From NCBI GenBank assembly GCA_029891345.1, contig CM057009.1:233235178-233299177 (forward strand): 64,000 bases of DNA. Direction: 5' to 3'. Below are positions 1-64,000 of the stretch, piece after piece (the stretch's first letter is position 1; each line of letters starts with the position of its first letter). The translations under genes and the position numbers were made by a program. The notes beneath the pieces are model-generated. The model was not told the origin of the DNA. It saw nothing but the letters and a program-made list of their open reading frames with translations, and made no database searches. Source of the DNA: Dryococelus australis. Taxonomy: Eukaryota > Arthropoda > Insecta > Phasmatodea > Phasmatidae.

Positions 1-566
1 TCTTGTTAAAGTCGATTGAATTATTTGAGGTTTTACTTGCATTGTGTCTAGATCGATCAAGGAGACTACTTGCAAATGCGGAATATGCATCGAATTGAAA
101 CTGGACTGTTCTACCGGCTGCGATTTAAAATGTAGTGTATTCGCACTAATCGAATACACAACTTTTATACGTTTGGTTGGCTGGTGTACTTTTCCATTTG
201 GAAAATCAAACGTGAAATTTTCTAGACTGTTGATAAAAGAGGATTTATGGTATCTAAGTTACTCGATTCGTTTTTGTGCCCATGGTATCGTTTGTGCACG
301 AATTTGCGACTGATGCCCGCTTCTTGTACGTGCCCGTAATTTTCAAAATGGTAATTGCCAATCACAGGAACTTTCACTTTCAGTAAATCTTGAACCTTGT
401 GGCTATCGGATAGGTCAGAATTAAACACCAAAACTATTTTCAACACTGTCAAACCCATATCGAATGATTTAATGACGTTTCGAATTGCTGCCTGAGGATC
501 GAAACTGAAAGCTTGGATTTGGTTTTTGGAAAGTAAAACATTTTCCCCGACGATTTCATCAGCCAT
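1..566 (-). pseudogene. viral hypothetical protein, copy A of a tandem pair, cut by left edge
   Basis: I do not recognise the family. The reading starts at an ATG (564-566) with MADEIVGE and runs about 114 residues to a stop at 222; an overlapping frame then stays open from about 300 to position 1, so a frameshift splits the gene and its 3' end lies outside the window. It is clearly related to the next gene (start at 1615): both begin with an EIVGE motif, share KSFD(M/L)GLTV near residue 35, and end this part with an aligned ENF-F-F block. The pair therefore arose by tandem duplication. It lies on the minus strand like its neighbour. Function unknown; confidence concerns existence as an old viral gene, not role. 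Confidence 0.55.
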
Positions 567-596
567 TTGATCAAATAATCATAACATATACAGGCG

Positions 597-1615
597 TTAG
601 TAACTTATGTTGTATTTATGTTTAACATCGTCAAGTTTAAAATCCAGTGTTGGAAGTTGTTCTTTTAGAACTATGTATTCAGCACCGCCACTACTTTTGA
701 AAGTTTCCGAATTTAGTGTCTGTTCGATGAAAGCTCGTAGTTCACAAACACCGCCATACAAACCAATCATTGCCTGTTCGGAAATATTTGGTGTTTCAAC
801 AAAAAGCATCCACTCATCGACTCTTGTCGAAGTTTTGCCGTGTGGGCGGCCTGATTTTCTAGAGTACCACTCTTGTACTTTTTCTAAAATATATTGTTCG
901 TTAGGTATATAATTTGGGATAAGTTGGTTTTGGTATAATAATGGTTGTTGTTGCTCGTCAAGTATGTAATTAATAGTTTGTTGTTCTTGCTTTGGTAATT
1001 CTAGTTTTTTATTGGGTATGTAATTATTAGGTACAAAATTTGATGTGTATTTGTTTTGTTCTGGTAATTGCTGTTGTTCTTGTACGAGATTCTCGAATGA
1101 ATAGTTGTTTGAAATATCTGATTGAAACACCATGTCCATTTCGAAAACAGCAGGTGAGTCGATTGCCAATAGTTCATTTAAATATACGGGTGATGGTTCA
1201 CTATCGGGGTTCTTTCATTTTGTGGTAGAGTATTTTGACGTTTTACTTCACACACATTGTTGGCGTTGTTGTGAAAGTAGAATGCGAAATTCTCGTTGCC
1301 CATGAATTGAAGATGCTGTTCGTATTGGTAGATATCATGCGTTCGCCTCACCAATTTTGTTCGACAAGCACCAGCCAACATGTAGTCGTAATTATTGACT
1401 GATTGATCCAACACTGGTGGAATATTCTTAAACAAATATCGCACATTATCAATATCGGTTTTATTTAAATTTATGAGGAAATTATTCTTTATAACTGTTA
1501 GGCCTAAATCGAAACTTTTAAGGATGTTGTGATTCGCTAAATCAACATCAAATGTGTGAATACGGATCTGGTCGTTATAAATAAAAACACTTTCACCGAC
1601 TATTTCACCAGACAT
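597..1615 (-). pseudogene. viral hypothetical protein, copy B with Gln-rich middle, frameshifted
   Basis: Two overlapping minus-strand readings probably form one gene. The first (1178-1615, start MSGEIVGES at a true ATG) matches copy A over about 100 residues. The second (597-1169) has no stop between it and about 1215, so a single frameshift near 1200 would join them into about 340 residues. The second part has a low-complexity stretch rich in Gln, Asn and Pro (roughly its residues 25-95) followed by a compact, mixed-composition C-terminal domain of about 95 residues. An ATAAG motif lies 10 bases upstream of the start. No homology recognised. A Gln-rich linker between two folded parts would fit a virion scaffold or regulatory protein, but that is guesswork. 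Confidence 0.55.
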
Positions 1616-1625
1616 GATTTTTGCT

Positions 1626-1629
1626 CTTA
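1626..1629 (-). promoter_or_regulatory. TAAG late-promoter-like motif
   Basis: ATAAG on the minus strand, 10 bases upstream of the ATG at 1613-1615. The (A/G/T)TAAG motif is the late promoter core read by the baculovirus-type viral RNA polymerase. Similar motifs precede several other starts in this viral region. Confidence 0.35.
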
Positions 1630-1912
1630 TATTAGGTATTATGGTAGCTTATAATTTTGAACATTTGTTATCCCAACAGGAAGTATTTGAACTTGTCGAG
1701 TGTAACGAATATGACGATGAAAATATATCTGATGACAAGAGCACAGAACTCAAACACATGGGTTAGATACATATACAAAATATATAAATTAAAAAAAACT
1801 TGTAAAAAATATTTTTTTTAAATAATTTTTTTATGAAACTTGAATGTTTGCATATAAATTAGATACATCGCAAGTTTTTTTGTTTATCAGTTCGAGAAAA
1901 AACGTAAACTTT
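1630..1912. other. AT-rich intergenic spacer
   Basis: No open frame of note. The stretch is very AT-rich with A and T runs around 1785-1830, and separates two minus-strand genes of the viral block. Confidence 0.5.
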
Positions 1913-2740
1913 TTATAAAAATTCATCGTATTGTTCCTTGAAGGTGGTGAAAGATGCATTCTTGAACGTTGAATCACTCAATGGTATAAATTCGTGCCTG
2001 AGTTCCCTGACGACACATGTTTTGTCCTTTTCCACATTGTCCGATATTATATGACAAAGTTCGTAGTCGATTATTTTTCTGTTGTTGCATTTTTCCGAAG
2101 CTGCTTTCATAAATGCATCGAATGGAGATTTGCAAAGGCAGAACTAATTTAATGTGTTTGATGAACGAGTGGGTGTTGAGTACATGATGTGTTTCGATGG
2201 ATCCGTTCAGCTACATTCGAACAAGAGTATATGCGGTTAGGAGATTGTGTTGTTCGAGGATTCGACTGAACCGAGTTATATTTTCCAGGACGTCTTCTTA
2301 TTTCGAATGGAGGATGGATTTTATAATTTCCATGTACTGATGACTGACCACTCTATCATTCACCATTTCCGATTATAGTCGGCCGAGCTCGGCGAAATTT
2401 ATAGCCACTCGTTTCATAACCACAGAGGTATTTAACACACAAGGAGAATCGCCGACTGCCTTTTTTTATTTGCGCGATGGTCGTATGGATTCCCGTCAAA
2501 ATTTCCACGGATTGATATAAGCAATTTTTTAGTTTTTGCGCCAATTTTTCGTGACCATCATCTGGCTCTATTCGCATGCCGATGCGAGGAATTGACATTT
2601 CAGTCATAGGTGGATGTTTTTGTGAAGGGGAAGGAAAAGAGTTTAGTAGCTGAGAAGAAGATTGCTGGTTCGTTACGAGAAGTTCAGAGTCGGTACACTG
2701 TGGTCTGAGTGGTTGAAGTTGCAACGAAGGAAACAAGGTT
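1913..2740 (-). pseudogene. viral hypothetical protein, broken
   Basis: A minus-strand gene remnant. A Ser/Pro/Gln-rich N-terminal frame (2356-2736; no clear ATG, a TTG is the first usable codon) leads into a well-mixed segment with several Cys residues. After several stops a second good frame (1913-2150) ends the gene with a charged, globular-looking segment of about 75 residues and a stop at 1913. The two parts are probably one gene given shared strand and proximity, but they could be separate. It diverges from the AAA+ ATPase gene starting at 2768. No family recognised. Confidence 0.4.
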
Positions 2741-2767
2741 CATTTCTGTTGCTGTTGTTGGTATTGC

Positions 2768-4270
2768 ATGACGATAAAAAAATCTTATAAGTACTGCGGA
2801 AAACCCAGATTTAAAAAAATGAATGAAAATGTTTGCACCATTCTAGTAGCCGGTCTGATTCAGTTTACATGTGGGCCGAAAATCGCATTTCGCGAACACA
2901 CAAACGTGGAGAAATTATCTCAAATGCTGAACAGTGCGAAATTTTTGTCATCTTCGCTAGAAAAAAACACAAATCACTTCGCAGAAAGGCGACAAACTTT
3001 TTAATGATTTAGAGACTATGCTCTTTGGTTTAGGTGAAGTATTTTCAAAAATATTAATGGAGCGGAAATCTACCCTGGCTGAAAATCAAAACGCTATTTA
3101 CATATTGTGGGTGTGCTTGGTACATAATTAGCAATTTTCAGATGCGCGCTACTATCGAAAAATAACCTCGAATATTTAACGGCCCAGTTTGAAAATTTAT
3201 TTCTTGGTTACTTTCGGAATCCCAAGAATGCGAGCGATTTATTTGGAGGAGAATCAAATTCGGAGATTACATCCGAGCTGGACGCCTGGCGAATAGAACC
3301 CCTATTTTCTTTCAAGGATGCACGTGGCCACGACCAGTTGAAAGCAGAACTCAAAATTTTAATTTATATATAGGTGTTTAACCCACGATTCAAAATTATA
3401 ATGTTTTTCGGTCCTCCAGGTATGGGTAAGAATACACTGGCTCTTGCAATTGTGTCCGAATGGAAACCAAAACTATACCAACTCAACATCAGGCAGTTAT
3501 CCTCGCCCACCATCGGTGAACCGAATTGCAAATTAGCTAATTTGTTCAAAATGACCATCGAGAACCAGAACCAGATATTCGTGATATTTCTGGACGAAAT
3601 CGATGAGATAGTTTCGCAAAACTTGATAATTCCACCCCATTTACGAAGTGTGGCAATTACCCTAAAAACCGGTCTCGAAAGAGGTGTTCAAATGAAAAAT
3701 AATGTTTTAATTGTAGCTGTAACCAATTACAAAAAAATCAATAAGACCTACAATCCTTGACCGAACCCATGTCTTTTACCTGATCAACTTTCCCTCGGAG
3801 GAAGAATGTCGTGGCACATTAATTGGCCTCTTGCAGTTGTTTAAGAATCACCATCTTAAGGACTGGGATGAAGAATACTAACGTTGGATATTTGATAACA
3901 TTTCTCTACCACAATACCTCACTTTTGGAAATGTCATGGTCATACATGATATGGCGAGATTGGAAAACTTTAAAGACGAGCCATTCTCGTTCGCGATCGC
4001 CAATCAATCTCTCTCGTACAGATACCAAAGGTAAATTACATTAGTCAACACATTTTGTATGAAGCGGAGCTAAAAATACTCGAAAATGCAAACGAAACGA
4101 CGGTGTTGACTTCGCGTCTCGAAATTATATACGAACTATGCCGGAACAGCATCCTGACAAACGATCGAATTTTCTTCAGGCCGAACTTCGATTATTTCAA
4201 CAAATCAATTGCTAATACAAGAACAAAGAATGAAGAAGAATATAACAAATTTCAAGATGACAAGAAGTAA
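2768..4270 (+). pseudogene. AAA+ ATPase, endogenous viral, broken
   Basis: AAA+ ATPases use ATP hydrolysis to remodel or unfold protein complexes. The motifs appear in order: a conserved lead-in FKDARGHDQLKAELK just upstream of the P-loop (about 3315-3360), Walker A GPPGMGKN (3410-3433), Walker B VIFLDEID (about 3579-3602), sensor-1 like VLIVAVTN (about 3706-3729), an ILDR segment marking the arginine-finger region (about 3755), and a C-terminal lid-like part to 4270. The first ATG is at 2768. There is a TAG between lead-in and P-loop, a frameshift near 3750, and further stops. The Walker A Thr/Ser is Asn here, which would impair Mg-ATP binding. Arrangement is like single-domain FtsH/proteasome-type AAA proteins. 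It sits between viral gene remnants. It might instead be a host gene fragment, though neighbours and decay pattern favour the virus. Confidence 0.75.
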
Positions 4271-4283
4271 AAAACAAACAATT

Positions 4284-4837
4284 TTATTGATTATCGATTG
4301 TGTAAATTAAACATTTCTCAATCACATTTTCGTTGAAATAAACTACCGATAGTAACTTGTAATTCAACAGGTTTGCGTGCATTTGCAGTAGATATATTTC
4401 GGCGATTTTCCGTCCGCATGTGGACGAATAAATTTTTTTTTTCCTTGTTGAATATATAACGATAAATGTTTTGCTGCAACAAGAACTTGTTGGATTTGCT
4501 ATGACTTGAAAAGCATGTCGGTGGATCCACAATGAACGAAATCAACATCTCGTACTCTGAGCTCCGACGCGTAAGGTGTTCAGCCATTGGCTTGTCTAAC
4601 ATCATGGTCGAAATCTAAAAGTTGTGTAAACGTATCGTCTATCTCATCGGGGAGTTTTTGCTCGTTCGATCTGTAGTAATTTTCGATATTTTTATGTAGT
4701 TGAACTCCCAAATCAATGGCTTCTCGTCTGATTTTTTTCTATTTTTCCTAGATTGCGGCTACCGGATAGTCATACATTCGTAAATCAGCGTATGGCCCGA
4801 TGGAAAACTTGGGCGAATTAATGATGTAAGAGGCCAT
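4284..4837 (-). pseudogene. viral hypothetical protein, broken
   Basis: Starts at a true ATG (4835-4837) with MASYIINSPKFS and reads to about 4284 through at least two in-frame stops and a frame change near 4600. The middle is acidic (a run with DEIDDTF and DFDHD), the C-terminal part is basic with several Lys and Cys. Convergent with the AAA+ gene, whose end lies 14 bases away. No homolog recognised. Length if intact is about 185 residues. Confidence 0.4.
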
Positions 4838-5018
4838 TTTCTGTGATTGAAATTTTGGAAAAGTGTTTGAAACACATGTCAAAGCAGTGATAAATGTTTT
4901 GTGCGGATCATTGCGCATCGAATATATGTGAGTTTTTTTTCTCTAGAGATACCAAATCGTACAAATCTCCCAGTTATATATGCCCCAACATTGTTATTCT
5001 CTTACGAAAGGAAAACAA

Positions 5019-5561
5019 TTAATGCGAATCAAATAGGCACTCTCGTCTCTTCATATACCCGTTTGCTTTTTTTGTAATGAAAAATATATTTTTATTAATT
5101 TTTTTTCGGCGCAACAAAGTGTAAAGAATATAATTTTCCTCGTTTACAAAAGAATATGGGGAAATATTCAAATGTTTAAAAGTTTCCACAATCTCCATTC
5201 GCAACGAACACCAAACATCGTTCAATCGTAGCACCAACAAAATTGGTCTTTGAATACTTTCGTAAATTTCGAGCTGTTTATAAAATGAGAGTAACTTTGA
5301 TTTTAAATTAAAAGTTTACGAATCGTTGACTTTTTTCAAGACTGTATTGTATCTATTGGACGTCTGGTCGACATTTTTCAAATAGAGTAACAATTCCCTC
5401 TTGTCATTGTCGAGGAATTGGTCCAATCGGGTCTCATCGTAACTCTGCTTCTTTCGAATAAAATTGTCTAGGGTTTTTCTACTTGCAACATATTGATACT
5501 CGTAATAAATGCGGTCTATAGAATACGGATTATGATTGCTAAACTTGAGTAGATCAGACAT
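5019..5561 (-). pseudogene. viral hypothetical protein, one in-frame stop
   Basis: One continuous minus-strand frame begins with MSDLLKFSNHN at 5561 and runs to 5019, interrupted only by a single stop at 5316. If read through it is about 180 residues. The first 80 residues are rich in charged and aromatic residues with helical, coiled-coil-like spacing (KKQSYDETRLDQF, DNDKRELLLYL); the second part is basic with a Lys-rich stretch. The start overlaps the 3' end of the next gene (5554) by a few bases, as in compact viral genomes. No family recognised. The simple lesion suggests relatively recent decay. Confidence 0.5.
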
Positions 5562-6261
5562 ACTCTTTATAAATAAGAACTAATGAAAAAAATGGGCCAA
5601 ATCTTTTCGATAAATTTCGAAGAAGAGTACATGAATATGATAAAATCGAAATGCTCTGAACTTCCGAAAACTTGAGTGGATGACAAATCAGCGACTTGAT
5701 GAGTTGTGCATTGCGACAGACATCTTTATTCGAAACAAGCAGATATTCGACACATCTCATACATATGTCAATTATGTCAACATTGTAGATTGCTGGACAA
5801 AATTAAAATTTAAATTGTTGAGTGTTTACCTTCAGAGATTCAACGAGATTAGTAACGTTTACTTTGGCGACAAACTGCAAGAGTTTTTTTAATTCGAGGA
5901 AACGTTGATGAAACAACTTAGGGACGCACTCACGGACAAAAATATGGGAATATGCAAACTTGTCAACAAGAATTGAATGCGAGATATCAAAAATGTGTTG
6001 AAAGTCTGGCATGTTCAATTCGAGATTGGTCAATAAATTTACATTAATGGTAATTAATATCCCGCTAGCCATCTTGGTGAAGAGCGAAAGTATCGGTTTA
6101 CCATTTGGCATTATGCGTGCAAACCGCTCGATTATACGATAAGTTACCAAAATATTTGCGAGTAATTTGAAATGCCGATCGGTTAAATAGGGTATCTGGG
6201 ACAAGATTTCGTACACATCAAACAGCTTGAGTATGGGCTTCCCATTGTCCGCGCTCGTCAT
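5554..6261 (-). pseudogene. viral hypothetical helical protein, one in-frame stop
   Basis: Minus-strand frame from ATG at 6259-6261 to 5554, about 235 codons, broken by one TAA near 5803. The predicted protein is rich in Leu, Ile, Phe and hydrophobic helices without one clear membrane span, and contains two nearby copies of the short motif GKPIL. An ATAAG motif ends 5 bases upstream of the ATG, so this start was preferred over the GTG just before it. It overlaps the following gene by 8 bases and follows the small membrane protein gene ending at 6279. No homology recognised. Confidence 0.5.
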
Positions 6262-6266
6262 TTCCA

Positions 6267-6270
6267 CTTA
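6267..6270 (-). promoter_or_regulatory. TAAG late-promoter-like motif
   Basis: ATAAG on the minus strand, 5 bases upstream of the ATG at 6259-6261. It decides the choice of that ATG. Confidence 0.4.
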
Positions 6271-6278
6271 TCTTTCTT

Positions 6279-6661
6279 TTACTCTTTAAACACAACCAAA
6301 AAAACAAGTATTATGCAGGTGGCAAAACCCAAAATAATGACCCAACCGATAAAAATTAATCCATAATACAAATACCGAAATATCTTTTTCGTATAGTCGA
6401 ATACACCAATGCCAAAAGCCACAACATTCTCCACATCTTTGCCTAATATATCGGCGATCGCATCCATCCACGCAGCATCGACACAATGGTAATCCAAATT
6501 GATGTCGGTCACTGGAGGATCGTTTCGGACACTGTCACAATGAACACACGCAACGTCACCATCCGCTACAAACCTTCGTTAGAAGTAACCACTTGGAATT
6601 TCAAATGCAATAATATGTGTTGCATCGCTTCGGTGTCAATTTCATTTTTTATATTACCCAT
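6279..6661 (-). pseudogene. small viral membrane protein, N-myristoylation motif and tail anchor
   Basis: Starts at ATG 6659-6661 with MGNIKN, a glycine-2 motif compatible with N-myristoylation. After about 30 residues a frameshift near 6545 is needed to enter the frame ending at 6279. That frame carries two Cys residues (ACVHC), a further YHC, and ends with a strongly hydrophobic segment of about 25 residues (LIFIGWVIILGFATC onwards) followed by VVFKE, a tail-type membrane anchor. A short, possibly acylated protein with cysteines and a C-terminal anchor resembles virion envelope or fusion-complex proteins of large DNA viruses in architecture only. Intact length would be about 125 residues. 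No sequence family recognised. Confidence 0.5.
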
Positions 6662-6874
6662 CAAAACATGGGGGCCAACAAAAGGGCACCGCCATCATAA
6701 CTGTGATTGGTCCTGATCTAGGCCAACATATACGTGTTGCAGTTGTGGGTAAATAATTTTTAATCTTGCTAAACAGTTGATTTTGTAAAGTTTCGTCAAT
6801 TTCGTCAAATAAGTATGCTTAGATAAAACTTGAAAAAAGACGAGAAACCGTGGAAATGAAATTGAAAATTGATA
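6662..6874 (-). other. short open segment, unassigned
   Basis: A minus-strand frame of about 50 codons (with DEIDETLQNQLF and a Cys/Trp/Pro-rich end) precedes the myristoylated protein gene. It could be the end of a separate lost gene or an upstream part of the same one. Nothing further can be supported. Confidence 0.2.
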
Positions 6875-7310
6875 CTAGTTTGTAACCCACGGGCGAGTAT
6901 AGTCTGTTGGTGGCATCATTAACTTGCTGTGAATGGTTTGTATGGCAAATTTCACGCAATTCCAGAAATCTGTTGATCTACAGTACTTTGAACGTTCGTT
7001 CATTGTACTAATCATCAGTTTCTCCAAAACTTCAATCATATTACCAAACTGCTTGGTGTCTTGTAACCAGTCGTATTGGGGTAAAAGTGCATTGTTAGTT
7101 TCAAACATTTTCATTATGAGATTGTTGCTAACATCATCATTTGTAGACAAGTACTGTTTATGATAACGTTGTATTATCTTTACGACACGAACAACATCTG
7201 TTTCTATTTTATTCATTTGGACAATCACCATTATGACGTATTTTAAGAGCAAAATTATAAAACCAGCTAAAATAATTCCCAGACCTATAAATATAGGCGT
7301 ACCAAACTTG
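6875..7310 (-). pseudogene. viral protein with N-terminal membrane anchor
   Basis: Minus-strand frame open from about 7310 to a stop at 6875. The N-terminal 25 residues are very hydrophobic (IFIGLGIILAGFIILLLKY), then a soluble part of about 120 residues with an acidic, Asn/Met-rich middle and one Cys pair region (YCRSTDFWNC). No ATG exists before the membrane segment after the preceding stop, so the original start is lost or the gene continues upstream. Such signal-anchor proteins are common among occluded-virion envelope proteins of the baculovirus-like lineages, but there is no specific match. Confidence 0.5.
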
Positions 7311-7318
7311 TGAAATTT

Positions 7319-7654
7319 TTAAAATAATGTACAGTTATAATACATGTCGTATTTATTCGATATAATCTTTTCAATTACACTCGTTGGATTGGCACTATTT
7401 TTTTTAGCGAAAATTAAAAAATACAATTTTGCCACTATTATGTCATACTTGAATTCCAAAATGAAAAACGAATCAACCGCAATGTCTATGCATGGCGCAA
7501 ATTTGCTCATCTCGGGAAGCAATTCGTTTAAACTACTCTCGTCAATTACGATGGAATAATCGGAAAACATCTCTTCAAAGATATGTCCATCTTCAGTTTC
7601 CAAGACATTTAGCGCGAGGTGTTTATACTTCACAGGCATGTCAGCCAACGACAC
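7319..7654 (-). pseudogene. viral hypothetical protein fragment
   Basis: Open minus-strand frame of about 110 codons ending at 7319. The first codon used is not ATG (the frame continues a little further upstream). It contains an acidic N-terminal half (VLETEDGHIFEEMF) and a hydrophobic, Lys-containing C-terminal half. It lies directly upstream of the membrane-anchored gene ending at 6875 and downstream of the gene ending at 7698; a frameshift could connect it to either. Not recognised. Confidence 0.35.
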
Positions 7655-7697
7655 TCCTTGTTTGAGCTTTAGTTTAGGGATTTTTTTTACATTTTAA

Positions 7698-9160
7698 TTA
7701 CATTAAAAAAGTTTGCCAGTCAAACTTCAAATCGATTGTTCTTTCACTCTTTGCTTTGACGTTCTTGTCATTGTGGAAAAACAACAGACCTTTGGTAGGA
7801 AGTGAAATTGGCATGAGCGAACATTCCGATCTATGGAACGTGTTTGTGTGTAATTTGTCTTCGTTCAAGCAGTACAAACCGGTCGATAGATCAAAACAGC
7901 CGGGTTTTTCCATGAGGAATGTTATGAATCGAATTGATTCTAGAATATCAATTTCATAGATGGCGGGAATATGGTTTTGATGATTTTGTAATAATCATTT
8001 CATATTTACCCTAGAAACATTGATTTTACCCAATACATCGATGAGGACAAAAACTTTGTTGTTTTCCAATTCCTCGATGAAAGCGACATAATAACAACTC
8101 AATTTGAAATAATGCAACTGAATGGCAGGTGAAAAGGGGTTGAAAAGTAAATTGGGTGTGATAAACGCGAGTTTGCGCTTGCTGTCTAATTTATTCTAAT
8201 ATTCTGGTCGTTCACTTACGGCGACACATTCGATAAAGGTCCGTTTCTCGATGTGATCGGGCCAGGTTCCATTGATGAAATTGGATATTCTATTGAATTC
8301 ACCACAGTAGCCATAAATCAATATGTCGAATAATATTTCGGGAAGATGGTGTATGAATGTTTTGATCGAATCACACATTTCGTTTTCGACAGTGATTCGA
8401 TACGTGTTGAGTAAAGATTTTTCATCAAATACACGATCAAAAGTGAATCGGTTCCCCTTCTCAATATTGGAATATACATAACGAATTATTCGCAATGTAT
8501 CTTCAAAACTGATGAGCTTCAAATCATAAACATCGAGATCCATTTCCACTGCTTCGCTCCAACCTACAGGCACAATCTCGCCCCAATAAAACTTTAATTC
8601 GACCCCCACGCCAAAGTAAATTTTGAGTTGATTGGTAATGATACCAGCCTCATTTAAACTTCGGATTTGTATTTCCGCCGATTGGGAGATTTGAAAATTA
8701 TTTCACAGGGAAGTTTCTTCATCATGGCTCAGTGACGATTACAATTTGTACAAAGCTTTAATCAGTGTAGGTTCGGTATTTTCCACAAACTTATTATATT
8801 TTCGAGTGTGGTGGGCTGTTGGATTGAAAACTCAGGGATTACCCTTTCGAGGGCATGTGGAAATCCATTCGAGAATATTCTCAGATTGTCGTTGTTGCCA
8901 CTTTCGCATTTTGTACCAAACACCGCAAACCTTATGACTCGAATAAAGGAAACGTGCGTCTTTACATAACAGAATAGAAAAACTACAGCCAATATACCAG
9001 CAATGCGAATCAAGTTGCCAGATCTGGCAATAGCAAAAAATATTTCATGACTAATGGGTAATGCTATCAAACCAGTTAACATCCAACATCCGAAATATAA
9101 TATTATCGGAAAGACAAATAGTGTTCCTTTGACAATATAAAACAATGAGGTATTGTTGTT
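7698..9160 (-). pseudogene. large viral membrane-anchored protein, broken
   Basis: A gene of about 1.45 kb. Its 5' part (8762-9160) begins with hydrophobic segments (KGTLFVFPIILYFGCW, LTGLIALPI) and another at residues about 45-60, suggesting two or three membrane spans. A frameshift lies near 8750. From 8640 to 7698 the same frame continues with only two stops (near 8196 and 8005), covering a soluble region with motifs such as GVGVELKFYWGEIVP and FINGTWPD, ending at 7698. Intact length would be about 480 residues. The start is uncertain: no ATG just before the membrane segment; a TTG is the first codon after an upstream stop. No family identified; a per os infectivity or envelope protein is conceivable from architecture. 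Confidence 0.5.
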
Positions 9161-9629
9161 TATTTAATAAATAAAATAGTTTAATATCGAAACACTAATG
9201 AGTTTATCGATTGTGCACACTATTTCTTTTTCAGTGTTGCTCAATCTGGTCGGAGAATGTTTTCAGATTTATGTAGTAGTATCAAATTTCACAAAGCTTA
9301 TGACTCGAATAAAGGAAATGACCCGCGTTTATATCTAAGAATTAAAAAAAATACAAAAAAATAATTAGATTATAAAAAAATATTTAAAAAAACAACCATG
9401 TATGAATGATGAGGTCATGAGTCCAAACCTTCAGATGAGTAGGATAGGCATGACATCACACAGTATTGGTTCCAAGTCGATGTAAAGTTTATGACATTAC
9501 ATTATCCTAAATTACATTCACTTTAGAGTTACAAGATAAACTTCGAATTTTAATTAGTTTTATAGAAACTAATGAATAAGTTTGATTAGTTTTGTGTGAT
9601 TTTGTCAGAGCACTCCATGAGTGGCATCC
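9161..9629. other. non-coding spacer with small duplicated block
   Basis: No gene. Around 9298-9319 a 22-base block repeats exactly sequence at 8932-8953 inside the upstream membrane-protein gene (both contain GACTCGAATAAAGGAAA). The minus-strand translation around both copies reads SFIRVI, so this looks like a small fragment duplication of the neighbouring viral gene. Confidence 0.45.
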
Positions 9630-10100
9630 CCCCAGACCTAATTCCAAAAACCAATCACATTGCAGCATTTCATTTCCCCTCCCTTCCACTCATTTCAGTT
9701 TGTCTTTATGGCAGAGAGATGTGGTAAAAAGCATTCAGTCGACAGCAAGAGCTGGGCAGAGCAACATCAACCTTCCCTCTCTCCAGAATAGAAAAGAAAT
9801 AAGGTAAGAATAAATAGGTAAATTAATTAATCTATATATAATATATAATATACAATATATACTATACTATATTATATATAGTATATATTAATTAACTTAC
9901 ATTTTTGTTCTTACCTTATTTCTCTTCTATTCTGGAGAGAAGGAAGGTCGATGTTGCTCTGTACAGCTCTGGCTATCGACTGAAGTCTTTTTTCTGGATC
10001 TCTCCACCATATAGGCAAACTGGAATGAGGGGAAGGGAGGCAGAAATTAAATGCTGCAATGTAATTGGTTGTTGAAGGTAGGAGTGGGGGAAACCAACAA
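9630..10100. repeat. foldback / MITE-like inverted repeat
   Basis: Two long imperfect inverted arms, about 9630-9838 and 9893-10100, flank an AT-rich centre (9838-9892, almost only A and T). Matching blocks include ATTGCAGCATTT (left) against AAATGCTGCAAT (right), a shared block around AGAGCAACATC / GATGTTGCTCT, and CCAGAATAGAAAAGAAATAAGG against its reverse complement at about 9913-9934. It encodes nothing. It interrupts a viral intergenic region and is most simply a non-autonomous DNA transposon of host origin; a viral hairpin origin is a less likely alternative. Confidence 0.75.
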
Positions 10101-10174
10101 CCAATTAGAGTAGACCACGATTATTGTTTTTTATAGGTGGGTAGTTTGGTTTGTTGGGGGGGGGGGTGTGATTG

Positions 10175-10178
10175 TAAG
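10175..10178 (+). promoter_or_regulatory. TAAG late-promoter-like motif
   Basis: GTAAG 10 bases upstream of the ATG at 10189 that begins the membrane-anchored gene. Confidence 0.3.
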
Positions 10179-10188
10179 TTTGCATGCA

Positions 10189-12560
10189 ATGAATAAGATG
10201 TATTTTTTCAGTGGTTTTTTCGATAAACTTCTTCAATATATTTTAAGTAAAAAATTACACTTTTTGGTGATTGTAGTTTATATTATAGTAATAATTTGTT
10301 TGTTCTTGCAACTTGAAAGTGCTTTGCCTTCAGTCTTTGCAAAGTTCAAACGACATTGTTCAAATTTCAGATTACTGGTTTTCGATATATTGAAATTTGA
10401 AAATTAAAATAATGAATGTTCAAGTGATAATTTGATCTAATGCGATTCTAAATCACTCACCGCTTGTTTAAACTCAAAAGACCATAGATCCATGTGCCAT
10501 CATTTTTATACTGATGTCACTTTAATAGATCTCAAAACCAGTTTTATTAAAATAATTCCCTGAATCAAAGAGCCAGGTAAGGGATATAGCATGTACTTGG
10601 AAGATAGAGGCCGACGAACTTGCATGGCCAAGAATGGCGGACAATAGATGCATACCTAGGATGGTAATGATAAGTACTTTTGGATTTTAGGTTGTCAATA
10701 TCCGAAAATTTTAATTTCTGCACATTTGTACGCCAATTGCACAATATTTTCAGGTTGTCCATTCAATTGAAAGACTACAAACGCCAACGATCCGACACAA
10801 TGAAATTCGTTTGAGGGAATTACCTGCAAATGTGATTCCTGCACCAGTTGATATCCTTTGGTAATGACGGACCTTTATGCACAATACCAACATATTTCGA
10901 GGCTACACATGATGATTTAATTGATTTCGTACCAATCAGATTTGATTATTTAGGTGCAAAATTCAAATCCCTATCCATAGACATTCGACAACAAAAATTA
11001 CCAGATCCTTGCAAAATTGATGATTGTCTGGCGAAAGGATTCTTAGCAATAAGGTTGGATCGCGAAACTGGAAAGGCATTGTTGAATGTTACTTGTACAA
11101 TTAATGTTACATCCCCATCACTTTTGAGCATGATTACCTTCTCAAAAATAATGGTTGATTACAGAATGGATTCGTTAAAGTTTCAGATTCACAATCTTCT
11201 TTATTGGTTAGCGAAACACATACCATCCAAAATAATTTATCATACATACCTTTAATTTGTTATGCTTTCAAAGTTGAAGAGATAAACAGACTAATAGATT
11301 TAGAGTTTTTAAGAATTCCTAGTTATCCTTTTGTCACTTAAACAAGATCCTTATTGTTCCTGGTATTTTTCTACCATGCTCCTACAGAAGACCCCAATTA
11401 TCCACCCATCGATGAATCGCCTGAAATTGTGGATGTAAGACCTATATTCGTGCGCTACGAATTCGATAATTTAGTCAATACCACTGTACCCAATATTTAG
11501 AGATCCCATTTTACATTTTGTGGCATATGGCCATTTAGAACCAAAAAAATTCCTACATGAGGTGAAATTATTTATATGCTAAATTCTCGAGATCTCGATT
11601 ATCTATATTGGAAAAATTTATCTCAATATTACCACGAAAATTGCATTGAACAAGTTGACGAAGAACATCTCAACAAATGTGATTTCAAAACATATTTCAT
11701 AACCCCGATGTTGACATGTCCCAATGGAAACAATCATCTAACATCACAAATGCTCATCCAAAAAATACAGGAGTATTTATTCATGACATGGCTAAAAATA
11801 TCGCCTACCCGATATCTTTGAATGAGAATCTCGTTAACAAGACTCGTGCATTAGTTCCTAAATACTCTCTCGAAACATTTCAGTTCAGATACACTCCCGA
11901 TGTATATCTTAATTGCGACGTTGTCTATGATGATATAGTAAAGCTCGATGAAGGATTTTTCCAGGATATCAATGGACAATGTGAATTATAGGCTTTGACT
12001 GAAAAATCTCAATTCAATCCTTATGAAATATTATCCCACAACAAAGTCAAATACCACACGAATTTTCGTTTTTAATAAGCCAACCATTCTAGTCATGAAC
12101 ATTGAAAATTCGCTCCTGTATGTACTTTCTACTTGAAAAAAATACGCCATTGATAACTCTGGTTAATTTTAAAAACGATAACTGGGACTATGTTTTACCG
12201 AAACGTTCTCTAAAGTTCCACCAACTCATGAAAGTACAAAAAATTTTACAGAATCACATTTTATTTCAAAATTGGAAAAAACAAAAAACACTCGCATTAA
12301 TTTTCTCACAATTCTTGCCTGCATATTCAAAAAACGAAATCAATAAAACTCTCATGTTGTCAGCATCTCAAGACCACCTTTACGTAAACCAAATATACAC
12401 CTTGAATCCCTTGATTAATTCGTTGACGAAACATATTGGAAGGAAAAATTAACTAGAAGGCAAATACAACTATAGACTATTTGCAACAAATATGTCTACT
12501 CGAAGTGGTTTGGATATCCTAATGCCTTACATTCGAGAACTCGATGCGGAAACAAACTGA
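10189..12560 (+). pseudogene. large viral protein with N-terminal membrane anchor, heavily broken
   Basis: Starts at ATG 10189 (MNKMYFFSGF). The first 80 residues include a single strong transmembrane segment (LHFLVIVVYIIVIICLFLQL). After a damaged stretch, open blocks follow in shifting frames: about 10690-10860, 10848-11255, 11380-11560, 11576-11990, 12102-12540. The ectodomain has scattered cysteines (PLCTIP, PDPCKIDDCLAKG, NVTC, LTCPNG, LNCD). Total length would be near 790 residues. One anchor plus a long Cys-containing ectodomain is the architecture of PIF-1 or PIF-8/VP91 in Naldaviricetes, but I cannot confirm either by motif. The blocks may also belong to two genes. At least five frame changes show it is dead. 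Confidence 0.45.
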
Positions 12561-12639
12561 AAGTTGAAGCGAAAATTTTATTTCAATCAGTTTGTATACG
12601 TGGTAAATGATTGCTTTTAAATTTTTTTTAAGATATTTA

Positions 12640-13335
12640 TTTTTGTTCATTTGTAGAGAAAAGGAATTCTACCAAAGTAGAGTCTGATTTGCAAAGATTG
12701 TTTCTGGTAGAAATTGAAAACAATGAAGGTGACGATCGCAAACTATCATCCACCGCCATAGAGTTTTTATCCGATTTATGAAATGCGAATAGTTTTGGCA
12801 GTATTTTGCATATCCGAAACATAAACCAAGAGTGACATTAATGCCGCCGTTTAGAGCGATCGATACCCGAGGTTGGTTTGCGACTTATATATCGAATATC
12901 GCACCGATTGAAAATTAATTGGTTTATTCGCAAAAAATGAAAAAAATTGAAAACTTTGTTTATCATACGCTTTTCTCACTATCGTGTTACTTGAGTAAAT
13001 GCCATCCTTATTTTCTAAGCATTCAATGTCCTTTTGCTGACATTCACTTGTCGGAAGTCGAACAATCGGTGATGACAAAGGGATATATTCCCGATATATT
13101 TCTTTACGAAGGTGTTTTGTTAATGTAAAAATAGGTGACGAACACAAAAGAAAATGGAACTTTGGTTATGTTTGTAACACTGATGCATATATCGTTCTGT
13201 TTCGGGCAGAACCCTTCAAAACCCAAATTAGAAGATTCGTTTACTCCATCGTTTTTAATTCAAGCCAAAGTGCTAAAGAAAAAACTACAATGGTAAAGGT
13301 GGTGGTGGTAGTGGTGATGACAAAAGAATATTATG
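12640..13335 (+). pseudogene. viral hypothetical protein, broken
   Basis: Plus-strand remnants in alternating frames: 12650-12840 (a polar, acidic segment with VEIENNEGDD), 12919-13128 (containing SIQCPFADIHLSEVEQSV), and about 13128-13330 (KRKWNFGYVCNTDAYIVLF). They follow on the same strand after the membrane-anchored gene and before the gene at 13355. A competing minus-strand frame covers 12851-13147 but has a less protein-like composition. No homology recognised. Confidence 0.35.
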
Positions 13336-13354
13336 TATTAATAAAAAAACTTTA

Positions 13355-13807
13355 TTGGAGCCAAGAGTGGGTTTCGTGTTTACAAATGTGAATTTATGGT
13401 TTTACCATCACGATGATATAGAAAATGATGTGGAAAATGCTCTCGAACATACCATTAGCTCGCCCATAAAGTTGTTGAAAAATCATTGCGATGTGAAACA
13501 ATATTTAAATAAAATATTAAATATCGAAGTGGTAAAAATACAAGTTTTATATCGCACGAAACTACGCAATCGGATAGTCACATCGACATTGTCTTGTTTC
13601 CCAATTAAAATAGATATGCTGATTGGCCAAGACTTAAAATCAGAAGACAAACTAATTGTTGTTGGTTTTATATTATATTTACCAATCCTGGTTGAATCCT
13701 CTCATTTCAGCACTAGTTCATTTGTGATCATAGTAGGTAAAAAAAATACAAACTTTTTAAATTATTTTTATTATAATCATATTTTTTTACATAAGATTCA
13801 CAAATGA
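13355..13807 (+). pseudogene. viral hypothetical protein
   Basis: A continuous plus-strand frame of 150 codons. The first codon is TTG, so the authentic start is probably lost or in the preceding remnant (the upstream Lys-rich part of the frame is open for a short distance). Composition is mixed with an acidic HHDDIENDVENALEH segment near residue 20 and a hydrophobic stretch near residue 100 (LIVVGFILYLPILV) that could be a membrane span or a core strand. The last 25 residues are low-complexity Asn/Tyr/His and may be read-through. No family recognised. Confidence 0.4.
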
Positions 13808-13964
13808 ATTCCAAAAATCTGAGAGCAAGTGCACATCATGACGGAATTAATGTTATAATCTTCAGTACATGTGGGTTTTTTTAATACTGTCCCGGTAATA
13901 GTTCCTGGGCTGAATCGTAACGAGCCTTGAATATATAAGAGTGTTCAATTTCTTCCTTTTCTTC

Positions 13965-14219
13965 TTATGGTGTAAATTGGACATCATTTTTCGAAAGGGG
14001 ATAATGCCAATTTATTTTGCGATCAAAAACAAAGAGTTTGATGGTGTTGCAATTTTTTTTTACACTATATTTACGATCCAAGGTGCAATTTCCGCGCAGT
14101 TCTTCCATCTCGTTTCCACTACCATCATCGAAGACGTAGAACCAATGGAAGTTAAAATCTTCATCCACATATCCATCTACTTTGTCGTGAACACAGTTAT
14201 TTATCGGTATACCCTTCAT
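13965..14219 (-). CDS. small viral hypothetical protein
   Basis: Intact minus-strand frame of 84 codons from a true ATG at 14217-14219 (MKGIPINNCVHDK) to a stop at 13965. It is acidic in the first half (DGYVDEDFNFHWFYVFDDG) and has three cysteines. The opposite strand has a longer frame of 102 codons, but its translation is dominated by Phe and Ile with low-complexity ends, as expected of a shadow. Flanked by AT-rich spacers on both sides. No homolog recognised; real coding status is uncertain. Confidence 0.35.
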   Translation of the reverse strand: MKGIPINNCVHDKVDGYVDEDFNFHWFYVFDDGSGNEMEELRGNCTLDRKYSVKKNCNTIKLFVFDRKINWHYPLSKNDVQFTP

Positions 14220-14416
14220 CTCTTGAAAATAAAACGAAAAAATTACTAGATAAATTATTTCTTTTATTTTACTCTTGAAAAAAAAACATGAAATAAAATA
14301 ATTCTCTCTCTATAAATACAACACCTCCCTTTTAAAATATTTCAGTTCTTCTACAACCATGCACGGGGAATTCTTTTGCCATTACTTGAATCAGTTCAAA
14401 CGACTGTGTAGAATAT

Positions 14417-15122
14417 TTGGCTCTTAAACATAATGTGACTTTTCAGCCCTGTCACAAAAATAAAATTCTCAAATGCAAACTGATTGGCATCTGTGGTATT
14501 CTATCGTTTTCTCGTTTCAATCATGTTTATTTGAACTTGTGCCACTATTATAACTTGAACTATACGACTTGTATAACCATAGAGGATTGTCATATCTGCA
14601 ATATATATTTCCTGTGATGCTGGGATCTGATTTGGATTTGAGATTACTCCATCATTTTCGCGGTTATTGCGATGGCATCGAAATGACATCATCACCCTCG
14701 TCATCATCTTCATCGCCACCATTGTTGTGCGAATGTGTGATGGAATATTGTATGGCGAATGATTCTAAAAAGGAGAGATTAAATGTGGTCGTTTGTGATG
14801 GGTTCCCTATATATTGACGAATAATGACGAATTACCACACATTCGAGTGAATCGAACACACCGTCGTCGCTTTTGCATCGACAAATACAGTTACACCCAA
14901 AAAAGTAAAGGACATTGTTTCGAACCGATTTTGCCCGTGGGTAAAGAACCATATGAGTTTGTTCACTGTAATCCTGAAGGTGAAAACTTAGAAAACGGTC
15001 TTGATTTGTGTTTTTACACTCTTTTGAAGTGGTTGATAAATACATTGTCTACGATCATCAACTCTTCGGGTACCAATTTTTCTTCCATATCCTGCCCTTT
15101 GATAGTTTCTCCAATAAACTAA
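14417..15122 (+). pseudogene. cysteine-rich viral protein remnant
   Basis: Three plus-strand frames in sequence (14417-14617, 14569-14817, 14814-15122) read as one Cys-rich protein with two frame breaks. Cysteines occur in short spacings: TTCITIEDCHICN, CECVMEYCMAND, NVVVCDG, RRRFCIDKY, GHCFEP, FVHCNPEG. Between them is a Ser/Pro run coded by a TCA/TCC repeat (about 14690-14725). Dense cysteines indicate a secreted or envelope ectodomain; PIF-2 and PIF-3 of Naldaviricetes are Cys-rich, so a per os infectivity factor is possible, but the pattern is not specific enough to name one. Minus-strand frames over the same region lack this regularity and were treated as shadows. Confidence 0.4.
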
Positions 15123-15232
15123 TTTTGTCCCCATCAATATTGTTCATTTGGTTGGTCTTGTATGCATTCGACAATAATGAATAACAGGCAAAAAAGATTG
15201 TTGCGACTTGCAATTGGTGCAAACTCGTTTCC

Positions 15233-16945
15233 ATGACGAATACGTACAAAAAGAAAAAAAGAACAAATATTTCAAACTTGAACCATGAACTGTTGACTCC
15301 TCAGATCGGCAATCGAGATTTCTTTGTGCTCGTCGTCAGACCTGTACCGAAGAACATTGACACATTCACAATACCCACAGATTATTTGGGATTTTTGTGT
15401 CTTTTCGAAAAAAATGTTGCCATCAATTCGTTCAATCGTGTTTACTCCCTAGTCTCAGACGTGAACCTGGCCATGAGCACCGATTCGTGCAGGATCGACA
15501 AACTGATTTGCAAACTAATTGCTAAAGGGTACTGGTTGCTGCTGGACAAACACGATATCACTGATATGAAAAACAATACTTTTGCCGGTCACTTGTGCAA
15601 ATTCAATTAGATATTTCCCTTCAATTAAAAGATGAATCCAAAAAGTGAAAGTGAATAAACTACGCTCAAAGATTCGATGATGGTTTGGTTTCATCGAGGT
15701 GCATGTGTTTGAAGAAATATTCAACTTGAATAATTTCCAAGGTATGCTGTTCAAGACATTTATGGACGAGGTGACGGGAAGAATATGCACCAAATCCACA
15801 TTCGAATTGACCATGGAAGGCGATTCGGAGCGTGTTTTGAATCTGGATAATTTTTTGGGACCGCACATCACAGAGCAAATACGATCCACATTCAAATATG
15901 GGAAAATGGCCAAGCTGTTCACCACAATAAACTACGTGAAGACAAAACTAAACACAAAACCTCTTGTTCGTTTTTTCGAGCTCGGTATAGAACACGTGGG
16001 TGTTTACCTGGACATTGCAGAATGGGAATCACGGGACGGCAAACGCGATCATTTAGAGGTGGAGGGTGACGACGCGAGGTTCCTGAAATTAAAAATAGTC
16101 TTTACCAATCATCCGCTACTCACTGAAGATGGGTATGTTCAACGCCAAAAAAGACATTCCGACCAAACACTGTCGTCGTTTCCAGATGATTTTCAACCAC
16201 GATTCCAAAACCAGATTTCGCATTCGCTTGAGTAAGGACTCGGTGCCCGTATTTCTACCATTTAATAAATCCGAGACGGTCTTTGTTCAAATGCACGTGT
16301 ATTGTGGCGAAGTTCATTTGACCGAGACACTAGAATATTTCAATAACCCACACTTTAACGTAAGTGTGTTGACAAACATGTACAGAATATTGTTGGTGGT
16401 TGACGACGACGACATTCTATCTCCATATACGAAAATCGAACGAGTAAAGACGAACGTGTGTTTCGTGCACAATAATAGTTCCATCTTCGAGGTTGTTGTA
16501 GATTCCCGGCATCGATTCTATGATGGTTTAAAATTGATCAATACCTCATCACAAAAGGGAATAGCTCGGCCCATGCCCATGAAATATGATTATATCGATT
16601 GCATGGCTTCGATCTACTCGGTTATCGGTCTATCGCCACTGATGCAGTTGAAAGAAATGAGTATTATCGAGAAAAAAATTCCCAACACATATATTTTACA
16701 GTAAATCGTTGACGACGGTGTTGAAAAACATTGCATCTGATTGTAAGAGCATCGGTTTTATGAAATTCGACAATTTGTCGATAAACAACTTGCAAATGAA
16801 TGGTTGTAATGCGGCCATTTACAATATTCTCCAGCGCACCCTATTCGTCAACAGAATGGTACAAGTGTTTGCCGAATGCAAACAAGCAACTCCTTCAACT
16901 GTTTGTAATGTTGAAAAAGAACGTGAAATTTACCACTTAAAATGA
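15233..16945 (+). pseudogene. large viral structural-type protein, frameshifted
   Basis: Four well-formed plus-strand blocks cover 1.7 kb: 15233-15610 (ATG start, MTNTYKKKKR, basic N-terminus), 15699-16140, 16129-16704 and 16709-16945. Junctions at about 15615-15690, 16130 and 16705 need frame changes; the rest has no stops. Joined length is about 560 residues. Composition is globular and mixed, without membrane segments, with acidic VDDDDILSPY and a final Cys-containing domain (NLQMNGCNAAIYN). This is one of the best preserved readings in the viral half, which suggests a long conserved structural or enzymatic protein. I could not match it to a named core gene. Confidence 0.55.
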
Positions 16946-17139
16946 TATTTCTGGTAATGTCAAGTTTGATTTATATGAAAAAAAGATTGGGCTTGTGCCA
17001 ATATGAAAAAATTAAAAGAGTTCATTTCATTTTCAAAATTGTAATTTTAAAAATGTATATAATGTGTTTTTTTTTTATTTGTTTTTACGGAATTATAAGA
17101 GTGTTGGGATCATTTCGGAACATTGGTTTATTTTTCTTT
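16946..17139. other. AT-rich spacer
   Basis: No supportable gene; T-rich stretch around 17066-17076. Confidence 0.4.
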
Positions 17140-17800
17140 CACGAGTGGTATTTTGAGCTCCTCCACCCCCATGTAGTTCAAACGCAAACCATCAATATTT
17201 TGATGGAGTAGTTTGGCATTGATGGCAGCCTGAGCGTCTTTTGGATACTGATTAACAACTCGACATTTTCCATATTGCGAAAATCACGCCTGAGGCCAAA
17301 GCTCTTAAAATAAAGCAAATTTGAGTTGAAAATTTCGATGTTTGCCATGTATCAAAGCGCATTGACATTGATATCGCATGAGGAGAGGTATCTTAGGATT
17401 GTTAAAATGTCAAATATGGGAAACTGTACCAAAGGAACCACATGTTGTATTTTTTTTTTGCCATCCTCCATAGCGACTTCTGTGTTTGGCAAAGAGGTTG
17501 TAATGTCATGGATCGATTTACTTTGTTTCGCCATGTCCATATCTAGATATTCCTGGTTGAAAAACATATTCATTTTCGATAAACACTATATCCAAAACAG
17601 AAGCTCGCGTTAATCCATGATCGATCACGTGTATTGGTTCTAGCGATGTTTTCGGGATATGTAGAATACTCAAATAAAGTGGCCAATCTCGACGAATCGA
17701 TAAATTTATGGTTGTTGTTGGAGAATAGATTCATGAGCTTTTAGCCGAGGTTTTCAATGGATGGGATATAAGGGATATTGGCCGACCGAAATGCTCATCT
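17140..17800 (-). pseudogene. viral hypothetical protein, broken
   Basis: Minus-strand blocks in two or three frames: an N-terminal part around 17580-17720 (contains RRDWPLYLSILHIPK), a middle 17352-17573 (contains AKQSKSIHDITTSLPNTEV), and a C-terminal part around 17142-17270 ending in VEELKIPLVKEK and a stop. The three blocks follow on without gaps, so one gene of about 210 residues is likely. The plus strand has frames of similar length at 17326-17613 but with less ordered composition. No homology recognised. Confidence 0.35.
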
Positions 17801-18164
17801 TTCAGATGGGGCTTAATCTCGCTTTGTTGTATTTTCTAAATAAATTATAATCGACGTTGCAGGCATCTGACTTGTGAGTCTCGCACAATCCACCAATCAA
17901 CAACTGTTCACTAACTGGTGTGTTTGCACTGCATCGTTCGTTGTTCAAGTAACAAATAGGCGTCAATTTCATATCGACGAAACTGTCACAACCGTTACTG
18001 AGGTTAAGTTTTTGATGAACGTAAATAAGTGGATAATATCGATTAATTTCATTTGATTGATTGTGATTAATGGTATTATTTGATTAATGTGTACTGATAT
18101 TCTAAAATATATTCGAACTGCCCTGAGCTTGAAGTTGACTCTGTGATTTCATTTTTGTTATTTA

Positions 18165-18165
18165 C

Positions 18166-18200
<35 letters not shown>
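18165..18200. repeat. (TA)n(CA)n microsatellite
   Basis: A TA dinucleotide run followed by ten CA units (18181-18200). It lies 30 bases before the first recognisable PIF-0 codons and may have replaced or disrupted the original 5' end of that gene. Such runs are typical of animal genomes and show host-type mutation inside the viral block. Confidence 0.9.
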
Positions 18201-18231
18201 TAAGATTTCCATTTTCACTGGACCAACAAAC

Positions 18232-20270
18232 TTGGATCATTCAACTGCTTTGAGAAATGTTTTTGAAAGACAAAAAATATTAACTTATAACAAATACTTG
18301 CTGCGAGTGCCGCAAATATTTTCTCATGTATACGTAGAAATTCGGCAAGATGTAGAGTTACAAAAGCAAACTTGGATTTTTTTGATTATTGCTATCAGGT
18401 GCATCTTAAAGGTGGAAAATGATTCTGCGATGCATCTCGATGCAATCTGCATTATCCACAGGGAAAAACATGCACACATCGAGATGTCCCCAAAATATTC
18501 AAGAGTGGTAATTCAGATGTGATTGCGTGCCAAGGAGCATGTTTTCCAACCAAAGATTCTGAATCGAAATATCACGGATCAAATAACTATTGGAGCAACC
18601 GCTGCGATGCATGTATGTTGGTTCATCAAGAAGCCTACCTGTTGGGAATAGATGTTTATTGGTGCGAAAAAGAAGGCACGATTATTCCGCACGTAAACAA
18701 AATAGGAACACGTTTCGATGTCGATTCTTCGCCGTATGTGAGAGATGGGTGATGAAACAATACACTTTCGTCTAAACTCGTATTATTGCGATAATTTTTC
18801 ATGTCTCTGGCGGGTGACAAATGCACAAACCATTAAGATAATAGAACTATAAGCTTTTTCATAGGAAATTTCTTATACATGATTATCAAATATACTTTCG
18901 TGGGATTGGCTCATGGAATCGATCAGTACGATGTAAAGAGACCACAAGTACCACCAACGGGATAAATGCCCGATTATGTCGCGGAATGGAATAACTTCGT
19001 CAATCACGAGGCGTTCTGCATAAATCCAGACATTAAACTCAGCGACATTGACATCACATAATAAACACCGAGACATTTATTTTGGACCACAGAGTATGGG
19101 GGATTGGGTAGGCTTGTGGAACCTTTGATAGTGACCCACGATGTCGAATACATAGTTTCTGATAAAGATACTCGGGTTCGAATAGGACTGCTAGCCGATT
19201 TGGTGCCATACCACTTGAAATATATAGATAACGGTAAAAGTCAAATCGACGAATATCAAATGCTCGGTTTAATGGATGGTTTTCCGACCAAATATCCCAT
19301 ATGGTTTATCCAATACAGAAGATATTTCCGACATAATTGCCGATATTATAACCTCTTGCATCCAAGGATTGGGTAGTAACGAGTTTCTACTGCAATTATT
19401 CGGTGAGGTCGGTCTGAATATGGTTCTCAAGACCCTAGTCATACACATCGGACCCACAATGATCGAAACGGGTGCAAAGATCTTGAATTGTCAGTTGGGA
19501 ATTTATTTATTCAGATCCTTGACGATAGAATTTGTTACGAGAGCTGTGATATAGACTGCTTTGAAAATGGTAGGATATGCCGTTAGAACATTTGCTGCAG
19601 TTTCTCTTTCTTGGGTACCCATACTTGATGTTGTATTGATCATAACTGCAGTCACCGATGTATTTATGACCATATTCGATCCATTCAACTTGCAAAACCT
19701 ACTAGGTCAAGATTACGTAGATGGTGTATCAAAGCTGGAATTGGAATTAAACAAAAGATTTGGGGTTTTCGAACGATGGAATATACGCCGATAATGTTCG
19801 TGATGATGTGGAAGAACGTGCACGAATGAGTTGTCGATTTAGCGAATCATGTTTCTGTCTAACCATTTTCTATCGATAATTATGCCGACACCGGTAAATT
19901 AGCGGCCTTTAAAAAAAAGATTTTATATTAAACCCACCTATTACGGGTATTCATCCTACTAAAGTAGTAAAAGATGACGATTTTAAAACTTGATTGCAAT
20001 TTCGTTTACAATACCTACTGGCCCTCAAAATCAACTCGAATGGATCTCATATCGATTGGAACAATATGTGCGGTAATGATGATGATACGATGTTGTCAAA
20101 TCAATTGAAAACCTTTTTGTGCACAAAATCCAGATCAAGTTTTGGACTTTGCGATCGATAGAGGATTGTATTTGCTGGGGGTTTCGATACTAATCTTGTG
20201 AATAACTGCATTTTTACCAATAAAACAATTCATTTGTTTATTGTATCAGTTATTTTATGGCGACTTTTAA
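18232..20270 (+). pseudogene. pif-0: per os infectivity factor 0 (PIF-0/P74), endogenous viral, broken
   Basis: PIF-0 is a virion envelope protein of Naldaviricetes, part of the entry complex needed for oral infection of midgut cells. The remnant keeps the family's domain order over about 680 codons, close to the usual length. N-terminal region 18232-18522 (LRVPQIFSHVYVEIR); Cys-rich block 18519-18752 (CQGACFPTKDS, NRCDACMLVHQEAY); central block 18885-19060 (GLAHGIDQYDVKRPQVPP, CINPDIKLSDIDI); C-terminal hydrophobic region 19276-19794 with LGSNEFLLQLFGEVGLNM and the hallmark IFDPFNLQNLLGQDY after a membrane segment; and a tail near 20010-20270 (LKINSNGSHIDWNNMC). At least five frame changes and several stops make it non-functional. 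The start codon is lost (first codons follow a microsatellite). This is the strongest evidence for the viral identity of the left half. Confidence 0.85.
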
Positions 20271-20283
20271 ATTTATAATAACT

Positions 20284-20623
20284 AAATGGAGACACTTTTT
20301 TAATTGGTAGTTGTTTTTCGTCATGCGTGGGTATACGTAACAAGTCATAGAGTTCATCAGGTGAGTACTTTGTGTGATGTAAGTGTTGATTCTTGGCTAA
20401 TTTGAAAATCTTGCGAACTGTGTTTACATTTTTTTTTAAAAGTTTTTTTCATACCTTTCTTGATGTAGGTAAAGAAATATCCATCTTCTTTTCATGATAA
20501 AACATTTTTCGTCAACCTATCGATGAAAAGGGCAATTGATTCATCGTCATTCTTATTTCCGACTTTGTTATAAGTCATTTCTTTCGACTCTGCAATAATG
20601 TTGTCATTTATTTTCGTAGCCAT
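20284..20623 (-). pseudogene. small viral hypothetical protein, frameshifted
   Basis: Starts at ATG 20621-20623 (MATKINDNIIAESKEM) and reads about 43 codons to a stop, then continues in the next frames to about 20284. The later part reads IFKLAKNQHLHH and DELYDLLRIPTHDEK. Polar, charged, no membrane segment; intact length about 110 residues. Runs convergent with PIF-0 and ends next to it. No family recognised. Confidence 0.4.
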
Positions 20624-20703
20624 ATGGAGTGCTTTGATGTATTTCTTTACTTACACCAACTATAAGTTTATAGCAACACTCTGAATACCACACTATATAT
20701 ACC

Positions 20704-20712
20704 GAGAGAGAG

Positions 20713-20759
<47 letters not shown>
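20704..20759. repeat. (GA)n microsatellite
   Basis: A nearly pure GA repeat of about 55 bases, followed by an A/T-rich stretch with AATA units. Host-type simple repeat between viral gene remnants. Confidence 0.95.
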
Positions 20760-20762
<3 letters not shown>

Positions 20763-20803
20763 TAAATAAAATAAATAAATATTTTTTTATTATTATAATT
20801 TTT

Positions 20804-21067
20804 TTAATAATTACTTACATAAATGAATGCAATATGTCCTAAAAATATAAATATGATTATGATTTTTACAATCGTTGTTATCTGCATTATTTGCATAAAA
20901 ACGATAGTCATGGGGGTCCACGTAATCATATATATTTTAAAAAATTTGTCAATCGAAGGAGTTGTTTTGTAAATTTTCGTTTCCCAATTGCAGCTTCTTT
21001 TTACGTTCGTCATTGGTGTTTCAAGTAGCAGTAGTTGCTTTAGTTTTCGAAACATTTGCATTTTCAA
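20804..21067 (-). pseudogene. small viral protein with C-terminal membrane anchor
   Basis: Minus-strand frame of 87 codons from ATG at 21065-21067 (MKMQMFRKLKQL). The last 30 residues are hydrophobic (TTIVKIIIIFIFLGHIAF), fitting a tail anchor. A second overlapping frame is also open for part of the way, so a frameshift cannot be excluded. Follows the large minus-strand gene ending near 21130. No homology recognised. Confidence 0.35.
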
Positions 21068-21129
21068 TCTAATTGTTGAAAAAAGTGTAACTTTATTCAG
21101 CAGCTGCTAATATCTCGGCAGCCTCAATG

Positions 21130-24100
21130 TATTACTGTTATTGAGTGCCTTCGAGCACAACACAACTTACCTCCTCATCAAAAAGGTCAAAATTACAGTT
21201 TTCGTTCACCCGAAAATGGTTTTTAAAGTGAAAGTGTAGAATATCTTTTAAATCATTGTCGTTTTCATACACATATAATTTTATGTGTAGCGTGTGGTCG
21301 TAAAGTTTTTTTTTCCCTGGCTTGATGGTTAAAAATTATGTAGTAAAATTTATTTTCATTATCTATGTACTCTATACGGGGTGCTAAAATAACCTTTTTA
21401 CCCGAATGTACCAAATAGATAAAAGGGTATATTTTTTTAAGTTTTTATATTTGAGTTTCCTCTTCTATTATTCGTATTGGCTTTGTTTCTTTCAAATTAA
21501 AATATACTTTCGGGCGAATATTTTTATTGTTGTATTTCGATTTAGAATACACACACTGTAGAATTATTATGTTTTGCACGAATATTTACCCAAAGAATTC
21601 CTAAAGGTGGTTCATATTCCTCAGACTCCCAGCGTTCAAACCACAATGGATGGTCTATCATCCACGATATTAAAATTGGGAAAGAGATTGAAAGAATTGT
21701 AACAAGCACACATCTGACTCGTTTTCGCCGCCCTGATCAACTCTTGGTTGAATGTGTCGAGATTACTAGTTGCGTATAAATTCTAAGAATATTTTATGGA
21801 TATTGCGTTGTTAAAATAGTATATCCTTTTAAACATGCGAGCCTATTTGTGCCGCAAAATTTTGTATGCGAAATATGAATAACATTTTGACCAGTAGGTA
21901 GTATGGGGTTTCTTGTGGAATCCACATACACCATAATTTTATCATTTATACCATAAAAACCATTGATGTAAATGCTATCTCAACTATTTCCTCTCTCAAT
22001 ATCTTTAATTATTTTACTCGAACCATATACGCATAAATAATTCAACATTTTATCATGATGATGGATTTCGTCGTAATATGCATTTAATTTATATTTCTTC
22101 AGATCGGTAATGCTGGCAAATACAAACTTGTTATGGAAAGCAGTACGATAATTTTTCATAAGTCGCAATATGGTATTGAAAGAAGCTATCGAAATATCAT
22201 GTATAAAGTAAATCATAATCGTTAGTATCTCATTGTCCAAATCTGTATTCAGCTGTAAATTAAACTGGTTCGAACTTTGTTAATCACCACAATATATGTA
22301 TGTCACATCCCCATGGTTATTGTTATGGGTATTTGAGGTATTAAAATTGAACAACCCGCAATTCTCTTCAATAAATTGTATATTATCTACCTACGATTCA
22401 GCAGTAAATTTCAAGTTTTTGGTATCTACAACCAATTTTAATTCTTCGCACATGCTTTGTGGAATGAGATTTTTGTATTTGCACCATCCTCGAATTGCAA
22501 ACAATCGTTTAGCACTTCGGGGGGAGCATTTGAAATTGTGACGCGGTTCTTTAAATATTTTCAACGATTTGGAAACCGTTAATTTCGTTAAATAAATTGG
22601 CTAGATCGTTTTTGAAAATGATACCACTATCTCCCATGAATGAATCGGTAATCTTCACCACTAGTGTGTATTTTCCATCAGGTATGGCTTCCAAGTACTT
22701 GCTCAAATAATACAAATCAGATAAAATTATTTTCAATAGTACTATTCGATGAAAATAGCGTTCGTGATTGTCATACGTGTTGTCAATGGTTATTTCTCCT
22801 GGATCTTTATCTTCGTAAATGGCAGAAATCCCCGGAATACCAACAAAGGATAAGAAGTTTACGACATAATGTCGACCATCAATCACATTTTACATATATT
22901 CAGCATTTGATGGAAATTGTTCGTTCACTGAAGGTTTATATAAAAATTCCGTGACCATAAAATCATCATTGTTGTTGGCATTCACATATTTTTTAGGGTT
23001 TTCCTTAATGGAAAATCGCAGTGTTTTATTCGACCTGGTCGCGTGGACAATCGCTTCGATTTTGTTTGTGTCGTAGAGCAGGGATGTGTTTGTATCTCCT
23101 ATATAAATGTATTGATACGTGGAACTATTGGATGTGGTGCGCATTATATACGAAACACCGGTAAGTTGTGTATTTAGTTGGTTTTCATGGAAATTATCGT
23201 TTATCATAGCCGTCATAACAAATATGGGCGTGTATTTGGTCCATTGGCTTTTAAGCGGGGCCAAATTCGTCACCAAAACGCGGACAAATTGTTCGGAAAC
23301 ATTACGAAAAAAGGTTAAAATTAAAGAACGCGTAAGTGTTGCAAAGTAATTGATTAACGCAACATTTGAGTTTAATGAATTTCGCATTTTATTGATAGCT
23401 ACGATCCACCAACTTTAATTCGTGATTGTTTACTATGTATCAATTCAAATGTACTGGTGAATAAACAGCTTCCCCCAAGTATTCAAACACACCCTCTTGA
23501 ATAATTTGCTCGTAGTTATTTGATTCGAACGAAAATATAACATTTGCCGTACTTACATCCAAATCCGAAATTTTTGCCTCGTTCATAATTAATTTGGAAA
23601 AACCAACTACTAATGTATTAGTGGAAAGAGCGGAGGAAGTAGAAGAGGACGAGGATGACGTGTAGGAAAAATGGAAACTTTGATCGTCATTTAGTCGCTT
23701 AGTATCATACATATTTTTTTGGATGGCATATCATAAAATAATATGTGTTTGAAAGAACAAACATTTCGTGCTGATATTGTGCATTTGAAATATACTTTTT
23801 GATCCTGGGATTGTCCATCAGAGATACTGAATTGCTTTCGACTTGAAACAAAAAGGTAATGTTGTACTTGTTGACCAATTTTAACTTATCCAGAATGGGA
23901 ATCTGAGCCACGTTGAGTGCTAGTGATGTAGAACTATCGATCAATACTTTGACCAAATCGTTATTCGGTGTCACCACTACACTATTCTTTAAGTTATTCG
24001 GCACAACGGAAACGAAATTATTTTGTAGCCTGATATACTCGACGGGAAGGTTTATCAAAGTAGTATAGGATTTATAAAACTGAGACATGTATTTGGAAAA

Positions 24101-24384
24101 CAACAAGTGCTTGTTTGATAGGTGTTGTAAATTATTAATGGTTTGTGCCGCCAACCAGTCATTGTCTTTATCGAGAACGGAAATTGACAATTTTCAGTAT
24201 TGAGTTGTAAGTGAATCTCTTTATCCGTGTATTCAAACGTCTTCGCCACGATCGCTTTGTTAGTAAATGTTATGATATTTGGTGTTCGAATTTTACCCTT
24301 GTTATATGACTTGACCACCGCCGTAGTTTGAGCATCCAACCCGTAGGTAAAATCACTATCGATTTGGCTGATGGTGGACATCAA
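21130..24384 (-). pseudogene. very large viral protein (over 1,000 codons), fragmented
   Basis: Almost the entire 3.25 kb reads as protein on the minus strand in successive blocks: 24384-24190 (ATG start, MMSTISQIDSDF), 24190-23705, 23712-23440, 23387-22890 and 22886-22551 (these two in the same frame), 22240-21980, about 21970-21730, 21720-21560, 21540-21470 and 21460-21140, ending with EEVSCVVLEGTQ. Composition is globular with many Asn, Thr and Val; one Ser run (about 23640-23670) is coded by a simple repeat. No P-loop, membrane anchor or polymerase motif was seen. It may be one giant structural protein or two adjacent genes with the split near 22500. Not assigned to a named core gene. Confidence 0.5.
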
Positions 24385-24389
24385 TAATT

Positions 24390-25242
24390 GTAAAGTCTTT
24401 GAATTTGATAATCGGATTATTTATGTTAGTGTAGTTCATCACGAAAATTATATATCCTTCAAAATAGTGTTTTACACATTTACCCGATTTAGAGCCAACA
24501 TCCTGCATCAACCTGGTTAAATATGCAGTCTCGCGAGGTTGTAAGTTTTTCGCAAGTATCGCAAATCCGGTTTTACTACTATTGAGTACTTCGTCAAAAC
24601 TATTAATTATTTTGGCAAGGTCTTTAAACGGATTCGATTCGCAACCATTATGTAATTATTGTATCTATCCAATATATCGGAATTATTAAATCTCAAACGA
24701 TGTTGAGAAACTTTAAGTGACATCGGGTAGATTTAGAAATATTTGTCTATTTTCTGATTTGATTTCCGCCAAGTCGATAATATTCTCGAAAGAAATGGTA
24801 TCTGCTTTATAGGAAAATCAAATGGTTCAGCACAATTTTTGTTTAAAGCACAAATAATGTGGTGTTGGTCATTTACCAATAGGTCAATGTGCCAACGTTT
24901 AAAAGTCGCATAATTTATTTCCAAATTGTGTAAACATTGTGATATAATTAAACATTTTTGTTTAATATGCTTAATCCCATATCCCTTTTTTCTCGCCTCT
25001 TCTTGATATAAATTTTCCGGAAGTTTTCCCTCAAAGTTAAAAAAAAAAAGTATAGTCATTCAATGATGGTCAATTTTGTAAACTGTAAATAAAGTTTTTA
25101 TAATCGGTTAATTTGATCGTGTTAATAAGAAAAAAAATTTCGAATATTCATTTGTTAGACTTTTCGAAATTGTAAAAGGCCCTTTTTTTAAATTGGCACC
25201 ACCTAAATTGTTATTGTTTTGAAAACTCTGCGAACTTCCCAT
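24390..25242 (-). pseudogene. viral protein with N-myristoylation motif, broken
   Basis: Starts at a true ATG (25240-25242) with MGSSQSFQN, matching the N-myristoylation consensus (Gly2, Ser6). About 45 codons on, frames shift and the main block 24733-25059 follows (contains GKLPENLYQEEARKK and KRWHIDLLVNDQHH), then a last block 24460-24660 (contains LQPRETAYLTRLMQDVG) whose frame runs across the start of the next gene. Total about 280 residues. ATAAG lies 15 bases upstream of the ATG. Lipid-modified proteins are frequent in virion envelopes and tegument-like layers, which is the inferred location. Family unknown. Confidence 0.5.
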
Positions 25243-25257
25243 ATTTTAATTAAGATT

Positions 25258-25261
25258 CTTA
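25258..25261 (-). promoter_or_regulatory. TAAG late-promoter-like motif
   Basis: ATAAG on the minus strand, 15 bases upstream of the ATG at 25240-25242. Confidence 0.3.
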
Positions 25262-25262
25262 T

Positions 25263-25608
25263 ATACAAAACAATACACTACCTTTTATTTGCAACACATA
25301 ACCTTTTTATTTACTTTATATCGAACTAAAAAAAATATTGGTTTGTATTTTTTAATGGGTAAAAAAAATATACTATACAAGGATCAGTTTTGTAAGTAAC
25401 TTTGTTTATTATACCGGCAACATCCGTTGCGAAAGGATAAAAATATCACAATTGTCCCTTTTTTTTTTGGTTGTTTCTCGAAAATCTCCTCAGCAAACAT
25501 AAAAAAAAAAAAACCCATTTCACGGATCAATACCTTTGGAAAAATCGTCAATTATAAATTACGAGTGAAGCATGGTCTTCCTGATAATTAAGACCGGAGT
25601 TTATGTTT
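25263..25608. other. AT-rich divergent intergenic region
   Basis: No gene seen. It separates the minus-strand myristoylated-protein gene from the plus-strand helicase gene, so it would have held both promoters. It has A and T homopolymer runs (for example 25460-25470 and 25501-25513). Confidence 0.5.
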
Positions 25609-27290
25609 TAGAGATGTGTTGAGTAGTAATGAAATGTGTTTACGGGCGCAACAAATTCCACATGAAAATCCCGAGGACAAGTTAATTACTCTTGTATATT
25701 CATCGAATTCCGAACCGAAGGCTGTGGCAACAACGACAAATTTTTCGTCGGTAAAGTTAACTCTTTCAATGGAATATGAACTTGTTAAAACAACTTTATT
25801 TACATGTGTCGATGAGTAAGATGGCGAGTTGGCTACACTTAAATACATAACGTTAAATGATCCTGCCGGCAGTGGGAAATCTACATTATTGAATATTTTT
25901 CTCGAAGAAAAAAAATACAGAGGTTTTTACACGACCCCGCAACACATCCTATTGCGAAATATTTGTCGACAGATGAAACTAGCAAATGGTTTGATGTTAT
26001 CAAGTCTACTAATTCGGTTGACTAAATTTAGTCACTACGAATATTTGAAATTCATGCAGTTCTTGCCACTGATTGATATTGACAAAATATCTACAGTGGT
26101 ACAAGAATTGAGCAAGTTTTGCGATATCGGATACAACACGGCTTCGTTTTTTTGTGGAATGCAACAACGACTATTCAGTTTCCTTCGACGCACCCATTGT
26201 TTTATTTGTTGATGAATACAGTATGATCAGTGCATGTCTAGCAAAATTTATAGTTGAATTTTTCCAAATGGTGAAGCAAACTTTTAGTAATATATTGATT
26301 TATTTTGTGGTGATTGGTAGCCGTTTGTGACAAACAAACCCAATGACATATCGTTTATTTGCGAACTATGCGGTGATAATTTGTTTCCTTACCACACAGT
26401 TTAGGAACATGGAGTCGACATACCAGGAATTTCTGACAACTATAAATACCGCTCCGAATTGGAAGAAACTGCTTACACGTCATTTAGGAGTACACAATCG
26501 TAACATGAGTTGTTTCACTCTGGGTTTTGAGTATCCGGTAGAGTTGTTGGCAACTGTGATTGAGACGAAAAACAAAACTGCTTCACGTTTGGTACTCAAC
26601 GCAAAATAGATTATGAACTGGGCGCAGGAAAACTTGGTGGTTTCCGGATTAGTTTTCTTTGCCTTTTCAAATATCGAATCACAGTATTTCAATTCAAGCA
26701 TGTCGATTGCTGTTCTCGCTCAAATAAAAAAATTTCTAAAGGAATGTAGCTGCCGGTTTGATGTGACTGAGATGGACAAACAGAGTATTTTCAATCATCG
26801 TCCCCGGTTCACTCCGATTTTCTTTTCAAACGATAAAAAAATTGATAACAGAGAAGAATGAAAACCGCAAACCCGTCTACTTGCCACTAATCGTTGGTGT
26901 TCCCTACCGCAGTTTAATTCATGGCCATGGAGTATGCATCAGTGAAGTTTTACATTATTTGGGAAAAGTTGGAGATGAAATACTCATGTGTGATTAGGAG
27001 AATAACAATCTTTTTCTGATACTAAAATGTTTCTTCAAGACGAATCTCTATACGATATATAAATTTGCCTTTCAACACACATGTGAAGATACTAAAAACA
27101 GTAAACTCTTATTATATAGTTTCCCGCTTCAAATGACTTATGGAAATACAGTTCAGAGCGGTATAGGATAAACAATTGATAATTACATTTATGCTAATTT
27201 GACAGGATGTATGCTAGAATAAATTAATGTAGTCTTATCCAGAACAACAAGCAAGAATAAATTGAAATTAATTCAAGTGTAAATACTTTT
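25609..27290 (+). pseudogene. superfamily 1 helicase (Pif1/RecD type), endogenous viral
   Basis: SF1 helicases unwind DNA 5' to 3' using ATP. The motif series is present in order: motif I DPAGSGKST (about 25859-25885), motif II FVDEYSM (about 26208-26228; Pif1-type DExSM), motif III region IGSRL-QTNP (about 26313-26342), an arginine-containing LTTQFRN (about 26390-26410), motif V SFPLQMTYGNTVQSG (about 27118-27162) and motif VI VVLSRTTSKNKL (about 27230-27265). An upstream block from about 25609 is in frame with motif I, separated by one TAA. Frameshifts lie near 26170, 26330 and 26860, and several stops occur. Length about 560 codons. Baculo- and nudiviruses carry an accessory helicase of this kind (helicase-2), so a viral origin fits the neighbours. 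A cellular or transposon Pif1 (Helitron) is less likely: no Rep domain is visible. Confidence 0.8.
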
Positions 27291-27429
27291 TTGTTACTAA
27301 TGTAAATACATCAATGAATAAAAAAAATATTTTTTCCTAACATTTAGTGATTTTCTGACTTTATCCTCTTTTTTATCCTACTTTTCCCAACCCTATGTGA
27401 AACAATTTTTTTCATGTTGTATTTGTATA

Positions 27430-27433
27430 TAAG
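27430..27433 (+). promoter_or_regulatory. TAAG late-promoter-like motif with TATA context
   Basis: TATATAAG ends 3 bases before the ATG at 27437. In baculovirus-type late genes transcription starts within TAAG, giving very short leaders as here. Confidence 0.4.
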
Positions 27434-27436
27434 ACG

Positions 27437-28530
27437 ATGAATAAAAAACAGCAAATATACGCATTTACCATTATATGATCCATTTTATTAATTGGAATTT
27501 TAGGGTTTGTTTTATGGAAATTTAAAAGTAAAATTAAAGGGTCGGTGAATACACAATTTGGTGCGAGTACATCTTTTGGAGGTACTGCTAATTCAGGAGC
27601 TGCAGCTGCCGGTCATTTAGTAAATCAATATTACACTATGAAAAAGCAATCATTCCTTTGTGATTTTATCTTTACAATTAGAGAGTTGCTAAAGTTAAAA
27701 GCATGGAGAAAATTAAATAAAAACATGACTCATTCTCAATTTATGGAATCAGTTGAATTTTTAAAACTAAATCCACCACTGTACTTGGATTTTTATATCT
27801 GACAATCGTCATAAATAACAAATTTTTTTTACGATTCTGTATTGAGGTTAAAAGGCGTAAATGTATATCCGTTAATGACTGAACGTGATAAACTCGCTTC
27901 TGAAATAAAATGTAATATTTCGCAATTAACTCATCGTTTAAATGTTCTATATCTAAAGCAGTATACTATCCTAAAAAAATTGTTTGGGTCCGCACTTTAC
28001 CCGCGAAAATTACAAAATATTTTTGAGAGACGAACAACATGCAGAAAATGAAAATATTAAACAGTTGACAAAATTACAATACTAAGATAATTCCCTATCT
28101 TTTCAAATCGAGGAGTTTAGGGAAAAAAAAGGTGGTTCTGTTCGACACAAGTACGAAAAAATATTCAATCATGTGAAAAAATAATAATTTCTTTTCAAAT
28201 TACCTCGAAGACGTATTGGCTGATGTAGAGACATTATGAGACGGCGTTCCAAAGACAAACGATCCCCAAAAAATACATAAATCTATGGCACCTCTTATCG
28301 ATAACTTGAGTTATTCTCAAATTTTAGAAATAATGTCTGCATTCCTCACTTACCTGCCAGTAAAATACATTGAAAACGCCATTCAAACATCTGCGCTGCA
28401 AGTATTTTATGGTATGCCCACAATCATTTGCATTCTGAGCTCGGTCGTCATTGCACCCGATGGACAGCTATACAACCGACAATCGTTCTATGTAATTTTG
28501 AGGTTTTTACTATTGTTTGCCAATATATAG
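27437..28530 (+). pseudogene. viral envelope-type protein with N- and C-terminal hydrophobic segments
   Basis: ATG at 27437 (MNKKQQIYAF). A signal-anchor follows (SILLIGILGFVLW) with one in-frame TGA inside it, then a Gly/Ala/Ser-rich linker (GASTSFGGTANSGAAAAG). A long helical region, with TERDKLASEI near 27880 and EEFREKKGG near 28105, contains several stops and at least two frame changes. From about 28190 the frame is open except for a TGA near 28247 and ends with hydrophobic segments (FYGMPTIICILSSVVIAP and ILRFLLLFANI) at 28530. Total about 360 codons. Two-ended hydrophobicity and size would suit an occluded-virion envelope protein such as PIF-5, but no decisive motif was seen. Next gene starts 9 bases later. 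Confidence 0.5.
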
Positions 28531-28531
28531 A

Positions 28532-28535
28532 TAAG
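28532..28535 (+). promoter_or_regulatory. TAAG late-promoter-like motif
   Basis: ATAAG 4 bases upstream of the ATG at 28540, immediately after the stop of the preceding gene. Confidence 0.4.
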
Positions 28536-28539
28536 AACT

Positions 28540-29520
28540 ATGAATAAAGGAAATAAACAACTCTATGTGGGATTGGGTCTACTCATAGTTAGTTTAATTA
28601 TTGTAATTCCACTCGGTATATACATTTGGAAAAAACACCACAATTTTCACACCTCTGTAATAGAATTGGACACGGAGGGTGGTGGGGTACAAAGAAAAAA
28701 TTACATCTCCACCAAGACCGCATCTCTGGAAAACGAATTTACTACAGAAACCGATGATTTTACAAATACCAACGAATCTAGTTTAACCGACGAAAAAAAT
28801 ATCATCTATACAGTCATCAACCATCAAGCCGGGAGAGGCGAGTATGATTCGTTTTAAAACGGTAAAGAGATACACTATGAATATTCCCAGAGGTGTATTT
28901 ACTCAGTTAATATTTAATTTTTAAAACGGTTAAATTTCGGAGCATTTAATAAAATTTCCGACATTTTGGACGAACATTCGCAAACTATATTCACGGTTCG
29001 TCTACACGATACTGAAGACGGCCAAGTCAAGGGTTCGTTGGATGTCAATAAAATAAATTATAAAACTTTACTCGACCAACCGCTAAATTACAAGCTATTT
29101 TACATTGAATGGATTTTTGAAAATTGAATCGAATTAGTTTATGGGTCCGATAACAAACGAATCGTGATTGTATCTCCCGAGGCATCCAGAAACCTCAAAT
29201 GGTTTTCAATCAGTTTCGTCACTAATGCCAAAACTATTCTGAAATTAGAAAAGTAATAAGTGAATGTTGAATTGAAATATGTTTCATCAGCGGTCACTGC
29301 GCTATTTGGTGACTGTGATAAACGGAAACTAGCTCCGATTACCCGACTGTTGAGGTCGAGCGCGTGAGTCAAACTGCTCTCTGATGAGTCCATCTGTCGT
29401 TAAAATGAAAATGTTTTGAAAGTTAAAAAGTATAAACAAGTTTTCAATGCAACTTGCATAATGATTGCAGGAATAAAACAAGCGGGGTTTCATTTTAACA
29501 TTTCGCATAAATCTAAGATT
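28540..29520 (+). pseudogene. viral protein with N-terminal signal-anchor
   Basis: ATG at 28540 (MNKGNKQLYVG). Residues about 9-30 are a strong membrane span (GLLIVSLIIVIPLGIYIW), then a Thr/Asp/Glu-rich stalk (TTETDDFTNTNES) to a stop at 28857. Coding-like sequence resumes at about 28930 in another frame (LHDTEDGQVKGSLDVNK, VSPEASRNLKWFSISF) and again after 29260 (SAVTALFGDCDKRKLAP) to about 29510. The predicted protein of about 320 residues is a type II or III membrane protein with an acidic stalk and a soluble domain. A minus-strand frame at 29139-29393 is treated as a shadow. Family unknown. Confidence 0.45.
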
Positions 29521-29778
29521 TTTTTTTTTTTTTACACTTTGCTCATTTAATTGATAAGAACGTGCTAATAAATCCTAGTAATTTTTTTGCATCTGAAATT
29601 AATCGTGTATGGCAAAGTAAAATAAAACAGATCTTTTCATCCGATTTATAAAGGTCGGTAAAACTCACAATGCCATATGTAGAAACTTACATTCCTTCAC
29701 AGCAAATAAAAAATATATATATAAATCTTACATTCCTTCTCAGCCAATACAAAAATAACAAAACTCGCACAGCGCGTG
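29521..29778. other. AT-rich spacer
   Basis: No gene. It contains a T run (29520-29533), and two similar segments with CTTACATTCCTTC followed by A-rich sequence (about 29688 and 29727), a small tandem duplication of about 40 bases. Confidence 0.5.
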
Positions 29779-29786
29779 TATAAAAA
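29779..29786 (+). promoter_or_regulatory. TATA box
   Basis: TATAAAAA about 60 bases upstream of the first in-frame ATG (29846) of the ankyrin gene. Position and sequence suit a host-RNA-polymerase-II (early) promoter, unlike the TAAG sites before other genes here. Confidence 0.5.
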
Positions 29787-29836
29787 CGAGACGATTGAAC
29801 CAAGGGATCACACTCGCGCTCTGCAAACTACAGAGT

Positions 29837-29962
29837 GAAGACACCATGAGAGCCAGCAGAGACACCATGAGAACCAGTGAAGATGCCATCAGAGCCAATG
29901 AAGACACCATCAGAGCCAGTGAAGACACCATCAGACCAAGTGAAGACACCATGAGAGTCAGT
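29837..29962 (+). repeat. six 21-bp in-frame coding repeats
   Basis: Exactly six 21-bp units, each coding seven residues of the form (E/R)D(T/A)(M/I)R-x-(S/N): EDTMRAS, RDTMRTS, EDAIRAN, EDTIRAS, EDTIRPS, EDTMRVS. The heptad length and charge pattern could form a short coiled coil or an unstructured N-terminal extension. Variation between units shows the array is not newly formed. Confidence 0.9.
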
Positions 29963-30710
29963 GAAGACAAACAAGACTTGTTTGACGAAAAGGAACTGTC
30001 AATGGTGAGTTTAGCTGCCTATCGTGGTTGGCTATATGAACTTGTACGCATGAAGGAGATGAAATTAAATTTTGTAAAAAAGGATTTTGGTGGTAAATTT
30101 CCAATTCAGCGAGCAGCCGTGGCGGGGAATTTGGAAATTGTAAAATTTCTAATAGAAGAAGGTGTCAACATTTTAGCAAAAGATTTAGCGGGTATAACCA
30201 TATTGGGGTATGGCAATTATTATTTCGAAAATTGGCCCGCACTTGTGTATTTTGTGCAAACAATAGACGTGGTAATGAAAGGGATTCACAAAGACTGGAA
30301 ATTGTTGGTGAAAGCGGCTAATGCAGATCGTGAAAACATTGTGCGTTACTTAATTGAAAATTGTTTGGGTGAACCGGTTTTCTTAGAAAAGGATTTGTTA
30401 CTGCATTTCGCGTCCCAAGACGGCATCGCGGAAGGGGTAGATTATCTGCTACAAAACGAAGCAAATGTTTTATAAGTGGGACGTAATAACATTACAGTAT
30501 TACACGAAGCTGTTTCTAGTAAAAAATATATCGACAGTTTTGTGTGTTTTGGACAATGTAAAAAAGGCATTAAATAATGACAAGGAAAAATTTGAAGATT
30601 TCGTAAATTCTGAGGATTTGTATGGTTGAGCTGCAATTATGTGGGATACGAACGAATAAAATTTTTTGAAATTTTAATTGAACATGGTGCAAACCCTAAA
30701 CAAGACTAAA
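29846..30710 (+). pseudogene. ankyrin-repeat protein, viral-type
   Basis: Ankyrin repeats mediate protein binding. The first in-frame ATG is 29846 inside the heptad repeats; the frame is intact to 30475 (about 210 codons). After the repeats come SLAAYRGWLYELVRM, then FPIQRAAVAGNLEIVKFLIEEG (a clear ankyrin repeat), then KAANADRENIVRYLIEN and LLHFASQDGIAEGVDYLL. After the TAA at 30473-30475 the same theme continues in another frame (TVLHEAVSSKKY, then GAAIMWDTNE-like and LNMVQT) to about 30710, so the gene is truncated by a stop and frameshift. Ankyrin proteins are common in large DNA viruses of arthropods, where some act as IkB-like inhibitors of immune signalling; whether this one did is unknown. 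It has its own TATA box. It could alternatively be a host ankyrin gene fragment. Confidence 0.7.
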
Positions 30711-30904
30711 TGAAGCCAATGTCTTATTTATAGGTATACTAGTAGGTATCTATGCATATATTTTTTGAATGAAAATTCTCAAATGTTAACAAAAATGTAA
30801 ATAATATGTAAAAAAAAATTATATATATACATATATACTATAGAAAATATGAAATTCTGTTTTAATTTTTTTGTAAATAAACAATACATACAGGTTAATT
30901 ATAA
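30711..30904. other. AT-rich spacer
   Basis: No gene; convergent 3' ends of the ankyrin gene and the next minus-strand gene, with several AATAAA-like and TA-rich stretches. Confidence 0.4.
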
Positions 30905-31606
30905 TACAACATCAGAACCATATTTCTGATACTTTCTTTGATTTGTTTTTCTAAGATTATAACGAGTCTTTCGGGCTGTTTCTCGCTGTAATTCACAGCG
31001 AGAAATATCAGTCATCTTGGTTGGTTTAGGATTCTTTCTTCGATGGAGGGAGACATCTGTTGTTGGTATTTGTCTTGAAAGCTAACTTGGTGCTTGTTTT
31101 TGCTTCGCACGAGTGATGTTGGGTGCCAATTTGCTCTTTGTGCCTCTCTTTTGATGGACATCAGAAATTCTTTGAGGTCTCGACTGCTGGGACACGACTG
31201 TAGATCTGTGCCTTTGCGATCTTCGAACAGTTATGTTGCCAAAAAAAATATTATCCTCAAATATAATAATTACAATCACATTAGCAAAAGTAATTATAAT
31301 AATCAATCATAATTTCATAGATTCATTCAAAGAAGTTGTTGGTCCAAGGAAAGAATCGTTTGATGGTCCCAGGGCTGAATATGATAATGGGCCAGGGACT
31401 GAAGAGGTTGATGACTCATTATCTGTAGCCGAAGGCATCTCGTCCATTTCCTCCACATTCCCCATACCTGTTTCATCCTCCATTTGACTGGAACTCGAGG
31501 GAACAGTGGGTAAAAAATTCAGAAGACCGGTTATTGTTCCATATTGCTTATCTAAATCGCTCAAAAACCACTGTATTGCGTATCCAACAGATGCAAGTAC
31601 ACCCAT
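30905..31606 (-). pseudogene. viral membrane protein with basic C-terminal tail, two in-frame stops
   Basis: One minus-strand frame of 233 codons runs from ATG 31604-31606 to 30905, broken only by TGA near 31307 and TAG near 31082, with no frameshift. Order: MGVLAS (fits N-myristoylation), an amphipathic N-terminus, an acidic Ser/Glu-rich region (QMEDETGMGNVEEMDEM), a membrane span directly after the TGA (IIIITFANVIVIIIF), then about 110 residues extremely rich in Arg, Lys, Gln and Ser (VRRSQRHRST, RRKNPKPTKM, RKTRYNLRKTNQRK). Acid domain, single span and basic tail suggest a virion envelope protein whose tail contacts nucleic acid; that is inference. It is the rightmost viral-looking gene. 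Confidence 0.55.
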
Positions 31607-31790
31607 CGTCGCCGGACGGACCCATCACGACCCACTCGACAATTTTAGGCTTTTTACCAGATTGCGAATGAATGTTTACAAAAACAGCAACTCAATTAAA
31701 CGTTTTTTTTAAATTAAAACAAACAAAATATCCAACGTTTTTTAAAACTGAAACAAACAGCTACACTGTCTCACTAGCATCTGCAAATTA

Positions 31791-32024
31791 AATCAAACAG
31801 CAACTCAATTGAACACCAATTTAAACTTGAATCAAACAGCAACTCGGTTAAACATTAATTTTAATCAGAATCAAACAGCAAGTCAATTAAACAACAATTT
31901 TAGTTTTAATCAAACAGCAACTCAATTAAACATTGATTTAAACTTGAATCAAACAGCAACACAATTTAACATTAATTTAAACTTGAATCAAACAGTAACT
32001 CAATTAAATACTAATTTAAATTTG
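31791..32024. repeat. 39-bp minisatellite, six units
   Basis: Six consecutive 39-bp units start at 31791, 31830, 31869, 31908, 31947 and 31986, each beginning AATCAAACAG (last unit matches too). Degenerate partial units extend on both sides (about 31685-31790 and 32030-32130). Because 39 is divisible by three, the plus strand reads an open 13-residue repeat (NQTATQLNINLNL type), but there is no start signal or flanking gene, so I regard it as non-coding. Confidence 0.9.
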
Positions 32025-32189
32025 TAACAAACAACACGGCAATCACACTTTAAACTGAAACAAACAGCAACTCAATTAAACATTAATTTTATACTGCAAT
32101 GGCAACAGCAAGTCAATAAACTTTCTTAAAACTGCAACAGCAACTAAATCTTGCTAGTGCCTGCAAATCAAATAACAACTATGACAAAC

Positions 32190-33140
32190 AGATACCTGTC
32201 GAAATTGGGATAGGCTTCGCCGCCATCTCCTCTGCGCCAATTACGATGGTGAATGCCGGCGGCATGAATTAGCAAAACGTGCAATCGTTCTCTGTAACGA
32301 TGATTATTTTTCCAGACGTACTCTGCCAGGTAGCCGACCCAAGATTTTTTCCGTCGGCCAAAGCAGGGAATGCTGTATCACACAGAACACCAACTTCGCT
32401 CGATGTTTTGAGTGTGCACCCTCAGTGTCTCGTCCCTCTTCATCTTTAGCGCGTTTGGAGTGTTTACCATTCCGCTCTTTTCGCTACACACAAATTGCCG
32501 CCTGTGATTCACCTGTATGTGACAGTAGCCGTGAATGTCCAAGTTGCTGTAACCGCACCAACAGTCTGAGATTATCGTCGTGCCAGGAGCGATCCACTCG
32601 CGAATGATTTTGTTCAGGGTCGCTGCGTTCGTCTTTTCCATCGGCACCAGGAAGAATTTCGTCAGATCGTCCTGCTGCACTCCACAAAAAACCCACTGGC
32701 CGTGAACTTTGCGACATTTGAGGTTCTTGCGTTTGCCCAGCTTCGACTCGTCGATCTCGACCACTTTGCCCGGCCCGCCGATGGGTTTCCCGTATATCAA
32801 CACCCAGTCTATGCACACTTGGCGGCAGAAACTCGATTAGGCGACGACCGTCTTTCCCGAGCACAAAAGTTCGTTCACTATAGTCTGCTGTTGAGGGTAT
32901 TTGATCAGGCACCAGAGTAAACACAACTCGACTATCTTGCCCAGAGAAATGTTTGAATCGCCAACGAAAGTGCCTTGTCACGCCAACACTTTAAAGTTTC
33001 ATTTGGTACTGTCCTCCATTCGCCGTCGGCACCAGTAAAACAAGCCCCTGTTTTCCAACAATTTCGCTTTGCCTTCCCTGCATTTTTCGCACCGCATCGT
33101 CGATTTGAAAATGTCGTGCCCGATGAGAAACTTTTTTATG
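32190..33140 (-). pseudogene. Merlin-type (IS1016/ISXO2-like) DDE transposase, broken
   Basis: Merlin elements are cut-and-paste DNA transposons whose transposase has an ISXO2-like DDE domain. The main frame (32378-32818) has GGPGKVVEIDESKLGKRK with catalytic Asp at residue 23, TTIISDCWCGY with Asp 85, VNHRRQFV, and NIERSW with Glu 140: the full DDE triad. Upstream (about 32820-33140) an N-terminal part reads a zinc-ribbon-like MRCEKCREGK and GLFYWCRRR, separated by a frameshift near 33000 and a stop near 32850. Downstream the frame continues after one stop with WVGYLAEYVWKN to about 32190. So the gene is nearly complete but inactive. No terminal inverted repeats were established. It sits just past the last viral gene. 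Confidence 0.9.
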
Positions 33141-33319
33141 TCTGGCTAGGAATGAATAACTTGCCTGGCGTTCAACATTGTGATTTTAAATCCCGGTCAA
33201 ACCATCTTGCGAATCACGAGAGCAAATTTGAGGAAAAAAATTACTTGGATACGCTATACGGAACAATCGGTGCCGAATTTGGATACGCTAAACGGAACTT
33301 GCCAGCTAAATGGCACTAG

Positions 33320-34757
33320 ACTGCAAAGTAAATAATTGGGATGGATACTTTATAGTACACACTGAAAGTTTATATGGTTTTTCCATTACGATATGCAATA
33401 CGGAACAATTACCAAAAAAATATCTAGTCCCACAATTTTATTTTAAGGAACAGTGAAATATGTTAAAATTATTATTTTTTTTAAAGGTTAAAATGAATAT
33501 GTCTCTAAACACAGATTACAATAGATTAAAATTGGTTGTCTCTAGAGAAAATAGTTTTGTTGAAAGAAAGTTCGTAATATTAAAACTGGCCCAGTTGAAG
33601 TAAAAAATGTTAATACCGACTTAATAACTGGTAGAAAATGAAGTGTGTCCACGAGTGTCGATGGAACGAGAGAAAATTGCCACATGCATCTTGACTGGTG
33701 GCCAGTAGAATACAGTCCTCAGGAAGGAATGGGAAGATCACAACATCTTGTAACAACTTGTAGAATGGAATGGAAAACCAGGAGACGCACGGAACTTGTG
33801 CAATTGAAAGCACATGCAGACATAAAACCTTTACTATAACAAAATTAATGAAAACGAAATAGTAATTAATAATTATAAATGGGAGCATGAGACAGGGCGA
33901 AAATCAATTAAAACAGTACTCACCAGACGAGGGTAGAATAATTTCTCATCACATGTTGTGTTACAGTAGAATAACCAAAAGAAAGAAGAAAATGCATAAA
34001 TATAATTTAAACAGGAAATAATAACTACATATTTGTGGCCCCTATTCTACACGATCGTGAGTGCATAGAAGACTTAAAAGGGGTTCTAAGACCCCGAGAA
34101 CACCACAGTTATCACATGTCAATAATGCATCATGACGACAACAGGCCACGTACAAAAGTGTTGGGGAAACGCCACGTGAATGGACAGAGCAAAGAAGATG
34201 GCTAGTACCGGGGTTGCCACTAAATGGCATAGGTTTTACAATGGAGGTAGAGCGCTTCGTCGATGTTCGAGAGCACGTGAAAACACTGTGTTTTTTATAC
34301 GGAATCACGAGGTGATTGTGTGATTACAGAAAGAAACCGTTGAAGGAGCTACAACAAAAAAAGCAAGTGGAAGGGACCTATGGATCGCGAATCCTACGGA
34401 ATGTGCTATATTTCACAGCACGTCCAGTGAAAAAGGAAAACAAAGCATGAAATATGGTCCTGAATGGCGCTACTGAGATTGAAAACGAAGCTTTGAAAGT
34501 GCGACTTGAACAGTATAGAATCAAAACTTACGGGAAAGAGCTTTAAATGTTAAAATATTAATAAACTCATATGAAGTAGTTTGAGATAAGATAATTAATC
34601 GATTTATATCGCCAGATAAACAAATGTTAAAAATATATAATAGAGCACTGAGTTCACATCAAAATACATATCCTGAGTTAAATTAAATGCCACAATCCAA
34701 GTGTTTTACAAAATTATTTCATTCCGCAGACACCTCGTACATTATGGAATTATGTAC
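33320..34757. other. no gene recognised
   Basis: Short frames only, none with recognisable protein character. Two copies of a GGATACGCTA(A/T)ACGGAAC block lie just left of this (33246-33300). The base composition is less AT-rich than the viral half, consistent with host DNA. Confidence 0.5.
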
Positions 34758-34761
34758 ATAC
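34758..34761. repeat. target site duplication ATAC, left
   Basis: ATAC directly before the 5' LTR; the identical four bases follow the 3' LTR at 43221-43224. A 4-bp duplication is typical of retroviral-type integration. Confidence 0.75.
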
Positions 34762-37700
34762 TGACATCTGCCACACGTTCTCTTCCATATCATCCGTCCA
34801 GCACCACCAGCAGATTCACCCACCGCCTGCATGAGGACAGTGCAATGTACCAGGAGCATTCCGTATGTGTGGGTGTGTGGTGTAGTGCGCCGGTGTTTGC
34901 AGTGTATTTATTTTGTATATTTTATATGGCCTTTTCATTTATAGTTATTTACTGATCATTACATGGGCAACACAGTGTCCATCATCCAGTGTTTTGTGTA
35001 GCAGGTTTGTTTAGTTATAATCTATTACATGTTCATAATTTATGTCATATTTATATTCTTATGAGCATCATTTACATGATGCCATGTGACATTGAAAGTG
35101 TATAAAAATTAGTTGTGTGGTTTTATATTTAATTTTTACATTATATATTTAAATCCAATTTTAATGCTCAACATAAAAATAAATGATTACATACAGTATG
35201 ACACCTAGCGGGGTATCTGCACTGTTAAACCCAAGTGTGGGTATGCCGATTTTCTGCTATCAGGGAGGTTACAGGGTCTCGAAAATAAGTTATTATATCC
35301 GGTAGATGCCAAATAACCAATCGATAGGGTAATACGCTCAGGTTAACACGAGACTCTTGAGGTGGGCCGTGGTCGAAAAGCCCAGGCAAAATGACTGCAG
35401 TGTTCCCCTGATGTCTGGTTAAGATTATTGTTACATGAATTGTTGTAGACTGATATTAAATTACAAAAATACATTCGAGCTGGGCTATTGATGCTTCCCA
35501 ACATGCCAAATATATACTTCAATAAACTTTCATAAGTTATACCAAAATGTGTAGCTTGGCTATTGTGGCATCCCAAAATGCCTTTGTTACACTGCAAAAG
35601 CTTACAACATAAGTCACACAAATTATTCCAAAAAATAATGTGATCGCACATGTGTGCAGGTATCTGAAGAAAATAAATTGTACGCAACAAAATACTTTGT
35701 ATAAATGTCTGATCATTCAATATTGCCAATGAGATTTTACAGGATTAAAATTGATGGACATGTGGTTTGAATCATCACATTGGTTTGAAGCTGCAAAATA
35801 CTGTATGCACCATAAAAGAAAGTATTAAAGTATCATGCTGGAGGGGCAGCTAATCTGCTCCAGTTTGGGAGGCATACTCGGAGCTGCACGAGAATTCATG
35901 AAAACATTCCAGATAAATTTAAAGTATATTGTAATTACTGACCATCACAAAGAAATGCTTCATCTCCGAGCCCCGAGGTATGATACCTGCCCTTACGCCC
36001 AACAAACCAAGACTAAAGAGGTAACATGGCATTGATGATGCCTTGGCATAGATGTCATACCATAAGAGAAATACCCTTGCAAAAAATATTTACAAGAAAG
36101 ATATGCAACACAAAAATAGGACGAAACATGCATCAGACTTCACTGCAAATTTTTCCCTGTTAAATACTAAACATATAACATTTAAAGGAATGCACTGTTG
36201 AATTTTGTAGGGAATATTATTTTCATTCAAAATGTATTTTATTTCCTGAAAAGAAAGAAAGAAGCTACATAATATGATTATATAATAAGAAAGAAACACA
36301 TTGTATTAATTAGCACCATTACAATAGAGTATTTATGTTATTAAAAATATCTCCAGAAAATTTATGATGCATGGTTTGAAGAGTCCGCATCAGAGTGTGC
36401 CCACCAATTCAGAAAAGTAAGCAATTAAATAGTTCACCGTTTCAGAAAGGCTCACTGTGTGCCTGGTAACTCTTTAATCATGTGTAAGATACTATAAACA
36501 CTTTCGTAAAATATAAGCAGATTTATAAAATCTGGGTGTCCACGTGGTTCCTATTTTGCACTATGATAGCTACATGATTTCATTGGGATTTCACTATATC
36601 CATTTACAGTTTGTTATTTTATTAAAAGTATAAATTTATGGTATGCAGTATTGAGTAAAACACTGTGAAAAACCAATTATGCCTTGTAGCATTAAAAGTT
36701 ACTACACTAAAACACATGCTCTTCAATGTAGCTGTTGGCCTTCAGTAGAGTGCGGCGCAGCTAGTGCTCTGCAACAAGTAGTACACGTCGTTCCGACTAG
36801 ATAGTGTGCTGGTAGACAAGGACTCATTGCAAGCCATGAAAGGCGCAAAGTGCTTCTATTCAAATAAAACACAGCTTGCATTGAAAATTAAATATATTTT
36901 TACATAAAAGTGCTTTCTTGCATGTGCCCTTTTTAATGTAAAATATATTTTATTCACATATAGATAGTCTTTGTCTTGTGTTTTTGTCCCTTTTTTTAAG
37001 GTAATTTGGTTACGTGAGCCACCGGCTGGTTGCCATAATGCACCAACCAAATGGCAGAGTAACCTCACTTCCCATACATCATTCATAAGCCAGTGTATCA
37101 GTGAGTGTATGTGTATAGTAGATTATGCACCCAGTAAAAAGAAACACCTGGTATAAATAAGTTCATCAAAACATGCAGTCTGGGCCATGTCAGCCATGTC
37201 AGCCCGAAGAAGGTCCTGATTTTAGGTTAAATTTAATGTTTACATGACAAGTCATACATATATTTTTATATTTTATATTTTCAGTGCATATGATTTTTGC
37301 AATAATGATGGATATGAGATTGTGTTCTCTCGTCCCATCAGTGTTGCACACAAACATTCCATTTCATTCGTCATCATAATTTTATTTTAACTAATATTTT
37401 TTTAATGTGCATGCTGCCACTCAGCTATCTCCGCACCAACCCACCATCAGTAGCATCTGAGTATCCTAGTGAGATGGACTTCTGAGCATGGCCTCTCCGG
37501 TTATCATCATTGTTTAACCATGTAACTGCCATAGACTTTTTTAATTAGCATACCAGAATCTTTTTCGTTTAATTTTCACCACAGGTAGTGCCATCCCACT
37601 ATCCAGTCCAACTTTTATATGGCTGGGATGTAACATACCTGTATTTCGTGAAGGACTCGTGCCATTTTTGCCGCATAACTGCTCTCCCACTGAATGGAGA

Positions 37701-38117
37701 TTTGTGTGTCAGAGCCTCCTCAGTGGAAGTTAAAGAATAAAATAGTGTGTTTTGGACCGATACAACATTCACATTTATTTCTAGGATACTTCCCGACCAC
37801 ATAACCTGCTTTCAACAAATTAACCTTAAATGTATACATTGTCAAGGTGGCCCAGAACAGCTTTTACAGCAGTGAGATAAGTGCATTGAAGAGAGTTTTC
37901 ATCTTCAATTAGCCTTGGTCTATTCTATTTTAGCTCTACATTATCTGGAACAACTTCAAGAAACAGATTAATATTGCGAGCAGGGCCTGTCGACAATGCG
38001 AACCCAATCATCATCTTGTACTCTGCACAATGGCAACCGACATGGTAAACCAACACATTCGATGACCCTGTCCACATAATATAAATTCCCAATGGTCCAG
38101 CAAACTTAGTACCATCA
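34762..38117 (+). mobile_element. 5' LTR of LTR retrotransposon, split by nested insertion
   Basis: Begins TGACATCTGCCACACG and ends ACCATCA, matching the 3' LTR (TGAAGTGTGCCACGCG to ACCATCA). Without the nested element (35200-36868) it is about 1.69 kb, close to the 1.60 kb of the 3' LTR. Shared blocks include the AGCAGATTCACCCACC area near the start, a segment around 35040-35190 and most of 36869-38117. Divergence by eye is appreciable, so the insertion is old. Confidence 0.85.
35200..36868 (-). mobile_element. nested 1.67-kb element A, copy 1
   Basis: This stretch interrupts the 5' LTR: the 3' LTR is continuous at the equivalent place (around 42050-42090). Its reverse complement matches 44605-46170 along nearly its whole length (for example CCTCTTTAGTCTTGGTTTG, at 45367-45385 there and reverse-complemented near 36010-36030 here) and matches 47290-47875 in part. 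One end reads GCTAGGTGTCA on the minus strand. No coding capacity was found. It may be a solo LTR of another family or a non-autonomous DNA element; terminal structure is unclear. Confidence 0.7.
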
Positions 38118-38119
38118 AG

Positions 38120-38137
38120 TGGTGCCCTTCCATGTGG
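38120..38137 (+). promoter_or_regulatory. candidate tRNA primer binding site
   Basis: TGGTGCCCTTCCATGTGG starts two bases after the 5' LTR end. A TGG start (complement of tRNA 3' CCA) immediately after the LTR is the position and form of a retrotransposon PBS. Which tRNA cannot be stated. Confidence 0.6.
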
Positions 38138-39123
38138 CTTTCCACACAAACCACACACACTGACATTTTATCATACTATCATCATATTCATTTTCCAGAA
38201 TGCCACATTGACTACCATCAAGTGGCACCCTTCCGTGAGGCTTCAAACGCCCACAAACCATGCCACAATTTTCCTGGCAATCTCATAATTTCTGCCTAGC
38301 ATCATTTTCCTTTCCAGGACCTCACATTTACTATCATCAAGTACTGTGCTTCAATGTAATTTTCTATACCCGCCAAGCATCCTAACACCTTTTCCCGCAC
38401 CTTCTCGCCATTGTTTCAAATTCCAACCTACTTGCATTGGGGGAAGCACACAAGTCAATTGCAGTCTCATGCATCATTTGCAAAGCTACCACTCCTGATA
38501 ATCCAGTGTTCCATGTATTTTATAATTGTGTGAAACCTTTGGAGTGTTCCATGTAATTATTTACAGTGCTTTCCATGTTTCATGCTATCATGACCACTTG
38601 TGACCACATGCTTCATGGCATAAGGACCAATTTAACCCATGGGTACACACCCTTTTTGCTACTGTCAAAACATTTTCCATGAAAATTTCAATGTTCCACG
38701 GCTTTTTCCTGACAACTATGAGCCAGGAAAAACCAGAAGGTCAACATTGGAAGATAGGTGCCAAAATCACAATTTTTCTACCAACGAAAGAATAACCTGC
38801 CATCTTGGGCAGGAGCATCACCACAGCCCGTGATGTAAGCCTCCACTACCATCTTGGGATAGTCAATTGCCAAGGAAAGTGCACCAACTGCCATCCCCCT
38901 CCACCTACATCATGCCACTCAGGCAGGAACCACCCCTCCAATGTCGTGATGCATGTGTGACAGCTGCATGCAGCAAGGCCACGTAGCCCGGCGAAGAAAA
39001 ACAAGATTACCAAGCCTCACATTTGCGCCAGTATTCACTTCCATGCCAAAGACAACATTACAAATGTTACTTCAGTTCGACCTACAAGCTCCATGATGCC
39101 AACAGTGCAGTCAACTGAAAAGT

Positions 39124-39444
39124 GTGGGTAATATTGCCAGTGACATTCCCACCTGTAATTGTTCATCAGTGCCCACCTCATCTGTTCCAGCATTGCTACA
39201 ATTTGCCCTGCACAATCAGTGCCCAAAGGACACATGTCAAGGGTCTGGGACCAGCATCATCTCCTGCCAAAAGTGTTCATGCTGGTATCGTGAGGAATGT
39301 GCAATCGCAGATGAGTGGAAGGCACCAGATCACCTCAAAAAATGCATGCTATGCAGTCAATGTAACTATGGAGAAACCTGCACTACCCGCAGCGATTCTT
39401 TTCACACCCACATTCGTCTTCACCTCCACCCCGCTGCCAAGTGA
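39124..39444 (+). pseudogene. retrotransposon ORF remnant with PHD/zinc-finger-like Cys pattern
   Basis: Open frame of 106 codons with CPKDTC, then ISCQKCSCWYREECA, then W and KKCMLCSQC: spacing like a PHD finger (C-x4-C, C-x2-C, aromatic WY, Arg at the usual His, C, then C-x2-C). A second Cys/His cluster lies in the same frame at about 39900-39990 (PCRNCPVKMYHWHKGCHN). A chance pattern in C-rich DNA is possible, but two clusters in one frame favour a decayed gag-like or accessory protein. No homology to a specific family. Confidence 0.35.
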
Positions 39445-41599
39445 GTGTGAAGTAAGTATGTACAATCACCAGGTAAATTGGCACAGGAAAAGTCCCAGTG
39501 TCACACCAAGTGAAAACCAACAGACTCATTTATTCACATGTTCAGATAGTTAGCCGCAACAGCATTCTGGCAAATCAGATAAATTAGCATTAACCACACT
39601 GCATCTAATACAATCAACAGTACTCCAATGATCAAAGCAGAATGAACAGAGCACAGTACCAGCAACATCATGTGTTGTGACAGTCACAGAGTTTCCTTCC
39701 AATGCTGAGAACAAGCTATCCAGATGCAATACCCAGCAACTCTCCACCATGCTCACTTCGGCATTTGTAAACTACGTGCCACTTGGCCAGCCAGAAAAAT
39801 CTATACCTCCCACAGTGGACGTGCCACATCGGGGTACGATTCAGACAACAGCGGGCCAACTTCAGCAGCATTCCAGAGTACTGCAGCGAACTTTGGGACG
39901 CCGATACAAATGTCATATCCACCCCATCCCTGCAGAAACTGCCCAGTAAAAATGTATCACTGGCACAAGGGATGCCATAATGGGCCAAGAGAAATTTGCC
40001 AGACCGTCAATAACACAGTGGCACCATGCAAAGAACTGAGTGACTGTGAACATATGTAACAACTTCCCATGCAAAGTCATAAAGTCGACATCAACAAAGT
40101 CCTCATTTATGAAAACATTTTCATCACCCCACCACCCACCACATGTGTAACTACAACTTTCAGCTTTGTGTTCACTCTGTGTGTGGACAGCAGCAGCCCG
40201 GTAAAGCCGGTACACAGTTATGTGCGAACCCTACGCAATGTGCGCAGTAGCTGCCATGCTGGTGGATGCATAAACATACATTGCCCAGCAATAGGCCACG
40301 ATCATGCCGGCAGTTGAGCATGTTAGTTCGCCAAATTGCAACTGAACATTGTGAATCTAGTGCATCATTTCATGCTGCCCATACGAACATGTCTAGGTAT
40401 ACAAATTGAGCACGAGCTCAGGCTACCAAGTTCAAACAACAGGATATAAACATTGTGACATGACCACCAAAAAATACATTTCGCATTCTCGGTTTCTCAA
40501 AATCCATTGCACATTACGCACACCTGTTATCCTGGAGTTGACAGTGCATGCACCATTAGCCATGTGTGTGTTTATGGTCAGCTCAACTCGCCGATCGGTC
40601 ATGGAGCAGGACAGGGACTGCGAGTCATCCTTCTTTCTCCCTTCCTCTTGCAGCTGCATGTCAATAAGATTTCTCACACGATGTGATGGGCAGCGAAACT
40701 CCACACCTGCCTTCACCCCTCATTGTGCATCACACCGAATCTAACTACATAGTCTGCAGGGTTCACCGCATCACCCAAGTAAGTAACAGCAGTTCCATCA
40801 TCACCTCACCGCAGCATCCATTAACATCATGATAGCACTGTGCCATGCGTATCTCCAGGTGGGATGCCCGGCACCACGTGTCTACAGGGTTTAAGTTAGT
40901 AAAGCCACAACAGCCAGCCTGCGAGTCGCCATCAACCATCATTCATTCAGAATCGCAACACGGACAACAACCAACCCAACAGCAGGAAGGTAATCTAAGC
41001 ACACCAACAGGAAAATTATCCAACACACCCGCATCCACAGGGAATTTAACTGACAATGTGGCCGCTGCAGACTTCAGGCCGCCCAACATCTTTGCTTTTT
41101 CATCAGCTGCAAACATAGATGTCACCGACAGCGCAGTAGACAGGCCATCTGAGGCTAACCATAATCGCCAGTGATGACCACACCTACCAGCTTCGTGATG
41201 CCACCTGGATGCTCAGCTTCCCCAGCACCATCATTGGGTCCATTGGCGTTTGGGTCAGCCCCATCTGATCAGCAAGACCATTCAGACCTACGCTGCAAGC
41301 GATGCCAGCCATCGCCCACCCAGCACATGCAGCAGCAGTGACGAGTCGGCGACTGGAGATCAGTCTCCCCCCCAACCGAATAACAAATGGGCTCGCACAG
41401 TATGACATGCTACATGCATGCCATGCAGATGCACACCGTCCAAAGCAGCCAATATGATGCTGCCATCATCGAGGGAGCAACAACCACACCAGCCATCAAG
41501 GATAGTCCGCCACTACAATTTGTGGAAACGTGGTGACCTTCGCCCACCGGCCGCATGCTATAGCTAAAGAAGTGGTGTCGCACAAGTGATTAGTCTCCA

Positions 41600-41616
41600 G
41601 AAAAGGGGGGGGGGGA
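41600..41616 (+). promoter_or_regulatory. polypurine tract
   Basis: A purine-only run (four A then eleven G) ending two bases before the 3' LTR start at 41619. This is the plus-strand primer site expected at this position. Confidence 0.75.
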
Positions 41617-41618
41617 TT

Positions 41619-43220
41619 TGAAGTGTGCCACGCGTTCCTCTCGAGACGTTTGTCCCACACCACCAGCAGATTCACGCACCACTCGTGTGAGGGTAGTGTA
41701 ACTCCCCGATAGCATTATGCATATGTGTGTATGTGTGTGCAGTGTAGTGCACTGGTGTTTTTCAGTGTAATTATGTACAGAGTTTTTATATGTCCTTTTT
41801 AATTTTATGTTCTCTAATAATTATTATGGTTGCAACACAGTGTCTATAAGCAAATTCATTTATGTACCAGGTTTGTTTATTTATACAAGTGTCACATGTT
41901 CATAATTTATGAGATATTTATTTCCTTATACGCATCATTTACATGATGCCATATGTCATTGAGAATGTTTAATAATAATCTGTGTCCTTTTGTAATTATT
42001 TTTACATAATATATTTAATTCCAGTTTTCATATGCAACATAAAAATAAATTATTAGGTACAGCACTTCCATTCATATTACAGCACAACTTGCATTGAAAA
42101 TTAAATACATTTTTACATAAAAGTGCTTGTCTGCAAATGCCCATGGCACTGGCCATGTGCCAGGGTAACCTCACTTTTCATACATCAATCATAATACAGT
42201 GTATCAGTGAGTATATTTGTATAGTAGATTAAGCACCCAGTAAAAATAAACACCTTGACTAAATAAGTTCATCAAAAGGTCCACTCTAGGCCCAATGTTA
42301 ACCCACCTAGAAGAAGGGCCTGATTTTAGGTTAAATTTTATGTTTACATCTTAAGTAATACGTATATTTTATATTTTCAATGCCTATGATTTTTGCAATG
42401 AATATAGATATGTGTTTGTGTTCTCTCATCCCATCAGTATTGCACACAATCATTTTGTTTCATTAATCATAATTTTATTTTAATTATCATTTTTAATGTG
42501 CATGTCGAAAGGCTAGACCACTCAGCGTGCTCCGAGCCAATCTACCGTCAGTAACGCCTGAGTATCATAGTGGGATGGACGTCCACATGTAACCCCTACT
42601 GCCATTACCATTGTCTAACCATGTAGCTATCATAGACTTAGTTAATTAGCATACCGGGATACTTTTCATTTAATTTTCACCGGAGGAAATGCCATCACGG
42701 AGCTCAGTCCATATTTTATATGGCTGGGATGTAACTACCTGTAATTCAAGTAGCCCTCGTGTAATTTTACCACATAAGTGAACTCCCATTAAATGGAGAT
42801 TTGTATATCAGTGCCTCCTCGGAGGCAGTTAAGGAATAAATAGTGTTTTTGAACTGATGCAATGCGCACATTTATTTCTAGGCCGCTTCCCGACAACATA
42901 ACCTGCTTTCATAAATTTTACATCAAATATATAGGTCACAAAGGTGGCCCGAAACAGCTTTTAGGGAAGTGTGGTAATAATCTGGAAGGGGCTATACATC
43001 TTCCACTAGCTTAGGCCTATTGGATTTTAGCTCGACATCATCCACAACAACTTCAAGAGTTGGAGGAATATTGGGGACAGCCACGTGGGCCGTTGACCAC
43101 ATGACCCCCACCATCATCTTGTGATCTCCGCACTGGCGCCCAACCTGGTAAACCAATGCAATCGACGATCCTGTCCACATAACCTACATCCCCAATGGCC
43201 CAGCAAACCTAGTACCATCA
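41619..43220 (+). mobile_element. 3' LTR of LTR retrotransposon
   Basis: 1,602 bases, from TGAAGTGTGCCAC to AGTACCATCA, uninterrupted partner of the LTR at 34762-38117. The 5' side is preceded by the polypurine tract and the 3' side followed by the ATAC duplication. Short frames within it (such as minus-strand 42992-43180) have counterparts in the 5' LTR and are not taken as genes. Confidence 0.85.
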
Positions 43221-43224
43221 ATAC
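43221..43224. repeat. target site duplication ATAC, right
   Basis: Matches 34758-34761 at the other end of the retrotransposon. Confidence 0.75.
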
Positions 43225-44397
43225 CTAACTTATTTCCTAAAGATAGTGAACCTGTTTGTTATATTGGTAAACAGGAACTGTAATGATAGACTCTGGGGTT
43301 ATGAAAACCTGTATGAATGTAAGGAGTGAATATGTAAAACCCAGTAACTAAGAACAAAAATTTCGAAATGTAATTTGTCAGCTTGTTTTTTTTTTCCCCA
43401 AGGACCAAATAAATAATTAATATACTATATAATTTGTTCAAAAGCCTCATTGGCCAAGAAGTATGTTGACAAAATGTTTTAACTCCTACTGTACATAACA
43501 AGTTGGGTAATTATAAAAATTGCTAGGTCTGCTGTGAATTATTCTTGGGTATCATTAAGGATGGCTATGGACTTTAATTATGTCTATAATATGACAAGTG
43601 AGGGTTTTATATTGTTTAGCCCTTTAAAATTTATACCTACCATTAGTCCATACTGTATGTTTAGTCACTGAAAAAAATCATACTTCATTCTTAAAAGACA
43701 TTTCTCTTGGTAATTAACTTCGTTGTAAGTTTATATTGGGGCCATGGGTTTTTCAATTTTATACATTACAAATTTTACAATACTGTTTGTAACAATGTGT
43801 ATGAAAGAAAGTTATAAATTGCCATTAACATGAACCAAGTTTATTTATAAGCAATACTTGCATACATACACATATATGTACATGCATACATTAAAGTTTA
43901 TCGAGCATACTGGTGTCAGAATATTTTTTAACAATGATAAAATCACCACTCCAAAATAATGAAGCTCAAGTCACTCATCACTGCAATGTACATTATTATT
44001 CCTAGATTTTTATCATTGACCATGAGTAAATATTAAACACAGAAGTGCATAATTGTTTTTTTTCTATTTATAAAAAAATAAGGAATTCATATAAATACAA
44101 GCTAAATGCAAAACAAATAACTTTAAAATTTTGGGTAACATCATTTTTCAGTTCACAGGCATAACAAAGAATAATTTTCCATAAAACCACAAAAGTTAAA
44201 AATTATTACAAATATGTTTGCTACAGAACTAAATATAGGGTTTGTATGTCCATCCCTCATTGCTATGCAATTTAAAAACAATTAGCAAAAGTCTGTCAAA
44301 AATTGTTGCCATGGCAGAGCGCGTGTGTCGCCTCACATCACATAACATTTGTTCTAAAATTTAAGAATCACCAGCTATAACGATCACCTGGCTCTCT
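43225..44397. other. no gene recognised
   Basis: AT-rich, no supportable frame. A short CATACA/TACATA-rich stretch is at 43861-43890. Confidence 0.5.
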
Positions 44398-44643
44398 AAA
44401 TATTAATATAATTTGAAACCTACGTGCAATTAATTCATTTCACACATGGCATCCATCAGCATCATTTGCTTCCTCCAGAAGATCAACAGCTTCATTGAGG
44501 TCGATATTCAACTCCACATCTTCATCAAACTCATGCTCAACTCCACTGTCTTTTAAGATATTATTCAAAATACCCGCATGATATCTAAGATAAGCGACTT
44601 GAACTACCTGATGCCGAGTGCTGACTGCGCTACACTCTACCAA
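44398..44643 (-). pseudogene. Harbinger (HARBI1-like) transposase C-terminal remnant
   Basis: The minus-strand frame reads HAGILNNILKDSG, an acidic run EFDEDVELN, then EEANDADG, and after one stop NELIARRFQ. This is the layout of the C-terminus of PIF/Harbinger transposases: an LHNI-type motif, an acidic spacer, and a final R-(N/E)-x-(L/I)-I-x-x-(Y/R)-F. Only about 80 codons remain. It abuts element A copy 2, of which it may be part. The call is from pattern memory, not alignment. Confidence 0.45.
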
Positions 44644-46170
44644 AGGCCTATAGCTACATTAAAGAGCAATTGAGTCAGTGTAGTAACTATTAACACTGCA
44701 AGGCGTAAATTATTTTTGAAAATGTTTTATGTATTGCTGCATGCCTTAAAAATAGTCCCCTAAATAAATATAAAATGGTAAATGGATGTAGCAAAATTCT
44801 ATGTGAAACCACAGTGTTATACAAATGCAAAGTAGTAACCACATGGACAATCAGATCTTAGCAATCCGTTTGTATTTTGAGAAAGTGTTTGTAGTATCAG
44901 AAAAACGTAATTAAAAGAGTAAATGGACACATAGTGAGCCCGTTGGATTCAGATAAATATTAAATTGCTAACATTTCTCAATTGGTGTGTTCAGTTCGAC
45001 ACAGACACTTCGAACCGTGCAACATAAAATTAATTAAAATAATTTTTGGTAACATGAATACTCAATTGTAAAGACTGTAATTAAAGCAATATGTTTTATT
45101 TTGTCTGTAGCAGTGTTTTATGTAACTCTTGTCTTTACTGGGAAAAGAAAGATAATTTTAATAAAAATAATATTTCCTATAAATTTAACAGCATGTATAT
45201 TTTATATGTTTTATATTATTGTGTAATTATTAGGGAAAAATAGGCAGTGAACTTGGATGTATGTTTAATCTTGTATTGTGTTGCATATCATCCATGTAAT
45301 TAATTTTTCAATGGAATTTATGTTATGGTGCGGCATCGATTCCAAGGCATCATCGATGCCATGTCACCTCTTTAGTCTTGGTTTGACGGGCATATGGATA
45401 GGTCGCATGACTCGCGGCTTAGAGGTGAAGCAACTTTTGTAATGGTCAGTAACTATAATAGACTTTTAAATTATCTGGAACATTTTTCTCAACCGAACCA
45501 GAGCAGACTCGCTACCCGTCCGACGTAACGATACTTTAATATTTCTCTTCAAGGAACCAACACCATTTTTTTTTACTGTTTCAGGCAGTGCGGGGCTTCA
45601 AGCCGCATACTGGTCAATTTCAATTGTGTATCATCTCATAGTCAATCTTGAATAATCAGATGTGTATTCAATGTATTTTGTATTTTGTTAAATACAATGT
45701 ATTTCTTCAGAAACCTGCACTCATGTGTGATCACTCAATTTTTTGAATAATTTATGTGTGACTTATGTTGAATGTTTACAGTGTAACAAAGGTGTCTTGG
45801 TAAGCCACAATAGCCCAGCTCTACTTACTTTTATCACCTATGAAAGTTTATTGCAGTATATCAAAGGCAAGTTGGGAAGCCACAACAGCCCAGCTCGAGT
45901 GTATTTTTGTAATTAATATCAAACTGCAACAGGTCATGTAACAATCACCTTAACCAGACATCAGGGTACACAACGGTCTTTCAGCACGGGCTTTTCCACC
46001 ATGGCCCACCTCAAGAGTTCCATGGTAACCCAAACTGATTCCCTCGCAATTTGTTAGTTTGTGCCCACCAGATATAATAACTTGCATTCGGGACCCTGTG
46101 ACCTCCCCGCTAGCAGGAATTTGGCATACCCACACTTGTGGTTGACAGATACAAGATCCAGCCCCTACGT
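44605..46170 (+). mobile_element. element A, copy 2
   Basis: Reverse-complement match to 35200-36868 across about 1.5 kb. Shared landmarks: a CTACATT-AAGAGCA block (about 44651-44670), GTGTTGCATATC (45280-45291), GCATCATC-ATGCCATGT (about 45348-45364), CCTCTTTAGTCTTGG (45367-45381), CTTCAGAAACCTGCACTCATGTG-type block (45705 on, shared with copy 3), and GACCCTGTGACCTCCCCG (46091-46108). Copies 1 and 2 are therefore in inverted orientation about 8 kb apart. No protein-coding capacity apart from the possible transposase tail next to its left end. Confidence 0.7.
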
Positions 46171-47289
46171 GTGGTTAAATAGGACTTGTGTCCGGATGCT
46201 AATTGTCTAGGTATCAATTGGCGCCCCTTCATGTGGTTAAAATCGCAGGTATGGGGGTGACCAAACTGCGAAATCGGACTTTCAGTGTATGCAAAATTTC
46301 TGTACATCCATTTGCGCATTCGGTGTCGCTAAAAATACGTTTTCACATGGATGACCAGAACATGGGACACCCATTTTCCGATGTTGGCGACAGTGGAGTT
46401 CGAAGACAGGGACACTTGAATCGCATACAGATTTTTTTTCGATTAAGTTAAAACTTTCGAATTATAATAAATTGAATTATATTTCCACACGAATAAACAT
46501 TTTCAGTGTTTCATCAAAACAATGTGAGTTCCAATCGCCACTCTCTTATAAGAAGAACCACAAAACAATCACGTCTCATGAAAGACAGCCCACCAATAAA
46601 ATAAACAGAACCCGAAGTAGTAGTTACATTGTGCAAAGTTTCTTGGTTTCAAGAAATAGCTCAAGTGTTATGTTAATTGAATAAGTCAGCACATATCACT
46701 TTTATGAAGTGGCAGATAGGTGTCAATTCATTTCACTGAGGTGACTGTTCCAAAAATGCACTTATGACGATCTACATGTAATGAAATACAAAAATAATGC
46801 ACTGCATATATAATATTTCTATAACACTAGCAACAAATTCTTGCATATACATACATTTTGGCAGAAGAGAACTCAATTGCAACGACATTTCACCACACTA
46901 GTTAACTTAATTCGGCCAGAAAAGACAATTGTAGAAAATTTTAAAAAAATTGTTGCAAATATATGCATGGAATAAGTAAGTTATTGGAAATATGTGTCGC
47001 CCTTGCATTTCTAGCACAGCGAAATATTTAATCTAAAACCTTATCATCGGAATCGCAGTCAAATACAATTTGTCTCCTAACACCTGCCACCATATAGCTC
47101 AAGCACACAATTTGACATGCTGATAGATAGCTATCATGTGGACGAAGTACCTTATAGCTTTATCAGCTGATAGCCTGTCGAATAGGCAATATAAGCTAGT
47201 CGTAATACACATTTTTGGGCTATCTAGCTGATAACTTTTATTCGAGACTTTATCAGACTTTGGTAATACAGGCCCTAATATTTATCTTT
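46171..47289. other. no gene recognised
   Basis: Short frames only. The end of this interval (about 47040-47280) is a repeat-like segment with AGCTGATA motifs in both orientations (47161, 47226) and an AATACAGGCCC end, perhaps a small MITE; this could not be proven. Confidence 0.4.
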
Positions 47290-47875
47290 ATGGTGCTGAC
47301 TCCATTTTTACTGCTTCAGCCAGTGTGGGACTTCAAGCCACATGACAGTCAATTTCAATTGTGTATCATCTCATTGTCAAACTTTAATAATCAGATGTGT
47401 ATCGAAATATTTTGTTGCATACAATGTATTTCTTCAGAAACCTGCACTCATGTGAGATCTCGTAATTTTTGGATTAATTTCTGTATAACTTATGTTGAAA
47501 ATTTACAGTGTAACAAAGGCATGTTGGGAAGCCACAATAGCCTAGCTCTATAGTTTTTTTTATACTCTATGAAAGTTTATTGCAGTATATCAAAGGCACG
47601 TTCAGAAGCCAAAATAGTTCAGCTTGAGTATATTTTTGTAATTTAATATCAATCTGCAATGAGTCACGTAACAATCACCTTAACAAGCCATCAGGGGACA
47701 CAATAGTATTCGACCATGGCCCACATCATGAGTATCAAACTAACCCGATTTGTTAACTGGTGCCCACCAGATATATTAACTTGCATTTGAGACCCTGTGA
47801 CCTCCCCGTTAGAATGAAACCAGCATAGAAACGCTAGGGTTTAACAGTGCCGAGACCCAGCTAGGCATCTCCATA
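47290..47875 (+). mobile_element. element A, copy 3 (partial)
   Basis: Direct-orientation match to 45560-46160 of copy 2: shared GCTTCA-CCAGTG-type start, TACAATGTATTTCTTCAG, TACAGTGTAACAAAGGC, GGAAGCCACAATAGCC, and GACCCTGTGACCTCCCCGTTAG. Its right end (GGGTTTAACAGTGC) matches the terminal segment of copy 1 better than copy 2 does, helping to define that end of the family. Confidence 0.7.
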
Positions 47876-48539
47876 TACAAAGTTCAACACTTACTTGCTT
47901 TTTAAAACATGCCTAGTGTATTTTATGTACAGTTATTTGTTTTAAAAGTAATTTTATTTATGAATTCGCCCATGTGTTTTTAAAGTAAAAACAAACATGG
48001 TGCTGATTTGGTCATTTTGTATTTTTGCTAACATCTGCTATATACAAAATAGGAAATACCAAATTAACAAATACATTACCATTTTTGTATGCAAAATCAT
48101 GTCACATGTTCATTTTGTCAACAAAATTTGCCAATTCGGAAGCGGCGACAGTTTGCAAACACTGGTTAATGTATAGTTTATTTTTGTCTATGCATAACTG
48201 AATGCAGTCATCTCTATTCAACCCTTCTGTAAAGACACGAAAAGAATACATTTCCGTTTATTTTATCAATTCAAAGTTGCACATGGGTTAGACAGATTTA
48301 CCCATTCACACATTGCAAAAACCACAACACTACTACGAACATTCCTGTTTATTCATGATTCAAATCAAATGTCCATGCACTATATGAATGGCACAATTTA
48401 AGATAACACAAATAAATATTATTTTAAAATTCTCCTCCCACACTTTGTAAAAAGTAAACATGCCTAAACTACACAATTTTACCTACCAACCTATTTGAGT
48501 TTTTCAATAAATTACTTGATTCATTCTTAAATATAAATA
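47876..48539. other. no gene recognised
   Basis: AT-rich sequence without protein-like frames. Confidence 0.5.
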
Positions 48540-48540
48540 A

Positions 48541-49610
48541 TGGTAGTCTTCACGGAAGCGTGTGCGATGCCCTGGGATGTTATGTCAGGGTGCAGACGGT
48601 CCAACCCTAGTCATGATATTGATAAAATGTTCCAGTTACTTAATGTCTATTGAAGTGAAATTATTATAGAGCTAAGATTGAATCTGCTGAGGGTGGTAAA
48701 TGCAGAGCTCACCTTCTATCCTGCCAATGGGCCGATTGCTCAAGTCGAACTGCTTGCAGATGGACGTGGCTTCGGCGAGGCCGCCGAAGTCGCCGCCAAA
48801 TAGTGAATGTGAAATTACTGTATGCTATTAATTACATGTTTACATATTGAACACTGCAGATATTTATGCTTACATACTAAACACTGATTTATGATATACC
48901 CGTATTAGTTGGAGCCTTTGTTGTGCCTGAGAATGTGACATCTCGGGCTTGTTATCACACTTTAAGGCTGATATTAAAAGATATGATGCCTCATATATCT
49001 GATTGTGGATATATGATTACATATGACCTCGTATGATTAACACTCACATGTCGGGTTGGTGAAATATGTTGAATAACCGTACTGCTTCCCTGTATTTCAC
49101 TTTCTGTGATGTCATGCGTATTTCACTTTGGCGAGCATGGAGCTGCCCTGGTATCCTAGAATTCGTACAACCCCTTATGGAAAAGCATGCAGTTTCTATA
49201 GTAAGTTTTAGAAATACACAATGCTAAATCCTTGTTTTCGCTTCTTACTATTAATTGGAGCTAGGGAGCCGCATGACACTTTACACACACCTCGGGAATA
49301 TTATTCCCCACTGTTTGAACCCTCTTGGGGTCACGTAGCACTCCTGGTTTGGCCAACAAGTCCGCCAATAATGCGCACACTGGAAGGGTGTAAGGTGTTG
49401 CGTCTGCCACTTACCCCTGCGTTCCCCCTCAATGGTTTTGCATCAACGATCGTTGGAAGCATTAAAGTGGAAATTTGGTAAATAGGTTAGGTATTGCCCT
49501 GCGCCAGGCATCATCAGAGGCGGTGCCAAAGTTGTAGAGCTGACACTTGCTGATGCTCCGGGTCGTGGTGCCGACGACCAATGCCTTCCTTTCCTGGCTC
49601 CTTGTAGAAT
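48541..49610. mobile_element. diverged LTR-like repeat related to the Ty3 LTR at 60.95-61.8 kb
   Basis: Several blocks align in the same order with 60950-61800: GAGCTCACC-CT-CCTGCC (48708) with GAGCTTACC-CT-CCTGCC (61008); a GATATAAAA/GATATTAAAAGA area (48969, 61269); the GATGATTACAT / ATGATTACATATG block (49013, 61312); and GCTAGGGAG-CG near 49261 with GCTAGGGAGACG near 61550, followed by related translated sequence. It probably represents a solo or isolated LTR of the same family. Exact ends are not defined. Confidence 0.5.
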
Positions 49611-50199
49611 TATGATTAAAGGTTAAAAGTAAATTTTTGTGGATTCTTAGGGTGGACCATACACCACCTGAATGAAATACATTGAATTGAAAATACTACC
49701 ATAAAGAACTCTCTGGAAATAAGCGTGTAAAATACATACTTTATAAATGGTTTGAAATTAGGGTCCTGTGCCCTTATGCGCATGGAGGCGTAGACAGAAT
49801 CAAGCACACACTTTCCCCAGTGATGTTATTTATTCGTCTGTGAATTTACATAATATAATAATAACTTTTCAATTAGTTACCAATAGATCTAAAAAGCCTC
49901 AATAGCAACGAAACCGAAGTTCTCAAAGAAAACTCGAAGAAATACTAAGTATCAAGACCATACCACTCAGTGTATGACTATTTATACGATTGACTGTACA
50001 CCTAATACATAGGGCATGTTTAAAAAAAACTGTAGAGATTGTTTAAGGATATAGTTTTGTATATGTTTTAATAATTTTCGTTTAATATATTTCATTTATA
50101 TAGGCTGTGTTTTGTAGCCTGAACGATGTATCTATATGTAATATATGATTAAAGTATGTAGCTTTTGACAACACCTACATCCCTTGAGCACTCGTAATC

Positions 50200-50960
50200 A
50201 AGATTGGGATCTAAAGGTGGCATACCAAATAAATAAAATAATAAACCTGTTATGAAATATCATGGCTTGCCTGTAAAATTGAAGAGGTGCATTAGACACT
50301 GTGATCTGCAGCTCAAACAAATACGAATTTTTAGTGCTCTGGCAAAATAAAAATATAAGCAGCCTCTGAATTGACTGTGCTATAGGGTGTGACATGCAGT
50401 TCTTAACACTGTCCATCCCATCACTTATCCCCTTCGACTTGCACAAAAATGGATTGACTACTTGCTTCTGCACTCTTATAAAATATGAGCCTGCAAAGAA
50501 ATTAACTGAACACTTACCTAAACACTTTGGTATGCCAGCCACTGCATATAGATCTTTCATTGTTCAAAGTCTTTCTTCTGGCATCCTTGAGAACTTGAGT
50601 TCAGCAATAATGAAATTATTTAATTTGTCAATCCCTCCATGTTCAACAACACTGACGCCTGAGAAATATTCACACTGCTTCCATGCAGCCACTGGTAGCC
50701 ACCACTTGCACAAAAATTAATACTACTAATAGCCTTGTGTCTGTTTGAATGGCATGGTCCCTATTGGTGTCCAACAATTTAGTAAGTAATCAAATCAATG
50801 GGAATCAAATCTCGTTTGCTGTTTCAAGTGAAAATATGACAGGTCTTCCACACAAATTCGATCACGATGCTTGTTCTGCTCAATAAATGCAGCGACCATA
50901 ACAGCAGCAGTGATGAAATTCAGGTATCTTATGGCTAACTCTTTTTTGTTTTCTGTAAAC
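50200..50960 (-). pseudogene. Harbinger (HARBI1-like) transposase remnant
   Basis: Reading the minus strand from 50960 downward gives, across frames, VNISQASVLLNMEGL (the ISQ-S-V helix-turn-helix-like motif of PIF/Harbinger transposases), then a spacer with MPEERL, then DLYAVAGIPKCLG, where the family has a (F/Y)Y-x-(I/V)-AG-(F/M/I)-P-(N/K)-V-(I/L)-G signature preceding the first catalytic Asp. The following frame (50198-50560) is open for 120 codons but lacks the D of the expected IDGTH-type motif. Three or more frame changes. Terminal repeats were not found. Confidence 0.55.
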
Positions 50961-50999
50961 ATATGATCTGTGAAAGTGCTTATGCGCCTTCAGGTTTGC

Positions 51000-53900
51000 A
51001 CTTGTGTCGAGGTCTACTACTACTTCTTCTTCGCCTCAAATTTGTGAAAACATGTGGTCTCAGGTTTATTGCATCGATGTATCTGCGTGGGTGCAAAAAT
51101 GTTTGTGACTTGCACCTGTCATGTGACCATTTGCCCCTCCATTGGTACTTATTTAATCCAACCAAAGTACAACACAGCGCAAATTTTTCATTGCACACAT
51201 ATAAACTTATATTTAATCGCCCCCTGGGGCATATGCTCGAAAAAACCACTCGAGCATTCATACACAAGGAACTTTCGAGTGATCATTTTCGTATACAAAC
51301 ATACGTGTAGTAGAAATGGTATGCTCTACTGCCTATCATTCGTAGACGAATTTAGCATTCGAATTAATTTTGGTGGTGAGATATTTCTTCAGTCTGACTT
51401 AATTTTCGTGATGACTATCCAATCAGAAACGAGGGTTATGTTATGATATAGGTTGTAAATTTTCTTGTTTTTAAACAGAGCACATGTAAAAAATAACCTG
51501 GAATATATACCAATGCCGAAGCCGAAAACGTAACTAACGGTAATTAATAAACATATGTAAGTATGCCTTTATTTTTTACAGATTTTAAGGCTGCATACAC
51601 AGAAATGAAGCACCTCTAGCACTAATATAAGTGCGAGATATTTGATAGGGATTCATGATTATTTTAGCTCATTTTTAACCAAAATTGACACCATTTCAAG
51701 ATTTGGATCACAATTCCCAGAAAAACTGCTGTCTTCTCAATCAGAGCCAAAATTCAGAGCGGGTGTGTGTGCAGGTCCTTGTGGGGCCCCTTATACCACC
51801 CAGGTGGTTGCAGCACTCGTATTTTGCTGTGGGCTAGAGGAGGTTTCCTTTCCCAGACCCCAGCAAATACATAGCTCAATGGTTGTGACGCCCTGCACGC
51901 CGCAGTGCAACAGATAGCCCACCGAGGCGAGGTGGTGTTCAAATGTTTACCTCTTGGCCCCTACCTGCTTGTAGTTCCTGGGCAGCGGGGTGGGGGAAGG
52001 AGGGAGTAGCAAACTCCCACCTGATATACAATTACTGTCTGGTATTTTGAAAATTAGCAGGACTTTTAAGCTATTACTAGTCCTTGAAGGGGGCTAGCAA
52101 TAGGAGAAAATAAACCTGCGGTGTTTTTATTTGCCAAAGGAAGTTAAATTAAAGGATGATAGTGCTTTCATGACTGGAGCGATGTAGGCAATTTAGTTAT
52201 TTGCTTTATAGGTGGTGAATTAAGTTTCTCGAATGTCTACGAATTGTGTTTTTGTTATAATAACTTTTATATTGTAAGATGCTGTTAAAATTATAGACTG
52301 AAAACTAATTGTGGGTTTGTGCATGTGTGTTGAAACTGTGACGAGAGACTAAGGGGCATTGAATCATTTAACAACTGAACATGTTGGATTCTAAGGGTAG
52401 AGCGGCTAGTGCGAAGCCAGCGCGAACTAGTTTTGTTAAAACTGACTGAATTTTGTCCCGGGCCGATCGGAAAATTCCACCAGCCTCGAGGCTTAATTTT
52501 AGTGAATTTAGGATAGATCTTGCGCTGAAGGTGTGGAATAACTCTTTAGTAAATGTTTTTGTAGTTAATTATTTGATATTTAGTTACGAACCCGTAAAAC
52601 TCGAAAGCAGAGCCAGGAAAAAACGAGTTGAGAAAGTGAAGTTGAAGTTTGGCTTGGCCAAAGGGCTCTGATTGGCCGAGAGAACTTGAAGGGGCAGGGC
52701 CTGATGAGTTTGACAAGAGATAGCAGCAATGTCGTTATTTTACCGTGAACAGCTTTTATTTGTCATCCAGAAAATTAAAGTATTTTAAACGAGGTTGTAA
52801 ATAATGTTATTTAAATGTTTTTGCTATGTCAATAATGCTGCAAAATTTAAAAATTAGTTTCTGGCCATATAATAGGCTAAATAAATGCTTGAGAAGTCAG
52901 AGTTTCTGGTACTGTTCACTACTATATTGGAAGTGACTTTGATTAATTATTGTGTCATTTAAGGCAATTATTAAGTGAATTGATAGCCAGTAATAATTAT
53001 TAGTATATTATATTTAATAGTCTAATATTATTTTTTTCTGAAGGCAGGAAAATTCTGTTAAACAAATGCAAAACTAGGTGCAGCAATCAGTTGGCTGTGT
53101 AAGAAAATTATGTGATTTGTCACTCGTCAGAGTGAATAATGTTTATGTTAGAATGGGTCCAGATTAGAGTAGGGATAAAAATATTTTGTAGGTCAGGTAG
53201 GTGGACTAGGGAGTCGCAAATGACGACATGGCTTCGAGAAGTAGCCAGGTTCTCTCTTGCTGTTCGGTGATGTGACGGATTTTGAGGATGTAGGGGAGGA
53301 AATGCGCCAGAGAGTTTCACTGGCGAGGGTGGGAAGGAGATGCTGTGTGTGTTGTGCTTCAGAGGCTTCTAGTGTGGGAGCAATTTTGTGAAAAGTTGAT
53401 GTGTCGTGAAACTGGGCCTCAGGGGAAATTAAATTGGGTTAGTATATGTGGTTGTGAGGTTAATGTTTACCGGGTGGACGCCAGTCCTCGCTCAATCGAG
53501 AACACGATGATGATGTGGGGTCGTGAGTTGCTTGCACTGAAGCGGCCCTCTGATGCTCCAAAGTCCATTGCTGTTGATGTCCATTATGCAATAACCCTAG
53601 TGCCTTGTCTAGTAGAGGATATCGGCGCTCCCTCTGTATGCTCATCAAACTATTATGGGAACTGTTGAGGCCATTCACAAGCCAAGACTTTGGTACGTTA
53701 ATTTGTGAACACAGGTAACGTGGCCAAGAAGCAGCCAGGAAAAATAAAAATGATGCATTTCCATGACGTTCACCTTTCATTTGTCGCATTCCCTCGTATG
53801 AGGCACAAACATGATTAAGCTCCACCATAGCATGGAGTATTCTTACACTGTATAAGAGGCGCGAACGCCTGCAAAATTGTAATTTGCACAATATGTCCCA

Positions 53901-55250
53901 GTCGTGAAATAATGAGCTGGGTTGTCGAGAGGCACGATCCCCAGATAAAAAATACTTTAAAACTTTCCAGAATTACACTATGACTATTGATAAACTAAAT
54001 GGTCAGACTCAGACATGAAAGTCCGAGGAGGAAGCGAACCGTACATCCACTCAACAATGAGGCATTGACGTGACTGACTGGACATGGCACGCAGCCCTCT
54101 CAGTGGCTGACCATTCCCGCCTCTGGATAAAAATTCCGTTAATTAGAATTTTCCAAATAATGTAATGAAATGATTGGTGGTTGATTCGTGTTAATGATGT
54201 GAAATGGTGCATGAACACTTACACTGACCCCTGAAATTAATAAAAAGAGAATTATAAAATATTACATTGCATGACTTATGTCGTTTGCCTTACTACGTAG
54301 CATAACTTAAGGTGTACAAACTGGCCTGTCTTGGTACACCTTTCAAATGCTATTCCTTGCTTCCCGTCTTAAACTTATTATCTCCAAATACTAAGTTGTT
54401 TATGTACATCATGTTACTGACATTGAAATTTACATAATCACTCTCTTCTAATAAGTTAATCAAAAGTGGTATTAGCTTGACACTTGTTTGTCTGTTAAGG
54501 ATAATGACTTACGTACAAGCATATACCTAACATCAATGTTCTCTTCTAATACTATCCTGGATACGGGATGCTACTTACGTGTGCTGACTTATTATTTATG
54601 GAAATATTTTATACAAAGATAGGACGTGCAGACTGCGTCTATTGTAAACATTATCTTTTAAAGAATTATGATGTGCGCCATAGCACAGTGAATTGTGTGT
54701 ACTTGTAAGACATTATAGGTGTTATTCATAGTCGTTTTTAGTCCAGACTAAGGAAAGATCATACTCCGACCAAAATTTTTCGTATTCAGAGAGGATTTTT
54801 TTTGCTAGTCCGAGGATCATCTTGCTGTAGTACGGCCTAACTTTTAGTCCTGACTGAATGTAGGACTAACAAAGTATTAAGTTCAAAAAGAAACATGGCG
54901 AACATAAAATACGATAGATTCGTTCATATTACATGGCAGTGGAAGCTAGATAAAGGTCACGAAACATAATAATTACTTTTAAAGCCGATTCTGTCAATCT
55001 GTATGCAAAAATATGACTACCTGATGGATGAAATTTTACGTGAATAATAATTCAAAGGAAATGTAGCTAATAAGATTGGTAATATATCAGTTTTTACCTA
55101 CAGCAGTGCCTTTCTATTTCTGTGTCAATCAAATGCTTTCGCTGAAAACAGATTCTTATGAGACATGATATTAGTACACAAAGAGAATTTTAATACAAAT
55201 CATTCTTTGAAAATATATATATATACACACACTAAAGTATTAATTTTACG
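51000..55250. other. long interval without recognised gene
   Basis: Many short frames, none convincing. Two segments have some protein-like character: 52381-52671 (an ATG frame reading MLDSKGRAASAKPARTS, a stop, then LSRADRKIPPASRLNF and a Lys/Arg-rich end KLESRARKKRVEKVK) and 53345-53668. They may be fragments of a retroelement ORF or of a gene exon; neither could be assigned. Confidence 0.4.
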
Positions 55251-55257
55251 AAAATAT

Positions 55258-55330
55258 ATTGATAGCTCAATGGTAAGGTTGTGGGCTGTTGTGCAGAAGA
55301 ATGCAAGTTCAAATCTCGTTTGGGAATTAG
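55258..55330 (+). repeat. tRNA-derived SINE head or tRNA pseudogene
   Basis: A-box like TAGCTCAATGG (55263-55273) and B-box GTTCAAATCTC (55307-55317), 33 bases apart, the spacing of internal RNA polymerase III promoters in tRNA genes. The stems expected of a functional tRNA do not pair well and no 3' acceptor match is seen, so a SINE head or tRNA pseudogene is more likely than a working tRNA. AT-rich sequence follows. Confidence 0.55.
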
Positions 55331-55439
55331 AATTTAACCAGTTTATAATGTATTTTTGTAATATATTTAGCATTACAATACAAATTTAATCATCATAAAG
55401 ACAGCATTGGCAAAATAAAATGAAACCAGTCCACATGGG

Positions 55440-56588
55440 AGAGTGCTTGCGAATATGACATGCCTGGTTGTGTATTCCTGACAGTGATGGCTTTAGCCAT
55501 GCTCCTGGGTGGAGCAGGAGCTGGTTTCACAGAAGTAGCTTTTTACTTTGCAGCAGATAACTTCTGCACCAAGTCCAGGAACTTGGGGCAGGCTTTTGGT
55601 AGTGCAGAGAGTTGGCCTGCAAAGTTGCTGCATTTAGGTTTTGATGTTGTGTTCATAATTCAGGCACTCTCGTGGTGAGTGCCGGTGTGGTGCGGACAGG
55701 CTGTGGGCATAGAATAGTGGTTTATTGTGTGGCCTAAGGCCAAACAATTCCGGCATTGTGCCACATCTGTGGGCCGTTTCTAATATAGTCTGGGATGGAC
55801 TATGTTCTTATTGATCATAGTGATGTTTGTGAGGGGGGGGGGGGGCAATATTCTGCACCACTGTCATGCAAAAAAATATTTGCAACTCTAGCGTATATTT
55901 CGTGGGGTCTGTGTTGTCTGGAATGCATTTTTTGAATTGGTAGATGTGTTGAATGCTGTAGCCGGTTTGTTATAGATTTGGCTTTATGTCCGCGATTTCG
56001 GTTGTGTGGGTGATATCAAGGATTACTTTTTGTGGGAGTTGAAATGTTTGACAAAAAGTAAAAAAGTGGATGTAAATTGATTCTAGCATTGTGCGAGCTA
56101 TTTGATACTGTTAATGTGATTTGGTGATGTCTGTGGATGCCCTGAGCTGTGGGGAGGAGCGAGAAGCTGTCCTAACTGATAGATCGCAACTTTTGAATCA
56201 GGATGTTGTGTTTAGTGGCATCAGGCACCACTAGGCGGAACTGAGTTTTTTTTCTATCTTCTCTGTTTGATATAGCCGGCTGTGTTTTTTTTTGGGGAGG
56301 AGGGCCTGAAAGGCCAGGGTTTTTCTCTAGTGAGGCCTCATCTGGAACCTCTTTTAACAGGTCAAACCTGTTTTTTGAAACGGAATATGAGCGGAGTGTG
56401 AACTCAGACGACACATGGTGGAAATATTTTGTCTCCTGGGTGGCTTTTTTCTCTGGTATTGAGGTGTTTTTGTTACCTTTTCTCTTGACTTGATGGAATT
56501 CAGTCTCCGTGTTCTCTGTCATGTGTTTCTGGTCAGGAGGAATTTGATGTGCTGAGTGTTGGTGTCGTTGGAGACGATAGGAAGTCAA
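55440..56588 (-). pseudogene. Jockey-type LINE ORF1 (gag-like) remnant
   Basis: The minus strand reads as a non-LTR retrotransposon ORF1. The frame 56588-56172 has a charged N-terminus and then NRFDLLKEVPDE, a Pro-rich GPPPQKK, and FRLVVPDATKHNILIQKL, the order seen in Jockey-clade gag proteins before their RNA-binding domain. It continues with breaks through LFTFCQTFQLPQKVILDI and the zinc-knuckle region (QCRNCLALGHT, PKCSN-AGQLSAL-KACPKFL, around 55560-55760), then a Pro/Ala-rich tail. Stops and at least two frame changes are present. Several knuckle cysteines are lost. ORF2 (endonuclease, reverse transcriptase) is absent to the left of 55440, so the copy is incomplete. Confidence 0.75.
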
Positions 56589-56589
56589 T

Positions 56590-58505
56590 CAAGGTGTCCA
56601 GGTGATCAGGGAGACCATATGGGAAATTCATTCTCACAGACTCAAGCCAGGGCATTCACTTTCTAATTTTCAACCAGTTTATGTGTACTTTCAGATATTC
56701 TAAACTGTAGGCACTAGTTCCCATCATCCATGACAGCTCAGCCGATTCCCAGCCCACCGCCATGACCCTTGCAGCAAGGGAAAAGGGGGTTGGGGAGAGA
56801 TTATGTCTGGCCTAGCAATGTGTTGTTCATACTATGCCTATTTTGGTGCTGCACATTGTGGCTGCTGACCAACTAGGGGCTGGACCCTAGATAACCTGTT
56901 TCCAGGCCGACCGCAGTGTGTGTGCCATAAAGCTAGGCTATCGCAGGCAATCCAAAGTGGTGAGAGCTCACACTGACAAAATCCAGGAAAATAAGTACTA
57001 TTAATTAAACATACTTTGAAAAAGTGTAATTATACTTGAGTAATAAGATTAATATTTAAGAATAATGATTTATTTTTAAAATGTAGACATTCTGTTTACC
57101 TTACTATATTTTATAAACTGAAGGGCATTCATTTAAATAATTTATACTTACATACAACAATAACTAAATATCTATAATAATGAATACAAAGTAATTTTAA
57201 ATTTAGTGCTATCTAGTTACTACAATGTAAGTATTAAGGCTATATACGAACTACTCATTACATTTGAGATACGAAACTGTTTGTTAAATTAGGATATACT
57301 GATATATATGACACGTTTTTATTTACTCATAAATGAAGTGTTTTAATTGTTCACTTATTAAGACATATATTTTATAAATGCTATCTACCAAAGTGCCGGG
57401 TCTGCAATATTTACTAGTCAAACTACCGAGTTCTCTCGCTCTCGACCACACGTATACGAATCTCGTAAAAAAAGACCAATTTGGTGTTCAAGCATACCAA
57501 TACTTCAGTTCACTCAGAGCAGCTGGCAATTTGTATACAAATGAGAACTCCAACCATTGCCTACACAATTAGTGAAGGCCAGGAAAATACACTTTTTTTG
57601 CATTAAAATCTGTGCCACCATGTTTCACCTGTTGCCCGCTAGATGTCTCTCTTTTGTGGTGTTCACTCTAAAATGACACACTATACAATATATCACATGT
57701 TAACAAATTTTTTGATAGTGTGGCTTTGTGTGCTGTATTTGAGACTTCATATATTGTGTATTATTATATAAAACTCATTCAGAAAGTTATAGGTGAAAAA
57801 ATTATCAACAATATATTTTTAAAATACACATTATTAGTAAACTTATGGCTCCTGTAGAACATTGACATGTGTTAAAAAATTTTGTTAAGGAAAAAGTGAT
57901 TCCCACCATTTGAAATGGTTTACTGTTTCATATCAAACTGTACCTCTGATTCATCACAACACGAAAAAAAAAAAAGTCACTTTCCATACTTTCCCATCGC
58001 AATTAGAGGTAAAAGAGAAATGGAGAATCGCTATTTCAAGGCAAAGTGGATCTCTCTGGTTGCCATACTGCAGCTCATGAGTGTGTAGTTCACAATTCAG
58101 AGAAACTGATTTTAGCATTAGTATAACTTCGAAAAGGTTACAGCCCAATATAGTGCCATCACTATTTCCTGGCTAGCCACAACATAAAATAAATCGAAAC
58201 CCAGGACAAATCCAATATGTTGGTCTGAGATTTCTCCACCAAGTGAGAGAAAACAAGCACAAACATATGGTAAGAATGAAGGTTTGAACTATTCCAATGA
58301 TGCTAGTTCTGCACTGAAAGTAGTAGGAATCTAGGTGTCATTTATGCCACCATACAGAGATAAATATTCATTGTCATGGAACACAAGTACAAAATTATGA
58401 AACAGTCTCATGGCCGACTAACTCAAATGGTTAATACATCGAGGAAAATAAATCAGAGAGGTCAAAAATGAAAAGGGAATTTTGCAGAATTTTTAAAACT
58501 TACTT
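56590..58505. other. no gene recognised
   Basis: AT-rich, only short frames. No repeat pairing was identified. Confidence 0.4.
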
Positions 58506-58901
58506 TTGTGCTTTGCAGAGGTTCCAGTAACTTTAGAGATCACATCATTAGCAATGATTTCTGGATATTTAGTAAGAGTTCCGGAAGGAAATACTAGTTG
58601 CAAATTTTGCCTGTACCAAATTTTAGCTCTTAATTGCGAAAGTCCATTGTTGTGCTTAATAAAAATTCAACATCGAGGACTACTGCGCTCCCCATCAGGA
58701 AGATTAGCGTTTTTCCTCACAAAAATATTGGAGTTTGCATACACTGTCTTGAACAACTTTGGGCACGAGCAGGTAGTGAAGAACCTGCAAATGTTTATTG
58801 TGCGTAAATTAGTAGAATATTTCAAGTGTTGTAAGTATGATAAAGAAAATATAAATAATATAATCAATTCTAAATTTCTGAATCCTATTTTGGACAACTA
58901 A
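58506..58901 (+). CDS. unassigned 131-codon open frame
   Basis: The longest open frame in this part of the host half. The first codon used is not ATG (the earliest internal ATG is at 58557). Composition is mixed with seven or so cysteines and a helical end (LVEYFKCCKYDKENINN). It could be an exon or a fragment of a transposase. There is no upstream coding signal and no recognised motif, so coding status is doubtful. Confidence 0.15.
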   Translation: MCFAEVPVTLEITSLAMISGYLVRVPEGNTSCKFCLYQILALNCESPLLCLIKIQHRGLLRSPSGRLAFFLTKILEFAYTVLNNFGHEQVVKNLQMFIVRKLVEYFKCCKYDKENINNIINSKFLNPILDN

Positions 58902-60940
58902 GCAAAATTAGTGATAGACTTAATGGTAAATCTTCAAGAATATGCATGATACCATTAAGCCAATATATATTAAAACTTTTAAGAAAGAAAATGTAAAAGT
59001 TATTTATTTTAGATAAGTCAGTATGCTTATTATATTTTGTTTTCATGCTTTAATTAGTTTGTGTTTGTAACTTGTTTTAAAATCTTTAACTTCTTTGGCT
59101 TGTAACCTGTTTTAAAAGTGTTACTTTGTTTGTTATTGCAAGTACTTTACAAATATCAGAATAGTTTTGAACATTTTTATTTAAATGTATTATTTTAACC
59201 CATTAAACTAACTAAAATTTATTTTACATATTTTTAATGTTTAGTGCCTATATTCTGCAGAGCAATGTATTGCACAAAAGAGAGTACTCTAGAATTGAAT
59301 CCTTGAACTAAAAATGCTTGTATCTCATATGATCTTCAACCATGTCAGAAACTGCTATGAGTACGAGACTATGATTTAGGTTACTAAATCGACCACATTA
59401 ATAATTTTAGCCAATATTTGGGGCTGGTTTCACCAACACATCTTAAAATTTCAGCACTACTTAAACAATGAATAAGCTGTCCCTAGCGCTTTGTACCATT
59501 TCACCAACTTTAAGCACTTCTTAAAAATTTTTAGGCAGCCGAAATCGGATGCCTAACTCTTTAAGCTCTGCTTAATTCATTGTAAACAAATAAAAAGGAA
59601 AATGGTTGCTACTGGAAAAGTTGTTTGTAGATAACCCCAAATGTGCTATAAACTATTTACATTTATAAGGGCCGGTTTTACCATCACTTGGTAAGGGTCT
59701 TGGGTAATTTATCTTCTAGCCAAATGACAAAATTCGTCTTACCATCTATAGGTACCGCTACTCGGAGGATAAACTGTCGTCCACTTTATCTGCATGTTGA
59801 AGCTCTCAGTAAGGGTCTACACTTTAGATAAATATGGCAATCCTGTCAATCATTGTTTACAATTGAAATGGAGGTTGTGAATGAGATTGGCGAGGTTATT
59901 CGAGATGATAAAGATAAAGAAATTGTTGGAATTATCAATGCTAGTGACAAACAAATATGAATTTAGACGAGTAAACATCGAAGGATTTCCATAGAAAAGT
60001 ACGAGTTCGAAAGGTTGTGAATTTTACAAACAGTAAGTTTGTGTATTTTGTAAATAATGCATTAAACTATAACTATAATGATTGAAAAAGCCTAAATCCA
60101 GCACTTTTGTAGTGTGTAAATAATATTTGTTTATTTTACTGTACCATAATTCAACGAGTGTAAGGTTAACTTCGGCCGAAATGTGGGTATTTCTGCATCT
60201 GTACAAATACGAACAGTGATGTATGTATCGTGTTTTGTTTCTCATTGCATTAAAAATTTTAGAAATTACAATAATATGAATGTTATTTCAATAAGAGCGA
60301 AATTTGCCGCTGCCCCATCATAATATATGCTACTCAAAATGCCACATACTCGTACGAATGCTATCTCTTGAAAGACATTAATCTAAAGAACCCCACGAAG
60401 AAAAGGAACTGATGATGTGACCAGGGCCACGTTCGGTAGAGAGAACAATATTAAATTGGGTCGTACGGTCGATGGCCTACGTCGACTATGGATATGTGGT
60501 CAATATGAAGGCGAGGTAATTGAATTGTCAGCTAGATTATGTTGAACATAAAATATTTCCTTTGGGGCGAAGCTGTCAACCACTTCGCATGCCTATATTA
60601 TCACTTAATTTACTCTGCTTGAGAGAGGCAGGCCCCATAAATACAAAACATTCACTGACAGACACTTTAAAGTTGATGCTGCTATGAGGGCGCAGTACCC
60701 AATGAACTCAGGAGACTTAATGTAATAAAACACGTCTGATTAGGGCATGACTGTTTTATTACCACAAATGTACAACGAAAAGATGATGCACATGAAAATG
60801 TGTACCCTTGGTTAAGCGGACCCGGCACGCTGGACCTGCAGGTGGTTACTAATGTGGAAAATAAGGAATAGGACTGGTATGCTACCTCAGGATGCAGGGA
60901 GACCTCCCCTCGGCTAACTAAAAAAATTTTAATGTTCCTG
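58902..60940. other. no gene; two similar repeat starts
   Basis: No supportable gene. Two segments begin with related sequence: GGGGCTGGTTTCACCAAC at 59420 and GGGCCGGTTTTACCATCAC at 59670, each leading into T/A-rich sequence with AAG or CTTAA motifs. A GG(G/C)CCGGTTT-CACCA start is common in DNA-transposon or MITE termini, but matching inverted ends were not established. Confidence 0.35.
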
Positions 60941-60949
60941 AGGTATGTT

Positions 60950-61800
60950 AACTATTGCGATGAAAGAAAATGCAGCCTAGATTTAATTGTCGAGGGAGGT
61001 ACGTGGAGCTTACCATCTGCCCTGCCGGTTGTCTGGAGAGCTGAAGTCTGAGTCTGACTAAAGTCATGGCGTCGGCTTCGCTGCATGTCCGGTGAATCCA
61101 GTACCAAAATTGAAAACATGAAAAAATGGAACTTACTAACAAACATGATAAATGAAACTGACATTGTACATAATTATGATTACTAAATTAAAACACATTG
61201 GTGACATACTCGTGAATGCCGGAATCCCAGATATGTGATGTCATGAGTACGTCACCACACTTGAAGGGTGATATAAAATGAAATGATGTCTTAGGAGGCT
61301 GATTCTTGATAGATGATTACATGTACTCTCTTATTATTAACATATTAAAATATGTGTGTGTTGTAATGGTTATTATTATAGGAATGTGAATGGATGTGAC
61401 GACACACGGATTTCATCACAGGCACTGAGTTATGTACTTTCTTCTATGATATGTTATCTACTCTCTATGCTGGAGCAGGCAGTTTACCTAGTTAATTGTG
61501 GTACAATCATCGCTAAAAATGCCTAAAATACTCCCATTATTTAGAGTTGCTAGGGAGACGCTCGCCAATTTACACTTTGTGCGGGAATGTGTTCCCCTGT
61601 CTTTTGACACTACTTTGAGCCACATCGCACTCCGGATTCGGCCATGGAGCCTGTCGACATCGCACACATCGGAAAGCTGTGGGAATAAGTGGCGCCGCTT
61701 ATTCCAGTGTTCCCTACAATGGCTACATATCCATTCATCATGAGCATTACCTCTTGTGATGAATGTTAAATATTATGACCCGCGGCACCGAGTTACAATG
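60950..61800 (-). mobile_element. probable 3' LTR of Ty3/Gypsy element
   Basis: Lies at the 3' side of the minus-strand Ty3/Gypsy pol remnant and shares ordered blocks with the LTR-like repeat at 48541-49610, which is the expectation for an LTR. Neither end was fixed. Translated frames within both copies (49221-49481 and 61498-61743) resemble each other only because the DNA does. Confidence 0.5.
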
Positions 61801-61888
61801 CGGCAAGGAAAGTTTAAACACCATTCTTGTCGACCTGCACTGATCGAGCCAGCGACATAATATCGATCGGTCGAGTGTTGGTGTGTGG

Positions 61889-63435
61889 TTAATACGTCTG
61901 CGATGGAACAAACAGGCACAATGGATACATGGACGTCAGGAACACGTCAAATGCCCCCCTCGCTGGTGACAGTTTGGTCGTCGCAGACACCCAGGTGACT
62001 GCCACGCCACTAAGTGCAACAGGATGTCGATGGTTGCAGCTGGTTGAGGGGCCTCGAATTGTAAGGCCCGCGATGGTGCTGTACTGTGCTGCCTGCCGAT
62101 TCTCCAGGGCGATGACCCTGCTGATGGTGAAGTGCCGCTGCCCATGCTCACTGAAGGGGGTTGTTCCTATTGCAAGTGGTGCACGCCGGCTTGTTGCAGA
62201 TACTGATACTTGACGCGGCGAGGGGGTCGAGACCCACTCTTCCGTCGACTCGTCATCGCTGCTGCTGATGCTGTCACTGCTCTTCGGACCCCTCGATGCT
62301 CCTTCTTCTGGCGAGGGGAAAGGTATGCTGTCTTTTGCTGGACTTGATGCTCCTTCAGATGATTCTTCCACTGCGCCCCTGATGCGGTCCTCCGATGCGA
62401 GGTCAGCCGGTATCGTAGTCTTTGTTGGCATTATGGCGAAGTCTTGTGGGCAACTACCCTCTGGGCTGATCATTCCCGTAGTTGCCCCCACTGGCCCGTT
62501 TTGTGCGACATCTTCCGAAGGCAGTGTCTCTACACTGGGTGTTGTGACACTCTGGTCTGGCTATCTTTGGTTTCCAGCGCCTGTAATGTTAATGTCATGA
62601 TATACTTGAGATGGTGTGACCTCTTCCTCTTGCTCTTCTTCATTCCCTTCCGACCTTATGGGCAAATGACTACCGGGTGTGGCAGTGGGAAAAAGGTACT
62701 GAAGAGCACCCCCATGTGTGCTTAAGCATGCCTCTGCTTCGCCATTGGGTGTTTCTGCGACATGCTCTTGGCCATTGGGCTTTTCCTCTTGCTGAGGAGT
62801 TTCTGTGCTTGGTCCTTGCAAGGCTAGGCGAAGGTCATCGAGTGTACGGACAACTTGCACCTGCTGCTGACCTTGATAAGGGAATTTGTATACCCCAGCA
62901 CTTTTACAACTACATGTGGTCCGCTCCACATAGGGGAAAACCCTGCACAAAAGTTGCACTTTGCGCTGTTCAGCCTGTGCTCGCGGACGTAAACATTATG
63001 TCCAGGCCTGAGCCTCTTTAGGTGGGCATGTTGTTGCTGGTACATATTTTAGTATGTACCTCTCCTCATGAATGCATTTATTTTCCAGGTCTTGCTCTCA
63101 ATGCTGTCGCCTGCCTGCTGCACTTTCTGTTGCATCGCTGTTTGCCTGATAGATTCTGAATTTTCCAGGGAGGGACAGCTCCCTTCCCTTCAGAATGGTG
63201 GCTGGTGATTGACCTGTGGCTAGGTTCACCCTCCATCTGATTACGAACAAAGTTGCGGCAGATGTACAGTCCATCTTGCGTTGTTTGATCCTACGGTCAG
63301 GAGCAACTGAGTCTTGAGGTCTAAATTCTTCCTCTCAATTTGGTTGGCCCGTGGGTGGTACATGGCCATTACATGATGTTGGACTACCCACCTGGTACAC
63401 AATTCTCTCCAATACGAGGTTGAGGTTAGTGTTCC
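61889..63435 (-). pseudogene. Ty3/Gypsy retrotransposon pol, integrase C-terminal part and tail
   Basis: Reading the minus strand from 63435: MYHPRANQIERKNLDLK is the conserved end of the integrase core (HP-xAN-xxER-N-xxLK, containing the catalytic Glu). It is followed after a stop and frame change by ATGQSPATILKGRELSLPG, the usual TG-xSPAxL-xxGREL block. At about 63045-62824 comes the GPY/F module (FCAGFSPMWSGPHVVVKVLG) preceded by LRPGHNVYV. Then a long acidic, Pro/Ser/Glu-rich tail (62959-62561, and 62491-61889 with EESSEGASSPAKD) ends the polyprotein. Reverse transcriptase and 5' parts would lie beyond the right edge. Three or more breaks make it inactive. Confidence 0.85.
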
Positions 63436-64000
63436 TTACACATTACGGCAAAGTACATGTTTTTCTATTTTACCTTATTATTCAAGTGTGATTTGTCATG
63501 GTAGGTTTTAAGTGTTTCATATTCATTTAGGGCCACATTCATCCACTGCATTTCATATGTTATGTATTTTTCACATAATGTATGATCATGTGTTACAGAA
63601 TGAAAGTTTGTGTCATGAAGGTGGCAGCTGGCCGCCATGTTTCAGTAGTTACATCTTGATTACCACGTGGGATGGTCTTGCTGCACCCTCCCCAGGCACT
63701 TCATCGCTTCGGTACTAATCATGTAGCTTACAATAGTTTTAACTTAATAATCACATAGGCATTTTGTCACCTTTTCCGAATCAGTGTGTACCCCACTTTA
63801 GCGAGGCAAGTTTGTAAGTGCTACTATTGAATGTATAAAGAAATAAATATTCATGTCGTGAATTTTCGAACTATATTTATTTCTTTGGTCAACTCTTGAC
63901 CGCGTACCTCATTTGAATATTTTTCACAAGGGGTAAGGCGGCCTATAACAGCTCGGGAGTGAGCATGGGCATATGGAAATAGCCCAAATAATTCCCACTA
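63436..64000. other. right edge, no feature recognised
   Basis: No motif recognised. Upstream integrase or reverse transcriptase sequence of the adjacent Ty3/Gypsy element would be expected here if that copy were complete, but readable blocks were not found, suggesting the element is truncated or interrupted near 63435. Confidence 0.35.

Follow-up and report, generated by a model that had tools for sequence, protein, structure and literature searches.

Known fusions between large viruses and cut-and-paste transposons join a herpesvirus to piggyBac (PMC5601938) and one nimavirus lineage to Ginger2 (PMC10871703). Teratorn, found in medaka, is described as a piggyBac transposon fused with an alloherpesvirus (PMC5601938), and endogenous nimaviruses are reported to carry integrases, with a Ginger2-like DDE transposase and inverted termini in one lineage (PMC10871703). 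The AmFV/LGDV group is said to have related elements in ants (PMC12548425). The PIF genes are described as the signature genes of Naldaviricetes (PMC10271883). The window analysed here, 64,000 nt of Dryococelus australis (GCA_029891345.1, contig CM057009.1, 233,235,178-233,299,177, forward strand; positions below are those of the window unless a sample or contig is named), carries part of an element that descends from a Naldaviricetes-related virus and is endogenous and present in many copies. We consider it fairly probable that this viral DNA was mobilised between two Merlin-type transposons and spread as a giant composite transposon. The fuller claim, that a PIF-bearing virus and two Merlin/IS1595 units form a new giant composite of ~60-94 kb that reached many sites (possibly >100) by transposition, stands in our judgement at even chances.

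The element's viral section is represented at 1..31528 by its right-hand portion, in the form of decayed gene pieces on both strands. Open pieces, counted from stop to stop within 1-31,700, number 117, 42, 21 and 10 at ≥70, 100, 120 and 150 aa, respectively, against means of 45.5, 6.9, 1.9 and 0.4 in 100 dinucleotide shuffles, and they are grouped in blocks on either strand, so the two-strand array of gene remnants proposed by the initial annotation is borne out. CpG observed/expected is 1.14 in the viral section and 0.58 in 33,400-64,000, and in samples taken leftward of the window it is again high (1.20 at 10 kb and 0.99 at 20 kb). Such CpG depletion of the flanking DNA is unlike ants and bees, for which reason an ant or bee source was set aside, and is one difference from the AmFV/LGDV group and its elements in ants. 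The profile search covered 104 of the 124 longer listed open pieces (98 of the 104 inside 1-31,700) and 156 shorter ones, and the only convincing families (one listing gives 25 of 63) were p74, AAA, ankyrins and the transposase. Neither pif2, pif5, DNA polymerase and p33 nor the Lefavirales markers lef-4, lef-8 and lef-9 occur among the families listed for these pieces (25 of 63 families in one listing). Eight pieces searched against viral contigs had no relatives there, three searched against a protein collection had none either, with E-value thresholds set at 10, 1e-6 and 1e-3, and Rfam and tRNA scans found nothing.

The viral assignment is carried by PIF genes. A PIF-0 (p74) remnant lies in several frames at 18139..20158 (+), where PF04583 (Baculo_p74) is matched at 19555-19791 (1.4e-5, 25.2 bits, cut-off 23, profile positions 89-136) and a second piece at 19994-20158 matches collinearly along the profile (8.1e-4, 19.5 bits, under the cut-off, positions 174-196); the N-terminal portion, 18139-18749, was assigned by eye and has no profile match. 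The presence of PIF-0 in the array, as first proposed, is thus confirmed, and the suggestion that other pif genes be sought by extending the contig leftwards was productive as well. Sample L036, taken from this contig ~23 kb before the window begins, has PIF-3 at 5867-6394 (-) (PF05006, 1.7e-9, 38.4 bits against a cut-off of 22.2), and a matrixin match (4.7e-13) lies 23 kb left of the window; the stretch with both recurs at 84% identity in another copy (sample L052). The array runs on beyond the left edge, where the CpG-rich samples and PIF-3 lie. Across the 3.4 Gb genome, p74 is matched in at least 145 places (the window's own p74 is outside those listed) and PIF-1 in at least 79 (best 5.1e-15), whereas none of 14 control genomes has a p74 match and none a PIF-1 match. 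The open pieces of the window itself yield no PIF-1 profile match, and the site at which a PIF-1 remnant would be expected, 10100..11700 (+), follows solely from its distance in other copies, such as that on C8, where the PIF-1 match (107317124) precedes the ankyrin copy (107336540) by 19.4 kb. PIF-0 in the window, PIF-3 farther along its contig and PIF-1 at other genomic sites, set against control genomes free of p74 and PIF-1, place the element with Naldaviricetes-related viruses, a class otherwise characterised by rod-shaped enveloped virions, a circular genome and replication in the nucleus.

The remaining genes allow some comparison with known naldaviruses. An AAA ATPase remnant in three pieces occupies 3128..4267 (+); its piece at 3374-3757 matches PF00004 (4e-17), and the outer pieces, assigned by eye, have no profile match. 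The relatives of this piece among solved structures (PDB) are cellular and CDC48-type. An SF1-helicase-like remnant at 25820..26997 (+) was recognised by motif order, with motifs I, II and the QFR-type motif following one another at 25868, 26202 and 26388, a series seen in 0 of 500 shuffles. The block has no significant profile match, and a stricter first-motif helicase pattern finds nothing within the window; the helicase of helicase-2 type named by the initial annotation is therefore not fully confirmed, having the ordered motifs in its favour but neither profiles nor the stricter pattern. Single-sequence fold models were poor (pLDDT 42 for the AAA piece and 52 for the helicase piece), and the p74 and helicase pieces gave chance matches or none against solved structures. 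Between the end of a minus-strand piece at 25,059 and the start of a plus-strand piece at 27,479, the helicase-like block has room for ~2.4 kb at most, whereas the nimavirus helicase is described as having 1,868-1,936 aa (PMC4506587); if the identification by motifs is right, this would speak against Nimaviridae. To its left, seven overlapping or adjacent minus-strand pieces at 22551..25059 may form a single large gene; tested one by one, they have no significant profile match. In gene content the element resembles the AmFV/LGDV group as described, which shares PIF-0, PIF-1, PIF-3, AAA ATPase and helicase-2, the last of these supported by motifs only in our case (PMC12548425); matrixins are likewise reported from AmFV (PMC4517127). 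Transposon ends are present here but go unreported in the available portions of the AmFV/LGDV descriptions (PMC12548425, PMC4517127).

A piece of an ankyrin-repeat protein that contains a 21-bp tandem repeat (29759..30472, +; Ank_2 1.9e-12) lies inside the stretch used for counting copies. This ankyrin end gave 41 match rows on 11 contigs, 40 of them besides the window, at 85-91% identity. Eight copies compared with one another are star-like, with a mean identity of 89.9% (0.887-0.909 across 28 pairs), and their differences fall almost evenly on codon positions 1, 2 and 3 (107/107/99). The left part of the copies varies through deletions or rearrangements. Within the viral array of the window a fold-back (MITE-like) repeat occupies 9629..10090, with arms 83% complementary and 3 CpG found where 15.6 are expected; relatives at 65-75% identity occur in sample L048 from a different contig. 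The copies and this repeat decide the most sceptical reading, in which a free virus contig was misjoined to host DNA and its frames were broken through sequencing error. The abrupt CpG shift towards the array's right edge would fit such a misjoin, but forty further match rows, dispersed over chromosome-sized contigs and decayed independently of one another, refute it, and the CpG-poor repeat of host type inside the array also speaks for integration. Moreover, same-frame neighbour pairs of pieces ≥70 aa number 12 in the array and 2 in the right part, which suggests stops within reading frames; a few such pairs could, however, be adjacent genes. A misjoined free viral contig, one of the outcomes under which the initial annotation would have failed, is thus given almost no credence; an endogenous Naldaviricetes-like virus in an animal chromosome, as then proposed, is supported by the three PIF genes and the dispersed decayed copies.

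On its right the element ends in a transposon unit of Merlin/IS1595 type, at 31529..33413, with an inverted terminal motif at both ends (31529, +, three mismatches; 33390-33413, -, one mismatch; 0 expected by chance). It contains 39-bp tandem repeats at 31682..32144 (+), which other copies have too, and an ISXO2-like (IS1595/Merlin) DDE transposase piece at 32381..32836 (-) that matches PF12762 (2.6e-11, 44.2 bits, cut-off 27). The transposase of the window is broken, and its unit is without ~0.7-1.05 kb of short repeats near the left end. Sixteen of the 20 further copies compared (7/7 and 9/13) have their right terminus at 33408-33423, within ten bases of 33,413; of the remaining four, two end inside the transposon and two have no hit above 250 bp. 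The right flanks of the first seven copies, when aligned, differ mutually and from the window. The boundary of 31606 in the initial annotation was accordingly wrong, as the comparison of copies places the terminus at 33,413. An earlier treatment of the transposase as an independent insertion, with a border at 34.4-34.8 kb judged from CpG content, was replaced by the same coordinate.

Left ends were located in two of the seven copies for which they were sought, one in one of seven ten-kb stretches and the other in one further sample, and the two inserts measure ~60 kb and ~94 kb. The insert at C17:236.84/236.90 Mb has the same transposon unit as the right end, complete with both termini, at its left, in direct orientation, and a perfect outer target duplication (8/8 bp, compared by eye); this left unit has its own inner end, whose flank is unlike the outer duplication (by eye). 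In the insert at C1:237.12/237.21 Mb the unit was followed at the left end for its initial ~1.1 kb, short of the transposase, and the outer duplication is 6/8 bp (by eye). One of the two outer duplications is imperfect and AT-rich. IS1595/Merlin transposons have terminal inverted repeats and a target duplication of 8-9 bp, and membership here is indicated by the ISXO2-like transposase, the terminal motif at both ends and the duplications of 8/8 and 6/8. We infer the pairing of left and right ends in each insert from orientation, CpG, the duplication and shared viral matches lying between the ends. The left end of the window's own copy was not found; a candidate at ~C17:233,208,000, suggested by CpG, was ruled out by another copy that is homologous to L036 from base 2. 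Assuming a length like that of the two measured inserts, the window's 33.4 kb would make up a third to half of this copy.

These ends also weigh on whether the element is an ordinary endogenous virus of a known lineage (nimavirus-, AmFV- or LGDV-like) that multiplied through re-infection or with an integrase of its own, while the transposon is an ancient insertion at the right end. Endogenous nimaviruses are Naldaviricetes reported at 22-477 copies in crustacean genomes with integrases of their own, and the AAA ATPase is given as one of their core genes (PMC10871703), while both this gene and helicase-2 are described in the AmFV/LGDV group (PMC12548425). The AAA ATPase gene is also shared with other naldaviruses. 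Endogenous nimaviruses differ from the element in that their complete genomes are given as ~268-579 kb (PMC10871703), the inserts here measuring ~60-94 kb, and in their type of transposase. An inserted transposon would leave shared viral DNA to its right, but homology stops at the transposon end in the 16 copies, the flanks of the seven aligned copies differ and the outer duplication encloses a whole insert. We therefore regard this explanation as distinctly unlikely. The outer duplication and the fixed right terminus would fit joint movement of the viral genes with the transposon ends.

A stronger competitor, doubtful but well short of dismissible, is that a circular virus carrying a Merlin-type transposon recombined homologously into resident transposons (Campbell-type). 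It predicts the same anatomy, with virus between direct units and an old target duplication outside, and a relative of the transposon unit at 71-74% identity in a sample taken 250 kb farther left shows that the transposon family has further members. Repeated entry by a living virus would, however, leave differences mainly at third codon positions, whereas those observed are equal at all three positions and the copies are star-like, and by eye the inner junctions are without the duplication expected from simple insertion into the virus. Under the composite-transposon reading that we favour, viral DNA would have become enclosed by two transposon copies, and the enclosed virus may then have spread as one giant unit, a putative transposase acting on the outermost ends. 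The star-like copies and their evenly distributed differences point to a burst from nearly identical progenitors followed by neutral decay. At arthropod rates of 2-4e-9 per site and year, the burst would date back roughly 12-25 million years.

So understood, the element would be like Teratorn as described in holding a large DNA virus within a cut-and-paste transposon, with terminal inverted repeats, target duplications and tens of copies, and unlike it in its virus class (PIF-bearing), its transposase superfamily (IS1595/Merlin) and its directly oriented transposon units at either end; six sequenced Teratorn copies are reported intact, whereas the copies compared here are decayed (PMC5601938). 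If true, this would be a third, independent virus-transposon combination, built, like the composite transposons of bacteria, around two transposon copies, and such fusion would be a general route for large viruses to become genomic parasites. With many copies within one chromosome-scale genome, transposition and recombination can be told apart directly, and the copies preserve, as fossils, a PIF-bearing lineage whose host has CpG-depleted DNA. Among minor matches, which were set aside, UL16 is weakly hit in a left-hand sample (0.0029), and pieces of the window give weak matches to a RING-type family (0.0034) and to DUF3915 (2e-4), the latter probably a GA repeat as judged by eye.

The initial annotation placed the end of the viral array at 31,606, however, the shared sequence goes on through the transposase to about 33,408-33,423 in 16 of 20 other copies. 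In seven of these, it continues beyond window position 31,587 into a run of short repeats (roughly 0.7-1.05 kb) absent from the window copy, homology then resumes at 31,573-31,577 and stops at 33,412-33,423, and the flanks beyond, compared for these seven, differ. Among 13 further copies, nine end at 33,408-33,420; in two, homology already stops at 32,283 and 32,617, and the remaining two have no hit above 250 bp. As homology runs through the ISXO2-like transposase (32381-32836; Pfam 2.6e-11) to a common end point, the transposase is part of the element and makes up its end. For the left ends, 10-kb stretches were fetched at the expected starts of seven other copies, with one copy sampled again further left (L070). 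The terminal motif stands at the start of homology in one of the seven stretches (L051) and in L070, followed in both by short repeats; the transposase region comes next in L051, oriented as it is at the right end, and the L070 sequence stops short of it. Outside the inserts studied, the Merlin-type unit has additional relatives or fragments at L035 (C17:232,985,000) and L051:5136-5280. Two inserts were bounded at both ends, each with a p74 and an ankyrin match in between. At C17:236,841,729-236,901,296, the 8 bases flanking the insert on its left are identical to the 8 flanking it on its right (by eye). The left unit of this insert also has an inner terminus; the sequence beside it does not correspond to the duplication, which is therefore a feature of the insert as a whole. 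At C1:237,117,516-237,211,108, the outer flanking bases agree at 6 of 8 (by eye), and samples from inside are CpG-rich (0.84-1.11) compared with 0.26-0.54 in the first four outside.

The ankyrin end (29,700-30,500) gave at least 41 match rows on 11 contigs, 40 of them besides the window at 85-91% identity; this is a lower bound (40 of 378 candidates scored), and two rows come from a single copy. At 15 or more of the 40 places, a p74 match precedes the ankyrin match by 7.4-10.9 kb on the same strand. Between the window and seven copies, the 28 pairwise identities span 0.887-0.909 (mean 0.899), and differences from the window in the ankyrin frame number 107/107/99 at codon positions 1/2/3. Judged from these alignments, the pattern is that of a star-like burst with neutral decay afterwards and not that of a diverging living virus.

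These comparisons show a right terminus common to the copies, a left transposon unit in one copy and the start of such a unit in another, a duplication at the outer flanks and a burst. The element is most likely a composite, in which two Merlin-type transposons would have enclosed viral DNA and transposase acting on the outer ends would have spread the whole insert. Recombination of a circular, transposon-carrying virus with resident transposons would yield an identical anatomy, however, it fits the codon-position pattern less well than the composite does and is the less likely reading. A composite element would work like Teratorn, though both the virus class and the transposase are different (PMC5601938). 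Within the class, nimaviruses with a Ginger2-like transposase come closest (PMC10871703). Gene content (AAA, helicase-2-like, matrixin, PIFs) is most like that of the AmFV/LGDV group, a likeness judged from gene lists. Among the matches listed in searches of open-licence papers, no PIF-bearing virus with Merlin-type ends was reported.

The array of gene remnants noted initially in the left half holds open pieces far above chance, with 117 of at least 70 aa in 1-31,700 vs. a mean of 45.5 in 100 dinucleotide shuffles, and 42 vs. 6.9 for at least 100 aa. The longest left piece is only 238 aa, therefore no large gene is intact. Counts in the right part (33,400-61,800) are 62 vs. 43.1 and 20 vs. 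6.9 expected from dinucleotide shuffles. Former coding is supported by purine bias at the first codon position (0.59 vs. 0.47-0.48 in 21 left pieces; 0.52 vs. 0.47-0.48 in 14 right pieces). Clear Pfam matches were few among the scanned window pieces (104 of 124 longer pieces, 98 within 1-31,700, and 156 shorter ones; 25 of 63 families listed for one batch), and include an AAA ATPase (3374-3757; 4e-17) and ankyrins (29759-30472; 1.9e-12). The proposed PIF-0 is borne out by two Baculo_p74 matches on a single strand and in profile order, one over the cut-off (19555-19791; 1.4e-5, profile 89-136) and one below (19994-20158; 8.1e-4, profile 174-196). The proposed helicase has as its sole support three motifs in order (0 of 500 shuffles), weak evidence because this looser pattern was adopted once a stricter version had found no match in the window. 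Two adjoining remnants at 225-1648 (-), with openings alike by eye, are apparently a tandem duplication; a profile search gave them no family match.

PIF genes are a signature of Naldaviricetes (PMC10271883), and the initial annotation proposed looking for further ones to the left. PIF-3 was found there on the same contig (L036, C17:233,206,000-233,215,500; 1.7e-9, 38.4 bits, cut-off 22.2), together with a matrixin (4.7e-13); matrixins are listed among AmFV genes (PMC4517127). Another copy (L052) carries more than half of this stretch at 84-85% identity. A weak herpesvirus UL16 match at L036:3509-3778 (-) (0.0029, below cut-off) is probably chance. Across the genome (3.4 Gb, 646 contigs), there are at least 145 PIF-0 matches (150 of 380 candidates scored; the 145 do not include the p74 of the window itself) and at least 79 PIF-1 matches (83 of 170 scored), and neither gene had a match in any of 14 control genomes. 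Many p74 matches extend to profile position 195-198 and many others stop near 157-170; more than one lineage of elements may be present. In six cases (by eye), a PIF-1 match precedes an ankyrin match on the same strand, three times by about 19.0-19.4 kb and once each by about 17.6, 15.3, and 8.5 kb. From these distances, PIF-1 is expected roughly at 10-12 kb of the window, where no profile match was found.

A misjoined free viral contig, raised initially as a possible refutation, is spoken against by a fold-back repeat within the array (9,629-10,090), which has relatives on another contig (L048) and probably represents a host repeat inserted there. It holds 3 CpG vs. 15.6 expected, and CpG o/e is 1.14 in the element vs. 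0.58 in the flank. A profile scan of 59 pieces from the right part gave no significant family. Several diverged repeat copies, direct and inverted and 72-77% identical, fill 34796-48000, and the viral array contains none of them. Cysteine-rich open pieces at 39097-39553, in a GC-richer and strongly CpG-poor stretch, may represent an old retroelement carrying a zinc finger.
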